This document shows positions 1-41,692 of a stretch of DNA of 41,692 bases, piece by piece. The notes under the pieces are model-generated. The model saw only the letters and a list, made by a program, of their open reading frames with translations. It searched no databases and had not been told where the DNA came from. Made by a program: the position numbers and the translations under genes. Within the stretch, counting starts at the first letter, position 1. Every line of letters starts with the position of its first letter. This DNA is from an uncultured Clostridia bacterium (GTDB lineage Bacteria; Bacillota; Clostridia; Oscillospirales; Ruminococcaceae): assembly GCA_944382885.1 (NCBI GenBank), contig CALWNT010000066.1, forward strand, positions 1 to 41,692, given 5' to 3'.

Positions 1-12
1 ATAAACGCCCGA

Positions 13-45
13 CCTATCCGACACAATGCGCAAGTGCCGGATAGG
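13..45. repeat. Imperfect hairpin near the window edge
   Basis: Arms CCTATCCG and CGGATAGG close a stem that continues inward with CAC/GTG after one mismatch. No clean T tract follows on either strand. It lies just beyond the 3' end of the acetyltransferase fragment, so it may be a degenerate terminator or a short repeat. Confidence 0.35.
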
Positions 46-59
46 AACGGCAAAATTTT

Positions 60-185
60 TTACACTTCCATTACTTCTTTATCGCACATCAGTAAAATGT
101 TGGGGGATGTAATCACATTTTTCAAAAAACAGCTGGTATGGTATTCATTGGGAAATACCACATCAGGATTTGGTATCTTTTGCAT
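60..185 (-). pseudogene. N-terminal fragment of a CatB/Vat-type O-acetyltransferase
   Basis: A 41-codon frame starts at ATG with a strong upstream site (AAAAGGAG, 8 bases away). Its first 30 residues (PNPDVVFPNEY...FLKNVITSPNI) resemble the start of xenobiotic O-acetyltransferases of the CatB/Vat hexapeptide family, which have a FIKNVI-NPNI-VGDYTYYDD pattern there. After PNI the homology stops: 11 unrelated residues follow and then TAA, where the family is normally about 200 residues. The hexapeptide repeats that form the active-site trimer are absent, so it cannot be a working enzyme. It reads as a truncated remnant whose start signals survive. The family call is from memory of the N-terminal pattern only; it could instead be an unrelated 41-residue protein. 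Confidence 0.5.
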
Positions 186-312
186 TGTCATTTCTCCTTT
201 TTTCTCGTCTTCTCATCACCTCCCGTCACAGTTTTTCGTCAGACCGCTACCGCCCGTTTTTTTCTGATTTTTTTCATCGTTCTTTCTCCTTTTCCAGTAA
301 AAATCCCGATGC

Positions 313-1278
313 TTAGCGGGCAGTACCCCAGTTCTTTCTCAATTTTTCAAACAATTTCGCTGTCGCGATATTATCCGCGTAGGGAATGATGTCGCTTTCC
401 AGTTTTCCTTCCTGCAATAACTTCAGAAAAGCTTCTACCTCAAAGGCTAACCCTTCTTCAAATTCAGAAGTAAATACCTCCAGGCTGTTGTGCGCTTTGT
501 CAAACAGCTCACATTTTTTGCTTCCCATAAAGCCATAGACCGCGATACTTCCCTCGCTGCCATAAACAAAGGCATCTCCGGGAAGAGCGCAGTTGATCCC
601 GCAGGAGAGAGATGCCACCGCGCCGCTGGGGAAAGACAGACTTAAAGAGGCAAATTCATCTACTCCGGTTTTTCCGATCATGGCGCATCCTTCGCCGTCC
701 ACCGGATTTTCTCCCAAAATCCCAGAAGCGAACTGTACCGGATACACCCCAGTATCCAGCAAAGCGCCCCCTGCCACTTCAGGATTATACAAACGATGCG
801 CCGGATTAAAGGGAACGTCGATGCAAAAATCGGCTTTTACTACTACCGGTTTTCCGATTCTGCCGGACTGCACCCATTCTCTTGCTTTGCGAAAGGCCGG
901 CAGGAATCGAATCCAAAATCCTTCCATCATCAAAACCCGTTTTTCTTTGGCAAGCTGAGTCAGTTCTCTGGCTTCTTGCTCTGTCAGGAAAAAGGGCTTT
1001 TCACAAAGCACCGCTTTTCCATGTTCCACACAGAGCTTGGCGGCCTCATAATGGAAATTGTGTGTCAGGCCAATATAAACCGCATCCACCTCCGGATCTT
1101 CCGCCAGCGCCTGATAGCTGTCGTAGGCCTTGGGAATGCCGAACTGCTCGCAAAACGCCTTTGACCGTTTCATCTCCCTGGAGGCGGCAGCAACTACTTT
1201 CATGCCATCTATTTTTGAAAATACCCTTGCAAATTCATGGGAAATGCTTCCCAAACCAATCATGCCAAACCGAACCAT
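313..1278 (-). CDS. Gfo/Idh/MocA family NAD(P)-dependent oxidoreductase
   Basis: This is a cytosolic dehydrogenase of 321 residues, about the usual family length. The N-terminal Rossmann fold has the dinucleotide loop GMIGLGSISHEF (residues 5-16), and the family hallmark CEKPF sits near residue 93, its lysine being the usual catalytic residue. The C-terminal half (from about 125) is the GFO_IDH_MocA alpha/beta domain; GGALLDTGVYPV is the typical substrate-site helix that carries the D..YP motif. The family oxidises or reduces sugars, polyols and dihydrodiols (inositol, trans-1,2-dihydrodiols, glucose-fructose), but the substrate cannot be read from the sequence. It is transcribed alone from a consensus promoter about 100 bases upstream and divergently from the phosphoesterase gene. 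No sugar transporter or kinase is adjacent to narrow its role. Confidence 0.9.
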   Translation of the reverse strand: MVRFGMIGLGSISHEFARVFSKIDGMKVVAAASREMKRSKAFCEQFGIPKAYDSYQALAEDPEVDAVYIGLTHNFHYEAAKLCVEHGKAVLCEKPFFLTEQEARELTQLAKEKRVLMMEGFWIRFLPAFRKAREWVQSGRIGKPVVVKADFCIDVPFNPAHRLYNPEVAGGALLDTGVYPVQFASGILGENPVDGEGCAMIGKTGVDEFASLSLSFPSGAVASLSCGINCALPGDAFVYGSEGSIAVYGFMGSKKCELFDKAHNSLEVFTSEFEEGLAFEVEAFLKLLQEGKLESDIIPYADNIATAKLFEKLRKNWGTAR

Positions 1279-1376
1279 TCTTTTTTCCTCATTTCCTTAT
1301 TTTTTATTCAGGCGTTCGCTGTTGAGAACTTCCTAGCCAATCCATCAATCAGCGACTCAAACAGGTTGCCTTTTTC

Positions 1377-1405
1377 ATTATAGGAAAATCCGGACGCTGT
1401 TGCAA
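1377..1405 (-). promoter_or_regulatory. Sigma-A promoter of the Gfo/Idh gene
   Basis: On the minus strand, TTGCAA (1405-1400), a 17-base spacer and a perfect TATAAT (1382-1377). It gives a 5' UTR of roughly 90 bases. Confidence 0.7.
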
Positions 1406-1422
1406 GAGAAATCTTTTCTGTC

Positions 1423-1451
1423 TTGACAACTGCTCCCGGGGTTATTAGAAT
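1423..1451 (+). promoter_or_regulatory. Sigma-A promoter of the metallophosphoesterase gene
   Basis: TTGACA (1423-1428), a 17-base spacer and TAGAAT (1446-1451). It fires divergently from the Gfo/Idh promoter, with the two -35 boxes 17 bases apart. Confidence 0.75.
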
Positions 1452-1492
1452 AACAGACAGCAGGTCAACTTTTCAGAAATGAGGTTTTTGAG

Positions 1493-2425
1493 ATGATAGA
1501 AAATCAAACATTGTCCTTTTCATCCAATGGGACATTCCGTATTTTACAGCTTACCGACGTCCATATTGAAAATGGATGCGAAAAAGATCAGAAAACCATT
1601 GCCTTAATGAGAAGGCTGATCAAGCAGTCCAATCCGGACTTTATCGTCATCACCGGCGACTTTACCCTGAGCGAGACCAACCTTGAGATCCTGGAGGAGG
1701 CGGCTAAACCGCTGACAGAGTCAGGAATCCCCTGGACCTATGTCTTTGGCAATCACGACGCCGAAATCGGCCATTCTAAAGAAGAATTACTGAAAAAAGC
1801 CCAGACTTTGCCCGGATGTATGCTGACCCCCGGTCCGGAGCATCTTTCCGGTCTGGGGAATTACATCATGGAACTGAAAAACAATAGTGGGAAAACTGAA
1901 TGGGCTTTCTTCTTTTTAGATTCTCACGGTGTCAATGCCAATCCGGAAATCAGCGGATATGATTATATCAAAAGAGATCAGATCTCCTGGTATCTGGAAC
2001 AGGAAAGCCTGCTCCCGGCACCCCATTCTTCCCTGGCGTTTTTCCATATCGCCCTGCCGGAATATAATGAGGTTTGGAATTATCATACCTGTTATGGTGA
2101 AAAAAATGAACCGATCTGCTGTCCCCGGCAGAATTCCGGGCTTTTTTCCGCCATGCTGGAAGCGGGAAATATGAAAGGCGTTTTTGTGGGACACGACCAT
2201 GTAAATGACTTTCACGGCAGCCTGCACGGAATTGAGCTCTGTTTCGGGCGGGCTACCGGCTACAACACCTATAGCCACGAGGATTTTCCTCACGGATGCC
2301 GGGTCATTGAACTTCAGGAGGGCCATCCGGAATCATTCCATACTTATTTAATTTTGGATAACGGAGAGGTCATTCCCCAGCAGAAAGAACACCAGCCGGA
2401 ATATGAGCTAGAACGGAATTTTTAA
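1493..2425 (+). CDS. Calcineurin-like metallophosphoesterase (DCR2/PAP29-like)
   Basis: A 310-residue protein with the full set of dimetal phosphoesterase motifs: LQLTDVHIE (D and H ligands, about residue 20), TGDFT (about 55), FGNHDAE (about 85), a late HIALPEYN stretch and VGHDHVNDF (about 230). The spacing matches the purple-acid-phosphatase-29/DCR2-like branch of calcineurin phosphoesterases, which hydrolyse phosphomonoesters or diesters. There is no signal peptide, so it should act in the cytosol. The start is supported by a GAAATGAGG-type site and by the promoter at 1423-1451. It is a single-gene transcript. The physiological substrate is unknown. Confidence 0.88.
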   Translation: MIENQTLSFSSNGTFRILQLTDVHIENGCEKDQKTIALMRRLIKQSNPDFIVITGDFTLSETNLEILEEAAKPLTESGIPWTYVFGNHDAEIGHSKEELLKKAQTLPGCMLTPGPEHLSGLGNYIMELKNNSGKTEWAFFFLDSHGVNANPEISGYDYIKRDQISWYLEQESLLPAPHSSLAFFHIALPEYNEVWNYHTCYGEKNEPICCPRQNSGLFSAMLEAGNMKGVFVGHDHVNDFHGSLHGIELCFGRATGYNTYSHEDFPHGCRVIELQEGHPESFHTYLILDNGEVIPQQKEHQPEYELERNF

Positions 2426-2603
2426 AATGCTCTTGGGTAACTGTGAAATGTACAAACGGTTTTTAGATCGCTTCTCTTTTTTACATAGATTTCACACAAA
2501 TATGATAGTCAATCTGCCAAACTTCTCTGTATGATAAAAATAACTATCAGGGCATGCAGTACGAGGCAAATTTTAACGTTACCCACGCCATATCGGTTCT
2601 CTT

Positions 2604-2640
2604 GCGAAACGCCAAACTGCAATGCAGTTTGGCGTTTCGC
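2604..2640. repeat. Perfect 18-bp inverted repeat with a one-base centre
   Basis: GCGAAACGCCAAACTGCA, a single A, then the exact reverse complement. No T tract follows on either strand. It lies about 60 bases upstream of the flavodoxin-like gene, inside its probable 5' leader; the upstream 2426-2603 stretch holds no gene. Confidence 0.85.
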
Positions 2641-2700
2641 AGCTATTCATCTCAAAGATAGAAATAAAGCAGAAAATCCCCAGAAAGAGAGGTTATCCTT

Positions 2701-3243
2701 ATGGATCACATCATTCTTTACGGAAGCAAATACGGCAGTACCCAAAGATATGCGGAAAAGCTCTCCCAAGAAACCGGCATTCCGGCAGTTCGCTATCAAG
2801 ACGCTCCCGCTCTTACCAATCAAAAAATCATCGTCTATCTGGGCGCTCTATATGCCGGCGGTGTTCTGGGCGTTGGGAAAGCCCTGCGGGGCCTTTCCCT
2901 CCGGGACGGACAAAGGCTGATTCTCGTCACTGTAGGATTAGCTGACCCTAATAATCCGGAAACTCGCAGCAACATCCGCACCTCCCTGCAAGGGCAGCTT
3001 CCTCCCGAGCTGTTCAACAGAACAAAAATCTACCATCTGCGGGGCGGAATTGATTACCAGAAACTCTCTTTCCCCCACCGGACGGTGATGAAACTGCTGT
3101 ATCAATCCCTGTGCAGGACGCCCGCCGAGAAACAAACGGCGGAAAACCGCGCGCTGATGGAAACCTATGGCAAACAAGTGGACTTTACCGATTTTAAAGC
3201 CCTTGAACCGATTCTTCAGGAAATACAGAAGGGAGCAATATAA
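2701..3243 (+). CDS. Flavodoxin-domain protein (HemG/protoporphyrinogen-oxidase-like)
   Basis: A 180-residue cytosolic flavoprotein. The FMN phosphate-binding loop is at the N-terminus (LYGSKYGSTQRYAEKL, residues 5-20), and a second flavin-contact strand YLGALYAGGVLG follows near residue 47. This matches the flavodoxin_5 group that includes HemG-type protoporphyrinogen oxidases and uncharacterised clostridial menaquinone-independent relatives. No heme genes lie nearby, so a general electron-carrier or repair role is as likely as tetrapyrrole oxidation. An AGAGAGG site precedes the ATG. It is monocistronic and converges on the MATE gene. Confidence 0.82.
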   Translation: MDHIILYGSKYGSTQRYAEKLSQETGIPAVRYQDAPALTNQKIIVYLGALYAGGVLGVGKALRGLSLRDGQRLILVTVGLADPNNPETRSNIRTSLQGQLPPELFNRTKIYHLRGGIDYQKLSFPHRTVMKLLYQSLCRTPAEKQTAENRALMETYGKQVDFTDFKALEPILQEIQKGAI

Positions 3244-3246
3244 ACG

Positions 3247-3283
3247 GTCTCCCGAAACGGCTTTGCAAGGCAGGGAATTCGGG
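3247..3283. terminator. Possible bidirectional terminator hairpin
   Basis: TCCCGAA and TTCGGGA arms lie about 20 bases apart between two convergent gene ends. There is no strong T tract, so the call is weak. Confidence 0.3.
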
Positions 3284-3320
3284 ATACGCCAACATCACCT
3301 GCTTTTTCCACTATAATCTC

Positions 3321-4691
3321 TTAGGGAGTCTCCTCTTTAGCGATTTCTTCCATATAGCCGCTCAATAGCTTTTTCCGCTTCATAAAATAGTAGATGACGC
3401 CCAGCCCATCCGCTAAAAACCAACCGATGGGTACGGACCACCAAATTCCCACGACGCCAAACATCGGTATTGCGGAAAGCGCATAAGCCAGCGCTACCCG
3501 AATTCCCAGGGACACAATGGTAAGGACAACAGACATACCGGGTCTTCCAAGAGCACGGTACAGCCCATAAAGCAGGAACAGGATACCAATCAGAAAATAA
3601 AATGTCCCTTCAATACGAAGATAATCTACTCCTTGGGAAATGACGGCTGTTTCCCCCGGGTCAATAAACAGAGTCATTAACGGTTCGGCAAAGACAAACA
3701 CACAGGCAGAAATCAAAAGTCCAAAGGATACGGAAGCAATCACCGCAACACGGATTCCTTTTTGAATCCGCTGCGTTTGTTTCGCTCCAAAATTCTGAGC
3801 GGTAAAAATAGAGAACGCGTTGCCAAAATCCTGAACGGGCAGATAAGCAAAAGCGTCAATTTTTACGGCGGCGGCAAAGGCGGCCATCACCGTCGTCCCG
3901 AAGCTGTTGACCAGCCCTTGGACTGCTAGAATTCCAAGATTCATAATAGACTGTTGTAAACAGGTCAATGCGGAAAATCCAGCGATTTCCTTCACACAGC
4001 TCATCCGTAAATGTACCTTTCGATCCCTCCGCAGAAGCTCCGGAAATTTGATCCAGGTATAGATGAGGATCCCGATCCCGGACACGTATTGGGAGATTAC
4101 CGTAGCCTCTGCCGCCCCGGCTACCCCGCGGTTTAAGCCCGCCACAAACCATAGATCCAATAGGATGTTCAATATGGCTGAAACAGCCAGAAAAAGAAGC
4201 GGAACCGTTGAATTTCCGAGAGAGCGCAGCAAAGAAGCGAAAAAATTATAAAGAAAAATACCGACTAATCCTGCAAATATCACAGTTAGATATTCCCGCA
4301 TCATGACAACCAATTCGGCAGGCGTTCGAAGAGCCCATATAATCCAGTCAATCCCCACAAAGACCGTGATATTTAAAAGGATCGTAACCACGCCAAGCAG
4401 GGTGAAGGAGGCCAGTATTCCTTCCTTTAATCCCAATTGATCTTTTTGACCAAATCGGATGGAAAATACCGTTCCGCTTCCCATTGCCAGTCCCAGCAAA
4501 ATAGAGGTAAGAAATGTCATCAGAGAAAAAGCGGAGCCTACGGCGGCCAAGGCGCTGGCTCCAAGAAATTTGCCTACAATCAGTGTATCCGCAATGTTAT
4601 AACACTGCTGCAGCAAATTCCCAAGAATCATAGGAACCGCAAAACGCAGCATGGTTTTCATGACAGGTCCCTGGGTCAAATCAGTTTTCAT
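3321..4691 (-). CDS. MATE family multidrug efflux transporter
   Basis: A 456-residue membrane protein with about twelve hydrophobic segments in two homologous halves. It begins MKTDLTQGPVMKTMLRFAVPMILGN, the usual N-terminus of clostridial MATE (DinF/NorM-like) proteins, followed by LLQQCYNIADTLIVGKF, the first-repeat signature. These proteins export drugs or metabolites across the cytoplasmic membrane in exchange for Na+ or H+. The gene is divergent from an Lrp/AsnC regulator and the two promoters lie in the same 157-base gap, so control by that regulator is likely. The exported compound cannot be inferred. Confidence 0.92.
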   Translation of the reverse strand: MKTDLTQGPVMKTMLRFAVPMILGNLLQQCYNIADTLIVGKFLGASALAAVGSAFSLMTFLTSILLGLAMGSGTVFSIRFGQKDQLGLKEGILASFTLLGVVTILLNITVFVGIDWIIWALRTPAELVVMMREYLTVIFAGLVGIFLYNFFASLLRSLGNSTVPLLFLAVSAILNILLDLWFVAGLNRGVAGAAEATVISQYVSGIGILIYTWIKFPELLRRDRKVHLRMSCVKEIAGFSALTCLQQSIMNLGILAVQGLVNSFGTTVMAAFAAAVKIDAFAYLPVQDFGNAFSIFTAQNFGAKQTQRIQKGIRVAVIASVSFGLLISACVFVFAEPLMTLFIDPGETAVISQGVDYLRIEGTFYFLIGILFLLYGLYRALGRPGMSVVLTIVSLGIRVALAYALSAIPMFGVVGIWWSVPIGWFLADGLGVIYYFMKRKKLLSGYMEEIAKEETP

Positions 4692-4741
4692 TTTTTCACC
4701 ACAATTTCAATTCGAAATATTCATATTAACATCCGAAACAA

Positions 4742-4770
4742 ATTATAGCTATAAATACGCAAAACGTCAA
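4742..4770 (-). promoter_or_regulatory. Sigma-A promoter of the MATE gene
   Basis: Minus strand TTGACG (4770-4765), a 17-base spacer and TATAAT (4747-4742). Confidence 0.75.
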
Positions 4771-4789
4771 TATGTATTATGCATTTTGC

Positions 4790-4819
4790 TTGACTGCTTT
4801 GATATTATGATTGTATAAT
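4790..4819 (+). promoter_or_regulatory. Sigma-A promoter of the Lrp/AsnC gene
   Basis: TTGACT (4790-4795), an 18-base spacer and TATAAT (4814-4819). It is divergent from the MATE promoter with 19 bases between the -35 boxes, so a bound regulator could affect both. Confidence 0.75.
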
Positions 4820-4848
4820 AATCATATAAAATCTTTGAAAGGCAAGGG

Positions 4849-5316
4849 ATGCAACTGATGTTTTTAGATGGCTTGGATGAATTAGATCAGAAGATTGTGA
4901 AATTGTTGATACAAAACGCCCGAATGTCTTATTCTGATATCGGCGAACAAATCGGAATCTCGAGAGTAGCGGTACGGTCTCGGGTACAGGCTCTGGAAGA
5001 CAAGGGAATTATTGAGGAATACACCACGATTATCAATCCGCAGAAAATCAGCGGGGCGATTTCCTGCTATTTTGAGATAGAAACGGCGCCGGATACCTTA
5101 ATGGAGGCAGCCGCGCTTTTAAAACAAAATGATACCGTCACACAGATTTATCGTGTAACCGGAAAAAGCAGGCTCCATGTCCACGCAGTTGCTTCCTCCA
5201 ATGAAGAAATGGAAAAATTGATCTATGAGACCATCGACAAGCTTCCCGGCGTGATAGAATGCAGCTGTAATATGATCTTCTCCAGAATCAAGGATATTAA
5301 AGGTCTGCGGTTATAG
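4849..5316 (+). CDS. Lrp/AsnC family transcriptional regulator
   Basis: A 155-residue DNA-binding protein of usual Lrp length. An N-terminal winged helix-turn-helix (LDELDQKIVKLLIQNARMS, then ISRVAVRSRVQALEDKGII, residues 8-62) is followed by a RAM/AsnC_trans_reg effector domain, with VTGKSRLHVHAVA around residues 104-116 as the amino-acid-sensing region. These proteins form octamers or larger assemblies and respond to amino acids. ATG codons at 4849 and 4858 both sit near GAAAGGCAAGGG; the first has the better spacing to AAAGG. It is likely autoregulatory and a regulator of the divergent MATE exporter. Confidence 0.9.
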   Translation: MQLMFLDGLDELDQKIVKLLIQNARMSYSDIGEQIGISRVAVRSRVQALEDKGIIEEYTTIINPQKISGAISCYFEIETAPDTLMEAAALLKQNDTVTQIYRVTGKSRLHVHAVASSNEEMEKLIYETIDKLPGVIECSCNMIFSRIKDIKGLRL

Positions 5317-5410
5317 GTGATTGTCCGGAGAGGGGTATAAAGCTTAATTCCATTGCGGAAAGGGCTTTGTAATAAAGAAATCAATATGAAAAGCAAAGGA
5401 GGCGAATCAG

Positions 5411-5593
5411 ATGTATAAAACAGTAGTAATCAGGTACACCCCCAAGGCGAAAGAGATGGCGGCAAAAATGGAGGAGATTGCCAACGAAATGGAGCGAAAA
5501 GGCTTTACTTTTGTTTCCTGTTCCATTACGCCGTCTTCAAAAGGAATTTTGATATTCCACAAAACAGACGAACCGGCGACGGAAGAGGCATAA
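5411..5593 (+). CDS. Small conserved-type protein of unknown function
   Basis: 60 residues starting at ATG behind an excellent site (AAAGGAGG, 8 bases away) and ending just before a strong terminator. Those signals make it a real gene despite its size. The sequence alternates strand and helix: TVVIRYTPKA, then a charged helix KEMAAKMEEIANEMERKG, then FTFVSCSITPSSKGILIFHK. This suggests a compact alpha/beta fold. There is no signal peptide or metal-binding motif. It lies 94 bases downstream of the Lrp gene and may be cotranscribed with it. The family is not recognised. Confidence 0.75.
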   Translation: MYKTVVIRYTPKAKEMAAKMEEIANEMERKGFTFVSCSITPSSKGILIFHKTDEPATEEA

Positions 5594-5597
5594 CAGT

Positions 5598-5637
5598 AAA
5601 AAGGAAGCTTTTGTTTTACACAAAAGCTTCCTTTTTT
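5598..5637. terminator. Bidirectional intrinsic terminator
   Basis: A 14-bp stem AAGGAAGCTTTTGT (5601-5614) / ACAAAAGCTTCCTT (5620-5633) has A-rich and T-rich flanks on both sides. It serves the small gene (+) and pheA (-). Confidence 0.9.
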
Positions 5638-5664
5638 CAGTGAAAACGATATTTTCCGCAAAAA

Positions 5665-6495
5665 TCAAATCGAATAAATCCCCAAGCGTTTGACCGGGTG
5701 TTTTTGTGCCACTGACGCAATGGCGGAAAGAATCTGCTCCTTTTGCGCGGCATCTCCGCTTAATTCCAAATAAAAATTATAAGTTCCCATATCTTTCCGG
5801 GTGGGACGGGACATAATCGAAGCCAAATTCACCTGGTGTTCATAGAAATCCTTTAAAATGCCGTATAAAAGGCCAGGGCTGTCTGTTTCCGGCATGACGT
5901 AAAGAGGTACCCTGATTTTTCCCGAAAGCGCGGTCTCCTCCTGCTTTCCGGCACGGATAATCAAAAAACGCGTATCATTATTTTTCGCATCCGTCACATT
6001 TTCTATTTTACAGAGAGCCTTGGAAGAAGAAAGCATATGGGCCGGAATAATGGCTCCTTCGCCGGAAATCCCCTTTTCCGATTGATAATAGGACTCCATA
6101 TTACTCTCTGTAATCACAACCTCTACCTGTTTGAGGGAATCGATAAATCGTCTGCACTGTCCGGAAGCTTTAAACTGAACGTAGAGTTTTTCTAGCTTTT
6201 CTACACTGTCGGCATTGGCGATAAAGGAAAACTGTACTGGAATCGTAATTTCCCCGATCACCGATACCTCCATTTCCAACAGCAGATCCAACGTCCGCTG
6301 CACATAACCATCCAGAGTATTTTCGATAGGGATAACTCCCCAGCCGCACTCCTTCCCCACCATGTGGAAGGCTTCGTCAATGGTGGGATAATACACCGGC
6401 AGCAGGTCTTCCTTTCTGCCGCTCTGCTCCAGAAACCGCTGAGCCGCATCATCACTAAAAGTGCCCTGAGGTCCCAATACCGCAATTTTATCCAA
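5665..6495 (-). CDS. pheA: Prephenate dehydratase
   Basis: A monofunctional enzyme of about 276 residues, the usual length, converting prephenate to phenylpyruvate for phenylalanine synthesis in the cytosol. The catalytic domain begins IAVLGPQGTFSDDAA and contains VIPIENTLDGYV and the NNDTRFLII motif, whose TRF threonine is essential in the family. A C-terminal ACT domain (about 200-276) carries DSPGLLYGIL and an SRPT variant of the ESRP phenylalanine-binding motif, so feedback inhibition by Phe is expected. The longest frame starts at TTG 6504, but GGAG directly abuts that codon. The TTG at 6495, nine bases from GGAG and giving MDKIAVLG, fits better. It follows the symporter gene after a terminator. 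Confidence 0.9.
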   Translation of the reverse strand: MDKIAVLGPQGTFSDDAAQRFLEQSGRKEDLLPVYYPTIDEAFHMVGKECGWGVIPIENTLDGYVQRTLDLLLEMEVSVIGEITIPVQFSFIANADSVEKLEKLYVQFKASGQCRRFIDSLKQVEVVITESNMESYYQSEKGISGEGAIIPAHMLSSSKALCKIENVTDAKNNDTRFLIIRAGKQEETALSGKIRVPLYVMPETDSPGLLYGILKDFYEHQVNLASIMSRPTRKDMGTYNFYLELSGDAAQKEQILSAIASVAQKHPVKRLGIYSI

Positions 6496-6522
6496 TTTGA
6501 TCAACTCCAGTCAAACTGCCAG

Positions 6523-6551
6523 TAAAAGCGGCAGGTTCCCCTTGCCGCTTT
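6523..6551 (-). terminator. Intrinsic terminator of the symporter gene
   Basis: Minus strand stem AAAGCGGCA / TGCCGCTTT with an eleven-base loop, followed by TTTTA, directly after the symporter stop. Confidence 0.75.
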
Positions 6552-6563
6552 CCCGTCTTTTCT

Positions 6564-7973
6564 CTATTTACCGCCCAGCGGTTTAGAAAAATACTTTTTC
6601 GTTTCTTTCGCCACTACGCCGCTCAAGGCGATAATTGCGATCAAGTTTGGAAGCGCCATCAGCCCGTTAAAGATATCCGCAATGGTCCAAACAGCGGAAA
6701 CGGTCATGTATGGCCCGATAAATACTGCTAAAATGTACAGCCAGCGATAGACTGTCACCGCTTTCCGGTTGCCTTTAAACAGATATTCAATACAGCGTTC
6801 CCCGTAATAGTTCCATCCTAAAATCGTGGTAAAGGCAAAGAACACCAAGCAGAGCATCAAGATAAACGAAGCTACCTCATTTGAGAAAGGCAGTCCATTC
6901 TGAAAAGCGTGGTTGGTAACAGCAACTCCGTCCATTCCCATGTCCCAGGAACCCATCATTACAATACTCAATCCCGTCATAGTACAGATGATAATGGTGT
7001 CGATAAAAGTACCTGTCATGGAAACCAAGCCCTGACGAACCGGTTCTTTGGTCTGAGCTGCCGCGGCGGCGATCGGCGCGGAACCTAACCCCGCTTCATT
7101 GGAAAAAATCCCTCTGGCAATTCCCTTCTGCATCGCCAAGATTACGGCGCCCAACGCTCCACCTGCCGCCGCCCGAAGGCCGAAAGCTCCTTCTATGATC
7201 TGGACAAACGCACCCGGAACCCGCTCCAAATTACAAAGCAACAAAATCAAACAAACCAAAACATATAATACTGCCATAAAGGGAACAACAACTTGAGAAA
7301 CGCTGGAAATTCTCTTCAGTCCCCCGATCACTACTAATGCCACAAGAATAGTCAGAACAATCCCGGTAATTACAACCGTCCAGGAATAGCTTCCGCCAAA
7401 CAAGTTTACTGTCATCGTCTGATCAGGATCCAAGAAATTTTTCACCGCATCGGAAATCCCGTTTACCTGTGTAAAGGTTCCGATTCCCAAAAGGCCCACG
7501 CCGGCGCCAAAAAAGGCAAAAATCATCGCGAGCCATTTCCAGCTTTTTCCCATACCGTTTTCGATATAGTAAAAAGGTCCGCCGATGACGTGGCCATCCT
7601 CATCAATTTTGCGGTATTTAATCGCCAAAACACCTTCGGCATATTTGGTTGCCATTCCCAGCAAGGCGGCGCACCACATCCAGAAGAGAGCGCCAGGTCC
7701 GCCCGCAACTAAAGCCGTCGCAACACCGACGATATTACCAGTACCGATTGTAGCGCTTAAGGCCGTACAGAGGGCTCCAAAACTAGTGACTTCTCCTTCT
7801 CCGCCTTCTTCATTTTTTATCATAAATTTCAGCGCTTTCGGCAGATGTCTGATCTGCAAGCCCCCTAAACGGATGGTTAAATAAATCCCGACCGCCAAAA
7901 TCAATACGATCAGCGGAACGCCCCAGACAAAATTGTCTATTTCCGTAAGAATTTTACTGATGGTTTCTAACAC
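6564..7973 (-). CDS. Na+/alanine-glycine symporter (AgcS family)
   Basis: A polytopic membrane protein of about 469 residues with roughly eleven hydrophobic segments, importing alanine or glycine with Na+. The AgcS signature is clear: ATIGTGNIVGVATA, GGPGALFWMW and MATKYAEGVLA in the first third. Later conserved blocks include GIARGIFSNEAGLGSAP and LGWNYYGERC. The longest open frame reaches 8018, but its first 15 codons lie in the riboswitch terminator region. A GTG at 7973 preceded by GGAAAAGGAAG is the sensible start, giving a protein beginning with the family-typical ...ETISKILTEIDNFVWG. Control by the upstream glycine riboswitch ties the transported substrate to glycine. Confidence 0.92.
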   Translation of the reverse strand: MLETISKILTEIDNFVWGVPLIVLILAVGIYLTIRLGGLQIRHLPKALKFMIKNEEGGEGEVTSFGALCTALSATIGTGNIVGVATALVAGGPGALFWMWCAALLGMATKYAEGVLAIKYRKIDEDGHVIGGPFYYIENGMGKSWKWLAMIFAFFGAGVGLLGIGTFTQVNGISDAVKNFLDPDQTMTVNLFGGSYSWTVVITGIVLTILVALVVIGGLKRISSVSQVVVPFMAVLYVLVCLILLLCNLERVPGAFVQIIEGAFGLRAAAGGALGAVILAMQKGIARGIFSNEAGLGSAPIAAAAAQTKEPVRQGLVSMTGTFIDTIIICTMTGLSIVMMGSWDMGMDGVAVTNHAFQNGLPFSNEVASFILMLCLVFFAFTTILGWNYYGERCIEYLFKGNRKAVTVYRWLYILAVFIGPYMTVSAVWTIADIFNGLMALPNLIAIIALSGVVAKETKKYFSKPLGGK

Positions 7974-7994
7974 TTTTGCATCTTCCTTTTCCCT

Positions 7995-8030
7995 AAAAAA
8001 TAAAAATAGCCGGGACAATTCTGTCCGGCC
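7995..8030 (-). terminator. Riboswitch-controlled terminator
   Basis: Minus strand GCCGGACA / TGTCCCGGC (one bulge, 8029-8009) followed by TATTTTTATTTTTT, between the glycine aptamer and the symporter start. It is the probable expression platform. Confidence 0.75.
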
Positions 8031-8044
8031 CTCAAGAGAAAAGA

Positions 8045-8160
8045 CATTGCTTATCCGCTCTGTCCTTTTGCCTGAGAGATCGGCGGCTTTGCCGCTTTAC
8101 ACCTTCGGCGCTCGGCAGGAACCGTTTTTTAACAGCCTTTGCCGAAACTCTCCAGAGAAT
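8045..8160 (-). promoter_or_regulatory. Glycine riboswitch (single aptamer)
   Basis: Read on the minus strand, the segment opens with TCTGGAGAG, passes through GCGCCGAAGGTG, and ends with TCTCAGGCAAAAGGACAGAG, which are the conserved blocks of the gcvT/glycine aptamer. Only one aptamer is visible rather than the common tandem pair. It precedes a terminator hairpin and a glycine/alanine symporter. Whether it turns transport on or off with glycine cannot be decided from the sequence; the nearby terminator suggests transcriptional control. Confidence 0.9.
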
Positions 8161-8395
8161 TTGATTTATACTATTACTACTGCATAGTAATAAACTAACT
8201 TTTATAATTTAACATATTTTTCATCTTTTGGCAACAATTTTTCTTTAGCAATCCTCCCTTTCCCCAAAAATAGTAGAATCTAGCCAAAATTTCCAACAGA
8301 TGCCTTTTTTATCTGGGATTTTTCCCAGAATGCTATCCTAAAAAATTACAAACCGGAAAAGAAATCATTTTCTTGGTGATTTTTCCCATCGTATC

Positions 8396-8404
8396 TGTTA
8401 TAAT
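8396..8404 (+). promoter_or_regulatory. Extended -10 promoter of the candidate ncRNA
   Basis: TGTTATAAT is an extended -10 (TG-N-TATAAT, with TATAAT at 8399-8404). No good -35 is present; TTGGTG at 8373 is 20 bases away. The predicted start is near 8411. Confidence 0.6.
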
Positions 8405-8410
8405 AATCTT

Positions 8411-8628
8411 TGAAAGAAAAAATCTGTTTTTTTGATATAAGGAAACAAGTGAAACATATTCCAGACACGCAAAGGACAGATCCACCGTCTCCCGCGCCAT
8501 TTGCAACAGAGGTCAAAAATGGAAATGCTTTTTCCCTGATTGATCTAACGTTGTGCGGGGGAAAATCTGTCCTTGATTTCGGCCTTGGACAAGGCAGAAC
8601 CAGAAACTGAAATCAATTTTTTCTTTTT
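8411..8628 (+). ncRNA. Candidate structured noncoding RNA with 6S-like architecture
   Basis: The 5' end predicted from the promoter (about 8411) and the segment before the final T-rich stretch pair exactly: AAAGAAAAAAT (8413-8423) with ATTTTTTCTTT (8616-8626). Inside this closing stem comes a large open region, then GGACAGAT (8474-8481) with ATCTGTCC (8565-8572), then CTCCCGC (8489-8495) with GCGGGGG (8555-8561), and an apical region containing a CCATTT/AAATGG hairpin. The 3' side of the large bubble holds a small CCTTG/CAAGG hairpin. A long rod with a central bubble and a total of about 215 nt resembles 6S RNA (ssrS), which binds sigma-A holoenzyme. The match is architectural only. A 66-codon open frame across it has no ribosome-binding site and is not proposed as a gene. 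Confidence 0.5.
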
Positions 8629-8694
8629 GCAACTTTTTCCTGCACAACTGCGTCTTAACTATAGCTAATATTTAAAATAACAAAAGGAATGATT

Positions 8695-9570
8695 ATGATG
8701 AGTATAAACCGCAATCGACGTCCTGTACGTTCACATACACGCAGAAAAAGCAAGCCGATGCTGCTCTATGCGGCCATTGGGATTATTTTGATTTTTGTGG
8801 CCGCTTCGTTGGTGGCTATTTTAAATAAAAATCTTTCTCCCAAACGGGTTTCCCCTGAAGCGGCAGACTCTGGACAAAGCTTGAGCACCTCTGAGGGTGT
8901 CTCCCAAGAGACTTCTTCTGAAAGCTCTGCCCCGACTGATGAATCCAGTCAGGATGAGACGAACACAGAGCCTTCCAGTACAGAAACTTTAAAGCCTGCT
9001 GCTCCTACCGATAATTCTTATTTCAGCGATGCCTGCTTTATCGGAGATTCCCGTACAGAAGGTCTGATGCTTTATTCCGGGCTGGACAGCACCTTTTACG
9101 CTACAAAAGGGCTAAGTATCAGTACCGTTTTTACCAATGCTTTTGTGGATCAGTCAATGACCGTCTTACAAGCATTGGAAACGAGAAAGTTCTCAAAAAT
9201 CTATCTGATGTTTGGAATCAACGAAATTGGCTGGCCATATCCAGAAGTATTTATCCAAAAATATGAAGAACTGATCAACCAGATTAAAGCTAGGCAGCCT
9301 GATGCCGCCATCTGTGTGCAGTCGATCCTTCCGGTAACCTCATCGCGCTCCGACAGAGGAGACGCATTTAATAATAAAAACATTATCGACCACAACAAAA
9401 TGCTCAAGGATATGGCGCAGCGGTTGTCCGTGCAGTATCTGGATCTGACTCCCGCGGTTTCTGACGAAGCTGGAGCCCTTCCAGAGGAGGCCAGTTCAGA
9501 TGGCATCCATTTAAGTGTAACTTATTATCAAAAATGGGTAGAATATTTAAAGACACACCCCTTGACATAA
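8695..9570 (+). CDS. Membrane-anchored SGNH/GDSL hydrolase
   Basis: About 291 residues. A basic N-terminus (RRPVRSHTRRKSK) and one membrane segment (about residues 23-43) are followed by a Ser/Glu/Thr-rich linker to about residue 105, so the enzyme domain sits outside the cell near the wall. SGNH blocks are visible: FIGDSRTEG (nucleophile Ser), FGINEIG with the block-III Asn, and SSDGIHLS with the catalytic Asp-His pair. Such enzymes remove acetyl or acyl groups from wall polysaccharides, peptidoglycan or lipids; the substrate is not determinable. The first ATG (8689) overlaps the AAAGGA site, so the ATG at 8695 or 8698 is more likely used. It heads a run of envelope and stress genes reaching the sigma/anti-sigma pair. 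Confidence 0.85.
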   Translation: MMSINRNRRPVRSHTRRKSKPMLLYAAIGIILIFVAASLVAILNKNLSPKRVSPEAADSGQSLSTSEGVSQETSSESSAPTDESSQDETNTEPSSTETLKPAAPTDNSYFSDACFIGDSRTEGLMLYSGLDSTFYATKGLSISTVFTNAFVDQSMTVLQALETRKFSKIYLMFGINEIGWPYPEVFIQKYEELINQIKARQPDAAICVQSILPVTSSRSDRGDAFNNKNIIDHNKMLKDMAQRLSVQYLDLTPAVSDEAGALPEEASSDGIHLSVTYYQKWVEYLKTHPLT

Positions 9571-9624
9571 CGGTTCAGACCCCGTTAATCTTATCACAAT
9601 TTATTCAGAAAGGACCCCTTAACC

Positions 9625-10104
9625 ATGAAAAAATTTTTCTTATCTCTCTCTGCCTTTAGTCTATGCGCCTTGGTTCTCTTGACCGGATGTTCCGAGAAAG
9701 AAACCGGGACAAAGGATATTTCCGTTTCTGATCTTGCAAAAGAGTTATCGGAACAAATTACCTTTGAAGACAGTATGTCCATAATTGAACAGGACGTGGT
9801 CTCTTATCTTTATCAGTTTGAGGACGGCGTTGTAGCCGACCAGGCGGTCTATGAAAGCACCGGCGCTACAGCGGAGGAAATCGCTGTTTTTAAAGCGGAT
9901 TCCTCTAAACAGGTGGAAACCATTACCAAAGCAGTAGACGCCAGAATTGCCTCTCAGAAACAGGCTTTTGAAAATTATGTGCCAAAAGAACTGACCAAAT
10001 TGGAAGATCCAGTCATTGAAGTAAACGGAAACTATGTAGTTCTTTGTGTTTCCAACGATAACACTAAGGCAAAAGAGATTATCGACAGCTATTTTCAATC
10101 ATAA
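9625..10104 (+). CDS. DUF4358 lipoprotein
   Basis: A 159-residue secreted lipoprotein. The signal peptide MKKFFLSLSAFSLCALVLL ends in a lipobox LTGC, with Cys-21 predicted to be lipidated. The mature domain matches DUF4358 proteins of Clostridia: a helix DLAKELSEQITF, a YLYQFEDG-type segment, an EEIAVFKA region, and a C-terminal IIDSYFQS helix after ALLCVS-like strands (NGNYVVLCVSND). The function of DUF4358 is unknown. It starts 54 bases after the SGNH hydrolase and is followed 39 bases later by the sigma factor gene, in keeping with one operon of envelope functions. Confidence 0.85.
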   Translation: MKKFFLSLSAFSLCALVLLTGCSEKETGTKDISVSDLAKELSEQITFEDSMSIIEQDVVSYLYQFEDGVVADQAVYESTGATAEEIAVFKADSSKQVETITKAVDARIASQKQAFENYVPKELTKLEDPVIEVNGNYVVLCVSNDNTKAKEIIDSYFQS

Positions 10105-10143
10105 TAGCAGAGCGTCCAACCGACACGGAAGGAGAAAAACGGC

Positions 10144-10650
10144 TTGCTTGATCAAGAATCTTTGGAGCATGTAAGACAGATTTTAACTGAATATATCATC
10201 AGCCATCAGGAAAGCTTCTATCGCTTGGCATTCAGCTATTGCAAAAATCAAGAAGCCGCTCTGGACATCATCCAGGAAGCGATCCTAAAAGCTTTTTCTC
10301 ATCTCTCTTCGCTGAAAGATCCGAATCTAATCCGTCCTTGGTTTTACCGAATTTTAGTCAACGAAAGCCTGACCTATCTAAGGAAAAACAAACGGCTGAT
10401 TCCCATGTTGGAGGAGGAGATGATTCCGTCCACTTTCAATCATCCAGACTTAAGCACATCAATTACCCTTTGTCAGGAAATTGACCGATTAGAGGAAAAA
10501 TTAAAGACAATCATTATCCTCCGCTTTTTTGAGGACATGAAGCTGGAAGAAATTGCGTCCGTCACCAACAGCAATCTCAATACAGTAAAATCCAGATTGT
10601 ATCGTGCTTTAAAAATCTTAAAACAATCGATTGAGGAGGAATCAGGATGA
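10144..10650 (+). CDS. ECF RNA polymerase sigma factor (SigV-like)
   Basis: 168 residues. Region 2 spans SFYRLAFSYCKNQEAALDIIQEAILKAF and IRPWFYRILVNESLTYLRKN, and region 4 is LEEIASVTNSNLNTVKSRLYRALKIL near the C-terminus, the standard ECF two-domain layout. It directs RNA polymerase to a stress regulon. The start is TTG 10144, nine bases after GGAAGGAG; no ATG fits. Its stop overlaps the start of the next gene by ATGA, so the two are translationally coupled. The partner is an RsiV-type anti-sigma factor, which makes a SigV-like, lysozyme-responsive role the best guess. Confidence 0.9.
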   Translation: MLDQESLEHVRQILTEYIISHQESFYRLAFSYCKNQEAALDIIQEAILKAFSHLSSLKDPNLIRPWFYRILVNESLTYLRKNKRLIPMLEEEMIPSTFNHPDLSTSITLCQEIDRLEEKLKTIIILRFFEDMKLEEIASVTNSNLNTVKSRLYRALKILKQSIEEESG

Positions 10651-11537
10651 ATTCATGGAAAGAAGCTAAAAAAATTTATCATCAAATCGAAATTCCTTCC
10701 CAGTTAACCCAAACAGTTGAGGAAGCGCTGTCTCATGCCGCTGATTCTCTACATAATCAAAAAAGGCGTCACCAATGGACAAGAGGCGCTATCTACGCTC
10801 TTGCCGGTCTTTGTGCGGCGTTCATTTTCTCTGTCAACGTCAATTCCGCCTTTGCGAATACCCTTTATGATATTCCCATTGTGGGCAATATCGCCAGAGT
10901 ATTTACTTTTCGGGAATTTCAGGAAAAGGACGACTTTAAATATATCGACGTTAAAATGCCGGCATTGGAACATACCGGAAAGACAAATTTAGAAAGCCGT
11001 ATCAACTATGAGATCCGCTATCAAATCGATCGGATCATCAAGGAAGTAGAAGTACGGGCAAAAGAGTATTATGACGCGTTTATCGCCACCGGCGGGAAGA
11101 AATCTGAGTTTATCCCCATCGAAGTTTTTGTGGATTATCAGGTCACCTGCTCCAACGCTGATCTTGTTTCCTTTTATATCACCAAATCCGAAAGCTTTGC
11201 CAGCGCTTATACTGAACAATTCTTTTTTAATGTGGACTTGAATAGCGGCAAAGACCTGACTCTTCAAGACCTGTTAGGAAGCGACTATGAGAAAACCGCC
11301 AACGAAGAAATTCTGCGTCAGATGAAGCAGCGCCATCAGGAAGATCCCAATATCATCTACTGGGGACAGGACGGCGATACAGAAAAAAATATTCCCGGTT
11401 TTGAGGGAATCAGCGAAGATCAGAATTTTTATATTAACGAAAAGGGAAACGTGGTCATTACGTTTGAGAAATATTCCATCGGCCCCGGCAGCATCGGCAT
11501 TCAGGAATTTGAAATTCCCACTGACTACGGCAACTGA
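10647..11537 (+). CDS. RsiV-like anti-sigma factor (DUF4163/DUF3298)
   Basis: 296 residues, close to Bacillus RsiV. A cytosolic part of about 47 residues, one membrane helix (about 48-70) and an extracellular domain starting NTLYDIPIVGNIARVFTFREF, the block that marks RsiV relatives. The rest has the DUF4163-DUF3298 fold (QFFFNVDLNSGKDLTLQDLLG, EKYSIGPGSIGIQEFEIP). In Bacillus and Clostridioides RsiV binds host lysozyme and is then cleaved by signal peptidase and a site-2 protease, releasing SigV. By analogy this protein should hold the upstream sigma factor at the membrane. Overlap of the two genes and a shared terminator support that pairing. Lysozyme binding here is inferred. Confidence 0.88.
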   Translation: MNSWKEAKKIYHQIEIPSQLTQTVEEALSHAADSLHNQKRRHQWTRGAIYALAGLCAAFIFSVNVNSAFANTLYDIPIVGNIARVFTFREFQEKDDFKYIDVKMPALEHTGKTNLESRINYEIRYQIDRIIKEVEVRAKEYYDAFIATGGKKSEFIPIEVFVDYQVTCSNADLVSFYITKSESFASAYTEQFFFNVDLNSGKDLTLQDLLGSDYEKTANEEILRQMKQRHQEDPNIIYWGQDGDTEKNIPGFEGISEDQNFYINEKGNVVITFEKYSIGPGSIGIQEFEIPTDYGN

Positions 11538-11567
11538 TCTTACTATCTTCTGAATAGTTGAATAGTC

Positions 11568-11607
11568 AAAAATCCTCCTTTGCATTTTGTGCAAAGGAGG
11601 ATTTTTT
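11568..11607. terminator. Strong bidirectional terminator
   Basis: A 17-bp perfect stem AAAAATCCTCCTTTGCA (11568-11584) / TGCAAAGGAGGATTTTT (11590-11606) between the anti-sigma gene (+) and the GH172 gene (-). Confidence 0.92.
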
Positions 11608-11619
11608 CTCATTCTTTCT

Positions 11620-12729
11620 TTATCTCGGCCAACGGTCTTCCTTTTCCATCAGCGGCGGGAACGGATTGTGCGGCTCACACTGATACCAGTAGGCGACGCT
11701 GGCCACGTCGTCCTGGCGTTCAAACAATCCTCTATGGCTGACCCCGATCTGCTGAATTGTCACCTTTAAATCTTCCTCAAAGCGGATGGGATCCATAATA
11801 TGCCAGCGGTAAAAGCCCCGCATAGGCGGGCAGATGTCGTCATGGCAAGGATGCTTTAAGGTTTCGTCATGATGGGAATAATAAGGATATCCCATAAAGG
11901 GCGTGCAGTAAGTCTGTTCCAGGGTTTTTCCGGTGCTGTGATCCGCAAAGCTCCATGCGCCGCCGAAATAGTCCTCGGTACCGGTTCCGCAAATTGTGGG
12001 GAACTCATCGTCTCCATCCAAATAGAATTTGACTTCTCCTTCTCCCCACCAATAACGTTCCAGTGTAGTCAGGGCAAGATAGGTGCCGATATACTGCCCT
12101 TTTCCCTTGACTCCGTCTAAAATCACATAGTCTTCTTTTTTAGTGGTCATTCTCTGCCTGCGCCACTGGGCGTGGAAATAAGCCGCTTCCGCAGGCAGTT
12201 CATCATGGAGACAGTAATCGATCTGATAGAAGAAGCCGCCGATTTCATTGGCATGCTGATTTTCTACCGTGATCTTTGCCTTTTTGCGGAAAGGCATAGG
12301 GAAATAGCTGTTCATGCCCCGAAGCGGAATCACCGCAATGGGAAGAGACGTTACCCGACAGCCGGTGGCAAATCCGCAGCAGAAAAAGTCTCCCAGCGGC
12401 ACTTCAACAGAAGGGGATTCCTCCCCGTCCCAGTACATTCTCAATACCAGATCCCGCAGCACAAAGCAGTCCTGCTCGCTGGTGCGGTCGGTCACGGTAA
12501 TCCAGATATGCTCGATGACGCCGCAGCCATCAATTTCCGCAAGGGTGACTGTTTCGCCCTGAGGCAGGGTCAGACAGGGAGAGCCTTTCCGGGAGGTGCC
12601 TAAATGGCTTGCAGCCATTCCGCCTCTTCCCTTTTCCCCTCTTGGATTTTCAGCATTGATCGCCCGGCTTCTTCCGTGATTGGTCATAGGAAGAACGCTC
12701 AGCCCGTTCATCAATGGATTATAATACAT
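11620..12729 (-). CDS. DUF2961 / GH172 family glycoside hydrolase-like protein
   Basis: 369 residues, matching DUF2961, now glycoside hydrolase family 172. Family blocks include EIDGCGVIEHIWITV, PLGDFFCCGF, RGMNSYFPMPF, EIGGFFYQIDY, LDGDDEFPTICGTGTEDYFGGAW, and GFYRWHIMDPI. Known GH172 members are difructose-dianhydride or alpha-D-fructofuranosidases and exo-D-arabinofuranosidases. The conserved Glu in GTGTEDYF lies where the family places a catalytic acid. No signal peptide is seen, so it probably acts on imported oligosaccharides. It is isolated: no transporter or other sugar enzyme adjoins it, so the substrate stays open. It shares a terminator with the convergent anti-sigma gene. Confidence 0.88.
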   Translation of the reverse strand: MYYNPLMNGLSVLPMTNHGRSRAINAENPRGEKGRGGMAASHLGTSRKGSPCLTLPQGETVTLAEIDGCGVIEHIWITVTDRTSEQDCFVLRDLVLRMYWDGEESPSVEVPLGDFFCCGFATGCRVTSLPIAVIPLRGMNSYFPMPFRKKAKITVENQHANEIGGFFYQIDYCLHDELPAEAAYFHAQWRRQRMTTKKEDYVILDGVKGKGQYIGTYLALTTLERYWWGEGEVKFYLDGDDEFPTICGTGTEDYFGGAWSFADHSTGKTLEQTYCTPFMGYPYYSHHDETLKHPCHDDICPPMRGFYRWHIMDPIRFEEDLKVTIQQIGVSHRGLFERQDDVASVAYWYQCEPHNPFPPLMEKEDRWPR

Positions 12730-12976
12730 ATTCCCATCCTCCTGACTGTTTAAAGTCTTATCTATTCGTTTTTAGATTGCAGCCGCCAGTTAAAATCAAC
12801 CAGGCGGGCAAGAAAAATCTCCTTCTGCTTTTTCTCAATCCGGCACACAGAAAGATTATTTTTATTATAGCCAGAATCAGACAAAAAGTAAATCTTTTTC
12901 CCACAAAAATCTATCGTTCTAAGCCTTTGAGAAAGTAATAAATTGATTGCACTTTTATTACATTTTTGGGATAAAG

Positions 12977-13005
12977 TTGAAAGCTATGGACAAGGTTGCT
13001 ATAAT
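12977..13005 (+). promoter_or_regulatory. Sigma-A promoter of the moxR-type gene
   Basis: TTGAAA (12977-12982), a 17-base spacer and TATAAT (13000-13005) in extended form (TGC before it). It lies inside the upstream extension of the longest frame, which rules that extension out as coding. Confidence 0.8.
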
Positions 13006-13066
13006 AAAACCAACAGATAGTTCCCTTTATAGACTTCTTAAAACTTCAAGAAAGGAAGCGATAGAT

Positions 13067-14032
13067 GTGACACAAACAGAAAGCCGATTTGCGGCTGCAT
13101 ATAAAAAGACCGGACAAATTATCAGTGAAATCAAAAAAGTAATCATCAATAAAGACGAAGTCATCTCAAAGGCTCTGATGACCTTGTTTGCCAACGGGCA
13201 TCTTTTGCTGGAAGACGTCCCCGGCGTTGGAAAAACCACTCTCGCCCTTGCTCTGTCCAAGGCGATGGCGTTAGACTGCAAGCGTCTGCAATTTACTCCC
13301 GACGTTATGCCCAGTGATATCATCGGGTTCACCATGTATAACAAACAGTCCGGGCAATTCGAGTACCGTCCGGGTGCAGCGCTGTGCAATTTGTTTTTGG
13401 CGGATGAAATCAACCGTACCTCCTCCCGCAGTCAGTCCGCCCTGTTGGAGCTGATGGAGGAGCGAAAGGTAACGGTAGACGGTGTGACCCATGAGCTTCC
13501 TTCCCCCTATTTTGTCATTGCGACTCAGAACCCCATTGGTTCAGCGGGAACTCAGCCGCTGCCCGAATCCCAGCTTGACCGATTTATGGTTTGTCTGAGC
13601 ATGGGTTATCCCGATGCGGAAAGCGAAATCGCGATCTTAAAGGGACGGGAAACCCAAGACCCTCTTCAGCAGGTAGAAACCGTTATTGACAGTCAGGAAA
13701 TTTTGGAAATTCAGAAGTTAATGGAAACCATCTACATTGATGACACCGTGTATCACTATCTGCTGTCCTTGGTGACCGCTACTCGAAACCATCCCTCAAT
13801 CAAAATGGGGCTGAGCCCCCGGGGATCCCTAGCGCTGATGAGGATGTCCAAAACCTGCGCTTTCCTCCATAACAGGGATTATGTGACGCCGGTAGACTTA
13901 AAAGAAATCTTTTTATGCGTCTGCGCCCACCGTATTGTGCTGACATCCAAGGCAAGGGCAAGCAGTTCAGCGGAGGAAATCTTATCGGCTATTTTAGAAG
14001 AAGTTCCCATGCCTGACCTGACAAAAAAATGA
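13067..14032 (+). CDS. MoxR family AAA+ ATPase
   Basis: About 321 residues. Walker A is LLEDVPGVGKTTLA, Walker B is LFLADEINRTSSRSQSALLELMEE, sensor 1 lies in FVIATQNPIGSAGTQPLPESQLDRFM, and an AAA lid follows (LSPRGSLALMRMSK). MoxR ATPases act as chaperones that mature metal- or cofactor-containing enzymes or envelope proteins with VWA-domain partners. The GTG at 13067, eight bases after AAAGGAAG, is chosen; the longer frame from 12947 runs through the promoter. Usually a DUF58 gene and transglutaminase or VWA genes follow, but here a terminator and the convergent yebC come next, so it is a stand-alone member. Confidence 0.92.
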   Translation: MTQTESRFAAAYKKTGQIISEIKKVIINKDEVISKALMTLFANGHLLLEDVPGVGKTTLALALSKAMALDCKRLQFTPDVMPSDIIGFTMYNKQSGQFEYRPGAALCNLFLADEINRTSSRSQSALLELMEERKVTVDGVTHELPSPYFVIATQNPIGSAGTQPLPESQLDRFMVCLSMGYPDAESEIAILKGRETQDPLQQVETVIDSQEILEIQKLMETIYIDDTVYHYLLSLVTATRNHPSIKMGLSPRGSLALMRMSKTCAFLHNRDYVTPVDLKEIFLCVCAHRIVLTSKARASSSAEEILSAILEEVPMPDLTKK

Positions 14033-14097
14033 TAGCGCGTTGTTGGAAAGACTGTAGAAAGGATTCGGAGCATGGATCGAATAAGCTCTGAGCATAG

Positions 14098-14128
14098 AAA
14101 AAGCGCTGCGCATGTGCGCAGCGCTTTT
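14098..14128. terminator. Bidirectional intrinsic terminator
   Basis: AAAAGCGCTGCGCA / TGCGCAGCGCTTTT with a two-base centre, shared by the moxR-type gene (+) and yebC (-). Confidence 0.9.
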
Positions 14129-14131
14129 GTT

Positions 14132-14881
14132 CTACTCTTCTTCCTCTTCTTCTGGCTGATCCCAGTTGTGATATACATTCTGTACGTCATCATTGTCTTC
14201 CAGGCTATCCAGAAGCAGATTCATCTTACGGATATGCTCTGGATCAGTAAGCTGGGTATAGCTGCTGGGCACCTGCTCTACTTCAGCTGAAATGATTTTA
14301 TAGCCTTTGTTTTCAAAATATTCACGGACTTCACCACAGCTATTGGGATCTGTATCGATTTCTACCGCATCATCGGTAAATTCAAAATCCTCTACGCCGG
14401 CTTCCATACAATCTTCCATGACCGTTTCCTCATCTAAAGAGCCATCCTCATTGTCCAGCACAATAATACCTTTTCTCTGAAACATATAGGACACACAGCC
14501 AGTGGTTCCAAGATTGCCGCCAAATTTATCAAAATAATGACGGACATCTCCCGCGGTGCGGTTTTTATTATCTGTCAGCGCTTCTACGATCACTGCTACG
14601 CCATTGGGGCCGTACCCCTCATATACCATGGTTTCATAATTATTTTTTTCTCCATCGCCAGCGGCTTTTTTGATAACTCTATCGATATTGTCATTAGGAA
14701 CGTTATTCTGTTTTGCTTTTGCAATCAGGTCGCGAAGCTTGCTGTTCGCCACCGGGTCAGCCCCGCCTTCTTTTACGCAAACCATAATCTCTCTACCGAT
14801 TTTTGTGAAAACTTTTGCTCTCTGCGCATCAGTTTTCCCTTTTTTATGCATAATATTTTTCCATTTGGAATGTCCGGACAT
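14132..14881 (-). CDS. YebC/PmpR family regulator or translation factor
   Basis: 249 residues, the usual length. It begins with the near-invariant MSGHSKWKNIMHKKGKTDAQRAKVFTKIGREI (given here in blocks: MSGHSKWKNI, HKKGKTDAQRAK, FTKIGREI) and contains GYGPNGVAVIVEALTDN and NLGTTGCVSYMF. These are the three-domain YebC/TACO1 signature blocks. Family members have been described as transcriptional regulators and more recently as factors that relieve ribosome stalling at proline stretches. The C-terminus ends in an acidic EEEEEE tail. It has its own promoter (14924-14952), with repeat R1 directly upstream of that. Confidence 0.95.
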   Translation of the reverse strand: MSGHSKWKNIMHKKGKTDAQRAKVFTKIGREIMVCVKEGGADPVANSKLRDLIAKAKQNNVPNDNIDRVIKKAAGDGEKNNYETMVYEGYGPNGVAVIVEALTDNKNRTAGDVRHYFDKFGGNLGTTGCVSYMFQRKGIIVLDNEDGSLDEETVMEDCMEAGVEDFEFTDDAVEIDTDPNSCGEVREYFENKGYKIISAEVEQVPSSYTQLTDPEHIRKMNLLLDSLEDNDDVQNVYHNWDQPEEEEEE

Positions 14882-14923
14882 TTAATACCAACCTTTCTTT
14901 TATTAACCGGGTTCTAAATTTAT

Positions 14924-14952
14924 ATTATAGCGGAAAATCGGCTTTTTTTCAA
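14924..14952 (-). promoter_or_regulatory. Sigma-A promoter of yebC
   Basis: Minus strand TTGAAA (14952-14947), a 17-base spacer and TATAAT (14929-14924). Confidence 0.75.
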
Positions 14953-14997
14953 GAGATTCCTCTAAAATTATTGTCTTTAGGATGATAGCACCGAAAG

Positions 14998-15431
14998 ATA
15001 AACAGAAATTTAGCGCGCTTGTCGGCAAAGCCGACTGGCGCTTTATGGCGAGGGGAAGCCCCCCGCCATAAGCCACCCCCCAAATCTCGCTACAGCGAGA
15101 TTTGTTGATGTTCGATTCACCGCACATGTCGCTGAATCTAACATCGAAAAAGGGACTCCTATCCAAGTACAGCGGAAAATATTAGTTCCTACCAGCATAG
15201 CTGTCAGTCCGAGCGATAAACTAAATTTTTCCTTCTTAACGTGGTTAGAAGAACACTTCAAAGACCCGCACCAAAGCCCCTGCGGCGCTTGAGCAGGGCC
15301 CTTTCCACCTTTTGGGCAAACAAAAGGTGCCGGGGTCTGGGAGCCGGTGCTCCCAGATGCTTTCTTCTTTCGCTGAAAGAAAGTGATAGGAAAAAGTTGT
15401 GTTAAAATGGAACATTAAATTTCTATTTTTT
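14998..15431. repeat. Interspersed palindromic element R1
   Basis: The left end is ATAAACAGAAATTTA (14998-15012); the right end is a decayed inverted copy TTAAATTTCTATTTT (about 15416-15430). The left arm holds the GTCGGC/GCCGAC and GGCGAGGGGAAGCCCCCCGCC hairpins and AAATCTCGC/GCGAGATTT. The core has GAGCGATAAACTAAATTTTT, which is shared with R2-R5. The right arm is the TTTCTTTC/GAAAGAAAG type, unlike R2-R5. A frame of 87 codons (minus, 14903-15166) inside it recurs in R2 and should not be called a gene. The rest of the 14882-15564 gap holds only the yebC promoter and a leader hairpin. Confidence 0.9.
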
Positions 15432-15490
15432 AAAACAACAATTTTGACAAAAATTTCCCCTGATAATTTTTCTCGCTTTCCATATACTAT

Positions 15491-15516
15491 GATTGTCGGA
15501 AATCAATCCGACAATC
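15491..15516. repeat. Inverted repeat upstream of the small gene
   Basis: GATTGTCGGA and TCCGACAATC are separated by six bases, about 50 bases before the small gene's start and just after a TATACT (15483-15488). It is a leader hairpin or a repressor site. Confidence 0.65.
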
Positions 15517-15564
15517 AGGTGAACAACCAATGGATTCACAATTACAGAAAGGAAGTTTTCTGCC

Positions 15565-15762
15565 ATGTCTCACAGTAAAAAAGCCAATAAACAGACCTCC
15601 ACCAACAAAAAAGCACCAGAATCTTCTATGAAAAACAATCAGTCTTTTTCTAACAGCGCAAAGGACTGCCATCGTTCTTCCTATGAAGACTGCCGCAAAT
15701 CTCAGTATAAGAATGATTCCCTTTCCGATTATGAAAGCAAATATGACGCCTATTTTCGGTAA
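15565..15762 (+). CDS. Small hydrophilic protein of unknown function
   Basis: 65 residues rich in Lys, Ser, Asn and Gln, with two cysteines (SAKDCHRSSYEDCRKSQY) and no hydrophobic segment. AAAGGAAG 11 bases before the ATG and an adjacent upstream inverted repeat support expression. The composition suggests a disordered or nucleic-acid/spore-associated peptide, but no family is recognised and it does not carry the alpha/beta-type SASP motif. It is flanked by repeat R1 and a strong terminator. It may be lineage-specific. Confidence 0.55.
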   Translation: MSHSKKANKQTSTNKKAPESSMKNNQSFSNSAKDCHRSSYEDCRKSQYKNDSLSDYESKYDAYFR

Positions 15763-15857
15763 GCCGCAGTTTTAAAATTTCCAAAAATTCCTGTGAATCT
15801 CACTGCTTTTTCGAAAAATCATTTCAGCATTCTCTGTCACCGACTCTGAAAAATTTC

Positions 15858-15895
15858 AAGGAATCCCCCCTTATATGAAGAAGGGGGGATTCCTT
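15858..15895. terminator. Strong hairpin between convergent genes
   Basis: A 15-bp stem AAGGAATCCCCCCTT (15858-15872) / AAGGGGGGATTCCTT (15881-15895) with an eight-base loop. T-rich stretches follow on both sides, but they are short. Confidence 0.75.
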
Positions 15896-15897
15896 AT

Positions 15898-16785
15898 TTA
15901 CGCATGGGAAAGAAGCGGGAAAAGCAGTTGTCCGTTGGGAAATAAATTTTCTTTTTCTTGGTAAAGGAAAAGCGTTTCATCTTCTTCCTGCCAATCTATA
16001 CCCACATAGTCGCCGGTTGGAGAAAAATATAATACGGCTCTCTTGGTCTCGGGACGGGCAATCTCATTGAGTATTTGTTCCAAAGAAGCGGAAGTGTTTC
16101 CTAAAATCTGATAGCAGGATAATTCTTCTTTTTGGTATTCCGCGATTACCACCAGATCTTCTGATTCCAGATAATAAATACAGTCTTTGGCAAATCCGGA
16201 GCAATGGAACATCAGCAGTCCCCAATTATCAGTGAGAGAAAACCTGGAAAAGGGTTCCCCTAGCACATATTTTTCTTTGAGTAGTTTCCGATCCTCCTCG
16301 GAATCAATATCCAATTTTCTTACCCGTTGTGGCTGCGGGGTAACGGGAAGAACACATCTGCTTTCTTTTCCTTGCTGGAATCCAAATTTCGGATAAAAAT
16401 CCAGTACGGTATGATTGGCAAACAGATAAATTCCATCGCATTCTTCTTTCCAGTCATCCAAAACCCGCTGCATCAGATAGCGGGATAACCCTCTTTTCCG
16501 ATAACCCGGTTCTGTCATAACAGTTCCCAGCTGAATATACAGGCGTTTTTCTCCCTCATACAGAAAGGGCATGCGATTTACCGATACATTGGCCACCGCT
16601 TTTCCCTGATCGAATAGGGTATAGGGACAATATTGGTCTGTCCAATATCCTTTTTGAAACCATTCTTCAAAAGAAAGGCCGAAAACAGTATGAGCAAGAT
16701 GCTCAAATGCAATACGCTCTTCTTCCTGTAGCCGCACCTGATTAGAAAAGCCATAACTTTGTCCATTTAGTAGAATTCTTTCCAT
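15898..16785 (-). CDS. GNAT family N-acetyltransferase
   Basis: 295 residues. The GNAT domain is in the first half: YTLFDQGKAVANVSVNRMPF, then LGTVMTEPGYRKRGLSRYLMQRVLDDW, in which RKRGLS is the acetyl-CoA pyrophosphate loop (about 100-106), then IYLFANHTVLDFYPKFGF. The C-terminal half (about 150-295) is an additional domain with strand-rich sequence, as in two-domain Eis-like or YkkB-type acetyltransferases. It probably acetylates a small amine or protein in the cytosol. It is a single gene, with a terminator hairpin immediately downstream and the HAD pseudogene behind it on the same strand. Confidence 0.85.
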   Translation of the reverse strand: MERILLNGQSYGFSNQVRLQEEERIAFEHLAHTVFGLSFEEWFQKGYWTDQYCPYTLFDQGKAVANVSVNRMPFLYEGEKRLYIQLGTVMTEPGYRKRGLSRYLMQRVLDDWKEECDGIYLFANHTVLDFYPKFGFQQGKESRCVLPVTPQPQRVRKLDIDSEEDRKLLKEKYVLGEPFSRFSLTDNWGLLMFHCSGFAKDCIYYLESEDLVVIAEYQKEELSCYQILGNTSASLEQILNEIARPETKRAVLYFSPTGDYVGIDWQEEDETLFLYQEKENLFPNGQLLFPLLSHA

Positions 16786-16833
16786 AAATTACACCTCTTT
16801 CCCGCTTTCTGAGCAAAAAGTTGTCGATTAAAG

Positions 16834-17517
16834 TCATTCTATCAGCAGCTGCGGAATTTCAGACAAGCTGCTGCAGCAATAATCCGCAGCGGATGAAGCT
16901 CCTTGATGCACTAAAATTGTTTGGAATCCGGCCGCTTTTCCGCCTTCTATATCAGCTATCGGATTATCTCCAATCATATAATAAACTTCTGGAAAACCCG
17001 CAAGACTCAAAGCATACTGGAAGAGTTTTTTTCGCGGCTTTTCATATCCGATATTGGAAGAAACGATATAACCGGAAAAGCACGGTGATAATCCAAGTTC
17101 TTCTATCACAGCCGGCAGTTCAGGATAATTATTGGAGAGGATATAATTGTCATACCCCTTTTCGATACACGCAGACAAAACTGCGTTGGCATCTTCATAA
17201 AGCCTATAACTGTTACAATCCAAAATCTGATGCTTAAAGTCTTCCTTTAGCGCCGCATAATCTTTCTGAACAATACGATGTCTTAGAAAAAACAGATCAA
17301 ATTTCTCAAAAAGATGCTCCCATCATTTTGAACCGGTTTGGTCGGGATAGGCAGTTTCGGGAGTATACCAAGAACAGGCCGTTTTTAAAAAAGCTCTGAT
17401 TTATTCAGAAGGAATCTCATATCCCGTCTTGTTCAAAGATTGATATAGGGCGGACAAAAATGATTCGTTAGGATGTATGATAGTACCGTCGAAATCCCAA
17501 AATAAAGCTTTTTTCAA
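16834..17517 (-). pseudogene. HAD family hydrolase, inactivated by two in-frame stops
   Basis: One continuous reading frame of 228 codons encodes a complete HAD phosphatase except for TAA at codon 39 (17403-17401) and TGA at codon 65 (17325-17323). A TTG start at 17517, seven bases after AAGGAGGG, gives motif I as ALFWDFDGTIIH. Motif II is NYILSNNYPE, the motif III lysine is in GYEKPRKKLF, and motif IV is MIGDNPIADIEGGKAAG. The stops fall in YEIPSE-stop-IRAF and TGSK-stop-WEHLF, where Glu and Trp codons are each one base change away. No frameshift is present. The downstream 129-codon piece from 17223 lacks the catalytic Asp and would not work alone. Its intact ribosome site and motifs suggest recent inactivation, or sequencing error. 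Confidence 0.85.
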
Positions 17518-17627
17518 AATACTCCCTCCTTAAAAAATGAAAACAACCTGTATCGAAAGAAAAAAATTACAGTTTGTTTCTGGATGATATGTTTGATTGT
17601 AGCATATTTATCCAGGGAATACAAACC

Positions 17628-18012
17628 AAAACAGAAATTTAGCGCGCTTGTCGGCAAAGCCGACTGGCGCTTTATGGCGAGGGGAAGCCCCCCGCCATAA
17701 GCCCCCCCCCAAATCTCGCTACAGCGAGATTTGTTGATGTTCGATTCACCGCACATGTCGCTGAATCGAACATCGAAAAAGGGACTCCTATCCAAGTACA
17801 GCGGAAAATATTAGTTCCTACCAGCATAGCTGTCAGTCCGAGCGATAAACTAAATTTTTCCATCTTCACTTGGTTAGAAGAACACTTCAAAGACCCGCAC
17901 CAAAGCCCCTGCGGCGACTGAGCGGCGCCCTTTTCCTCAATTTTGGGCGAGCAAAATTGAGCCGGGGCGTGGGGGTCGGTACCCCCACATAGAAAAATAA
18001 ATTTCTGTTTAT
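17628..18012. repeat. Interspersed palindromic element R2
   Basis: Ends are AAACAGAAATTTA (about 17628-17641) and TAAATTTCTGTTTA (17998-18011). Its left arm is nearly identical to R1, and its right arm (CTCAATTTTG/CAAAATTGAG and GGGGGTCGGTACCCCC hairpins) is nearly identical to R3 and R4. R2 is thus a chimera of arm types. It lies between the 5' end of the HAD pseudogene and the spoIIR terminator. Short open frames within it are not genes. Confidence 0.92.
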
Positions 18013-18025
18013 TTTTCCACTTTCT

Positions 18026-18069
18026 AAAAAAACAACTGCCTTCGAGCCAAGCGAATGAAGTTGTTTTTT
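18026..18069 (-). terminator. Intrinsic terminator downstream of spoIIR
   Basis: Minus strand AAAAAACAACT / AGTTGTTTTTT with an inner CTTCG/CGAAG-like stem and a T-rich tail. Confidence 0.75.
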
Positions 18070-18131
18070 ATCAAATTCGGCAAATTCATTTTGGATTACT
18101 TTTCTGAAAGCCGATTTCAAGCAGCCTAAAC

Positions 18132-18740
18132 CTATTCTCCATCCCAAAGAGACTTGAATTTCTCCCAGAGTTCCACTACCGCAAACTGTATTTCATACTC
18201 TTGTGGCTTTTCTACTATCTCCGCCTGTTCCGGTGTAAAATTTTCCTCCAGCTCCTGATGAGGCATCGCACAGGGAAGGCAAACCGCCGGATACAGCATA
18301 CACCACCAATTATGCCCAGCCGCTTCCCCAATGGTGATGCGCACCGCGTCATAATGTCCTGCGGGCAGGGTAAATTCCTCATAGACCCTGGTATCAAAAA
18401 ACATATTTACCACTTCGGCCTTGACCGGATAGTCATATCCCTGACGCTCTACTTCTTCCTGAGCCGTTTGCTGGATCTGCTCCAAATGCTCCTGAGCGGA
18501 CTGTTTCGCGTCCTCTAAATTATCCGCATGATAAAATAATTCCTCTGTCTCTTTCAAAACCCGATCACGCACCTTAAGCTTTAACGCCTGGTCCTCCTGG
18601 GAATCAGAATTGGCTAATATATGAAGCCGAAGCACGTTCTCTCTAATCTGGGCACATTCCGCCGCAAATCCTGTGGAAAATTGCAGGACTATAGCCGCAA
18701 TCAGCCCAACACAAATGGCCGCTATCCATTTTTTCATCAC
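18132..18740 (-). CDS. spoIIR: Stage II sporulation protein R
   Basis: 202 residues with an N-terminal signal or membrane segment (KKWIAAICVGLIAAIVLQF). SpoIIR is made in the forespore and secreted across the septum, where it activates SpoIIGA to process pro-sigma-E in the mother cell. Family blocks are present: ENVLRLHILANSDSQEDQ, LKLKVRDRVL, VNMFFDTRVYEEFTLPAGHYDAVRITIGEAAG and HNWWCMLYPAVCLP. Length is close to known SpoIIR. This is the clearest marker that the host forms endospores. Sigma-F control is expected, but no convincing sigma-F promoter was identified. It follows ispE by 86 bases on the same strand. Confidence 0.94.
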   Translation of the reverse strand: MMKKWIAAICVGLIAAIVLQFSTGFAAECAQIRENVLRLHILANSDSQEDQALKLKVRDRVLKETEELFYHADNLEDAKQSAQEHLEQIQQTAQEEVERQGYDYPVKAEVVNMFFDTRVYEEFTLPAGHYDAVRITIGEAAGHNWWCMLYPAVCLPCAMPHQELEENFTPEQAEIVEKPQEYEIQFAVVELWEKFKSLWDGE

Positions 18741-18826
18741 AAAACCGCCTTTCCTTTTCTGATTTTTCTTCTGCTGGAGAATTTTCCCAAGAAAAGTATC
18801 GGCGGCTTTTACATCCTTTATTCAGT

Positions 18827-19717
18827 TCATTCAGTTTTCTCCAAAACAACAGGGCCATTGGAATAGGGGCTGCATAAAAAACAATCCGTGTATTTCTGTT
18901 TCAGCCTTTGTTCGCATTCATAGGCTTTTTTGCGGTCTAAAAAGAGCCCAAATACAGCCGACCCGCTTCCGGTCATCATGGCCCCCTTAGCCCCGCAGCC
19001 CATCATACTGTCTCGGATCATGCGGACTTCTCCCAAGGGACATACCTGCTCTAAAGCATTGTAAAGATTCTCACAGATGGCTCCATAATCCTCCTGCTCC
19101 ACAGCCTCCACCATCGCGGAAAACCTGTTGACGGGCTTGATCCCCAGCCGGTCAAAATCCTGAAACGCTTTCTGGGTGCTGATACCCCCTCTGGGCTTTG
19201 CGACTACCAATGCACTGTCAGGAAAATCTCGAAGCTTTGTAATCTGCTCCCCGATTCCTGCCACCTTCGCCGTTCCCCCGATCAGACAAAAGGGGATATC
19301 TGCCCCGATTTTTTCTCCGATTTTCATCAGCTCCTCAAGGGAAAGCGTTTCGCCATACATCTGGTTGAGCGCCATGAGCACCCCTGCTCCGTCGGCGCTT
19401 CCTCCTGCCATTCCCGCCTGCTGGGGGATTCTTTTTTCCAGATGAATGTGAAGCCCTCCGGAATGGATGCCCGTGTATTGGAAAAAACTTTCCGCACAGC
19501 GATAGGCGATATTTTTCTCATTGCAGGGCACAAAATCCCAATTGCAGGATAACGTAATTCCCTCCTGCCCGACCTGTTCTACTGTGATGATGTCGAAGAG
19601 GTCAATCGTCTGCATAATCATTTCCAGCAGGTGATATCCTTTGTCATTCACACCTATGATATCCAGGTAAAGATTCAATTTTGCCGGGGCCTTTACACGA
19701 ACTTTCTGTAAACTCAT
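18827..19717 (-). CDS. ispE: 4-diphosphocytidyl-2-C-methyl-D-erythritol kinase
   Basis: 296 residues, the usual length. It phosphorylates CDP-methylerythritol in the MEP isoprenoid pathway, in the cytosol. The GHMP kinase layout is clear: an N-terminal VKAPAKLNLYLDIIG with the conserved Lys and Asn, the glycine-rich ATP loop RIPQQAGMAGGSADGAG (about 95-111), the catalytic Asp in IGADIPFCLIGGTA, and a C-terminal MMTGSGSAVFGLF motif. It lies between the DUF362 ferredoxin gene (25-base gap) and spoIIR. Its presence shows the MEP rather than the mevalonate route. Confidence 0.96.
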   Translation of the reverse strand: MSLQKVRVKAPAKLNLYLDIIGVNDKGYHLLEMIMQTIDLFDIITVEQVGQEGITLSCNWDFVPCNEKNIAYRCAESFFQYTGIHSGGLHIHLEKRIPQQAGMAGGSADGAGVLMALNQMYGETLSLEELMKIGEKIGADIPFCLIGGTAKVAGIGEQITKLRDFPDSALVVAKPRGGISTQKAFQDFDRLGIKPVNRFSAMVEAVEQEDYGAICENLYNALEQVCPLGEVRMIRDSMMGCGAKGAMMTGSGSAVFGLFLDRKKAYECEQRLKQKYTDCFLCSPYSNGPVVLEKTE

Positions 19718-19742
19718 GGTTTTCGCCTCCCATCGACGCCCT

Positions 19743-20885
19743 TTATTTTCGAAACAGTCTGGAGCGTTTCATATCAATCGCCTTCACCGGACACATTTCA
19801 TGACAGCAGAAACATCGGATACAATTGCTGTAGTCAATCTCGGCCTTACGGTTTTTAATTTGAATCGTTTTGGCCGGACAGCTTTCCGCACATTTGCCGC
19901 ATCCAACGCAGTCCTTTCTTCGAATCACTGGCTTAGAAGTCAGAAACCGTTGGGTGATCGCCTTGACTGGTTTTTTGAAAATTCCCGGTACATGAGAGAC
20001 AAAATCAACGCTCATATCCTTTGGAAGTTTAAAATCCGTTATCCGTTCCGGTACAAAACCAACCAGCTCTAATTTCTCCAGCCTGTCTACACACAACTGT
20101 TCCGCCATCGCAGCTTTCACGGTTAAAATTTGCTCCGCTTCCAGCCCAATCAGCCAAGTGAGATAATAATCCAGATCATAAGGAGAATCAGAAGCTAAAA
20201 TCATCCCGGTTTCCCGTTTTGTCCCTCCAGACGGACCGTCCCCTTCCATCGATACCACCGCGTCCGTTAACACAACATCAGGATGTACGGTCTGGCACAG
20301 ATCGACAAGCATCTGACAGAACAATTCCTTTTGAGGAAAACGCCAGTGAAATTCCGGCTTGGTCAATCCTGGAATACATCCGAACAGATTTTTTACCCCT
20401 CCACTCAGACCTGTCATTCCATGACTTTTCAGCTTACAGACGTCAATGAGAAAATCTGCCTGAGCTACCGGATTGATAATCGGAAAGGACTTTACCAATT
20501 GGGCCTGCTCATTGACCACATTTTGAAAGCCGGTATCGAAATTCAGCTTTGCACCGGTTTTTTCGCAAACCGCTGCCATACCGCTGGCTTCATAAATCCC
20601 CTTCAGGGCCGACGGCGTATACAGTCCTCCCGGACTATCCGCAACTGTAATATCAGTGATTCCCGCACTTTGCAGATACAAAATCACGCCTTCAATCAAG
20701 CTGGGATGAGTGGTGGTAAACTCTTCGGGCTTACGTTTCATCAGCAAATTAGGCTTTATGGTCACCCGCATTCCCGGCTTCAGCTTTTCGGTCAAGGAAA
20801 AGCGATCTAAATGAATCTTTATCGATTCATTGATTTCTTCCTGACAATAGGTTTTATTTTCTGTAATACTGATTACCGACATCAT
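19743..20885 (-). CDS. DUF362 protein with two 4Fe-4S ferredoxin motifs
   Basis: 380 residues. The DUF362 domain (about 30-300) contains RVTIKPNLLMKRKPEE, VADSPGG, and KLKSHGMTGLSGGVKNLFGCIPG. The C-terminus (about 320-370) carries two cluster motifs, CVGCGKCAESCP and CIRCFCCHEMCP, each CxxCxxCxxxCP. The family is a putative iron-sulfur oxidoreductase or electron-transfer protein common in anaerobes; its reaction is not known. Start codons ATG 20885 and 20882 both follow GGAGAA. A promoter is present at 20979-21008. Downstream ispE is 25 bases away, so the two may be cotranscribed. Confidence 0.9.
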   Translation of the reverse strand: MMSVISITENKTYCQEEINESIKIHLDRFSLTEKLKPGMRVTIKPNLLMKRKPEEFTTTHPSLIEGVILYLQSAGITDITVADSPGGLYTPSALKGIYEASGMAAVCEKTGAKLNFDTGFQNVVNEQAQLVKSFPIINPVAQADFLIDVCKLKSHGMTGLSGGVKNLFGCIPGLTKPEFHWRFPQKELFCQMLVDLCQTVHPDVVLTDAVVSMEGDGPSGGTKRETGMILASDSPYDLDYYLTWLIGLEAEQILTVKAAMAEQLCVDRLEKLELVGFVPERITDFKLPKDMSVDFVSHVPGIFKKPVKAITQRFLTSKPVIRRKDCVGCGKCAESCPAKTIQIKNRKAEIDYSNCIRCFCCHEMCPVKAIDMKRSRLFRK

Positions 20886-20978
20886 CTATTCTCCATCTAA
20901 AACTATTTTAACCGTCCCTGCCTGCCGCGAACTTTTTACAAGGTCCTCCACATGATCTTTTGGAGCGGATTTTTTTCT

Positions 20979-21008
20979 AGTATAGCATAATTGTCCCCCT
21001 GCGGTAAA
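20979..21008 (-). promoter_or_regulatory. Probable sigma-A promoter of the DUF362 gene
   Basis: Minus strand TTTACC (21008-21003), an 18-base spacer and an extended TGCTATACT (-10 at 20984-20979). Confidence 0.5.
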
Positions 21009-21083
21009 GAAAAAAACAGTTTCGTGAGGCAGTTCACTCCCTATCGGCAATGTACTTTTTCGATCAATCTATTTCGGGGAAAG

Positions 21084-21462
21084 ATAAACAGAAATTTATT
21101 CTACAGAACCAAGAAGGTTCTGTATTCCCATTTGCCGGGCGTTTCACCCCGGCACCCCGACTTCCTTTTGATCCACGTCAAAAGGAAGCAAAAACGTGCC
21201 CCTCGCCGGGGAGGCTATACGAGTCTTTGAAGTTGGCTTCTAACGGAGTACAAGGGAAAATATTAGTTCCTACCAGATAGCCGTCAGCCCAAGCGATAAA
21301 CTGAATTTTTCCTTCTTAACGTGGTTAGGAGAACACTTCAAAAACCCGTACCAAAGCCACCGCGGCGACTGAGCGGCGCCCTTTTCCTCAATTTTGGGCG
21401 AGCAAAATTGAGCCGGGGCGTGGGGGTCGGTACCCCCACATAGAAAAATAAATTTCTGTTTA
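21084..21462. repeat. Interspersed palindromic element R3
   Basis: Ends ATAAACAGAAATTTA (21084-21098) and TAAATTTCTGTTTA (about 21449-21462). Left arm: AGAACC/GGTTCT hairpin, GCCGGGCG..CACCCCGGC, CTTTTGATCCACGTCAAAAG. Core: AGCGATAAACTGAATTTTT. The right arm is as in R2 and R4. It fills most of the gap between the DUF362 gene start and the yitT terminator. Confidence 0.92.
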
Positions 21463-21478
21463 TTTACCTCACAAATCT

Positions 21479-21525
21479 TACCCCCCTCCAGGGATTTAGC
21501 TGCATCAAATCTCTGGAGGGGGGTT
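21479..21525 (-). terminator. Long hairpin downstream of yitT
   Basis: ACCCCCCTCCAGRGATTT-type arms form an approximately 18-bp stem with one mismatch, just after the yitT stop. The T tract is weak. Confidence 0.65.
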
Positions 21526-21540
21526 ATCTTACAGAAAAAA

Positions 21541-22410
21541 TCATTCTTTCTGAATCGTTTTAAAGCCTTCTCCCACTACCTCCGTCGCTGTCGTGACAAT
21601 TAAAAACGCATTGGGATCAATCTCATGTACGATCTTTTGTAAATGATGGTACTGATTTTGACGAACCGCACAGATCAACGTATTATTGGGATTTCCCGTA
21701 TAGCCGCCGACCGTAGAGATCTTGGTCACCCCTCTGTCTGTTTCTTCAATGATAGCCGCACTGATTTCATCTCCCTTGGTCGTGACGATTACTACCATTT
21801 TGCCTAAATCTACACCGTACAATACTGCGTCAATCACCTTGCCGCAGACAAACATTGAAATGACGGCAAACAACGCAGTTGTTACATCCTGATAGGCATA
21901 TGCGGCAAAAGCAATGATCACTAAATCAGAGACAAATACCAACGTCCCCATCTTAATATGCGGAAAACGCTTTTGAAGAATTTTATTGCTGATGTCCAGC
22001 CCCCCAGTAGAACCGTCGCCCAGAAAAGTAAGGCCGATTCCCAATCCCATAATCGCTCCGCCAAATAAAGCAGCCAGCATGGTATCTCCCACATAAACAG
22101 GGAAAAAAGGCATTACATAGTCATAAATCACGGTAAAAACGACTACTGAAAAAATCGTCTTTACAATAAAACCCCGGCCTAAAGAAAAATAGCCCCACAA
22201 AATTAAGGGAAGGTTGATCAGTCCTGACAGCAGCCCTAACGGCATACCGGTCAGATAGTTAATAACCGTTGCCAGACCGCTGACCCCTCCCGGAGCAATC
22301 TGATTGGGAGCAGTAAAAACATAGACGCTGACGGCAAAAAGCACTGTCCCTGCTAAAATCAAAAAGTATTCCCAAATAGCCCGTTTCACCGAAAGACGCT
22401 TCTGCGCCAT
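21541..22410 (-). CDS. YitT family membrane protein
   Basis: 289 residues. Five or six hydrophobic segments make up the YitT (DUF161) part: AIWEYFLILAGTVLFAVSVYVF, IAPGGVSGLATVINYLTG, FSVVVFTVIYDYVMPF, GAIMGLGIGLTFLGDGSTGGLDI. A cytosolic C-terminal DUF2179 domain follows (VTTKGDEISAAIIEE, RGVTKISTVGGYTGNPNNTLICAVRQNQ). The molecular function is unknown; DUF2179 is thought to bind a small ligand. It lies downstream of mrnC and obg on the same strand, about 65 bases after mrnC. Confidence 0.92.
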   Translation of the reverse strand: MAQKRLSVKRAIWEYFLILAGTVLFAVSVYVFTAPNQIAPGGVSGLATVINYLTGMPLGLLSGLINLPLILWGYFSLGRGFIVKTIFSVVVFTVIYDYVMPFFPVYVGDTMLAALFGGAIMGLGIGLTFLGDGSTGGLDISNKILQKRFPHIKMGTLVFVSDLVIIAFAAYAYQDVTTALFAVISMFVCGKVIDAVLYGVDLGKMVVIVTTKGDEISAAIIEETDRGVTKISTVGGYTGNPNNTLICAVRQNQYHHLQKIVHEIDPNAFLIVTTATEVVGEGFKTIQKE

Positions 22411-22475
22411 ACCGTTTCACTCCTCTAACATGGTGTAAATAATCGCCAATCTATTTGACCGCACCTAAAAAGGGA

Positions 22476-22871
22476 TTAGGATAATTGTTCCCACAAAATT
22501 TCAAACAATTCCTGAATACGGTCTTCTCTTTTCTGAAGATAAAGATAACCAAACAGCGCTTCAAAGCCTGTAGCACGCCGATATTCCTGGGCATCCGCGT
22601 TTTTCGGGACATGGCTGCTGTTGGCGTTTCTACCCCGCTTATAAATGGCAATCTCTTCTTCGCTGAGCAAATCCATAATCAGACCGATTGCTTTGGACTG
22701 CGCCGACGCGCAAACATAGGCTACCGTATTTTTATGAAGCTTATTGACCGGCATGTTGGCTTTTTCCACCATCTTATTTCTTACCAGCAGTTCATAAACC
22801 GCATCTCCCAAATAAGCCAGCACCAAAGGACTATAAAGCTTCGGATTTGTTTCGTTTACTGATGATATCAT
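22476..22871 (-). CDS. mrnC: Mini-ribonuclease 3
   Basis: 131 residues: an RNase III catalytic domain without the dsRNA-binding domain, as in Bacillus MrnC, which matures 23S rRNA ends. The catalytic helix is LAYLGDAVYELLVRNKM (residues 18-34), with the Asp and Glu of the family, and the C-terminal helix RATGFEALFGYLYLQ carries the second acidic cluster. It lies 28 bases after obg in the same transcript. Bacillus places mrnC beside cysS, so the position next to obg is a lineage arrangement. Confidence 0.95.
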   Translation of the reverse strand: MISSVNETNPKLYSPLVLAYLGDAVYELLVRNKMVEKANMPVNKLHKNTVAYVCASAQSKAIGLIMDLLSEEEIAIYKRGRNANSSHVPKNADAQEYRRATGFEALFGYLYLQKREDRIQELFEILWEQLS

Positions 22872-22899
22872 CCTATCCCTCTTCTCGTCTCTCTTCCTA

Positions 22900-24201
<1,302 letters not shown>

Positions 24202-24374
24202 TCACAAAAACACCCGGTACAGCTTTGCGCCTTTGTTTCTTTTTCGTTTGTGCTTTAGATAGTTTCTCCATGTTTTTCAGTTGACCTTAAATCATTGATT
24301 TATCCCTAAAAATAATATTACTATCAGTAAAATATCGAGAAATTATCCAAAATTTGATGTTTTATCAAGAACGA

Positions 24375-24756
24375 TAAACAGAAATTTATTTTCCAGAACC
24401 AAGATGGTTCTGTATCTAGCTTATAGGGGCGTCGGCCCCCAAACCCCGAGTCTCTTTTGCTTGTCCAAAAGAAACAAAAAGGGCATTCCTCAAACGCCGG
24501 AAAGGCTTGATATAGGTCTTAAAAGTCGACTCCTAACGAAGTACAACGGAAAATATCAGTTTCTGCTAGAACAACCGTCAGCCCGAGCGATAAACTAAAT
24601 TTTTCCTTCTTCGTGTGGTTAGAAGAACAGTTATTAGACCCGTACCAAAGCCGCCGCGGCGACTGAGCGGCGCCCTTTTCCTCAATTTTGGGCGAGCAAA
24701 ATTGAGCCGGGGCGTGGGGGTCGGTACCCCCACATAGAAAAATAAATTTCTGTTTA
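24375..24756. repeat. Interspersed palindromic element R4
   Basis: Ends ATAAACAGAAATTTA (24375-24389) and TAAATTTCTGTTTA (24743-24756). This copy shows the internal symmetry best. The left arm and the reverse complement of the right arm share, in order: a hairpin, a G/C run (GGGG..CCCCC), CCCCG, a T-rich/A-rich hairpin with GCTTGTCC or GCTCGCCC in its loop, a GGGC block, CGCCG..GGCTT, GGTCT, CTAAC, GGAAAA and AGTTT. It separates obg from rpmA. Confidence 0.93.
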
Positions 24757-24785
24757 ATTTATCAAAAACCATTTTTTCTGCTTGT

Positions 24786-24818
24786 AAAAAAAGCGTGCTT
24801 ATGAAAGCACGCTTTTTT
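24786..24818 (-). terminator. Intrinsic terminator of rplU-prp-rpmA
   Basis: AAAAGCGTGCTT / AAGCACGCTTTT with a four-base loop and T tract, twelve bases after the rpmA stop. Confidence 0.92.
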
Positions 24819-24829
24819 AAAGTTCATCA

Positions 24830-25111
24830 CTACTGAGCAGCGTATACGCTAACTTTTTTGCGGTCACGACCCATGCGCTCAAATTTTACAACGCCGTCGA
24901 TTTTTGCAAACAACGTATCGTCGGAACCACGTCCTACATTTTCACCAGCATGAATGTGGGTACCACGCTGACGAACCAAGATATTGCCTGCCAAAACGAA
25001 CTGACCGTCAGCACGTTTTGCACCCAGTCTCTTGGATTCGGAGTCACGGCCGTTCTTAGTAGAACCTACCCCTTTTTTATGTGCGAAAAACTGCATATTT
25101 AATCTTAACAT
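24830..25111 (-). CDS. rpmA: 50S ribosomal protein L27
   Basis: 93 residues. It begins [21 protein letters not shown]; the MLRLNMQFF segment is the Firmicutes N-terminal extension that Prp removes after the double Phe, leaving AHKKG at the peptidyl-transferase centre. The body [19 protein letters not shown] and the [15 protein letters not shown] segment are typical. Its ribosome site GGAGGTG lies inside the last codons of prp, so the two are coupled. It is the last gene of its transcript. Confidence 0.98.
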
Positions 25112-25113
25112 AC

Positions 25114-25428
25114 TTACACCTCCACGTCGGTTAATTGTATTGTTCCAATATAATCCTGCGACAACAGATCCAAATGCAGGAAAAGCGCTTTTAAAAACGC
25201 CTCCGCTTCAGAATTTACTTGAAAAAGCCGAAGAGCGATTTCATTTTCTTTCACTGTAACATCCGCTTTCTGACCCAAGATCTCACAGATCCCATTTACC
25301 GTCAGTTGCACAGCCGATGTTACGCTGGCACACACGATATCCTTGCCATACTCGGCAAATCCTGCATGTCCAGAAACGGAAAAGCCAATATAAGCATCTT
25401 CCCGCTTATACGCCAAAACCCGAATCAT
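25114..25428 (-). CDS. prp: Ribosomal-processing cysteine protease Prp (YsxB)
   Basis: 104 residues. Prp cleaves the N-terminal extension of L27. The catalytic pair is visible as [10 protein letters not shown] (His-21) and DIVCASVTS (Cys-33), with the expected 12-residue spacing. It lies between rplU (5-base gap) and rpmA (2-base gap), the standard Firmicutes order. The presence of its L27 substrate with an MQFFAHKK site one gene away confirms the assignment. Confidence 0.96.
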
Positions 25429-25433
25429 AACGA

Positions 25434-25745
25434 TTAAGCGTTGATAGATTCGATTCTTACCTTGGTGTAAGCCTGTCTGTGTCCCATTTTACGTGCAGAA
25501 GATTTTTTTGGTTTGTAAGTGAAAACGGTAATTTTCTTACCTCTACCGTTTTTTACTACGGTAGCTTTTACAGAAGCGCCGTCTACATAAGGAGCGCCGA
25601 CAACCATACCATCTTCTTTTGCAACTGCAACGACTTTGTCAAAATTTACTTCAGTGTTTTCTTCTACACCCAGCTTTTCAACAAAAATTACGTCGCCTTC
25701 GTTTACACGATACTGTTTTCCACCTGTTTCAATCACTGCGTACAT
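25434..25745 (-). CDS. rplU: 50S ribosomal protein L21
   Basis: 103 residues beginning [14 protein letters not shown], with the C-terminal [14 protein letters not shown]; it binds 23S rRNA in the large subunit. The longest frame starts at a TTG (25748) immediately before the ATG; the ATG is chosen. The AGGTG site lies within a palindrome AAGGCA..TGCCTT, so access to it may be regulated. First gene of rplU-prp-rpmA. Confidence 0.98.
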
Positions 25746-25836
25746 CAATAAGGCACCTGCCTTTTCTATAATCTCGCTATTCCAAGGCGCATACGCCTAT
25801 AAAAGCGCATGACTTCAAAAGCCCAGTATATGCGGC
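25746..25836 (-). promoter_or_regulatory. Possible L21 leader
   Basis: A 90-base structured 5' leader between promoter and rplU. It has an ATGCGC..GCGTAT hairpin, an overlapping GGCGTATGCGCC, and an AAGGCAGGTGCCTT palindrome over the ribosome site. Firmicutes have a described L21 leader in this position; the match is by position and layout only. Confidence 0.4.
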
Positions 25837-25842
25837 CTTATT

Positions 25843-25871
25843 ATTTTATCATAGCCCCAAAGGCTTGTCAA
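25843..25871 (-). promoter_or_regulatory. Sigma-A promoter of rplU-prp-rpmA
   Basis: Minus strand TTGACA (25871-25866), a 17-base spacer and extended TGATAAAAT (-10 at 25848-25843). Confidence 0.85.
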
Positions 25872-25923
25872 GAAAAACCGCCGATCTGGTTTGTGATTCT
25901 TTGCAGTTTTCCTCTTCTCACAG

Positions 25924-25947
25924 GAAAAAGGCCTTTTACCGCCTTTC
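25924..25947 (-). terminator. Terminator downstream of capA-like gene
   Basis: Minus strand AAAGGC, eight-base loop, GCCTTT plus TT, about 30 bases past the stop. Confidence 0.55.
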
Positions 25948-25975
25948 CTTTGGCAAAAAGCACCAGGAAAAGCCC

Positions 25976-27229
25976 TTAAAATACCTTAATAAATTCCGCC
26001 GGAATAATATCTTTTACCAGATTCTGGATGTATTCCAAACTGAAATCAGGAGTTTCGCTGCGGATGCCATGCTGGCTCGCCAAGGTATCACTGTACTGAG
26101 AATACGGAATCACCTGAATGTTGGAGAATCTGCTTCCGTAGTGAGTAATCAGCGGTTCAAACACCACATTGTCGATGGAGATGGTATTGGTCTCAAAATT
26201 CTTAGTGATCTCATACTGCACCATCCCCCCGACCACTCTGGGAGCCGCATCCTGGGCGGAAATGAAATTCCCCAAAGAGTAGACCACAAGGGCCTTTTCT
26301 CCATTGGGCTTTGTCAGATACTCTATCGGCTGAAGCACATGAGGATGGTGCCCGATGATGACATCCGCTCCCCAGTTTACCATCTGCTGGGCCAAATTCC
26401 GCTGATTTTCTGTCGGCTCATAGGAATACTCATTTCCCCAGTGGACATTGACAATCACTACGTCGCAAACCGCTTTGGCGGCTTCAATCTTCTTTTTCAA
26501 AAGATCTGTCTCAGACGTGAGGATATATCTCAGCTCGCTTCCCTCAGGCAAAGAGAGACCGTTTGTATAGTCCGTTGCACCTACATAGCCGAATTTAATG
26601 CCGTTGCACTCATTATACTCTACGGTATTGAGCTGTTCTTCATTGAGATAAGCCCCAGTGGTCACGATCTTCGGCGCTTTGGCATTCCAGTAGGTAATAG
26701 CGTTTCTCAGACCGGATTCATACATATCGATCATATGGTTGTTGGCGAGATTGACTACGTCAAATCCCAAAGCTTCCAGCTCGTCCCCCACCTCTACCGG
26801 AGAGTTGAACTGAGGATAGGAGGATGGTTCCTGCTCTGAGTCGATGATCGTCTCCTGATTGATAGTGGCGATATCCGCGCTGCTCACCAAGTCAGCCATT
26901 TTCTCATAGGCAAAAGAAAAATCATAGCCATTTCCGCCTGCCCGCTGATTTGCCTGCTGATAGAGGTTGGAGTGGATCAGATTATCCCCCACTGACAGGA
27001 ATTTTACTGTTGCCGGAGCCTGTACTTCTTCTTTCGAGGTCTCAGACGATTCTTGAGAAGCGGTCGACACGTCTTCCGAGCTTTCCTGTCCGCCGGACCC
27101 AATTTTATGAAACAGCCTCGTTCCCAAAACGATCAGGGCCACTACCAAAACCAGCGCTAAAACAGCAGCTAAAATCCTGCCCCAGCGCAATTTTCCCCTT
27201 TTCCGATAAATTTTCACTTGTTTTCCCAT
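25976..27229 (-). CDS. CapA family membrane-anchored metallophosphatase-like protein
   Basis: 417 residues. A basic start, one membrane helix (about 18-40) and a Ser/Glu/Thr-rich linker (about 46-70) anchor an extracellular CapA/PGA_cap domain. Metal-site motifs are SVGDNLIH, INQET, NLANNHMID, VNVHWGNEYS and IIGHHPHVLQPIE, then VYSLGNFIS. The fold is related to calcineurin phosphoesterases; CapA/PgsA takes part in poly-gamma-glutamate synthesis or anchoring, but capB and capC are absent, so another wall-related hydrolase role is likely. It lies 32 bases after dapB and is probably the last gene of the lysine-riboswitch transcript. Confidence 0.9.
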   Translation of the reverse strand: MGKQVKIYRKRGKLRWGRILAAVLALVLVVALIVLGTRLFHKIGSGGQESSEDVSTASQESSETSKEEVQAPATVKFLSVGDNLIHSNLYQQANQRAGGNGYDFSFAYEKMADLVSSADIATINQETIIDSEQEPSSYPQFNSPVEVGDELEALGFDVVNLANNHMIDMYESGLRNAITYWNAKAPKIVTTGAYLNEEQLNTVEYNECNGIKFGYVGATDYTNGLSLPEGSELRYILTSETDLLKKKIEAAKAVCDVVIVNVHWGNEYSYEPTENQRNLAQQMVNWGADVIIGHHPHVLQPIEYLTKPNGEKALVVYSLGNFISAQDAAPRVVGGMVQYEITKNFETNTISIDNVVFEPLITHYGSRFSNIQVIPYSQYSDTLASQHGIRSETPDFSLEYIQNLVKDIIPAEFIKVF

Positions 27230-27261
27230 TCTGACAGCCTTTCTGATTCAGTTCCTATTAT

Positions 27262-28014
27262 TCAGTCTACCATTTTGCTCATGTCATACAGTCCGGGTTC
27301 TTTCCCGATAAGGAACAATGCGGCGTTCACACTGCCCACCGCAAAAATTTCCTTGCTCATAGCTTGGTGCTTTAAGCTGATCACTTCGTCGTGCCCAGCA
27401 AAAATCACTTCGTGTTCGCCTACAATAGTACCTCCGCGGACTGCATGGATGCCGATTTCATCCTTATCCCGTTTTTTCCGCTGAGAATGACGGTCGTACA
27501 TATATTTTTGGGTATTGCCCAACGTCTCGTTAATCGCGTCCGCAATCATCAAAGCCGTTCCGCTGGGCGCATCAATCTTCTGATTATGATGTTTTTCGAT
27601 GATCTCAATATCAAACTGTCCACCTAAGATCTCAGTGGCCTTTTTCGCCAGGGTAACCAACAAATTGACTCCCAAAGACATATTGAAAGAAAAAAATACC
27701 GGAATTTCTTTCGCGCATTCCTTAATGTATGTAATCTGTTCCGGAGAAAAACCGGTGGTAGCCACTACCACTGGAAGCTTTCTCTCTTTGGCGTATTCCA
27801 TCAGAGGATGGATAAAAGCCGGATTGGAAAAGTCGATGATCACATCCGCTTCTCCCGTATAATCTTCCGGATTCTGATAAATAGGAAAATCGCTGTAAAC
27901 ATTGGTGTTAAGATCAAATCCGGCAGCTACCCGGCAGCCTTCCCGCTCAGATACACACCGCTCGATCACATGTCCCATTTTCCCGTTTGCACCACTTAAA
28001 ATAATCTGTACCAT
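27262..28014 (-). CDS. dapB: 4-hydroxy-tetrahydrodipicolinate reductase
   Basis: 250 residues. The NAD(P)H site is LSGANGKMGHVI (residues 6-17), and the catalytic block is IEIIEKHHNQKIDAPSGTAL (about 145-164), with the HH pair and Lys of the family. It reduces hydroxy-tetrahydrodipicolinate in lysine and diaminopimelate synthesis, also supplying dipicolinate for spores. Site GAGGAAG precedes the ATG. It follows dapA, but a terminator-like stem lies between them, so dapB-capA expression may be lower than, or separate from, asd-dapA. Confidence 0.96.
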   Translation of the reverse strand: MVQIILSGANGKMGHVIERCVSEREGCRVAAGFDLNTNVYSDFPIYQNPEDYTGEADVIIDFSNPAFIHPLMEYAKERKLPVVVATTGFSPEQITYIKECAKEIPVFFSFNMSLGVNLLVTLAKKATEILGGQFDIEIIEKHHNQKIDAPSGTALMIADAINETLGNTQKYMYDRHSQRKKRDKDEIGIHAVRGGTIVGEHEVIFAGHDEVISLKHQAMSKEIFAVGSVNAALFLIGKEPGLYDMSKMVD

Positions 28015-28043
28015 AAATACACTTCCTCAGCTTTGAAGATGGC

Positions 28044-28076
28044 AAAAAGGGCCTATGCAGAAGCTGCACAAACCCT
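28044..28076 (-). terminator. Terminator-like stem between dapA and dapB
   Basis: Minus strand GGGTTTGTGCAG, loop CTT, CTGCATAGGCCC form a 12-bp stem (with G-U pairs), followed directly by TTTTT. A free AAGGAGG lies just before it. Confidence 0.65.
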
Positions 28077-28092
28077 CCTTACCAAAATTTTT

Positions 28093-28983
28093 TTATTTCA
28101 GCAAGCCTGCCGCCTGCATCGCTTTTTTCAATTTTTCTCTATCCCCGTCGGACATTTCATATAACGGCAGCCGGCAAGGACCTGCGTTCATTCCCATTAA
28201 ATTCATGGCTTCCTTCACCGGGATGGGATTGACGTCGATAAACAAAGCGTTCATCAGATTCAAAAGCTTGAGCTGCAGTTCCATGCTCTCCTGGGTTTTT
28301 CCGTCAAAATAAAGCTGACAGATATCGTGAGTTTCCTTCGGCATGACATTGGATAAAACCGAAATCACACCTACGCCGCCCAAAGAAAGGATCGGAACAA
28401 TCTGATCGTCGTTTCCGGAATAAACATCCAGGTTGTCGCCGCACAGATGACGGATCTTTGCCACCTGGGAGATATTCCCGCTGGCTTCTTTAATCGCCAC
28501 GATATTGGGGATATTGGAAAGCTCCAGACAAGTCTCCGGCGCGATATTCACCCCGGTACGGCTGGCGACGCTGTACATAATGATCGGCAGATTCACACTG
28601 GCCGCGACGGTCTGATAATGCTTTACCAGCCCTCTTTGAGAGGTTTTATTATAATAGGGAGTCACCAGCAGCAGGCCGTCTACCCCCAGCCGTTCCGCCT
28701 CCTGAGAAAGCTCTACGCAGTAAGCGGTGTCATTGCTTCCGGTACCGGCAATTACCGGAATCCGTTTGTTGGTTCGTTCCACCGCAAAGCGGATCACCTC
28801 ACGGTGTTCCACGTCGTTTAAGGTCGCCGATTCACCGGTGGTACCGCAAATAATAATCGCATCTGTGTGGTTTTCGATCTGAAAGTCGATCATTTCCCCC
28901 AATTTGTTGTAATTGACGGACATATCCTCATTCATCGGAGTTACAATCGCCACACCAGCGCCTTTAAAAATTCGATTTTTCAT
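28093..28983 (-). CDS. dapA: 4-hydroxy-tetrahydrodipicolinate synthase
   Basis: 296 residues, usual length; a TIM-barrel aldolase condensing pyruvate with aspartate semialdehyde. CGTTGESATL (the pyruvate-binding TTGE), the Tyr in TPYYNKTSQRG, IMYSVASRTGVNI and the Schiff-base lysine in VAIKEASGN are present in order. It lies 31 bases after asd in the same transcript under lysine-riboswitch control. Confidence 0.97.
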   Translation of the reverse strand: MKNRIFKGAGVAIVTPMNEDMSVNYNKLGEMIDFQIENHTDAIIICGTTGESATLNDVEHREVIRFAVERTNKRIPVIAGTGSNDTAYCVELSQEAERLGVDGLLLVTPYYNKTSQRGLVKHYQTVAASVNLPIIMYSVASRTGVNIAPETCLELSNIPNIVAIKEASGNISQVAKIRHLCGDNLDVYSGNDDQIVPILSLGGVGVISVLSNVMPKETHDICQLYFDGKTQESMELQLKLLNLMNALFIDVNPIPVKEAMNLMGMNAGPCRLPLYEMSDGDREKLKKAMQAAGLLK

Positions 28984-29014
28984 GTAGAAAACTCCTTTTC
29001 ACCTGAAAGTCAAG

Positions 29015-30100
29015 TTAATCCAGATAGCCTTTTGCAGCCAGCAGCTCTGCCAGCAGGACTGCGCCTCCCGCAGCGCCGCGCAGAGTATTGTGAGACATGC
29101 AGACAAACTTGTAGTCATACTGGCTGTCTTCTCTCAGACGGCCAATGGAAACTGCCATGCCGTGCTCCAATTCTCTTGCGGATTTGATCTGCGGCTGGTC
29201 GTTTTCTTCAAAATAGTGGAGGAAGTGCTTCGGTGCAGAAGGCAGTTCCAATCTCTGAGCCTCACCCACAAAGGAAGCCCATTTTTCTTTGATTTCCTCA
29301 ATGGAAGGCTTTTTCCCCTCTTCGAAAGACATAAACACCGCGGCGGTATGCCCGTCAGAAACAGGAACCCGCAGACACTGTGTGGTAATAGCCGGACCTT
29401 TGGCGTCCTCGATGTGGTCGCCTTCCACTTTACCCCAGAGCTTTAAGGGTTCTTTTTCGGACTTTTCCTCTTCCCCACCAATATAGGGGATCAGGTTATC
29501 CACCATTTCAGGCCAGGTTTTGAACGTTTTTCCAGCACCGGAAATTGCCTGATAGGTGCAGGCCAGCACTTCTTTCAGTCCGTATCCCAGCAGCGGATGA
29601 AGCGCCGGAACATAGCTCTGAAGGGAACAGTTGGATTTGACTGCCACAAAGCCCCGTTTGGTGCCTAAGCGCTTTCTCTGAGCCGGGATCACTTCCAGAT
29701 GCTCCGGATTGATTTCCGGCACTACCATTGGAACGTCCGGTGTATGCCGATGGGCGGAGTTATTGGAGACAACCGGGCACTCTGCTTTCGCATAAGCTTC
29801 CTCCAACGCCTTAATTTCATCTTTTTTCATATCTACTGCGCAGAACACAAAATCTACCATAGAGGCGATCTTTTCAATGTCTGCGGTAGCATCCATAATG
29901 ACCATATCTTTCATGGAAGCGGGCATTGGATCGCTCATCGCCCAGCGAGAGCCCACCGCTTCCGCATAGGTTTTCCCAGCGCTTCTCTGAGAAGCCGCCA
30001 GCGCCTTCACCTGAAACCACGGATGATTTTCCAGCAAAAGGGCAAATCTCTGTCCTACCATTCCTGTCGCACCAATAATACCTACCTGAAACTGTTTCAT
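29015..30100 (-). CDS. asd: Aspartate-semialdehyde dehydrogenase (archaeal/fungal-type)
   Basis: 361 residues. The NADP loop is VGIIGATGMVGQRF (6-19), and the catalytic Cys is in VAVKSNCSLQSYVPALHPL, with the spacing of the archaeal/fungal ASADH branch rather than the classical bacterial one. The second block AISGAGKTF follows. It converts aspartyl phosphate to aspartate semialdehyde, the branch point to lysine/DAP, threonine and methionine. It is the first gene behind the lysine riboswitch. The long distance from promoter to ATG (about 380 bases) is filled by that riboswitch and its terminator. Confidence 0.95.
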   Translation of the reverse strand: MKQFQVGIIGATGMVGQRFALLLENHPWFQVKALAASQRSAGKTYAEAVGSRWAMSDPMPASMKDMVIMDATADIEKIASMVDFVFCAVDMKKDEIKALEEAYAKAECPVVSNNSAHRHTPDVPMVVPEINPEHLEVIPAQRKRLGTKRGFVAVKSNCSLQSYVPALHPLLGYGLKEVLACTYQAISGAGKTFKTWPEMVDNLIPYIGGEEEKSEKEPLKLWGKVEGDHIEDAKGPAITTQCLRVPVSDGHTAAVFMSFEEGKKPSIEEIKEKWASFVGEAQRLELPSAPKHFLHYFEENDQPQIKSARELEHGMAVSIGRLREDSQYDYKFVCMSHNTLRGAAGGAVLLAELLAAKGYLD

Positions 30101-30195
30101 TACACATAACCCTTTCCAAACGAAATTTGATTGCCAGACTGCCCCACCGCTATTGGAACAGCGAACCGTTATAAATAAGCGGCTGAAATTGGAGA

Positions 30196-30222
30196 TGAAA
30201 AAAACCGGTTGAAAACCGGTTC
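30196..30222 (-). terminator. Lysine-riboswitch terminator
   Basis: Minus strand AACCGGTT, TTC, AACCGGTT followed by TTTTT. The CTACCGGTTG at the 3' edge of the aptamer can pair with the first arm, giving the antiterminator. Confidence 0.85.
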
Positions 30223-30287
30223 ATCATATTATATAATGGAAAAGCTGGCTGAAGATTCAATATTTGACAATTGCTTTTTACTTTTTC

Positions 30288-30463
30288 AACCGGTAGCTCT
30301 CCATCAAGATAATTGATGACAATCTGATGCCTCTTTAGCAACAGATCAGGGAACTGGCGCCAACACAAATCCCCTTCGGCGGATTCGCCTTTCAAAATAT
30401 GTTCAGACGGCTTTCGGCAAGCCTCACATATCCCTACTTTTCGACATCCGCGACCTCTATCCG
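30288..30463 (-). promoter_or_regulatory. Lysine riboswitch (L-box)
   Basis: The minus strand reads ATAGAGGTCGCGG, AAAAGTAGGG, GAGGCTTGCCGAAAGCC, AAAGGCGAATCCGCCGAAG, a long GGCATCAGATTGTC..GATGG arm, and GGAGAGCTACCGG. This is the five-helix lysine aptamer order with its conserved junction blocks. It precedes asd-dapA-dapB and a matching terminator/antiterminator. High lysine should stop transcription. Confidence 0.93.
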
Positions 30464-30485
30464 ATTCTCCATGTTTGTTGTTTCT

Positions 30486-30514
30486 ATCATATCATCTAAA
30501 TTTCGCGGTGTCAA
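30486..30514 (-). promoter_or_regulatory. Sigma-A promoter of asd-dapA-dapB-capA
   Basis: Minus strand TTGACA (30514-30509), a 17-base spacer and TATGAT (30491-30486), about 20 bases before the lysine aptamer. Confidence 0.85.
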
Positions 30515-30556
30515 TTCTTTTATGGAAATTTATCGATACACAAAATCCCATTGTCC

Positions 30557-30680
30557 TTCTGTCGGCCGTTTTCGGAAATATTTCACAAAAGCGCTGTTAC
30601 TGTCTGGAAAATGCTGTATGATTTTTTTACGCCCACGCTCGTGCGCCTGTTCCTAGAAGTAATCCTCTTGGCCGACAGAA
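30557..30680. repeat. Long-range 11-bp inverted repeat upstream of queA
   Basis: TTCTGTCGGCC (30557-30567) and GGCCGACAGAA (30670-30680) enclose 102 bases, ending 45 bases before the queA ATG. They may close a structured leader. The longest queA frame extends into it without a ribosome site, so the segment is treated as noncoding. Confidence 0.6.
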
Positions 30681-30724
30681 AAAATCCGTTATATTTTATA
30701 TTCTATGCAAGATGGAGGATTCCT

Positions 30725-31750
30725 ATGAAAACCAGTGATTTTTATTATGATCTGCCTCAGGAGCTGATTGCTCAAACCCCAATCGAACCCAGGGATCATT
30801 CCCGTCTGCTCGTTCTGGACCGAAAGACCGGTGAAACGACAGACCGTCATTTTTACGATATTTTGGATTACCTGAAAGAGGGAGACCTTTTGGTCATCAA
30901 CAATTCCCGTGTCCTCCCCGCAAGGCTGTATGGCGTCAAGGAAGAAACTGGTTCCCATATGGAACTGCTTCTTTTAGAGCAAAAGGAAAACATGGTTTGG
31001 GAAACCTTAGTAAAGCCTGGGAAAAAAGCCCGTGTAGGGGCAAAATTCATCTTTGGGGACGGCCTTTTAAAAGGCGAGATCATCGAAGTCAAGCCGGACG
31101 GCAACCGGCTGATTCGCTTTGAGAGCCAGAAAAACTTTTTTGAGGCTCTGGAAGAAATCGGGCAGATGCCCTTGCCGCCCTACATTACCCAAAAATTGGA
31201 GGACAAAGAACGGTATCAGACCGTTTATTCCAAAGAACTTGGTTCTTCTGCCGCTCCTACTGCCGGACTGCACTTTACAACGGAACTGATGGAAAAAATC
31301 CGCGCGAAGGGAATCAAGATCGCTGAGGTGACCCTTCATGTCGGGCTGGGCACTTTCCGCCCAGTCAAGGCGGAAGAGATCACCGACCACAAAATGCACT
31401 CTGAGCACTACTACATTCCCAAAGAAACCGCCGACTTAATTAACCAGACCAAGCAAAACGGCGGACGGGTCATTGCCGTGGGTACCACCTCTTGCCGCAC
31501 TCTGGAAAGCGTCGCTACCTTTTTTGGCGAAATCAAGGAATGCGAAGGATATACCGACATTTTCATCTATCCCGGCTACGAGTTTAAGGTGCTGGATGGG
31601 CTGATCACCAATTTCCATCTGCCGGAAAGTACCCTGATCATGCTGGTCAGCGCTCTGGCGGGATACGATCACACAATGAAGGCCTACGAACACGCAGTCA
31701 AAGAACAGTACCGCTTTTTCAGCTTTGGGGATGCGATGCTGATTTTGTAA
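30725..31750 (+). CDS. queA: S-adenosylmethionine:tRNA ribosyltransferase-isomerase
   Basis: 341 residues, usual length. It transfers ribose from SAM to preQ1 in tRNA, giving epoxyqueuosine. The N-terminus [31 protein letters not shown] is typical, here in blocks: [12 protein letters not shown] and [10 protein letters not shown]. Later motifs are [40 protein letters not shown] and [16 protein letters not shown] lies eight bases before ATG 30725; the longer frame from 30551 is rejected. The queuosine partner tgt is 1.2 kb away on the other strand. Confidence 0.97.
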
Positions 31751-31757
31751 AAAACAA

Positions 31758-31806
31758 AAAGGGAAGTTTCTTTATTCGGTACGAATATGGAAACTTTCCT
31801 TTTTTA
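31758..31806 (+). terminator. Intrinsic terminator of queA
   Basis: AAAGGGAAGTTTC / GAAACTTTCCTTT enclosing TTATTCG / CGAATA, with a following T run. Confidence 0.88.
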
Positions 31807-31817
31807 TTTATCATAGA

Positions 31818-32264
31818 AACAAATAGAAATTTATCTTTCTATGCAAAAACAACTTTTCTCTATCACTTTCTTTCGGAGAAAGAAGAAAGCTATGCGGGGA
31901 GCCGCCCCGCACGCGGCCTACTTTGATCAGCGTCAAAGTTAGGCAAAACGCTTCACTCAAACGCCGTGAGGGCTTGGAGTGGGTCTTAAAAGTTGTCTCC
32001 TAACGAAGTACAACGGAAAATATCAGTTTCTACCAAAACAACCGCCAGCCCGAGCGATAAACTAAATTTTTCCTTCTTCGCATGGTTAGGAGAACACTTC
32101 AAAGACCCGCAGAGAGCCGCCGCGGCGACTGAGCGGCGCCCTTTTTCTCAATAGTTGGGCAACTCAATAAATTGAGTCGCAAAATTGAGCCGGGGTGTGG
32201 GGGTCGGTACCCCCACAAACGGAGTTTAGAACCCATAGGCTTCTGTAAGATAAATTTCTGTTTG
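31818..32264. repeat. Interspersed palindromic element R5
   Basis: The longest copy, about 447 bp. Left end AAATAGAAATTTA (one change), right end TAAATTTCTGTTTG. The left arm begins with CTTTCTTTCGGAGAAAGAAGAAAG, which is the reverse complement of the module at R1's right end, then GGGGAGCCGCCCCGC and CTTTGATCAGCGTCAAAG. The right arm is the R2-R4 type with an added ATAGTTGGGCAACTCAATAAATTGAG stretch. It sits between the convergent queA and mntP genes. Confidence 0.9.
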
Positions 32265-32292
32265 TTTTCCTTTTCCCTTACAATGCCTACGC

Positions 32293-32847
32293 TCAAATAC
32301 CAAAGAGAGCCTTACAGGCAATCAGCAGGAGCAAAATTCCCCCGATGATTCCCGCCTTCTTTTCCAGCAGTTCCCCAGCCTTTTTCCCCAAAAAGAAGGC
32401 GATAAAGCACATCAAGAAAGTAACACCGGCGATGATCAAAGCGGAAGAAAAAATTGGAAGCTCTAAAATACAGAAACTCAAGCCCACCGCCAATGCGTCA
32501 ATGCTGGTAGCAAGGGCCTGCATGAGAAGGGTTCCAAAGGTAACGCCGGAATCTGTTTCCTCCTCTGTGTGCAACGCATCCCAGATCATTTTTCCACCGA
32601 GAAAGAAGAAGATCGCCGCTACGGTCAGACTGCTGTATCTGGTGAAGAAATCCGAAACCAGAAATCCGGCGTAATATCCGATCACCGGCATGATTCCCTG
32701 AAACACACCAAATGTCAGGGCGATGAGAAGCCCTTGCCGAAATTTTCCTTTCTGATCCCCGCTGTTTTTCATCCCGTTGCTGACTGATACGCAGACCGCA
32801 TCCATAGAGAGGCTGATGCCAATGACAACAAGTGGAAAAATACGCAT
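32293..32847 (-). CDS. mntP: Manganese efflux pump MntP
   Basis: 184 residues, six hydrophobic helices in two repeats. The repeat signatures ISLSMDAVCVSVSNGM (near residue 12) and ALATSIDALAVGLSF (near 111) carry the conserved membrane Asp residues required for Mn2+ export. The rest is helix-rich (FLGGKMIWDAL, IAFFLGKKAGELLEKKAGIIGGILLLLIACKAL). Manganese genes often have a yybP-ykoY riboswitch, but only 65 bases separate it from tgt and no such aptamer fits. A hairpin there involves its ribosome site. Confidence 0.94.
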   Translation of the reverse strand: MRIFPLVVIGISLSMDAVCVSVSNGMKNSGDQKGKFRQGLLIALTFGVFQGIMPVIGYYAGFLVSDFFTRYSSLTVAAIFFFLGGKMIWDALHTEEETDSGVTFGTLLMQALATSIDALAVGLSFCILELPIFSSALIIAGVTFLMCFIAFFLGKKAGELLEKKAGIIGGILLLLIACKALFGI

Positions 32848-32906
32848 AAAAAATCCTCCGGTGCTGCATTTTTTACTACTTTATGCGGCATACGGGGGAT
32901 TTTATG
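32848..32906 (-). terminator. Hairpin between tgt and mntP
   Basis: Minus strand AAAATCCCCCG..GCCGCAT with ATGCAGC..CGGAGGATTTTTT. The right arm contains the mntP ribosome site GGAGG, so the structure could both end tgt transcripts and block mntP translation. Confidence 0.55.
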
Positions 32907-32912
32907 AATCCT

Positions 32913-34046
32913 TTAGATTCTGCTGTCCAGCAAGGGGACATATTTCTGACGGAATTCTTCAAACCTGCCGGTTTCAATAGCGTCCCGGATTTTTTCCATC
33001 AGCGTGTTATAAAAGTAAAGATTGTGCATTACAGCCAAGCGCATTCCCAGCATTTCATGAGCTTTAAACAGATGGCGCAGATAAGCCCGGGAATGCTTCT
33101 GACAGGTGGGACAACCGCACTCCTCGTCAATCGGGCGGAGGTCATCCTCATATTTGGCGTTCATAATGTTGCGGATACCGCTCCAGGTATTGAGATGGCC
33201 GTGTCTGGCGTTACGGCTGGGCATGACGCAGTCAAATAAGTCCACCCCTCGGCCGACCGCCTCGATGATGTTGCAGGGAGTACCTACCCCCATCAGATAA
33301 CGGGGCTTGTTTTGTGGCATGTAGGGAGTTACCGCCGAAATGATGCGGTACATATCTTCCTTGGGTTCTCCTACGGCCAATCCTCCGATGGCGTAGCCGT
33401 CCAAATCCAGTTTCGCAATCTCTTTCATATGGGCTATCCGGAGTTCGTCAAAAACGCAGCCCTGATTGATCCCAAAGAGAAGCTGATGGGGATTCAAGGT
33501 ATCCGGCAGAGAATTAAGCCGTTCCATTTCCGCCTTGCAGCGTTCCAGCCAGCGGACAGTCCGGGCGCAGGACTGAGCGGAATATTCATAAGTAGAAGGA
33601 TTTTCCACACATTCGTCGAAAGCCATCGCGATGGTAGAACCCAAATTGGACTGGATCTGCATACTTTCCTCCGGCCCCATAAAGATCTTCTTTCCGTCAA
33701 TGTGGGAACTGAAATAAACGCCTTCTTCTTTGATCTTCCGCAGGGAAGAAAGGGAAAACACCTGAAATCCCCCGCTGTCGGTTAAAATTGGCCTGTCCCA
33801 GCCCATGAATTTGTGAAGGCCTCCCAGCTTTTTAATCAGCTTATCTCCGGGACGCAGATGAAGGTGATAGGTGTTACACAGCTCCACCTGACATTTGAGC
33901 TCGTCCTTTAAGTCAAAGGAGGAAATTCCGCCCTTAATAGCGGCGGCGGTTCCCACATTCATAAAAGCGGGCGTCTCAACCGTGCCGTGTACTGTGGTAA
34001 AGGTACCCCGGCGAGCATTCCCCTCCTGTTTCAGCAATTGATACAT
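32913..34046 (-). CDS. tgt: Queuine/preQ1 tRNA-ribosyltransferase
   Basis: 377 residues. It exchanges G34 for preQ1 in tRNAs with GUN anticodons. Catalytic Asp in ILTDSGGFQVFSL, second Asp in GVDLFDCVMPSRNARHG, and the zinc site CGCPTCQKHSRAYLRHLFKAHE (C-x-C-xx-C-H pattern) are all present. It has its own promoter and a leader with two hairpins. queA lies nearby, but mntP and R5 intervene, so the two queuosine genes are not one operon. Confidence 0.97.
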   Translation of the reverse strand: MYQLLKQEGNARRGTFTTVHGTVETPAFMNVGTAAAIKGGISSFDLKDELKCQVELCNTYHLHLRPGDKLIKKLGGLHKFMGWDRPILTDSGGFQVFSLSSLRKIKEEGVYFSSHIDGKKIFMGPEESMQIQSNLGSTIAMAFDECVENPSTYEYSAQSCARTVRWLERCKAEMERLNSLPDTLNPHQLLFGINQGCVFDELRIAHMKEIAKLDLDGYAIGGLAVGEPKEDMYRIISAVTPYMPQNKPRYLMGVGTPCNIIEAVGRGVDLFDCVMPSRNARHGHLNTWSGIRNIMNAKYEDDLRPIDEECGCPTCQKHSRAYLRHLFKAHEMLGMRLAVMHNLYFYNTLMEKIRDAIETGRFEEFRQKYVPLLDSRI

Positions 34047-34061
34047 GTCTTCTCTCCTGAT

Positions 34062-34134
34062 CTAAAAAATTCCGTTTCGGTAAAGGGATTTTTCGCAAAA
34101 CAAGCGGTACGCCGAAATTCACCTGCGTACCGCT
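34062..34134 (-). promoter_or_regulatory. tgt leader with two hairpins, possible attenuator
   Basis: The tgt transcript should begin near 34139. First hairpin AGCGGTACGC (34134-34125) / GCGTACCGCT (34112-34103) followed by TGTTTTG. The second has AAAAATCC and GGAATTTTTT around CCG-AAA-CGG (34093-34062), terminator-like with six T. No known preQ1 aptamer pattern was recognised. The first hairpin could also end the upstream MATE transcript. Confidence 0.5.
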
Positions 34135-34145
34135 GTGCTATTGAG

Positions 34146-34174
34146 ATTATAGCTTGTTTTAGAAAGAAAGTCAA
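34146..34174 (-). promoter_or_regulatory. Sigma-A promoter of tgt
   Basis: Minus strand TTGACT (34174-34169), a 17-base spacer and TATAAT (34151-34146). Confidence 0.8.
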
Positions 34175-34237
34175 ATTTTCCTGGATTGATCGCTTTTTCG
34201 GACGGACTAGTTTAATGGGAAAACACTGCAACTTATC

Positions 34238-35539
34238 TCAAGCCTCCTGCTGAATAAAGTGATGCTTTGTCTCTCTTAGCAGGATTCCTCCCAACACTGC
34301 TATCAGGCACTGCGCCAGAGGAACGCAGATCCAGATTCCCGTCACGCCGAGGAAACGGGGAAGAATCAGCGTTAACAGCAAAAGGCTGGCCGGTTCCCCA
34401 TAGATCAGCAGATATGCAAGCCGGTTATACCCCACCGCATAGAAGTAAGAAATGGTAATCCGCAAAAAAGAAACGAATAACAGCCCAGGCAGAAAAATCG
34501 GCAAAGCCTCCGCCACATCCAAAATTGCCTGGGAAGAGGCACCAAACAAAATGGGGATTCCCCTGCGAAACCAAAACAGCAAAAAGGTGCAAAGAATCCC
34601 GGTAAAAAAGGAAAAGAAATAAGCTAATTTTCTCATAGAAAGAACCGTTTTTCTCTCTCCCATGCCATAATAACGGCTTAACAGAGGTTGGCAGCCGTCG
34701 CCAATTCCCTGTAACAACAGCTGCACCACACAGACCGCGTAGCTCACCACCGCAAAGCAGGCGACAGCCCGGGCACCCCCAAAGCTGGCCGCCGCCCGAT
34801 TGACAATCAAAAGGATAAAATTGGGAGACAGAGTCAGTCCAAAGGGGGAAATTCCAACCGTTAAGATGACACCCATCCGCCGGGAGGAAGCCTTTCCTCC
34901 CTTGATATGTCTCCACAAATCCATACGCAGCAGAAAGAATACACAGCAGGATAAGGTCACAATCTGTCCCAGCACCGTCGCTAAAGCGGCTCCTCCGATT
35001 CCCCAGGGAAGCACCGATACAAACAGCCAGTCCAACACTACATTGGTACAGAAACCCGCTACCATCGCAATCATGGCATAAAAAGCCCCGTCGTAATTTC
35101 GAATCAGCGGAACCATCCCTGTCCCGAAGATCTGAAATACAGAACCAATTCCAATCACAAACAGATAATCCCTGGCGTAATCCAAAATGACGCCTTCCGC
35201 CCCAAAAAGCTTGAGCAACCAAGAAGAACAGGTCAACAAAAGGACAGTGAGCAAGACCGACGCTCCCCCTAAAAGAAACAACGTTGTTCGGAAATAATCC
35301 TGCTGTTCCTGCTCTTCTCCTCTGCCAATCGCCATTGAGATACGGATCGCGCCGCCCATACCAATTCCCGTACCAGCAGCCTGCAACAGCGCCACCAAGG
35401 GATAGGCGATATTGATGGCCGCCAAACCGTTGTCCCCCACATTTTGCCCGACAAAAAAGCCGTCAACAATGGCATAAATACCGGAAAATAAAAACGCCAG
35501 CATGGAAGGCAGCACAGCCCGCAAAAATTGTTGTTTCAT
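34238..35539 (-). CDS. MATE family efflux transporter (second copy)
   Basis: 433 residues with about twelve hydrophobic segments. N-terminal LPSMLAFLFSGIYAIVDGFFVGQNVGDNGLAAINIAYP is the MATE first-repeat signature of the clostridial MepA-like branch. The start codon overlaps the marR stop (ATGA, 35539-35536), so the two are translationally coupled. This marR-MATE pairing is typical of drug- or metabolite-inducible efflux operons. It is clearly diverged from the MATE gene at 3321-4691. Confidence 0.92.
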   Translation of the reverse strand: MKQQFLRAVLPSMLAFLFSGIYAIVDGFFVGQNVGDNGLAAINIAYPLVALLQAAGTGIGMGGAIRISMAIGRGEEQEQQDYFRTTLFLLGGASVLLTVLLLTCSSWLLKLFGAEGVILDYARDYLFVIGIGSVFQIFGTGMVPLIRNYDGAFYAMIAMVAGFCTNVVLDWLFVSVLPWGIGGAALATVLGQIVTLSCCVFFLLRMDLWRHIKGGKASSRRMGVILTVGISPFGLTLSPNFILLIVNRAAASFGGARAVACFAVVSYAVCVVQLLLQGIGDGCQPLLSRYYGMGERKTVLSMRKLAYFFSFFTGILCTFLLFWFRRGIPILFGASSQAILDVAEALPIFLPGLLFVSFLRITISYFYAVGYNRLAYLLIYGEPASLLLLTLILPRFLGVTGIWICVPLAQCLIAVLGGILLRETKHHFIQQEA

Positions 35540-35979
35540 CTATGGTTTCTCCTTTCCTCTTCAAATAGATCGCAAAACAAATTGGCGCTTTGATTCATCT
35601 GTTTTCTTCCACGCTCCCCCATCCGTTCCATTACTTTCCCTTCCAGAACGGAGAGCTCGCCAATCATTTTGCGGGCATATCTTTCCCCCGCGTCCGTGAG
35701 GGACAGAATTTTCTTCCGGCCGTCCGCGACGGATGGAACACTTTTTAAATATCCCTTCTGCCCCAATCCCTTTAAAATGCTGTTGACCGTTTGTTTCGAA
35801 AGAATCCATTCCTCACAGATCTGCTTTTGGGTACAGCCCTGCTTCTCCAAAAGGGTATGCAGCACATACACGGTATACTCGCTCACACCGTGCTCTTCCG
35901 CCCAATCATGATACAAAGCGTTCATTCTTCTCCACCAGGAGTAATAATCCTGAATGTCTTTTGGAAAAGCAGTCTCCAT
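35536..35979 (-). CDS. MarR family transcriptional regulator
   Basis: 147 residues from the ATG at 35979. The winged helix core is LLEKQGCTQKQICEEWILSKQTVNSILKGLGQKGYLK, and the wing VADGRKKILSLTDAGERYA is standard for the family. A TTG start at 35991 is possible, but it overlaps the GGAGG ribosome site, so the ATG five bases beyond that is preferred. It is expected to repress its own operon with the coupled MATE pump by binding the palindrome at 35992-36011. The inducing ligand is unknown. Confidence 0.93.
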   Translation of the reverse strand: METAFPKDIQDYYSWWRRMNALYHDWAEEHGVSEYTVYVLHTLLEKQGCTQKQICEEWILSKQTVNSILKGLGQKGYLKSVPSVADGRKKILSLTDAGERYARKMIGELSVLEGKVMERMGERGRKQMNQSANLFCDLFEEERRNHR

Positions 35980-35991
35980 ATTCTCCTCCAA

Positions 35992-36011
35992 TTAGTCCGA
36001 ATTCGTACTAA
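35992..36011. promoter_or_regulatory. Probable MarR operator
   Basis: TTAGTCCGAATTCGTACTAA is a 20-base palindrome with one mismatched pair. It starts at the -10 box and ends next to the ribosome site, where binding would block transcription. Confidence 0.75.
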
Positions 36012-36039
36012 TTTTATCAAGGTTCCTTCTGTCTGTCAA
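36011..36039 (-). promoter_or_regulatory. Sigma-A promoter of marR-MATE
   Basis: Minus strand TTGACA (36039-36034), a 17-base spacer and TAAAAT (36016-36011). Confidence 0.85.
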
Positions 36040-36097
36040 GGCTTTTGAGAAGAAAAACACCGCTTGAGGCTCTTAGGATTCTTTAAAAGGGGCCTAA

Positions 36098-36131
36098 AAA
36101 AAGAAAGAAGCCGGTTCGGCCTCTTTCTCTT
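36098..36131 (-). terminator. Intrinsic terminator at the left edge of an AT-rich segment
   Basis: Minus strand AGAAAGAGGCC / GGCTTCTTTCT with a short loop and TTTTTTT, preceded by a second hairpin GCGCTCCCT..AGGGCGC. Confidence 0.8.
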
Positions 36132-36464
36132 TCTAACCGCGCCCTCAAGCAAGGGAGCGCACAGTCTCTCCTGAAATTATAAGATAATCACTAAATACTT
36201 AATTGCTTTTCGGGATTTTTGTACTCAATATTCAAATTGCACACCTTATTCATAATTCCCGATCAAACAGATATCATATGTATTCTCCTTAATCGTCATT
36301 TAAGTTTCTTATAACAATATAATATGTAATTGCTCCCGTTATACAACAAAAACATAATTTTGATAACAAAATCGCCAACGTTCTTTTGGGCATTTTAAAT
36401 CCCTATAAAATAATGGTTTTAGACGTTCTAAAACATAGTATTACTTTATCATAAGAACATATTA
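36132..36464. other. AT-rich noncoding gap downstream of the HNH-like gene
   Basis: No confident gene. On the minus strand, 36253-36191 encodes a 20-residue frame (MNKVCNLNIEYKNPEKQLSI), with AAGGAG 35 bases upstream in front of a separate four-residue frame. It might be a small protein or a leader remnant. The segment ends in two hairpins and a terminator. Confidence 0.4.
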
Positions 36465-37247
36465 TTATAATTTTTCGTATACCAAATTTACACTCTCTTG
36501 ATTTGGATTCGAGGACAACTTTTTCTTCACTTGGAGCAAAGATTCTTCATATCCACCTTTATCTATCTTGCCCCTTAAAAAAATTTTTTCACAGTCTGGA
36601 AACTTTACAGTAACAAGCGCAAACATCTCTTCTCCTGTAATTTTCGTAATTACTCCCTCACCTAAATGATTATGCTTTATATGTTGCCCCAAATAAATTG
36701 TCTTTTGTTCCCTGTTCCCTGTATATCTATCAACCATATATTTTATAAATGATCGAAGAATATAAATATAATCATCAAAATTGCATTCTATTTCTTTAAA
36801 GCATCTATTCCTCCATTCCACTGCACTGCCGTTTTTTTCAAACAAATCATTGATTTCAGAACATATAAATGTTATTCCTGGCACAATAAAATAAGCAAAT
36901 TCTTTGGGAAAAGTAAATTTTTCATGTTCTTTCCAATACTTATCTTTTCCTATCTGAATATGTAATAATAAATGTTCCAGATAATTACAGTAAACTAATC
37001 TTTCAGCTTTTTGATACTCATAAGGCTGTTCCCTGGCAAAATAGCTGTTTCCAAGATTACATCCTTTATCTTCATCAATATGATGACAAAACAATCCCTC
37101 TTTTGTTCTTGTTATTCTTTTACTTTTCGTTTTACATGTTACATTAGTAAAATAATCGTACTTAGCTGCTCCATATTTTTCTTTTAAATATCCCACTAAT
37201 GTTTCGTAATTCATGCCCATTTCCGTCAATATCTCATTATGTTCCAT
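36465..37247 (-). CDS. Putative HNH-like nuclease with C-terminal PcrA/UvrD-type Tudor-like domain
   Basis: 260 residues, AT-rich relative to its neighbours. The first half has a His-Me-finger-like arrangement: FCHHIDEDKGCNLGN (about 53-67; Cys-54, His-55, His-56) and, after a basic linker, ERLVYCNYLEHLLLHIQIGK (about 82-101; His-92 and His-96). The C-terminal part (about 183-240), YLGQHIKHNHLGEGVITKITG..VTVKFPDCEKIFL, resembles the small Tudor-like domain at the end of PcrA/UvrD helicases, which in PcrA contacts RNA polymerase. No helicase motors are present. I infer a nuclease or nucleic-acid binding role; the catalytic set is not certain. AGAGGT precedes the ATG. It looks like accessory DNA placed downstream of the DUF3783 gene. 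Confidence 0.6.
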   Translation of the reverse strand: MEHNEILTEMGMNYETLVGYLKEKYGAAKYDYFTNVTCKTKSKRITRTKEGLFCHHIDEDKGCNLGNSYFAREQPYEYQKAERLVYCNYLEHLLLHIQIGKDKYWKEHEKFTFPKEFAYFIVPGITFICSEINDLFEKNGSAVEWRNRCFKEIECNFDDYIYILRSFIKYMVDRYTGNREQKTIYLGQHIKHNHLGEGVITKITGEEMFALVTVKFPDCEKIFLRGKIDKGGYEESLLQVKKKLSSNPNQESVNLVYEKL

Positions 37248-37293
37248 TTTCTATACCTCTTTTCAAAAATTCTATACAAAATTATTTGCATTT

Positions 37294-37902
37294 CTATGAT
37301 TCACGAAATGACTGCGTTTCCAAAGAACGTCCGATTCCCTGGGCAATCTCCTCAATCTGCCGGAGGGACATCGTCTGCAAAGAAGAGATCCCCTTTGCTT
37401 TCTGAATCCATAAGGAAAGCGCATCCCGATTTTCTTCCGGAACCTTCCCTTCTTGGATCTTTTTTTGCGCCAAGGCGGCTTGTTCCTGTAATCGTTCATA
37501 AGCCTGAAACAGCTGATGTTCCTCTCCGATTTCTTCCACCAGATGAGAAAGGGTCCAATCCCTGTTATGAGGCGTTACCATTGCCTTAAGCGCCACTTTC
37601 TCTGCTTTTTTGCTCTCTAAAGCGGACAAAAACCGATTTACCCGCTCCTGAGGCAGCGACATCACCATCATTTCCGGAATCTGCTCTACCAAGTCCTCCG
37701 CATTCTGCTTTCTTTCCTGGTAACCGGGCAATCCCGCCAAAAAGCCGAGCTTCTGGGAAAAATCCTGCTTTTCCAAAAGCACCCATTCGATCCCCATCTC
37801 CCGCGCGGTCTGAGAAAGAAGTTCAAGCTTTTCCTTTTGCGGATCGTGGGAATAATATAACACCCGTTCCGGATCCTTTTTTATTCTGATTCTCGCTTTC
37901 AT
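37294..37902 (-). CDS. DUF3783 domain protein
   Basis: 202 residues, cytosolic. The middle carries the DUF3783 pattern: EMMVMSLPQERVNRFLSALESK, VALKAMVTPHNRDWTLSHLVEEIGEEHQLF (about 79-130). The N-terminus RVLYYSHDPQKEKLELLSQTAREMGIEWVLLEKQDF looks like a small alpha/beta fold. The C-terminal half is a charged helical region (RLQEQAALAQKKIQ..). DUF3783 has no known function. It is single-copy, upstream of the HNH-like gene on the same strand. Confidence 0.8.
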   Translation of the reverse strand: MKARIRIKKDPERVLYYSHDPQKEKLELLSQTAREMGIEWVLLEKQDFSQKLGFLAGLPGYQERKQNAEDLVEQIPEMMVMSLPQERVNRFLSALESKKAEKVALKAMVTPHNRDWTLSHLVEEIGEEHQLFQAYERLQEQAALAQKKIQEGKVPEENRDALSLWIQKAKGISSLQTMSLRQIEEIAQGIGRSLETQSFRES

Positions 37903-38026
37903 TGTCTTTCGCTCCTGTTCACTCGATTCTGCTTGATCCTAATCATAACACGCCGTCCCATTTCTTTCAACATCCTATGAATTCTACTGGAGAAAAACGG
38001 CTGGAAATTTTCTTTTTATTTTTCGA

Positions 38027-38055
38027 TTGCCCTAAGGCACGAAAAGGGATATAAT
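38027..38055 (+). promoter_or_regulatory. Sigma-A promoter of the ThrE-type exporter operon
   Basis: TTGCCC (38027-38032), a 17-base spacer and TATAAT (38050-38055). Confidence 0.7.
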
Positions 38056-38135
38056 AAAATCAGTCATTCTGTGGAGGACAGTTTACTGCTTTTTCCGTCA
38101 TAAGAATACAGCTTTTTCTGATAAGGAGCGTATCT

Positions 38136-38924
38136 ATGGATCAAAAATCATTATTGCCAGAGCATTATCTTCTGGCTGACACCGCCGCTCTTGCCGGAGA
38201 AATTATGCTGCTGGCAGGCGCAGAAACCACCCGAGTGGAGGATACGATCCGCAGGATCTTAAAGACCTCCGGCTTTGAGCGTTGTGAAGTATTTGTCGTC
38301 ACCACCGGCATTATGCTTACGTTAGAGGATTGGCGATACGGCACGATCAGCCTGAACCGCCGGGTAGAAGAAAAACAAACGAATTTAGGGAATATTGACA
38401 AGGCAAACAGCATCTCCCGGCAGTTCTGTTCCGGTCAGCTAAGCCTCCAGGAGACCTATCATCAGCTGAAGGATATGAAGCCGGTAACTTATCCAGGCTG
38501 GCTGGTTTCTCTGTCGATCATTCTTACCGCGGCCTGCTTCACCTTGATTTTAAAAGGAGGTCTCATAGAGTGCCTCACAGCCGCTTTCAACGGCATCTAT
38601 TTTATCCTGGCAAGAATCGCCAATCGAAAGCTTCGCCTTAACAGCTTTGTCTTTAATATGGCAGCTTCCTTTTTGATGGCCTTTACCACTATGCTGGTTC
38701 AGAGCGTCTTTTATCCTCCCCTGGAGCTGGAACCGGTTATCGCAGGCTCCATCATGGCGCTGCTCCCCGGTGTGGCGATGACAAACGGAATTCGGGACAC
38801 GTTGGAAGGAAATTATATGTCCGGCTCTGCAAGGATGATCGAAGCCTTTGTCATCGCTGTTTCTCTGGCTTTGGGAATCGGTGTCGGGCTGTCCGCCTGC
38901 CGCATTCTGCTTGATGCTTTCTAA
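38136..38924 (+). CDS. Threonine/serine exporter, N-terminal-domain subunit (ThrE_1)
   Basis: 262 residues. A cytosolic N-terminal segment AGEIMLLAGAETTRVEDTIRRIL with FVVTTGIMLTL is the hallmark of the ThrE_1 (DUF1212) domain. About five hydrophobic helices follow. With the next gene it makes a two-gene ThrE/YjjP-YjjB-type exporter of threonine, serine or related organic acids at the membrane. A TAAGGAGCG site sits before the ATG. The next gene follows after 15 bases. Confidence 0.9.
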   Translation: MDQKSLLPEHYLLADTAALAGEIMLLAGAETTRVEDTIRRILKTSGFERCEVFVVTTGIMLTLEDWRYGTISLNRRVEEKQTNLGNIDKANSISRQFCSGQLSLQETYHQLKDMKPVTYPGWLVSLSIILTAACFTLILKGGLIECLTAAFNGIYFILARIANRKLRLNSFVFNMAASFLMAFTTMLVQSVFYPPLELEPVIAGSIMALLPGVAMTNGIRDTLEGNYMSGSARMIEAFVIAVSLALGIGVGLSACRILLDAF

Positions 38925-38939
38925 AAGGAGGTTCTTCAC

Positions 38940-39377
38940 ATGCTTTTTTTACTCTTTCATGCTCTGGGCTCATTTGTGGCAGTCTTGACCCTGAGTTTGA
39001 TCTTCTGTGTTCCCAAACATTTTCTGATTTATTCCGGGATTGTGGGAAGCATTGGCTGGACAATCTATATTGGATTGATGGAGACCGGTCTCAATGAAAT
39101 GCTCAATATGTTCACCGCAGCGCTTTTGGTCGCGGTCATCTCCCATTTATTTGCTAGAATCTTCAAAGCTCCTGTTACCGTTTTTTTGATCCCGGGTATT
39201 CTTCCTCTGGTTCCGGGAGTTGGGATGTACCGTATTATTTATTATATTTTACAGGAAAACAGCACGATGGCAGGTTACTATTTTCTCTATACGCTGCAAA
39301 TGGCAGGCATGATTGCGATTGCCATCTTTATTACAGATACGTTCTTTAAAATATGGAACAAAACCCATCAAGGCTGA
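38940..39377 (+). CDS. Threonine/serine exporter, C-terminal-domain subunit (ThrE_2)
   Basis: 145 residues with four or five hydrophobic helices, the ThrE_2 (DUF3815) half: SLIFCVPKHFLIYSGIVGSIGWTIY, VAVISHLFARIFKAPVTVFLIPGILPLVPGVGMYR. The PGILPLVPG motif is the clearest family mark. AAAGGAGG precedes the start. It completes the exporter with the preceding gene. Confidence 0.92.
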   Translation: MLFLLFHALGSFVAVLTLSLIFCVPKHFLIYSGIVGSIGWTIYIGLMETGLNEMLNMFTAALLVAVISHLFARIFKAPVTVFLIPGILPLVPGVGMYRIIYYILQENSTMAGYYFLYTLQMAGMIAIAIFITDTFFKIWNKTHQG

Positions 39378-39397
39378 TCCGTATTCAAGAAAATATC

Positions 39398-39432
39398 GGG
39401 GCTCGTCTTTCATTTGGAAAACGAGCCCTTAA
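39398..39432 (+). terminator. Terminator of the exporter operon
   Basis: GGGCTCGT..ACGAGCCC stem extended by TTT/AAA, with a short TTAATT tail. Confidence 0.7.
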
Positions 39433-39683
39433 TTGATTCGTCAAAGCAGCGTCATGTCTAGCGAAATAGCTGCTGAAAAACAGACGATTAGATGATTAGA
39501 TGATTTATAAAACAAATGAAAAAGCAATTATTTTACCAATATTAGCTCCTTTTGAGGAAAGAACAAAAATGACGCAGTCCCGTCCAGGCGCTCCATTCTG
39601 CCGAGAGCCAACAAAAGAGAGTATGTCTTAATTCAGAAAAAGAAAACCAGTGAAACGGTAAATAATTTTTCTTAAAACGAAAA

Positions 39684-39712
39684 AATCGGAATGAGTGTTA
39701 CTCATTCCGATT
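39684..39712 (-). terminator. Terminator retained from a tRNA transcript
   Basis: A 13-bp perfect stem AATCGGAATGAGT / ACTCATTCCGATT with a three-base loop, followed on the minus strand by TTTTCG. It sits directly after the tRNA 3' end. Confidence 0.9.
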
Positions 39713-39735
39713 TGGCTGGGCTAGCTGGATTCGAA
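39713..39735 (-). other. tRNA-Gln 3'-end fragment, probable attachment-site remnant
   Basis: The minus strand reads T-loop TTCGAAT, T-stem CCAGC, acceptor TAGCCCA, discriminator G, then CCA: exactly the last 23 bases of a tRNA. The acceptor implies a 5' end TGGGCTA, as in Gln tRNAs. Upstream of it (higher coordinates) the D-arm, anticodon arm and 5' T-stem are absent. A bare 3' end followed by its own terminator is the classic trace left when an element integrates into a tRNA gene. The element would extend from here to the right. Confidence 0.7.
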
Positions 39736-39914
39736 ACGTTTGTTTTCAACATATTTTATTATTTCTCAAAATGCCGCAAACCCGCATTTTAACTGCATTT
39801 CTCTTACTATCTGTTTTGAAAATTACCTGCTCAAAAAGCAATATTTCGAAAAATTCGTGGATAATTCGGGGATGAATCTCATTTAATATTTCTTAATTGA
39901 TTTAAAAAATTCTC
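39736..39914. other. AT-rich gap without a recognisable gene
   Basis: No gene, repeat or integrase was recognised between the tRNA remnant and the sRNA promoter. The flanking 39433-39683 stretch is likewise empty apart from a short GATTAGAT direct repeat near 39485. Confidence 0.5.
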
Positions 39915-39943
39915 TTTACAATCCATCCAAAATATGTTATATT
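39915..39943 (+). promoter_or_regulatory. Promoter of the candidate small RNA
   Basis: TTTACA (39915-39920), a 17-base spacer and TATATT (39938-39943). Confidence 0.65.
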
Positions 39944-39949
39944 GCAGTA

Positions 39950-40016
39950 CGGACATTCTCGCCTACTACATTAGAGAATGGCCTTCGGCCGGCTGGAAAC
40001 AGTCGGTCGTTTTTTG
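39950..40016 (+). ncRNA. Candidate 67-nt small RNA with its own promoter and terminator
   Basis: From the predicted start (about 39950) the RNA folds into CATTCTC (39954-39960) / GAGAATG (39974-39980). A terminator stem follows: GGCCGGCTG (39987-39995), GAAA loop, CAGTCGGTC (40000-40008), then GTTTTTT. No open frame of note is inside. It points toward, and its terminator abuts, the terminator of the toxin-antitoxin operon on the other strand. It could be antisense to that mRNA's 3' end or a plasmid/element-type regulatory RNA; the family is not recognised. Confidence 0.6.
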
Positions 40017-40017
40017 T

Positions 40018-40049
40018 AAAAAAGAAGGAACCAGATTTCTCTGATTCCT
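40018..40049 (-). terminator. Terminator of the toxin-antitoxin operon
   Basis: Minus strand GGAATCAG / CTGGTTCC with a short loop, followed by TTCTTTTTT. Confidence 0.75.
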
Positions 40050-40053
40050 CCAA

Positions 40054-40075
40054 GTATACGTCCGCAAACGTATAC
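40054..40075. repeat. Short perfect inverted repeat
   Basis: GTATACGT, six bases, ACGTATAC, in the 3' UTR of the toxin gene. Confidence 0.7.
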
Positions 40076-40118
40076 CCCAATTACTATCTATTATACTATA
40101 AATTTCCTTAATAAAATA

Positions 40119-40667
40119 TTATAAATCCATATACATTGGAGTGCATCCATCAAGATATCTTTTTTTATCGTGCGCAAAATATTCAGCTAAAGGTTTAAAC
40201 GAATTTCTTTTATAAAACTTCACGGCATAATCCACAGAATATAATAAAATATAATCTGCACCTATTGTTTCTTCAGATATTTTTTTACAAAAGGCAATTG
40301 CATCACATAAAATTTGATCGCTTAAATAAAATATTTCTCCATCATCTTCTAGCATGGGGAATTTCTGGTATTTTTTTGCTACAGCGAAATATCTGATTTC
40401 AATCGCTGGGAAAGACTGTCTTACTGAACTGTCTTTATACACTAGCGAGGAACAACTCAAAGTCATAAATGCCAACACATCATTGTTATCTGAAAGGAAA
40501 AGGTATGTTATTCCTGATTCTTCATTACCCCAAGATTTATATTTCAGAAAATCATCAATAACCTCATTACCACAACAAAAACTGCCGATCAAATCACTAT
40601 GCTCGGCAGTTAAAGCTACTAACTCATAATTTACACTTTCAATCCCGTGGTTTGCGTCAATGCTCAT
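40119..40667 (-). CDS. GNAT-type acetyltransferase, probable toxin of a TA pair
   Basis: 182 residues with the C-terminal GNAT layout: FMTLSCSSLV, IEIRYFAVAKKYQKF, FYLSDQILCDAIAFCKKI, GADYILLYSVDYAVKFYKRNSFKPL. The usual R/QxxGxG acetyl-CoA loop is not recognisable; KKYQKFPMLEDDGEIFYLSD takes its place, seen also in a Gram-positive subgroup of these proteins. Known GNAT toxins (TacT, AtaT) acetylate aminoacyl-tRNAs. Its ATG overlaps the stop of the small upstream gene by one base (TAATG), and both sit in an AT-rich segment next to the tRNA remnant. A toxin role is inferred from that organisation. Confidence 0.75.
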   Translation of the reverse strand: MSIDANHGIESVNYELVALTAEHSDLIGSFCCGNEVIDDFLKYKSWGNEESGITYLFLSDNNDVLAFMTLSCSSLVYKDSSVRQSFPAIEIRYFAVAKKYQKFPMLEDDGEIFYLSDQILCDAIAFCKKISEETIGADYILLYSVDYAVKFYKRNSFKPLAEYFAHDKKRYLDGCTPMYMDL

Positions 40668-40831
40668 TATTTGTTAAATTCACCCTTTTTCACAGATGGA
40701 ATATATCCAAATTTTTTAGCCCGTTTCATTGCTTTGTCAAATGCTTTATCATCCTTAGATTTCTTGAATTGCTCAACCTTTTTTTCATCAATCTCAAAAG
40801 ATAGGTTTAAAGGACGTGCTAAAACAGCCAT
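40667..40831 (-). CDS. Putative small antitoxin partner
   Basis: 54 residues from the ATG at 40831, which has an AAGGAGG site eight bases upstream; the longer start at 40855 lacks one. The sequence MAVLARPLNLSFEIDEKKV is followed by a very basic helix with repeated KAxKRAKKFG-like residues, ending IPSVKKGEFNK. It is not the DUF1778 ribbon-helix-helix antitoxin usual beside GNAT toxins, although LARPLNLSFEIDEKKVEQF has the feel of a short DNA-binding strand plus helix. Translational coupling to the GNAT gene and the flanking inverted repeats fit an autoregulating antitoxin. Confidence 0.65.
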   Translation of the reverse strand: MAVLARPLNLSFEIDEKKVEQFKKSKDDKAFDKAMKRAKKFGYIPSVKKGEFNK

Positions 40832-40885
40832 GTCATTTACCTCCTTTTCTCTCATTCATACCACCTCCACAAAATTATGGGCATT

Positions 40886-41001
40886 GATAGTATAAATGAT
40901 ACAACTATTTACATCATAAAAATAACAACACAAATAGTGCTTCCTTTTACCCTTATTATAATAATTTATTTTCGTGTTGTCAAATGTTAATTTATACTAT
41001 C
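40886..41001. repeat. Paired inverted sites around the TA promoter
   Basis: GATAGTATAAAT (40886-40897) and its exact inverse ATTTATACTATC (40990-41001) flank the promoter, one just upstream of the -35 and one in the 5' UTR. This is a possible operator pair for looping. Confidence 0.6.
40955..40983 (-). promoter_or_regulatory. Consensus promoter of the TA operon
   Basis: Minus strand TTGACA (40983-40978), a 17-base spacer and TATAAT (40960-40955), a perfect consensus. Confidence 0.9.
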
Positions 41002-41123
41002 ACTACAATATATTTATTCTATCAAAATCTATAATAATACAATTTTCAGTCTCAAACCAGCATATTTTACCTTTACAAAAACAATATCATATCTAACTTA
41101 TATTCTCCAAATTTTATTAAAAT

Positions 41124-41160
41124 AACAAAAAAGCCGCCGAAGGTTATCCCCCGGCGGCTC
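41124..41160 (-). terminator. Intrinsic terminator of the SH3-repeat gene
   Basis: Minus strand AGCCGCCG / CGGCGGCT with a 12-base loop and TTTTTTG. Confidence 0.88.
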
Positions 41161-41189
41161 TCGTTTTGTCCATCGTATCTATTTTTTCT

Positions 41190-41692
41190 CTATGCTTTCT
41201 GACAATAAGTCCCGTCCTGATTTCTCAGACACACCCAGCCGGAAGGAGTTCTGGCCCAGGATTCCCCTGGAAGGTTCCTCACTTCCTTGGCGGTGAAGAC
41301 TACGCCTTTTACATATCCTCCTTGTGCTCTGGCAGAATCGGTAAGCTGGGACAGGGATTTTACCGGATACCCTTTCCCCGGCCCGGTGCGGACGTTTAAC
41401 CGGTCGTCACAGATCACCTTGTAATTTCCTGTCGTATAGCTGTAAGTAGGCACTACCGGGGCGGTGTACTTCTTCACATAAGTGCCGTCCTGATTCTGTA
41501 AGCAGACCCAGCCGGAGGGCGTCCTTGCCCAGGATTCTCCCGGGAGGTTCTTCACCTCTTTGGCGGTAAAGACTACTCCCTTTTTGTAGCCGCCCTGGTC
41601 CTGCGCGGACTGAGTCAGCTGAGAAAAAGATTTTTTAGAGTAACTTGTGCCCGGACCGGTTCTCACATTCAGGCTGTTGCAAATGATCTCAT
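41190..41692 (-). CDS. SH3b-repeat protein, C-terminal part (start outside window)
   Basis: The frame is open to the window edge, so only the last 167 codons are seen. Two tandem bacterial SH3 (SH3b/SH3_3) repeats are present, each with LNVRTGPGxxYxxxSxSQLT, GVVFTAKEV and NLPGESWARTPSGWVCLxNQDGTY, joined by a Pro/Thr/Tyr linker (YTAPVVPTYSYTTGNY). The repeats are also close at the DNA level. SH3b domains bind cell-wall peptides, so this is probably the wall-binding end of a secreted hydrolase or amidase (endolysin-like) whose catalytic domain lies beyond the window. Internal start-like GTG at 41666 is within the repeat and is not the real start. Confidence 0.85.
   Translation of the reverse strand, partial: EIICNSLNVRTGPGTSYSKKSFSQLTQSAQDQGGYKKGVVFTAKEVKNLPGESWARTPSGWVCLQNQDGTYVKKYTAPVVPTYSYTTGNYKVICDDRLNVRTGPGKGYPVKSLSQLTDSARAQGGYVKGVVFTAKEVRNLPGESWARTPSGWVCLRNQDGTYCQKA

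What the first reader, a model, noticed from the sequence alone, without database searches (positions are those of the whole stretch)
14998..32264. Five-copy family of modular, quasi-palindromic intergenic elements (R1-R5)
R1 14998-15431, R2 17628-18012, R3 21084-21462, R4 24375-24756 and R5 31818-32264 all lie between genes, in the same orientation, with inverted ends TAAACAGAAATTTA / TAAATTTCTGTTTA. The ends are not the only symmetry. The left arm and the reverse complement of the right arm carry the same ordered series of hairpins and short conserved blocks up to a central GGAAAA..AGTTT motif. Each element is thus a diverged inverted duplication. No transposase is encoded. Five copies in 17 kb is dense for a MITE. 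The folding of either strand into the same module order suggests the transcript structure is under selection.
Basis: seen in the sequence. Interest (0 to 1): 0.85.

Follow-up and report, generated by a model that had tools for sequence, protein, structure and literature searches.

The report
Pseudoknotted inverted-pair repeats between genes
One bacterial genome carries dozens of short non-coding DNA elements, each made of two unlike, mirror-placed arms built from hairpins and a pseudoknot, and the folded heart of the arm also turns up in distant bacterial phyla, which hints at an overlooked class of mobile or regulatory repeat.

Summary
R1-R5 belong to a family of roughly 84 elements in this 2.56-Mb genome (168 terminal-repeat hits against 4 control hits; 150 arm matches, the scoring cap). 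No match was found in three congeners. Of 137 distinct arms read, 123 have an inward-facing inverted partner, and the spacer is 23 nt in 60 of 62 centres. Arms are strings of interchangeable hairpins. The loop of hairpin B and its downstream flank form a pseudoknot that covaries between copies (mean complementary run 4.21 against 2.93 shuffled, 0 of 2000). Hairpin B, the pseudoknot and hairpin C recur in a same-family genome, Spirochaetota and a Latescibacteria MAG. Stems are almost purely Watson-Crick; pooled, G-U is not favoured over A-C, though a post hoc split by strand hints at it (16 against 5). No target duplication was found (0 of 42), nor a Y1 transposase. Best reading: MITE-like, non-autonomous mobile DNA made of inverted, unlike copies of a widespread REP-like hairpin-pseudoknot unit. 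The moving enzyme is unknown.

The parts
14998..15431 (+). Element R1 (left arm of a rarer hairpin-array type, right arm with hairpin A of type CTGGGAGC)
   Evidence: right arm core by CM at 15215-15333 (-)
17628..18012 (+). Element R2: left part 93% identical to R1, last 229 bp 90% identical to R4 (mosaic)
   Evidence: right arm core 17844-17964 (-)
21084..21462 (+). Element R3, exact 14-nt TIRs at both ends
   Evidence: right arm core 21295-21415 (-)
24375..24756 (+). Element R4 between obg and rpmA; the site is far shorter in three congeners
31818..32264 (+). Element R5, between a queuosine-synthesis gene and an mntP-like gene (convergent)
   Evidence: arm cores 31914-32032 (+) and 32056-32179 (-)
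24375..24388 (+). R4 left terminal inverted repeat
24743..24756 (-). R4 right terminal inverted repeat
24424..24441 (+). R4 left arm hairpin A
24450..24475 (+). R4 left arm hairpin B (stem 1 of the pseudoknot)
24481..24484 (+). R4 left arm: downstream partner of the hairpin-B loop (stem 2 of the pseudoknot; here with one T-G wobble)
24486..24507 (+). R4 left arm hairpin C with conserved loop TCAAACGCC and the following GGCT
24447..24565 (+). R4 left arm core (covariance-model match)
24566..24588 (.). R4 central spacer, 23 nt; 60 of 62 centres read have this length
24589..24709 (-). R4 right arm core (covariance-model match)

Best explanation
A high-copy, non-autonomous, MITE-like mobile DNA family that, in its complete form, was found only in this genome. 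Each element is an inverted heterodimer: two diverged ~200-nt arms, bounded by a 13-nt terminal inverted repeat and joined by a 23-nt asymmetric spacer. Each arm strings together interchangeable hairpins around a REP-like unit (hairpin B, pseudoknot, hairpin C). SHOWN: copy number, fixed geometry, modular exchange, covarying stems and pseudoknot, the unit in other phyla, absence of the element at one orthologous site. INFERRED: an enzyme acting in trans recognises the ends and/or the folded single strand and spreads the element; tolerance limits it to spaces between genes, mostly behind stop codons; template switching and exchange between copies keep stems perfect; near-perfect palindromes are purged because long inverted repeats are unstable, which leaves unlike arms.
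For: About 84 copies, no match in 3 congeners. R4 site: 608-667 bp between aligned obg and rpmA flanks here against 81, 143 and 167 bp in the three congeners. 0 of 42 elements inside genes, 55 of 80 gene-facing sides are 3' ends, 19 of 38 fully flanked sites convergent. 123 of 137 distinct arms have an inward partner; spacer 23 nt in 60 of 62. Mosaic copies: R2 shares its left part with R1 and its right part with R4. Stems B: 513 Watson-Crick, 3 GT, 3 AC, 11 other in 52 distinct stems. Pseudoknot: 0 of 2000 shuffles as high in own copies, 0 of 3000 in 26 copies from other genomes. Unlike arms: 0 of 37 elements with arms at least 70% identical in the hairpin part, 4.0 expected, 46 of 5000 permutations as low.
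Against: No target-site duplication: 0 of 42 for 4 nt or longer, and 2-3 nt matches equal the shuffled level; a looser direct-repeat score was weakly raised (76 of 5000). No transposase or autonomous relative with these ends was found, but only 100 of 168 TIR places were listed and one transposase family was sought (Y1, absent). Movement itself was not observed: one clean empty site only. The 3' bias has no genome-wide baseline and used crude ORF calling. The post hoc strand split of wobble pairs (16 against 5) favours an RNA role.
Confidence: 0.52

Rival explanations
1. RNA-level element: the inverted pair guarantees that a transcript entering from either side reads the same order (A, B, pseudoknot, C), giving 3' UTRs a structure that blocks exonucleases, terminates transcription or binds a protein. 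The A-rich stretch between hairpin B and the second pseudoknot strand is typical of H-type RNA pseudoknots (recalled).
For: Covarying pseudoknot with A-rich linker in own and foreign copies; conserved unpaired loop TCANNCGCC; 55 of 80 gene sides are 3' ends and 19 of 38 fully flanked sites are convergent; R4 folds far below shuffles on both strands, z -11.6 and -11.1; some foreign units fold below shuffles, z -3.5 to -5.8 (L142, L132, L129); on the element's minus strand 16 GT against 5 AC in stems A-C (p 0.027, post hoc).
Against: Pooled over arms read inward, G-U is not preferred: GT 7, AC 14, GT 3, AC 3 (B stems). In co-directional settings element polarity is not tied to gene direction (5 same, 8 opposite). 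No Rfam match. Whole-element z-scores are expected for any long inverted repeat; the isolated R4 units and the G198 unit fold little or no better than shuffles (z -0.32, -1.19, -1.53).
Confidence: 0.26
2. DNA-structure element: the unit folds in single-stranded DNA into a hairpin with an A-tract triplex or pseudoknot (like intrastrand-triplex repeats) that acts on replication, recombination or chromosome folding; spread by recombination, not by a transposase.
For: Near-pure Watson-Crick stems; the A-tract of the stem is repeated in the following segment in many own and foreign copies (by eye); no TSD.
Against: Well-defined terminal inverted repeats and an element-free orthologous site point to insertion of a unit. 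No direct evidence of triplex.
Confidence: 0.15
3. Ordinary MITE of a known insertion-sequence family whose autonomous parent lies in a part of the genome not seen here; the hairpins are passengers.
For: TIRs, size, no coding capacity, copy number.
Against: No TSD; T left and A right of the ends are independent, so not a TA duplication; the hairpin unit is found in other phyla, so it is unlikely to be a mere passenger.
Confidence: 0.15
4. Assembly artefact or chance palindromes.
For: 202 contigs, many broken at or near elements; near-perfect palindromes assemble badly, which could itself deplete like-armed copies.
Against: 42 elements lie inside contigs with at least 40 nt of flank on both sides; controls near zero; constant 23-nt spacer.
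Confidence: 0.03

Closest known systems
REP/BIME/REPIN repeats (GTAG and CGTC superfamilies; PMC3733652, passages and section 14 read)
   Same: Short palindromic intergenic units, often as dimers; that paper reports preference for heterodimers in most families and suggests it protects from clearance of large hairpins, which resembles the unlike arms here. CGTC families also lack a dedicated transposase.
   Different: REPs are 20-40 bp palindromes tagged GTAG or CGTC. Here the unit is about 60 nt with two hairpins and a covarying pseudoknot, in elements of median 442 bp bounded by TIRs. No Y1 (RAYT) transposase was found in this genome.
MITEs (general; bcr1 of Bacillus cereus and Correia elements, recalled; only a search listing seen)
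   Same: Non-coding, high-copy, intergenic, TIR-bounded.
   Different: No target-site duplication detected; no parent transposase found; arms are modular and unlike.
Intrastrand-triplex / BoxC (TM-ECO) repeats (PMC4666352, abstract, sections 15-16 and passages read)
   Same: Hairpin followed by a third segment that repeats the stem's purine strand; intergenic; patchy among close relatives.
   Different: TM-ECO is a G/C-rich unit with a 37-nt consensus; the word pseudoknot does not occur in that paper's main text; no TIR-bounded inverted pair is described in the parts read.
BOX elements of Streptococcus (recalled)
   Same: Modular intergenic repeats made of swappable boxes.
   Different: Not tested here; BOX is a tandem A-B-C layout, not an inverted heterodimer (recalled).

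Membership tests
MITE | Terminal inverted repeats, short, non-coding | tested here: met
   TIR pairs in 42 elements, median 442 bp, longest frame 38-91 aa
MITE | Target-site duplication | tested here: not met
   0 of 42 at 4 nt or longer; 2-3 nt at shuffled level
MITE | Autonomous parent with the same ends | tested here: inconclusive
   No long TIR-bounded gene among the places inspected; 100 of 168 TIR places listed; genome 94% complete
REP/RAYT (REPIN) | Y1 transposase in the genome | tested here: not met
   PF01797: 0 in G000 and 0 in G198, which carries 8 matches to the unit; present in G420, G421, G422
REP | 20-40 bp palindrome with GTAG or CGTC tag | not tested
   Tags were not searched; the unit is modelled with 61 positions
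REP dimers | Inverted pairs, often heterodimers | tested here: met
   123 of 137 arms with inward partner; 30 of 37 elements pair group I with group II hairpins
Intrastrand triplex repeats | Third strand mirror-repeating the purine strand of a hairpin | tested here: inconclusive
   A-tract is repeated next to the stem by eye; triplex not modelled
Known structured RNA (Rfam 15) | Match above gathering score | tested here: not met
   None in the elements or in 12 foreign loci

The most novel reading that the evidence does not exclude
The B-pseudoknot-C unit is the first seen member of a bacterium-wide class of pseudoknotted REP-like repeats (this genome's phylum, Spirochaetota, Latescibacteria, perhaps Streptomyces) that moves as a folded single strand by an enzyme not yet recognised. 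In this species it has been captured between terminal repeats as inverted heterodimers and amplified to roughly 1.4% of the genome (84 copies of median 442 bp).
Probability: 0.35. Interest if true: 0.85.

Novelty: new variant of a known kind. Interest (0 to 1): 0.62.

Why it matters
A repeat unit whose pseudoknot covaries in copies from several phyla, matches no Rfam family and has no known mobilising enzyme is either a new class of mobile repeat or a new class of structured RNA. The family here, with about 84 natural variants in one genome and a strict unlike-arm, 23-nt-spacer geometry, makes the question directly testable: which parts must pair, at DNA or RNA level, and what moves it. It also gives a quantitative case for the heterodimer preference of REP dimers, which PMC3733652 says has no obvious explanation.

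Tried and rejected
RAYT/IS200 mobilisation: rejected for this assembly. TA duplication of an IS630-like enzyme: rejected; 19 of 42 have T on the left, 24 of 42 A on the right, 11 both, about 10.9 expected if independent, and 14 of 42 have the same base on both sides. Insertion into palindromes: inverted flank similarity is at chance (1784 of 5000), although single sites such as L010 look palindromic. Selection for one long rod (arm pairs with arm of the same element): not supported, same-element arms are less alike than mixed ones. Phage origin: core pattern 0 stretches, and the two TIR-pattern hits look like coding sequence by eye. Streptomyces matches: hairpin C and a GC hairpin are shared, B is missing in those read, and several overlap long open frames (of little weight in G+C-rich DNA), so kept as a lead only. 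Phylum search: 5 of 397 other genomes matched at E 2e-4 to 8e-4; by eye L170 and L173 show hairpin B with a pseudoknot but no C, while L171, L174 and L176 look like chance.

In one search, 43 loci were examined, 12 dropped because no stem B was found near the expected place, 5 as duplicates; one retained row (L170) sits on a wrong stem; L116, L129 and L132 were in the model alignment and 12 of the loci had been looked at. In alignment A2, 64 of the 77 available arms were used; 7 further arms had been skipped as too short. One search's typing misreads one arm (L076 left is type A5 by eye), which would make 31 of 37. The two sets of 42 elements share 40. In one search two of five measures did not beat shuffling clearly (pairs with double change 20 of 500 shuffles as high; further pair types 485 of 500).

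Literature: letters of the motif were sought in print (only hits in unrelated papers by title) and topics; no listed title or abstract describes this unit in the open-licence library. PMC8794818: abstract, outline and passages read.
Full report
WHAT WAS CHECKED. The five elements R1-R5 are present at the stated coordinates and share polarity. A search with R4 gave 60 matches although only 40 of 171 candidates were scored; R1 as query gave 59, with 40 of 152 candidates scored. The 14-nt end at up to one mismatch occurs 82 times forward and 86 times reverse, against 1 and 3 for the reversed pattern. That is roughly 84 elements if every element has two ends. A covariance model of the arm core found 150 matches, the maximum that was scored. 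Many unpaired ends lie near contig ends, so the assembly often breaks at elements.

ANATOMY. From outside inward an arm typically has the TIR AAACAGAAATTTA, a variable outer slot (nothing, a small AGAACC..GGTTCT hairpin, or longer arrays), hairpin A, hairpin B, a short A-rich stretch, hairpin C with loop TCANNCGCC or TCGCC, then GGCT and about 55 nt of core. The two arms face inward. Of 137 distinct arms in the loci held, 123 have an inward-facing partner, 11 are at an edge and 3 are without a partner in the alignment. Two of these three (R1, R2) have a left arm of the array type, and the partner of the third (L083) was found but ranked below the 150 aligned. The spacer between arm cores is 23 nt in 60 of 62 distinct centres and 22 in 2. 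It is conserved but not palindromic, which gives the element its polarity.

PSEUDOKNOT. The loop of hairpin B is complementary to four to five bases after the A-rich stretch, in several different letter versions. Counted on 64 arms, 16 pairs (10 in B, 3 in the pseudoknot, 3 in C) are 93.3% paired, with double changes at 13 pairs; sliding the partners by one to three columns gives 35-57%. Shuffling reaches the observed paired cells, double-change cells and covariation score in 0 of 500, but the number of pairs with a double change in 20 of 500 and the number of further pair types in 485 of 500. On 48 distinct arms (73 of 77 arms with a stem B) the longest complementary run averages 4.21, against 2.93 when downstream partners are shuffled (0 of 2000 as high) and 3.21 for the reversed loop. 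In 26 distinct copies from other genomes the mean is 4.23 against 3.35 (0 of 3000; dropped rows are told under tried and rejected).

DNA OR RNA. If RNA structure were the main target, G-U pairs should be tolerated on the functional strand while A-C (its image on the other strand) should not. In 52 distinct B stems there are 513 Watson-Crick pairs, 3 GT, 3 AC and 11 others; hairpins A and B of 77 arms gave 603 Watson-Crick, 5 GT and 7 AC. In 123 paired arms, stems A-C read inward have 893 Watson-Crick, 7 GT and 14 AC. Whole base-pair swaps with few intermediates are what template-switch repair of quasi-palindromes predicts (PMC8794818, abstract and passages read). Against this stands a post hoc result: when both arms are read on the element's minus strand the count is 16 GT against 5 AC (binomial p 0.027, one of several ways to split); the pseudoknot pairs do not show it (4 against 6 on that strand, from the same call). 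So a working structure is supported, its level is open, and one-directional transcription is a live possibility.

UNLIKE ARMS. Left and right arms of the same element are less alike (hairpin part 0.527) than left and right arms of different elements (0.561; 1994 of 2000 permutations at least as high). None of 37 elements has arms at least 70% identical in that part, 4.0 expected, 46 of 5000 permutations as low; at stricter thresholds the test has little power (544 to 1868 of 5000). With hairpin A sorted into two groups, 30 of 37 elements pair group I with group II (18.1 expected if arms were dealt at random, 0 of 10000 as high), 7 pair I with I, none II with II; the same hairpin-A type on both arms occurs in 2 of 37 against 6.2 (388 of 10000 as low). 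Part of this is descent of left from left and right from right arms; the first test controls for that. Preference for heterodimers is reported as without obvious explanation for REP dimers, with clearance of long hairpins as a suggested cause (PMC3733652, section 14). Poor assembly of near-perfect palindromes is a possible bias.

CONTEXT AND MOBILITY. None of 42 complete elements lies inside a gene; 55 of 80 neighbouring gene ends are 3' ends and 19 of 38 fully flanked sites are convergent (simple ORF calling, no genome-wide baseline). R4 sits between obg and rpmA, where three congeners have 81, 143 and 167 bp between the aligned flanks, against 608-667 bp here. The flanks of R1-R3 could not be compared because synteny is lost there, and R5 lies in a 1.1-kb stretch with an mntP-like gene that congeners lack at that place. 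Congeners have no match to R4 or to the arm model; one weak match (E 0.034) to the short model was seen in G003. No target duplication of 4 nt or more was seen in 42 elements. A looser direct-repeat score was slightly raised (76 of 5000). T on the left and A on the right are preferred but independent. Y1 transposases were not found in this genome and occur in 12 copies in congener G002. Mosaic copies show exchange: R2 shares its first part with R1 (93%) and its last 229 bp with R4 (90%).

BEYOND THE GENOME. A strict 25-nt hairpin-C pattern hit 12 stretches of other genomes: Spirochaetota MAGs, a Latescibacteria MAG, an Alphaproteobacteria MAG and Streptomyces. Of these, L129 and L132 carry hairpin B with the pseudoknot in full and L127 is cut by its contig end; a same-family genome (G198) has 8 matches of this kind. 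With a 61-position model, 18 of 392 genomes of the phylum of the Spirochaetes hit match at E 0.001 or better, two of which were known before. In the own family 2 of 396 matched the longer model (one is the own genome) and in the own phylum 6 of 398 matched the short one (five besides the own, all weak). Most foreign matches are listed singly; at least one genome has two in inverted orientation about 440 nt apart (G894), and TIRs were not sought there. A hairpin-C pattern occurs in 17 stretches of viral contigs, three times in tandem in one. Streptomyces matches lack hairpin B in those read and are only a lead.

VERDICT. A real, large, structured family. I file it as a new variant of REP/MITE-like mobile repeats, not as a member of either: the MITE test fails on target duplication and the REPIN test on the transposase. 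The most interesting part is the pseudoknotted unit shared across phyla, not matched by Rfam and not found in the open-licence literature by the searches listed.

Noticed in passing
window 30286-30468 (-) and 8050-8165 (-): Lysine riboswitch and glycine riboswitch above Rfam gathering scores.
   Followed up: no
window 16834-17513 (-): The open frames of the gene next to R2 look interrupted around 17224-17330 (by eye, its family was not searched).
   Followed up: no
L211 6767-6842 (viral contig IMGVR_UViG_3300021440_001025): Hairpin-C motif in three head-to-tail copies of 27 nt.
   Followed up: no
G424/G425 (Streptomyces), e.g. L143, L151, L164: 149 and 139 matches to the short model at E 0.1 or better, most with equal scores, some in inverted or tandem pairs; hairpin C plus a GC hairpin, no B in those read.
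   Followed up: partly
G002 (congener), 12 places: Twelve Y1 transposase genes, ten with identical scores, although no match to this element family was found there.
   Followed up: no
L095 1580-1770 and L107 1687-2130: Decayed elements whose right TIR is lost, so copies do degrade (by eye).
   Followed up: partly
flanks of 42 elements: Outside the TIR the bases G or A, then A, then T (reading inward) are preferred on both sides, perhaps an extended TIR or a palindromic target.
   Followed up: partly
stems of 123 paired arms: Wobble pairs are commoner on the element's minus strand (16 GT against 5 AC), a post hoc hint of one-directional RNA function.
   Followed up: partly
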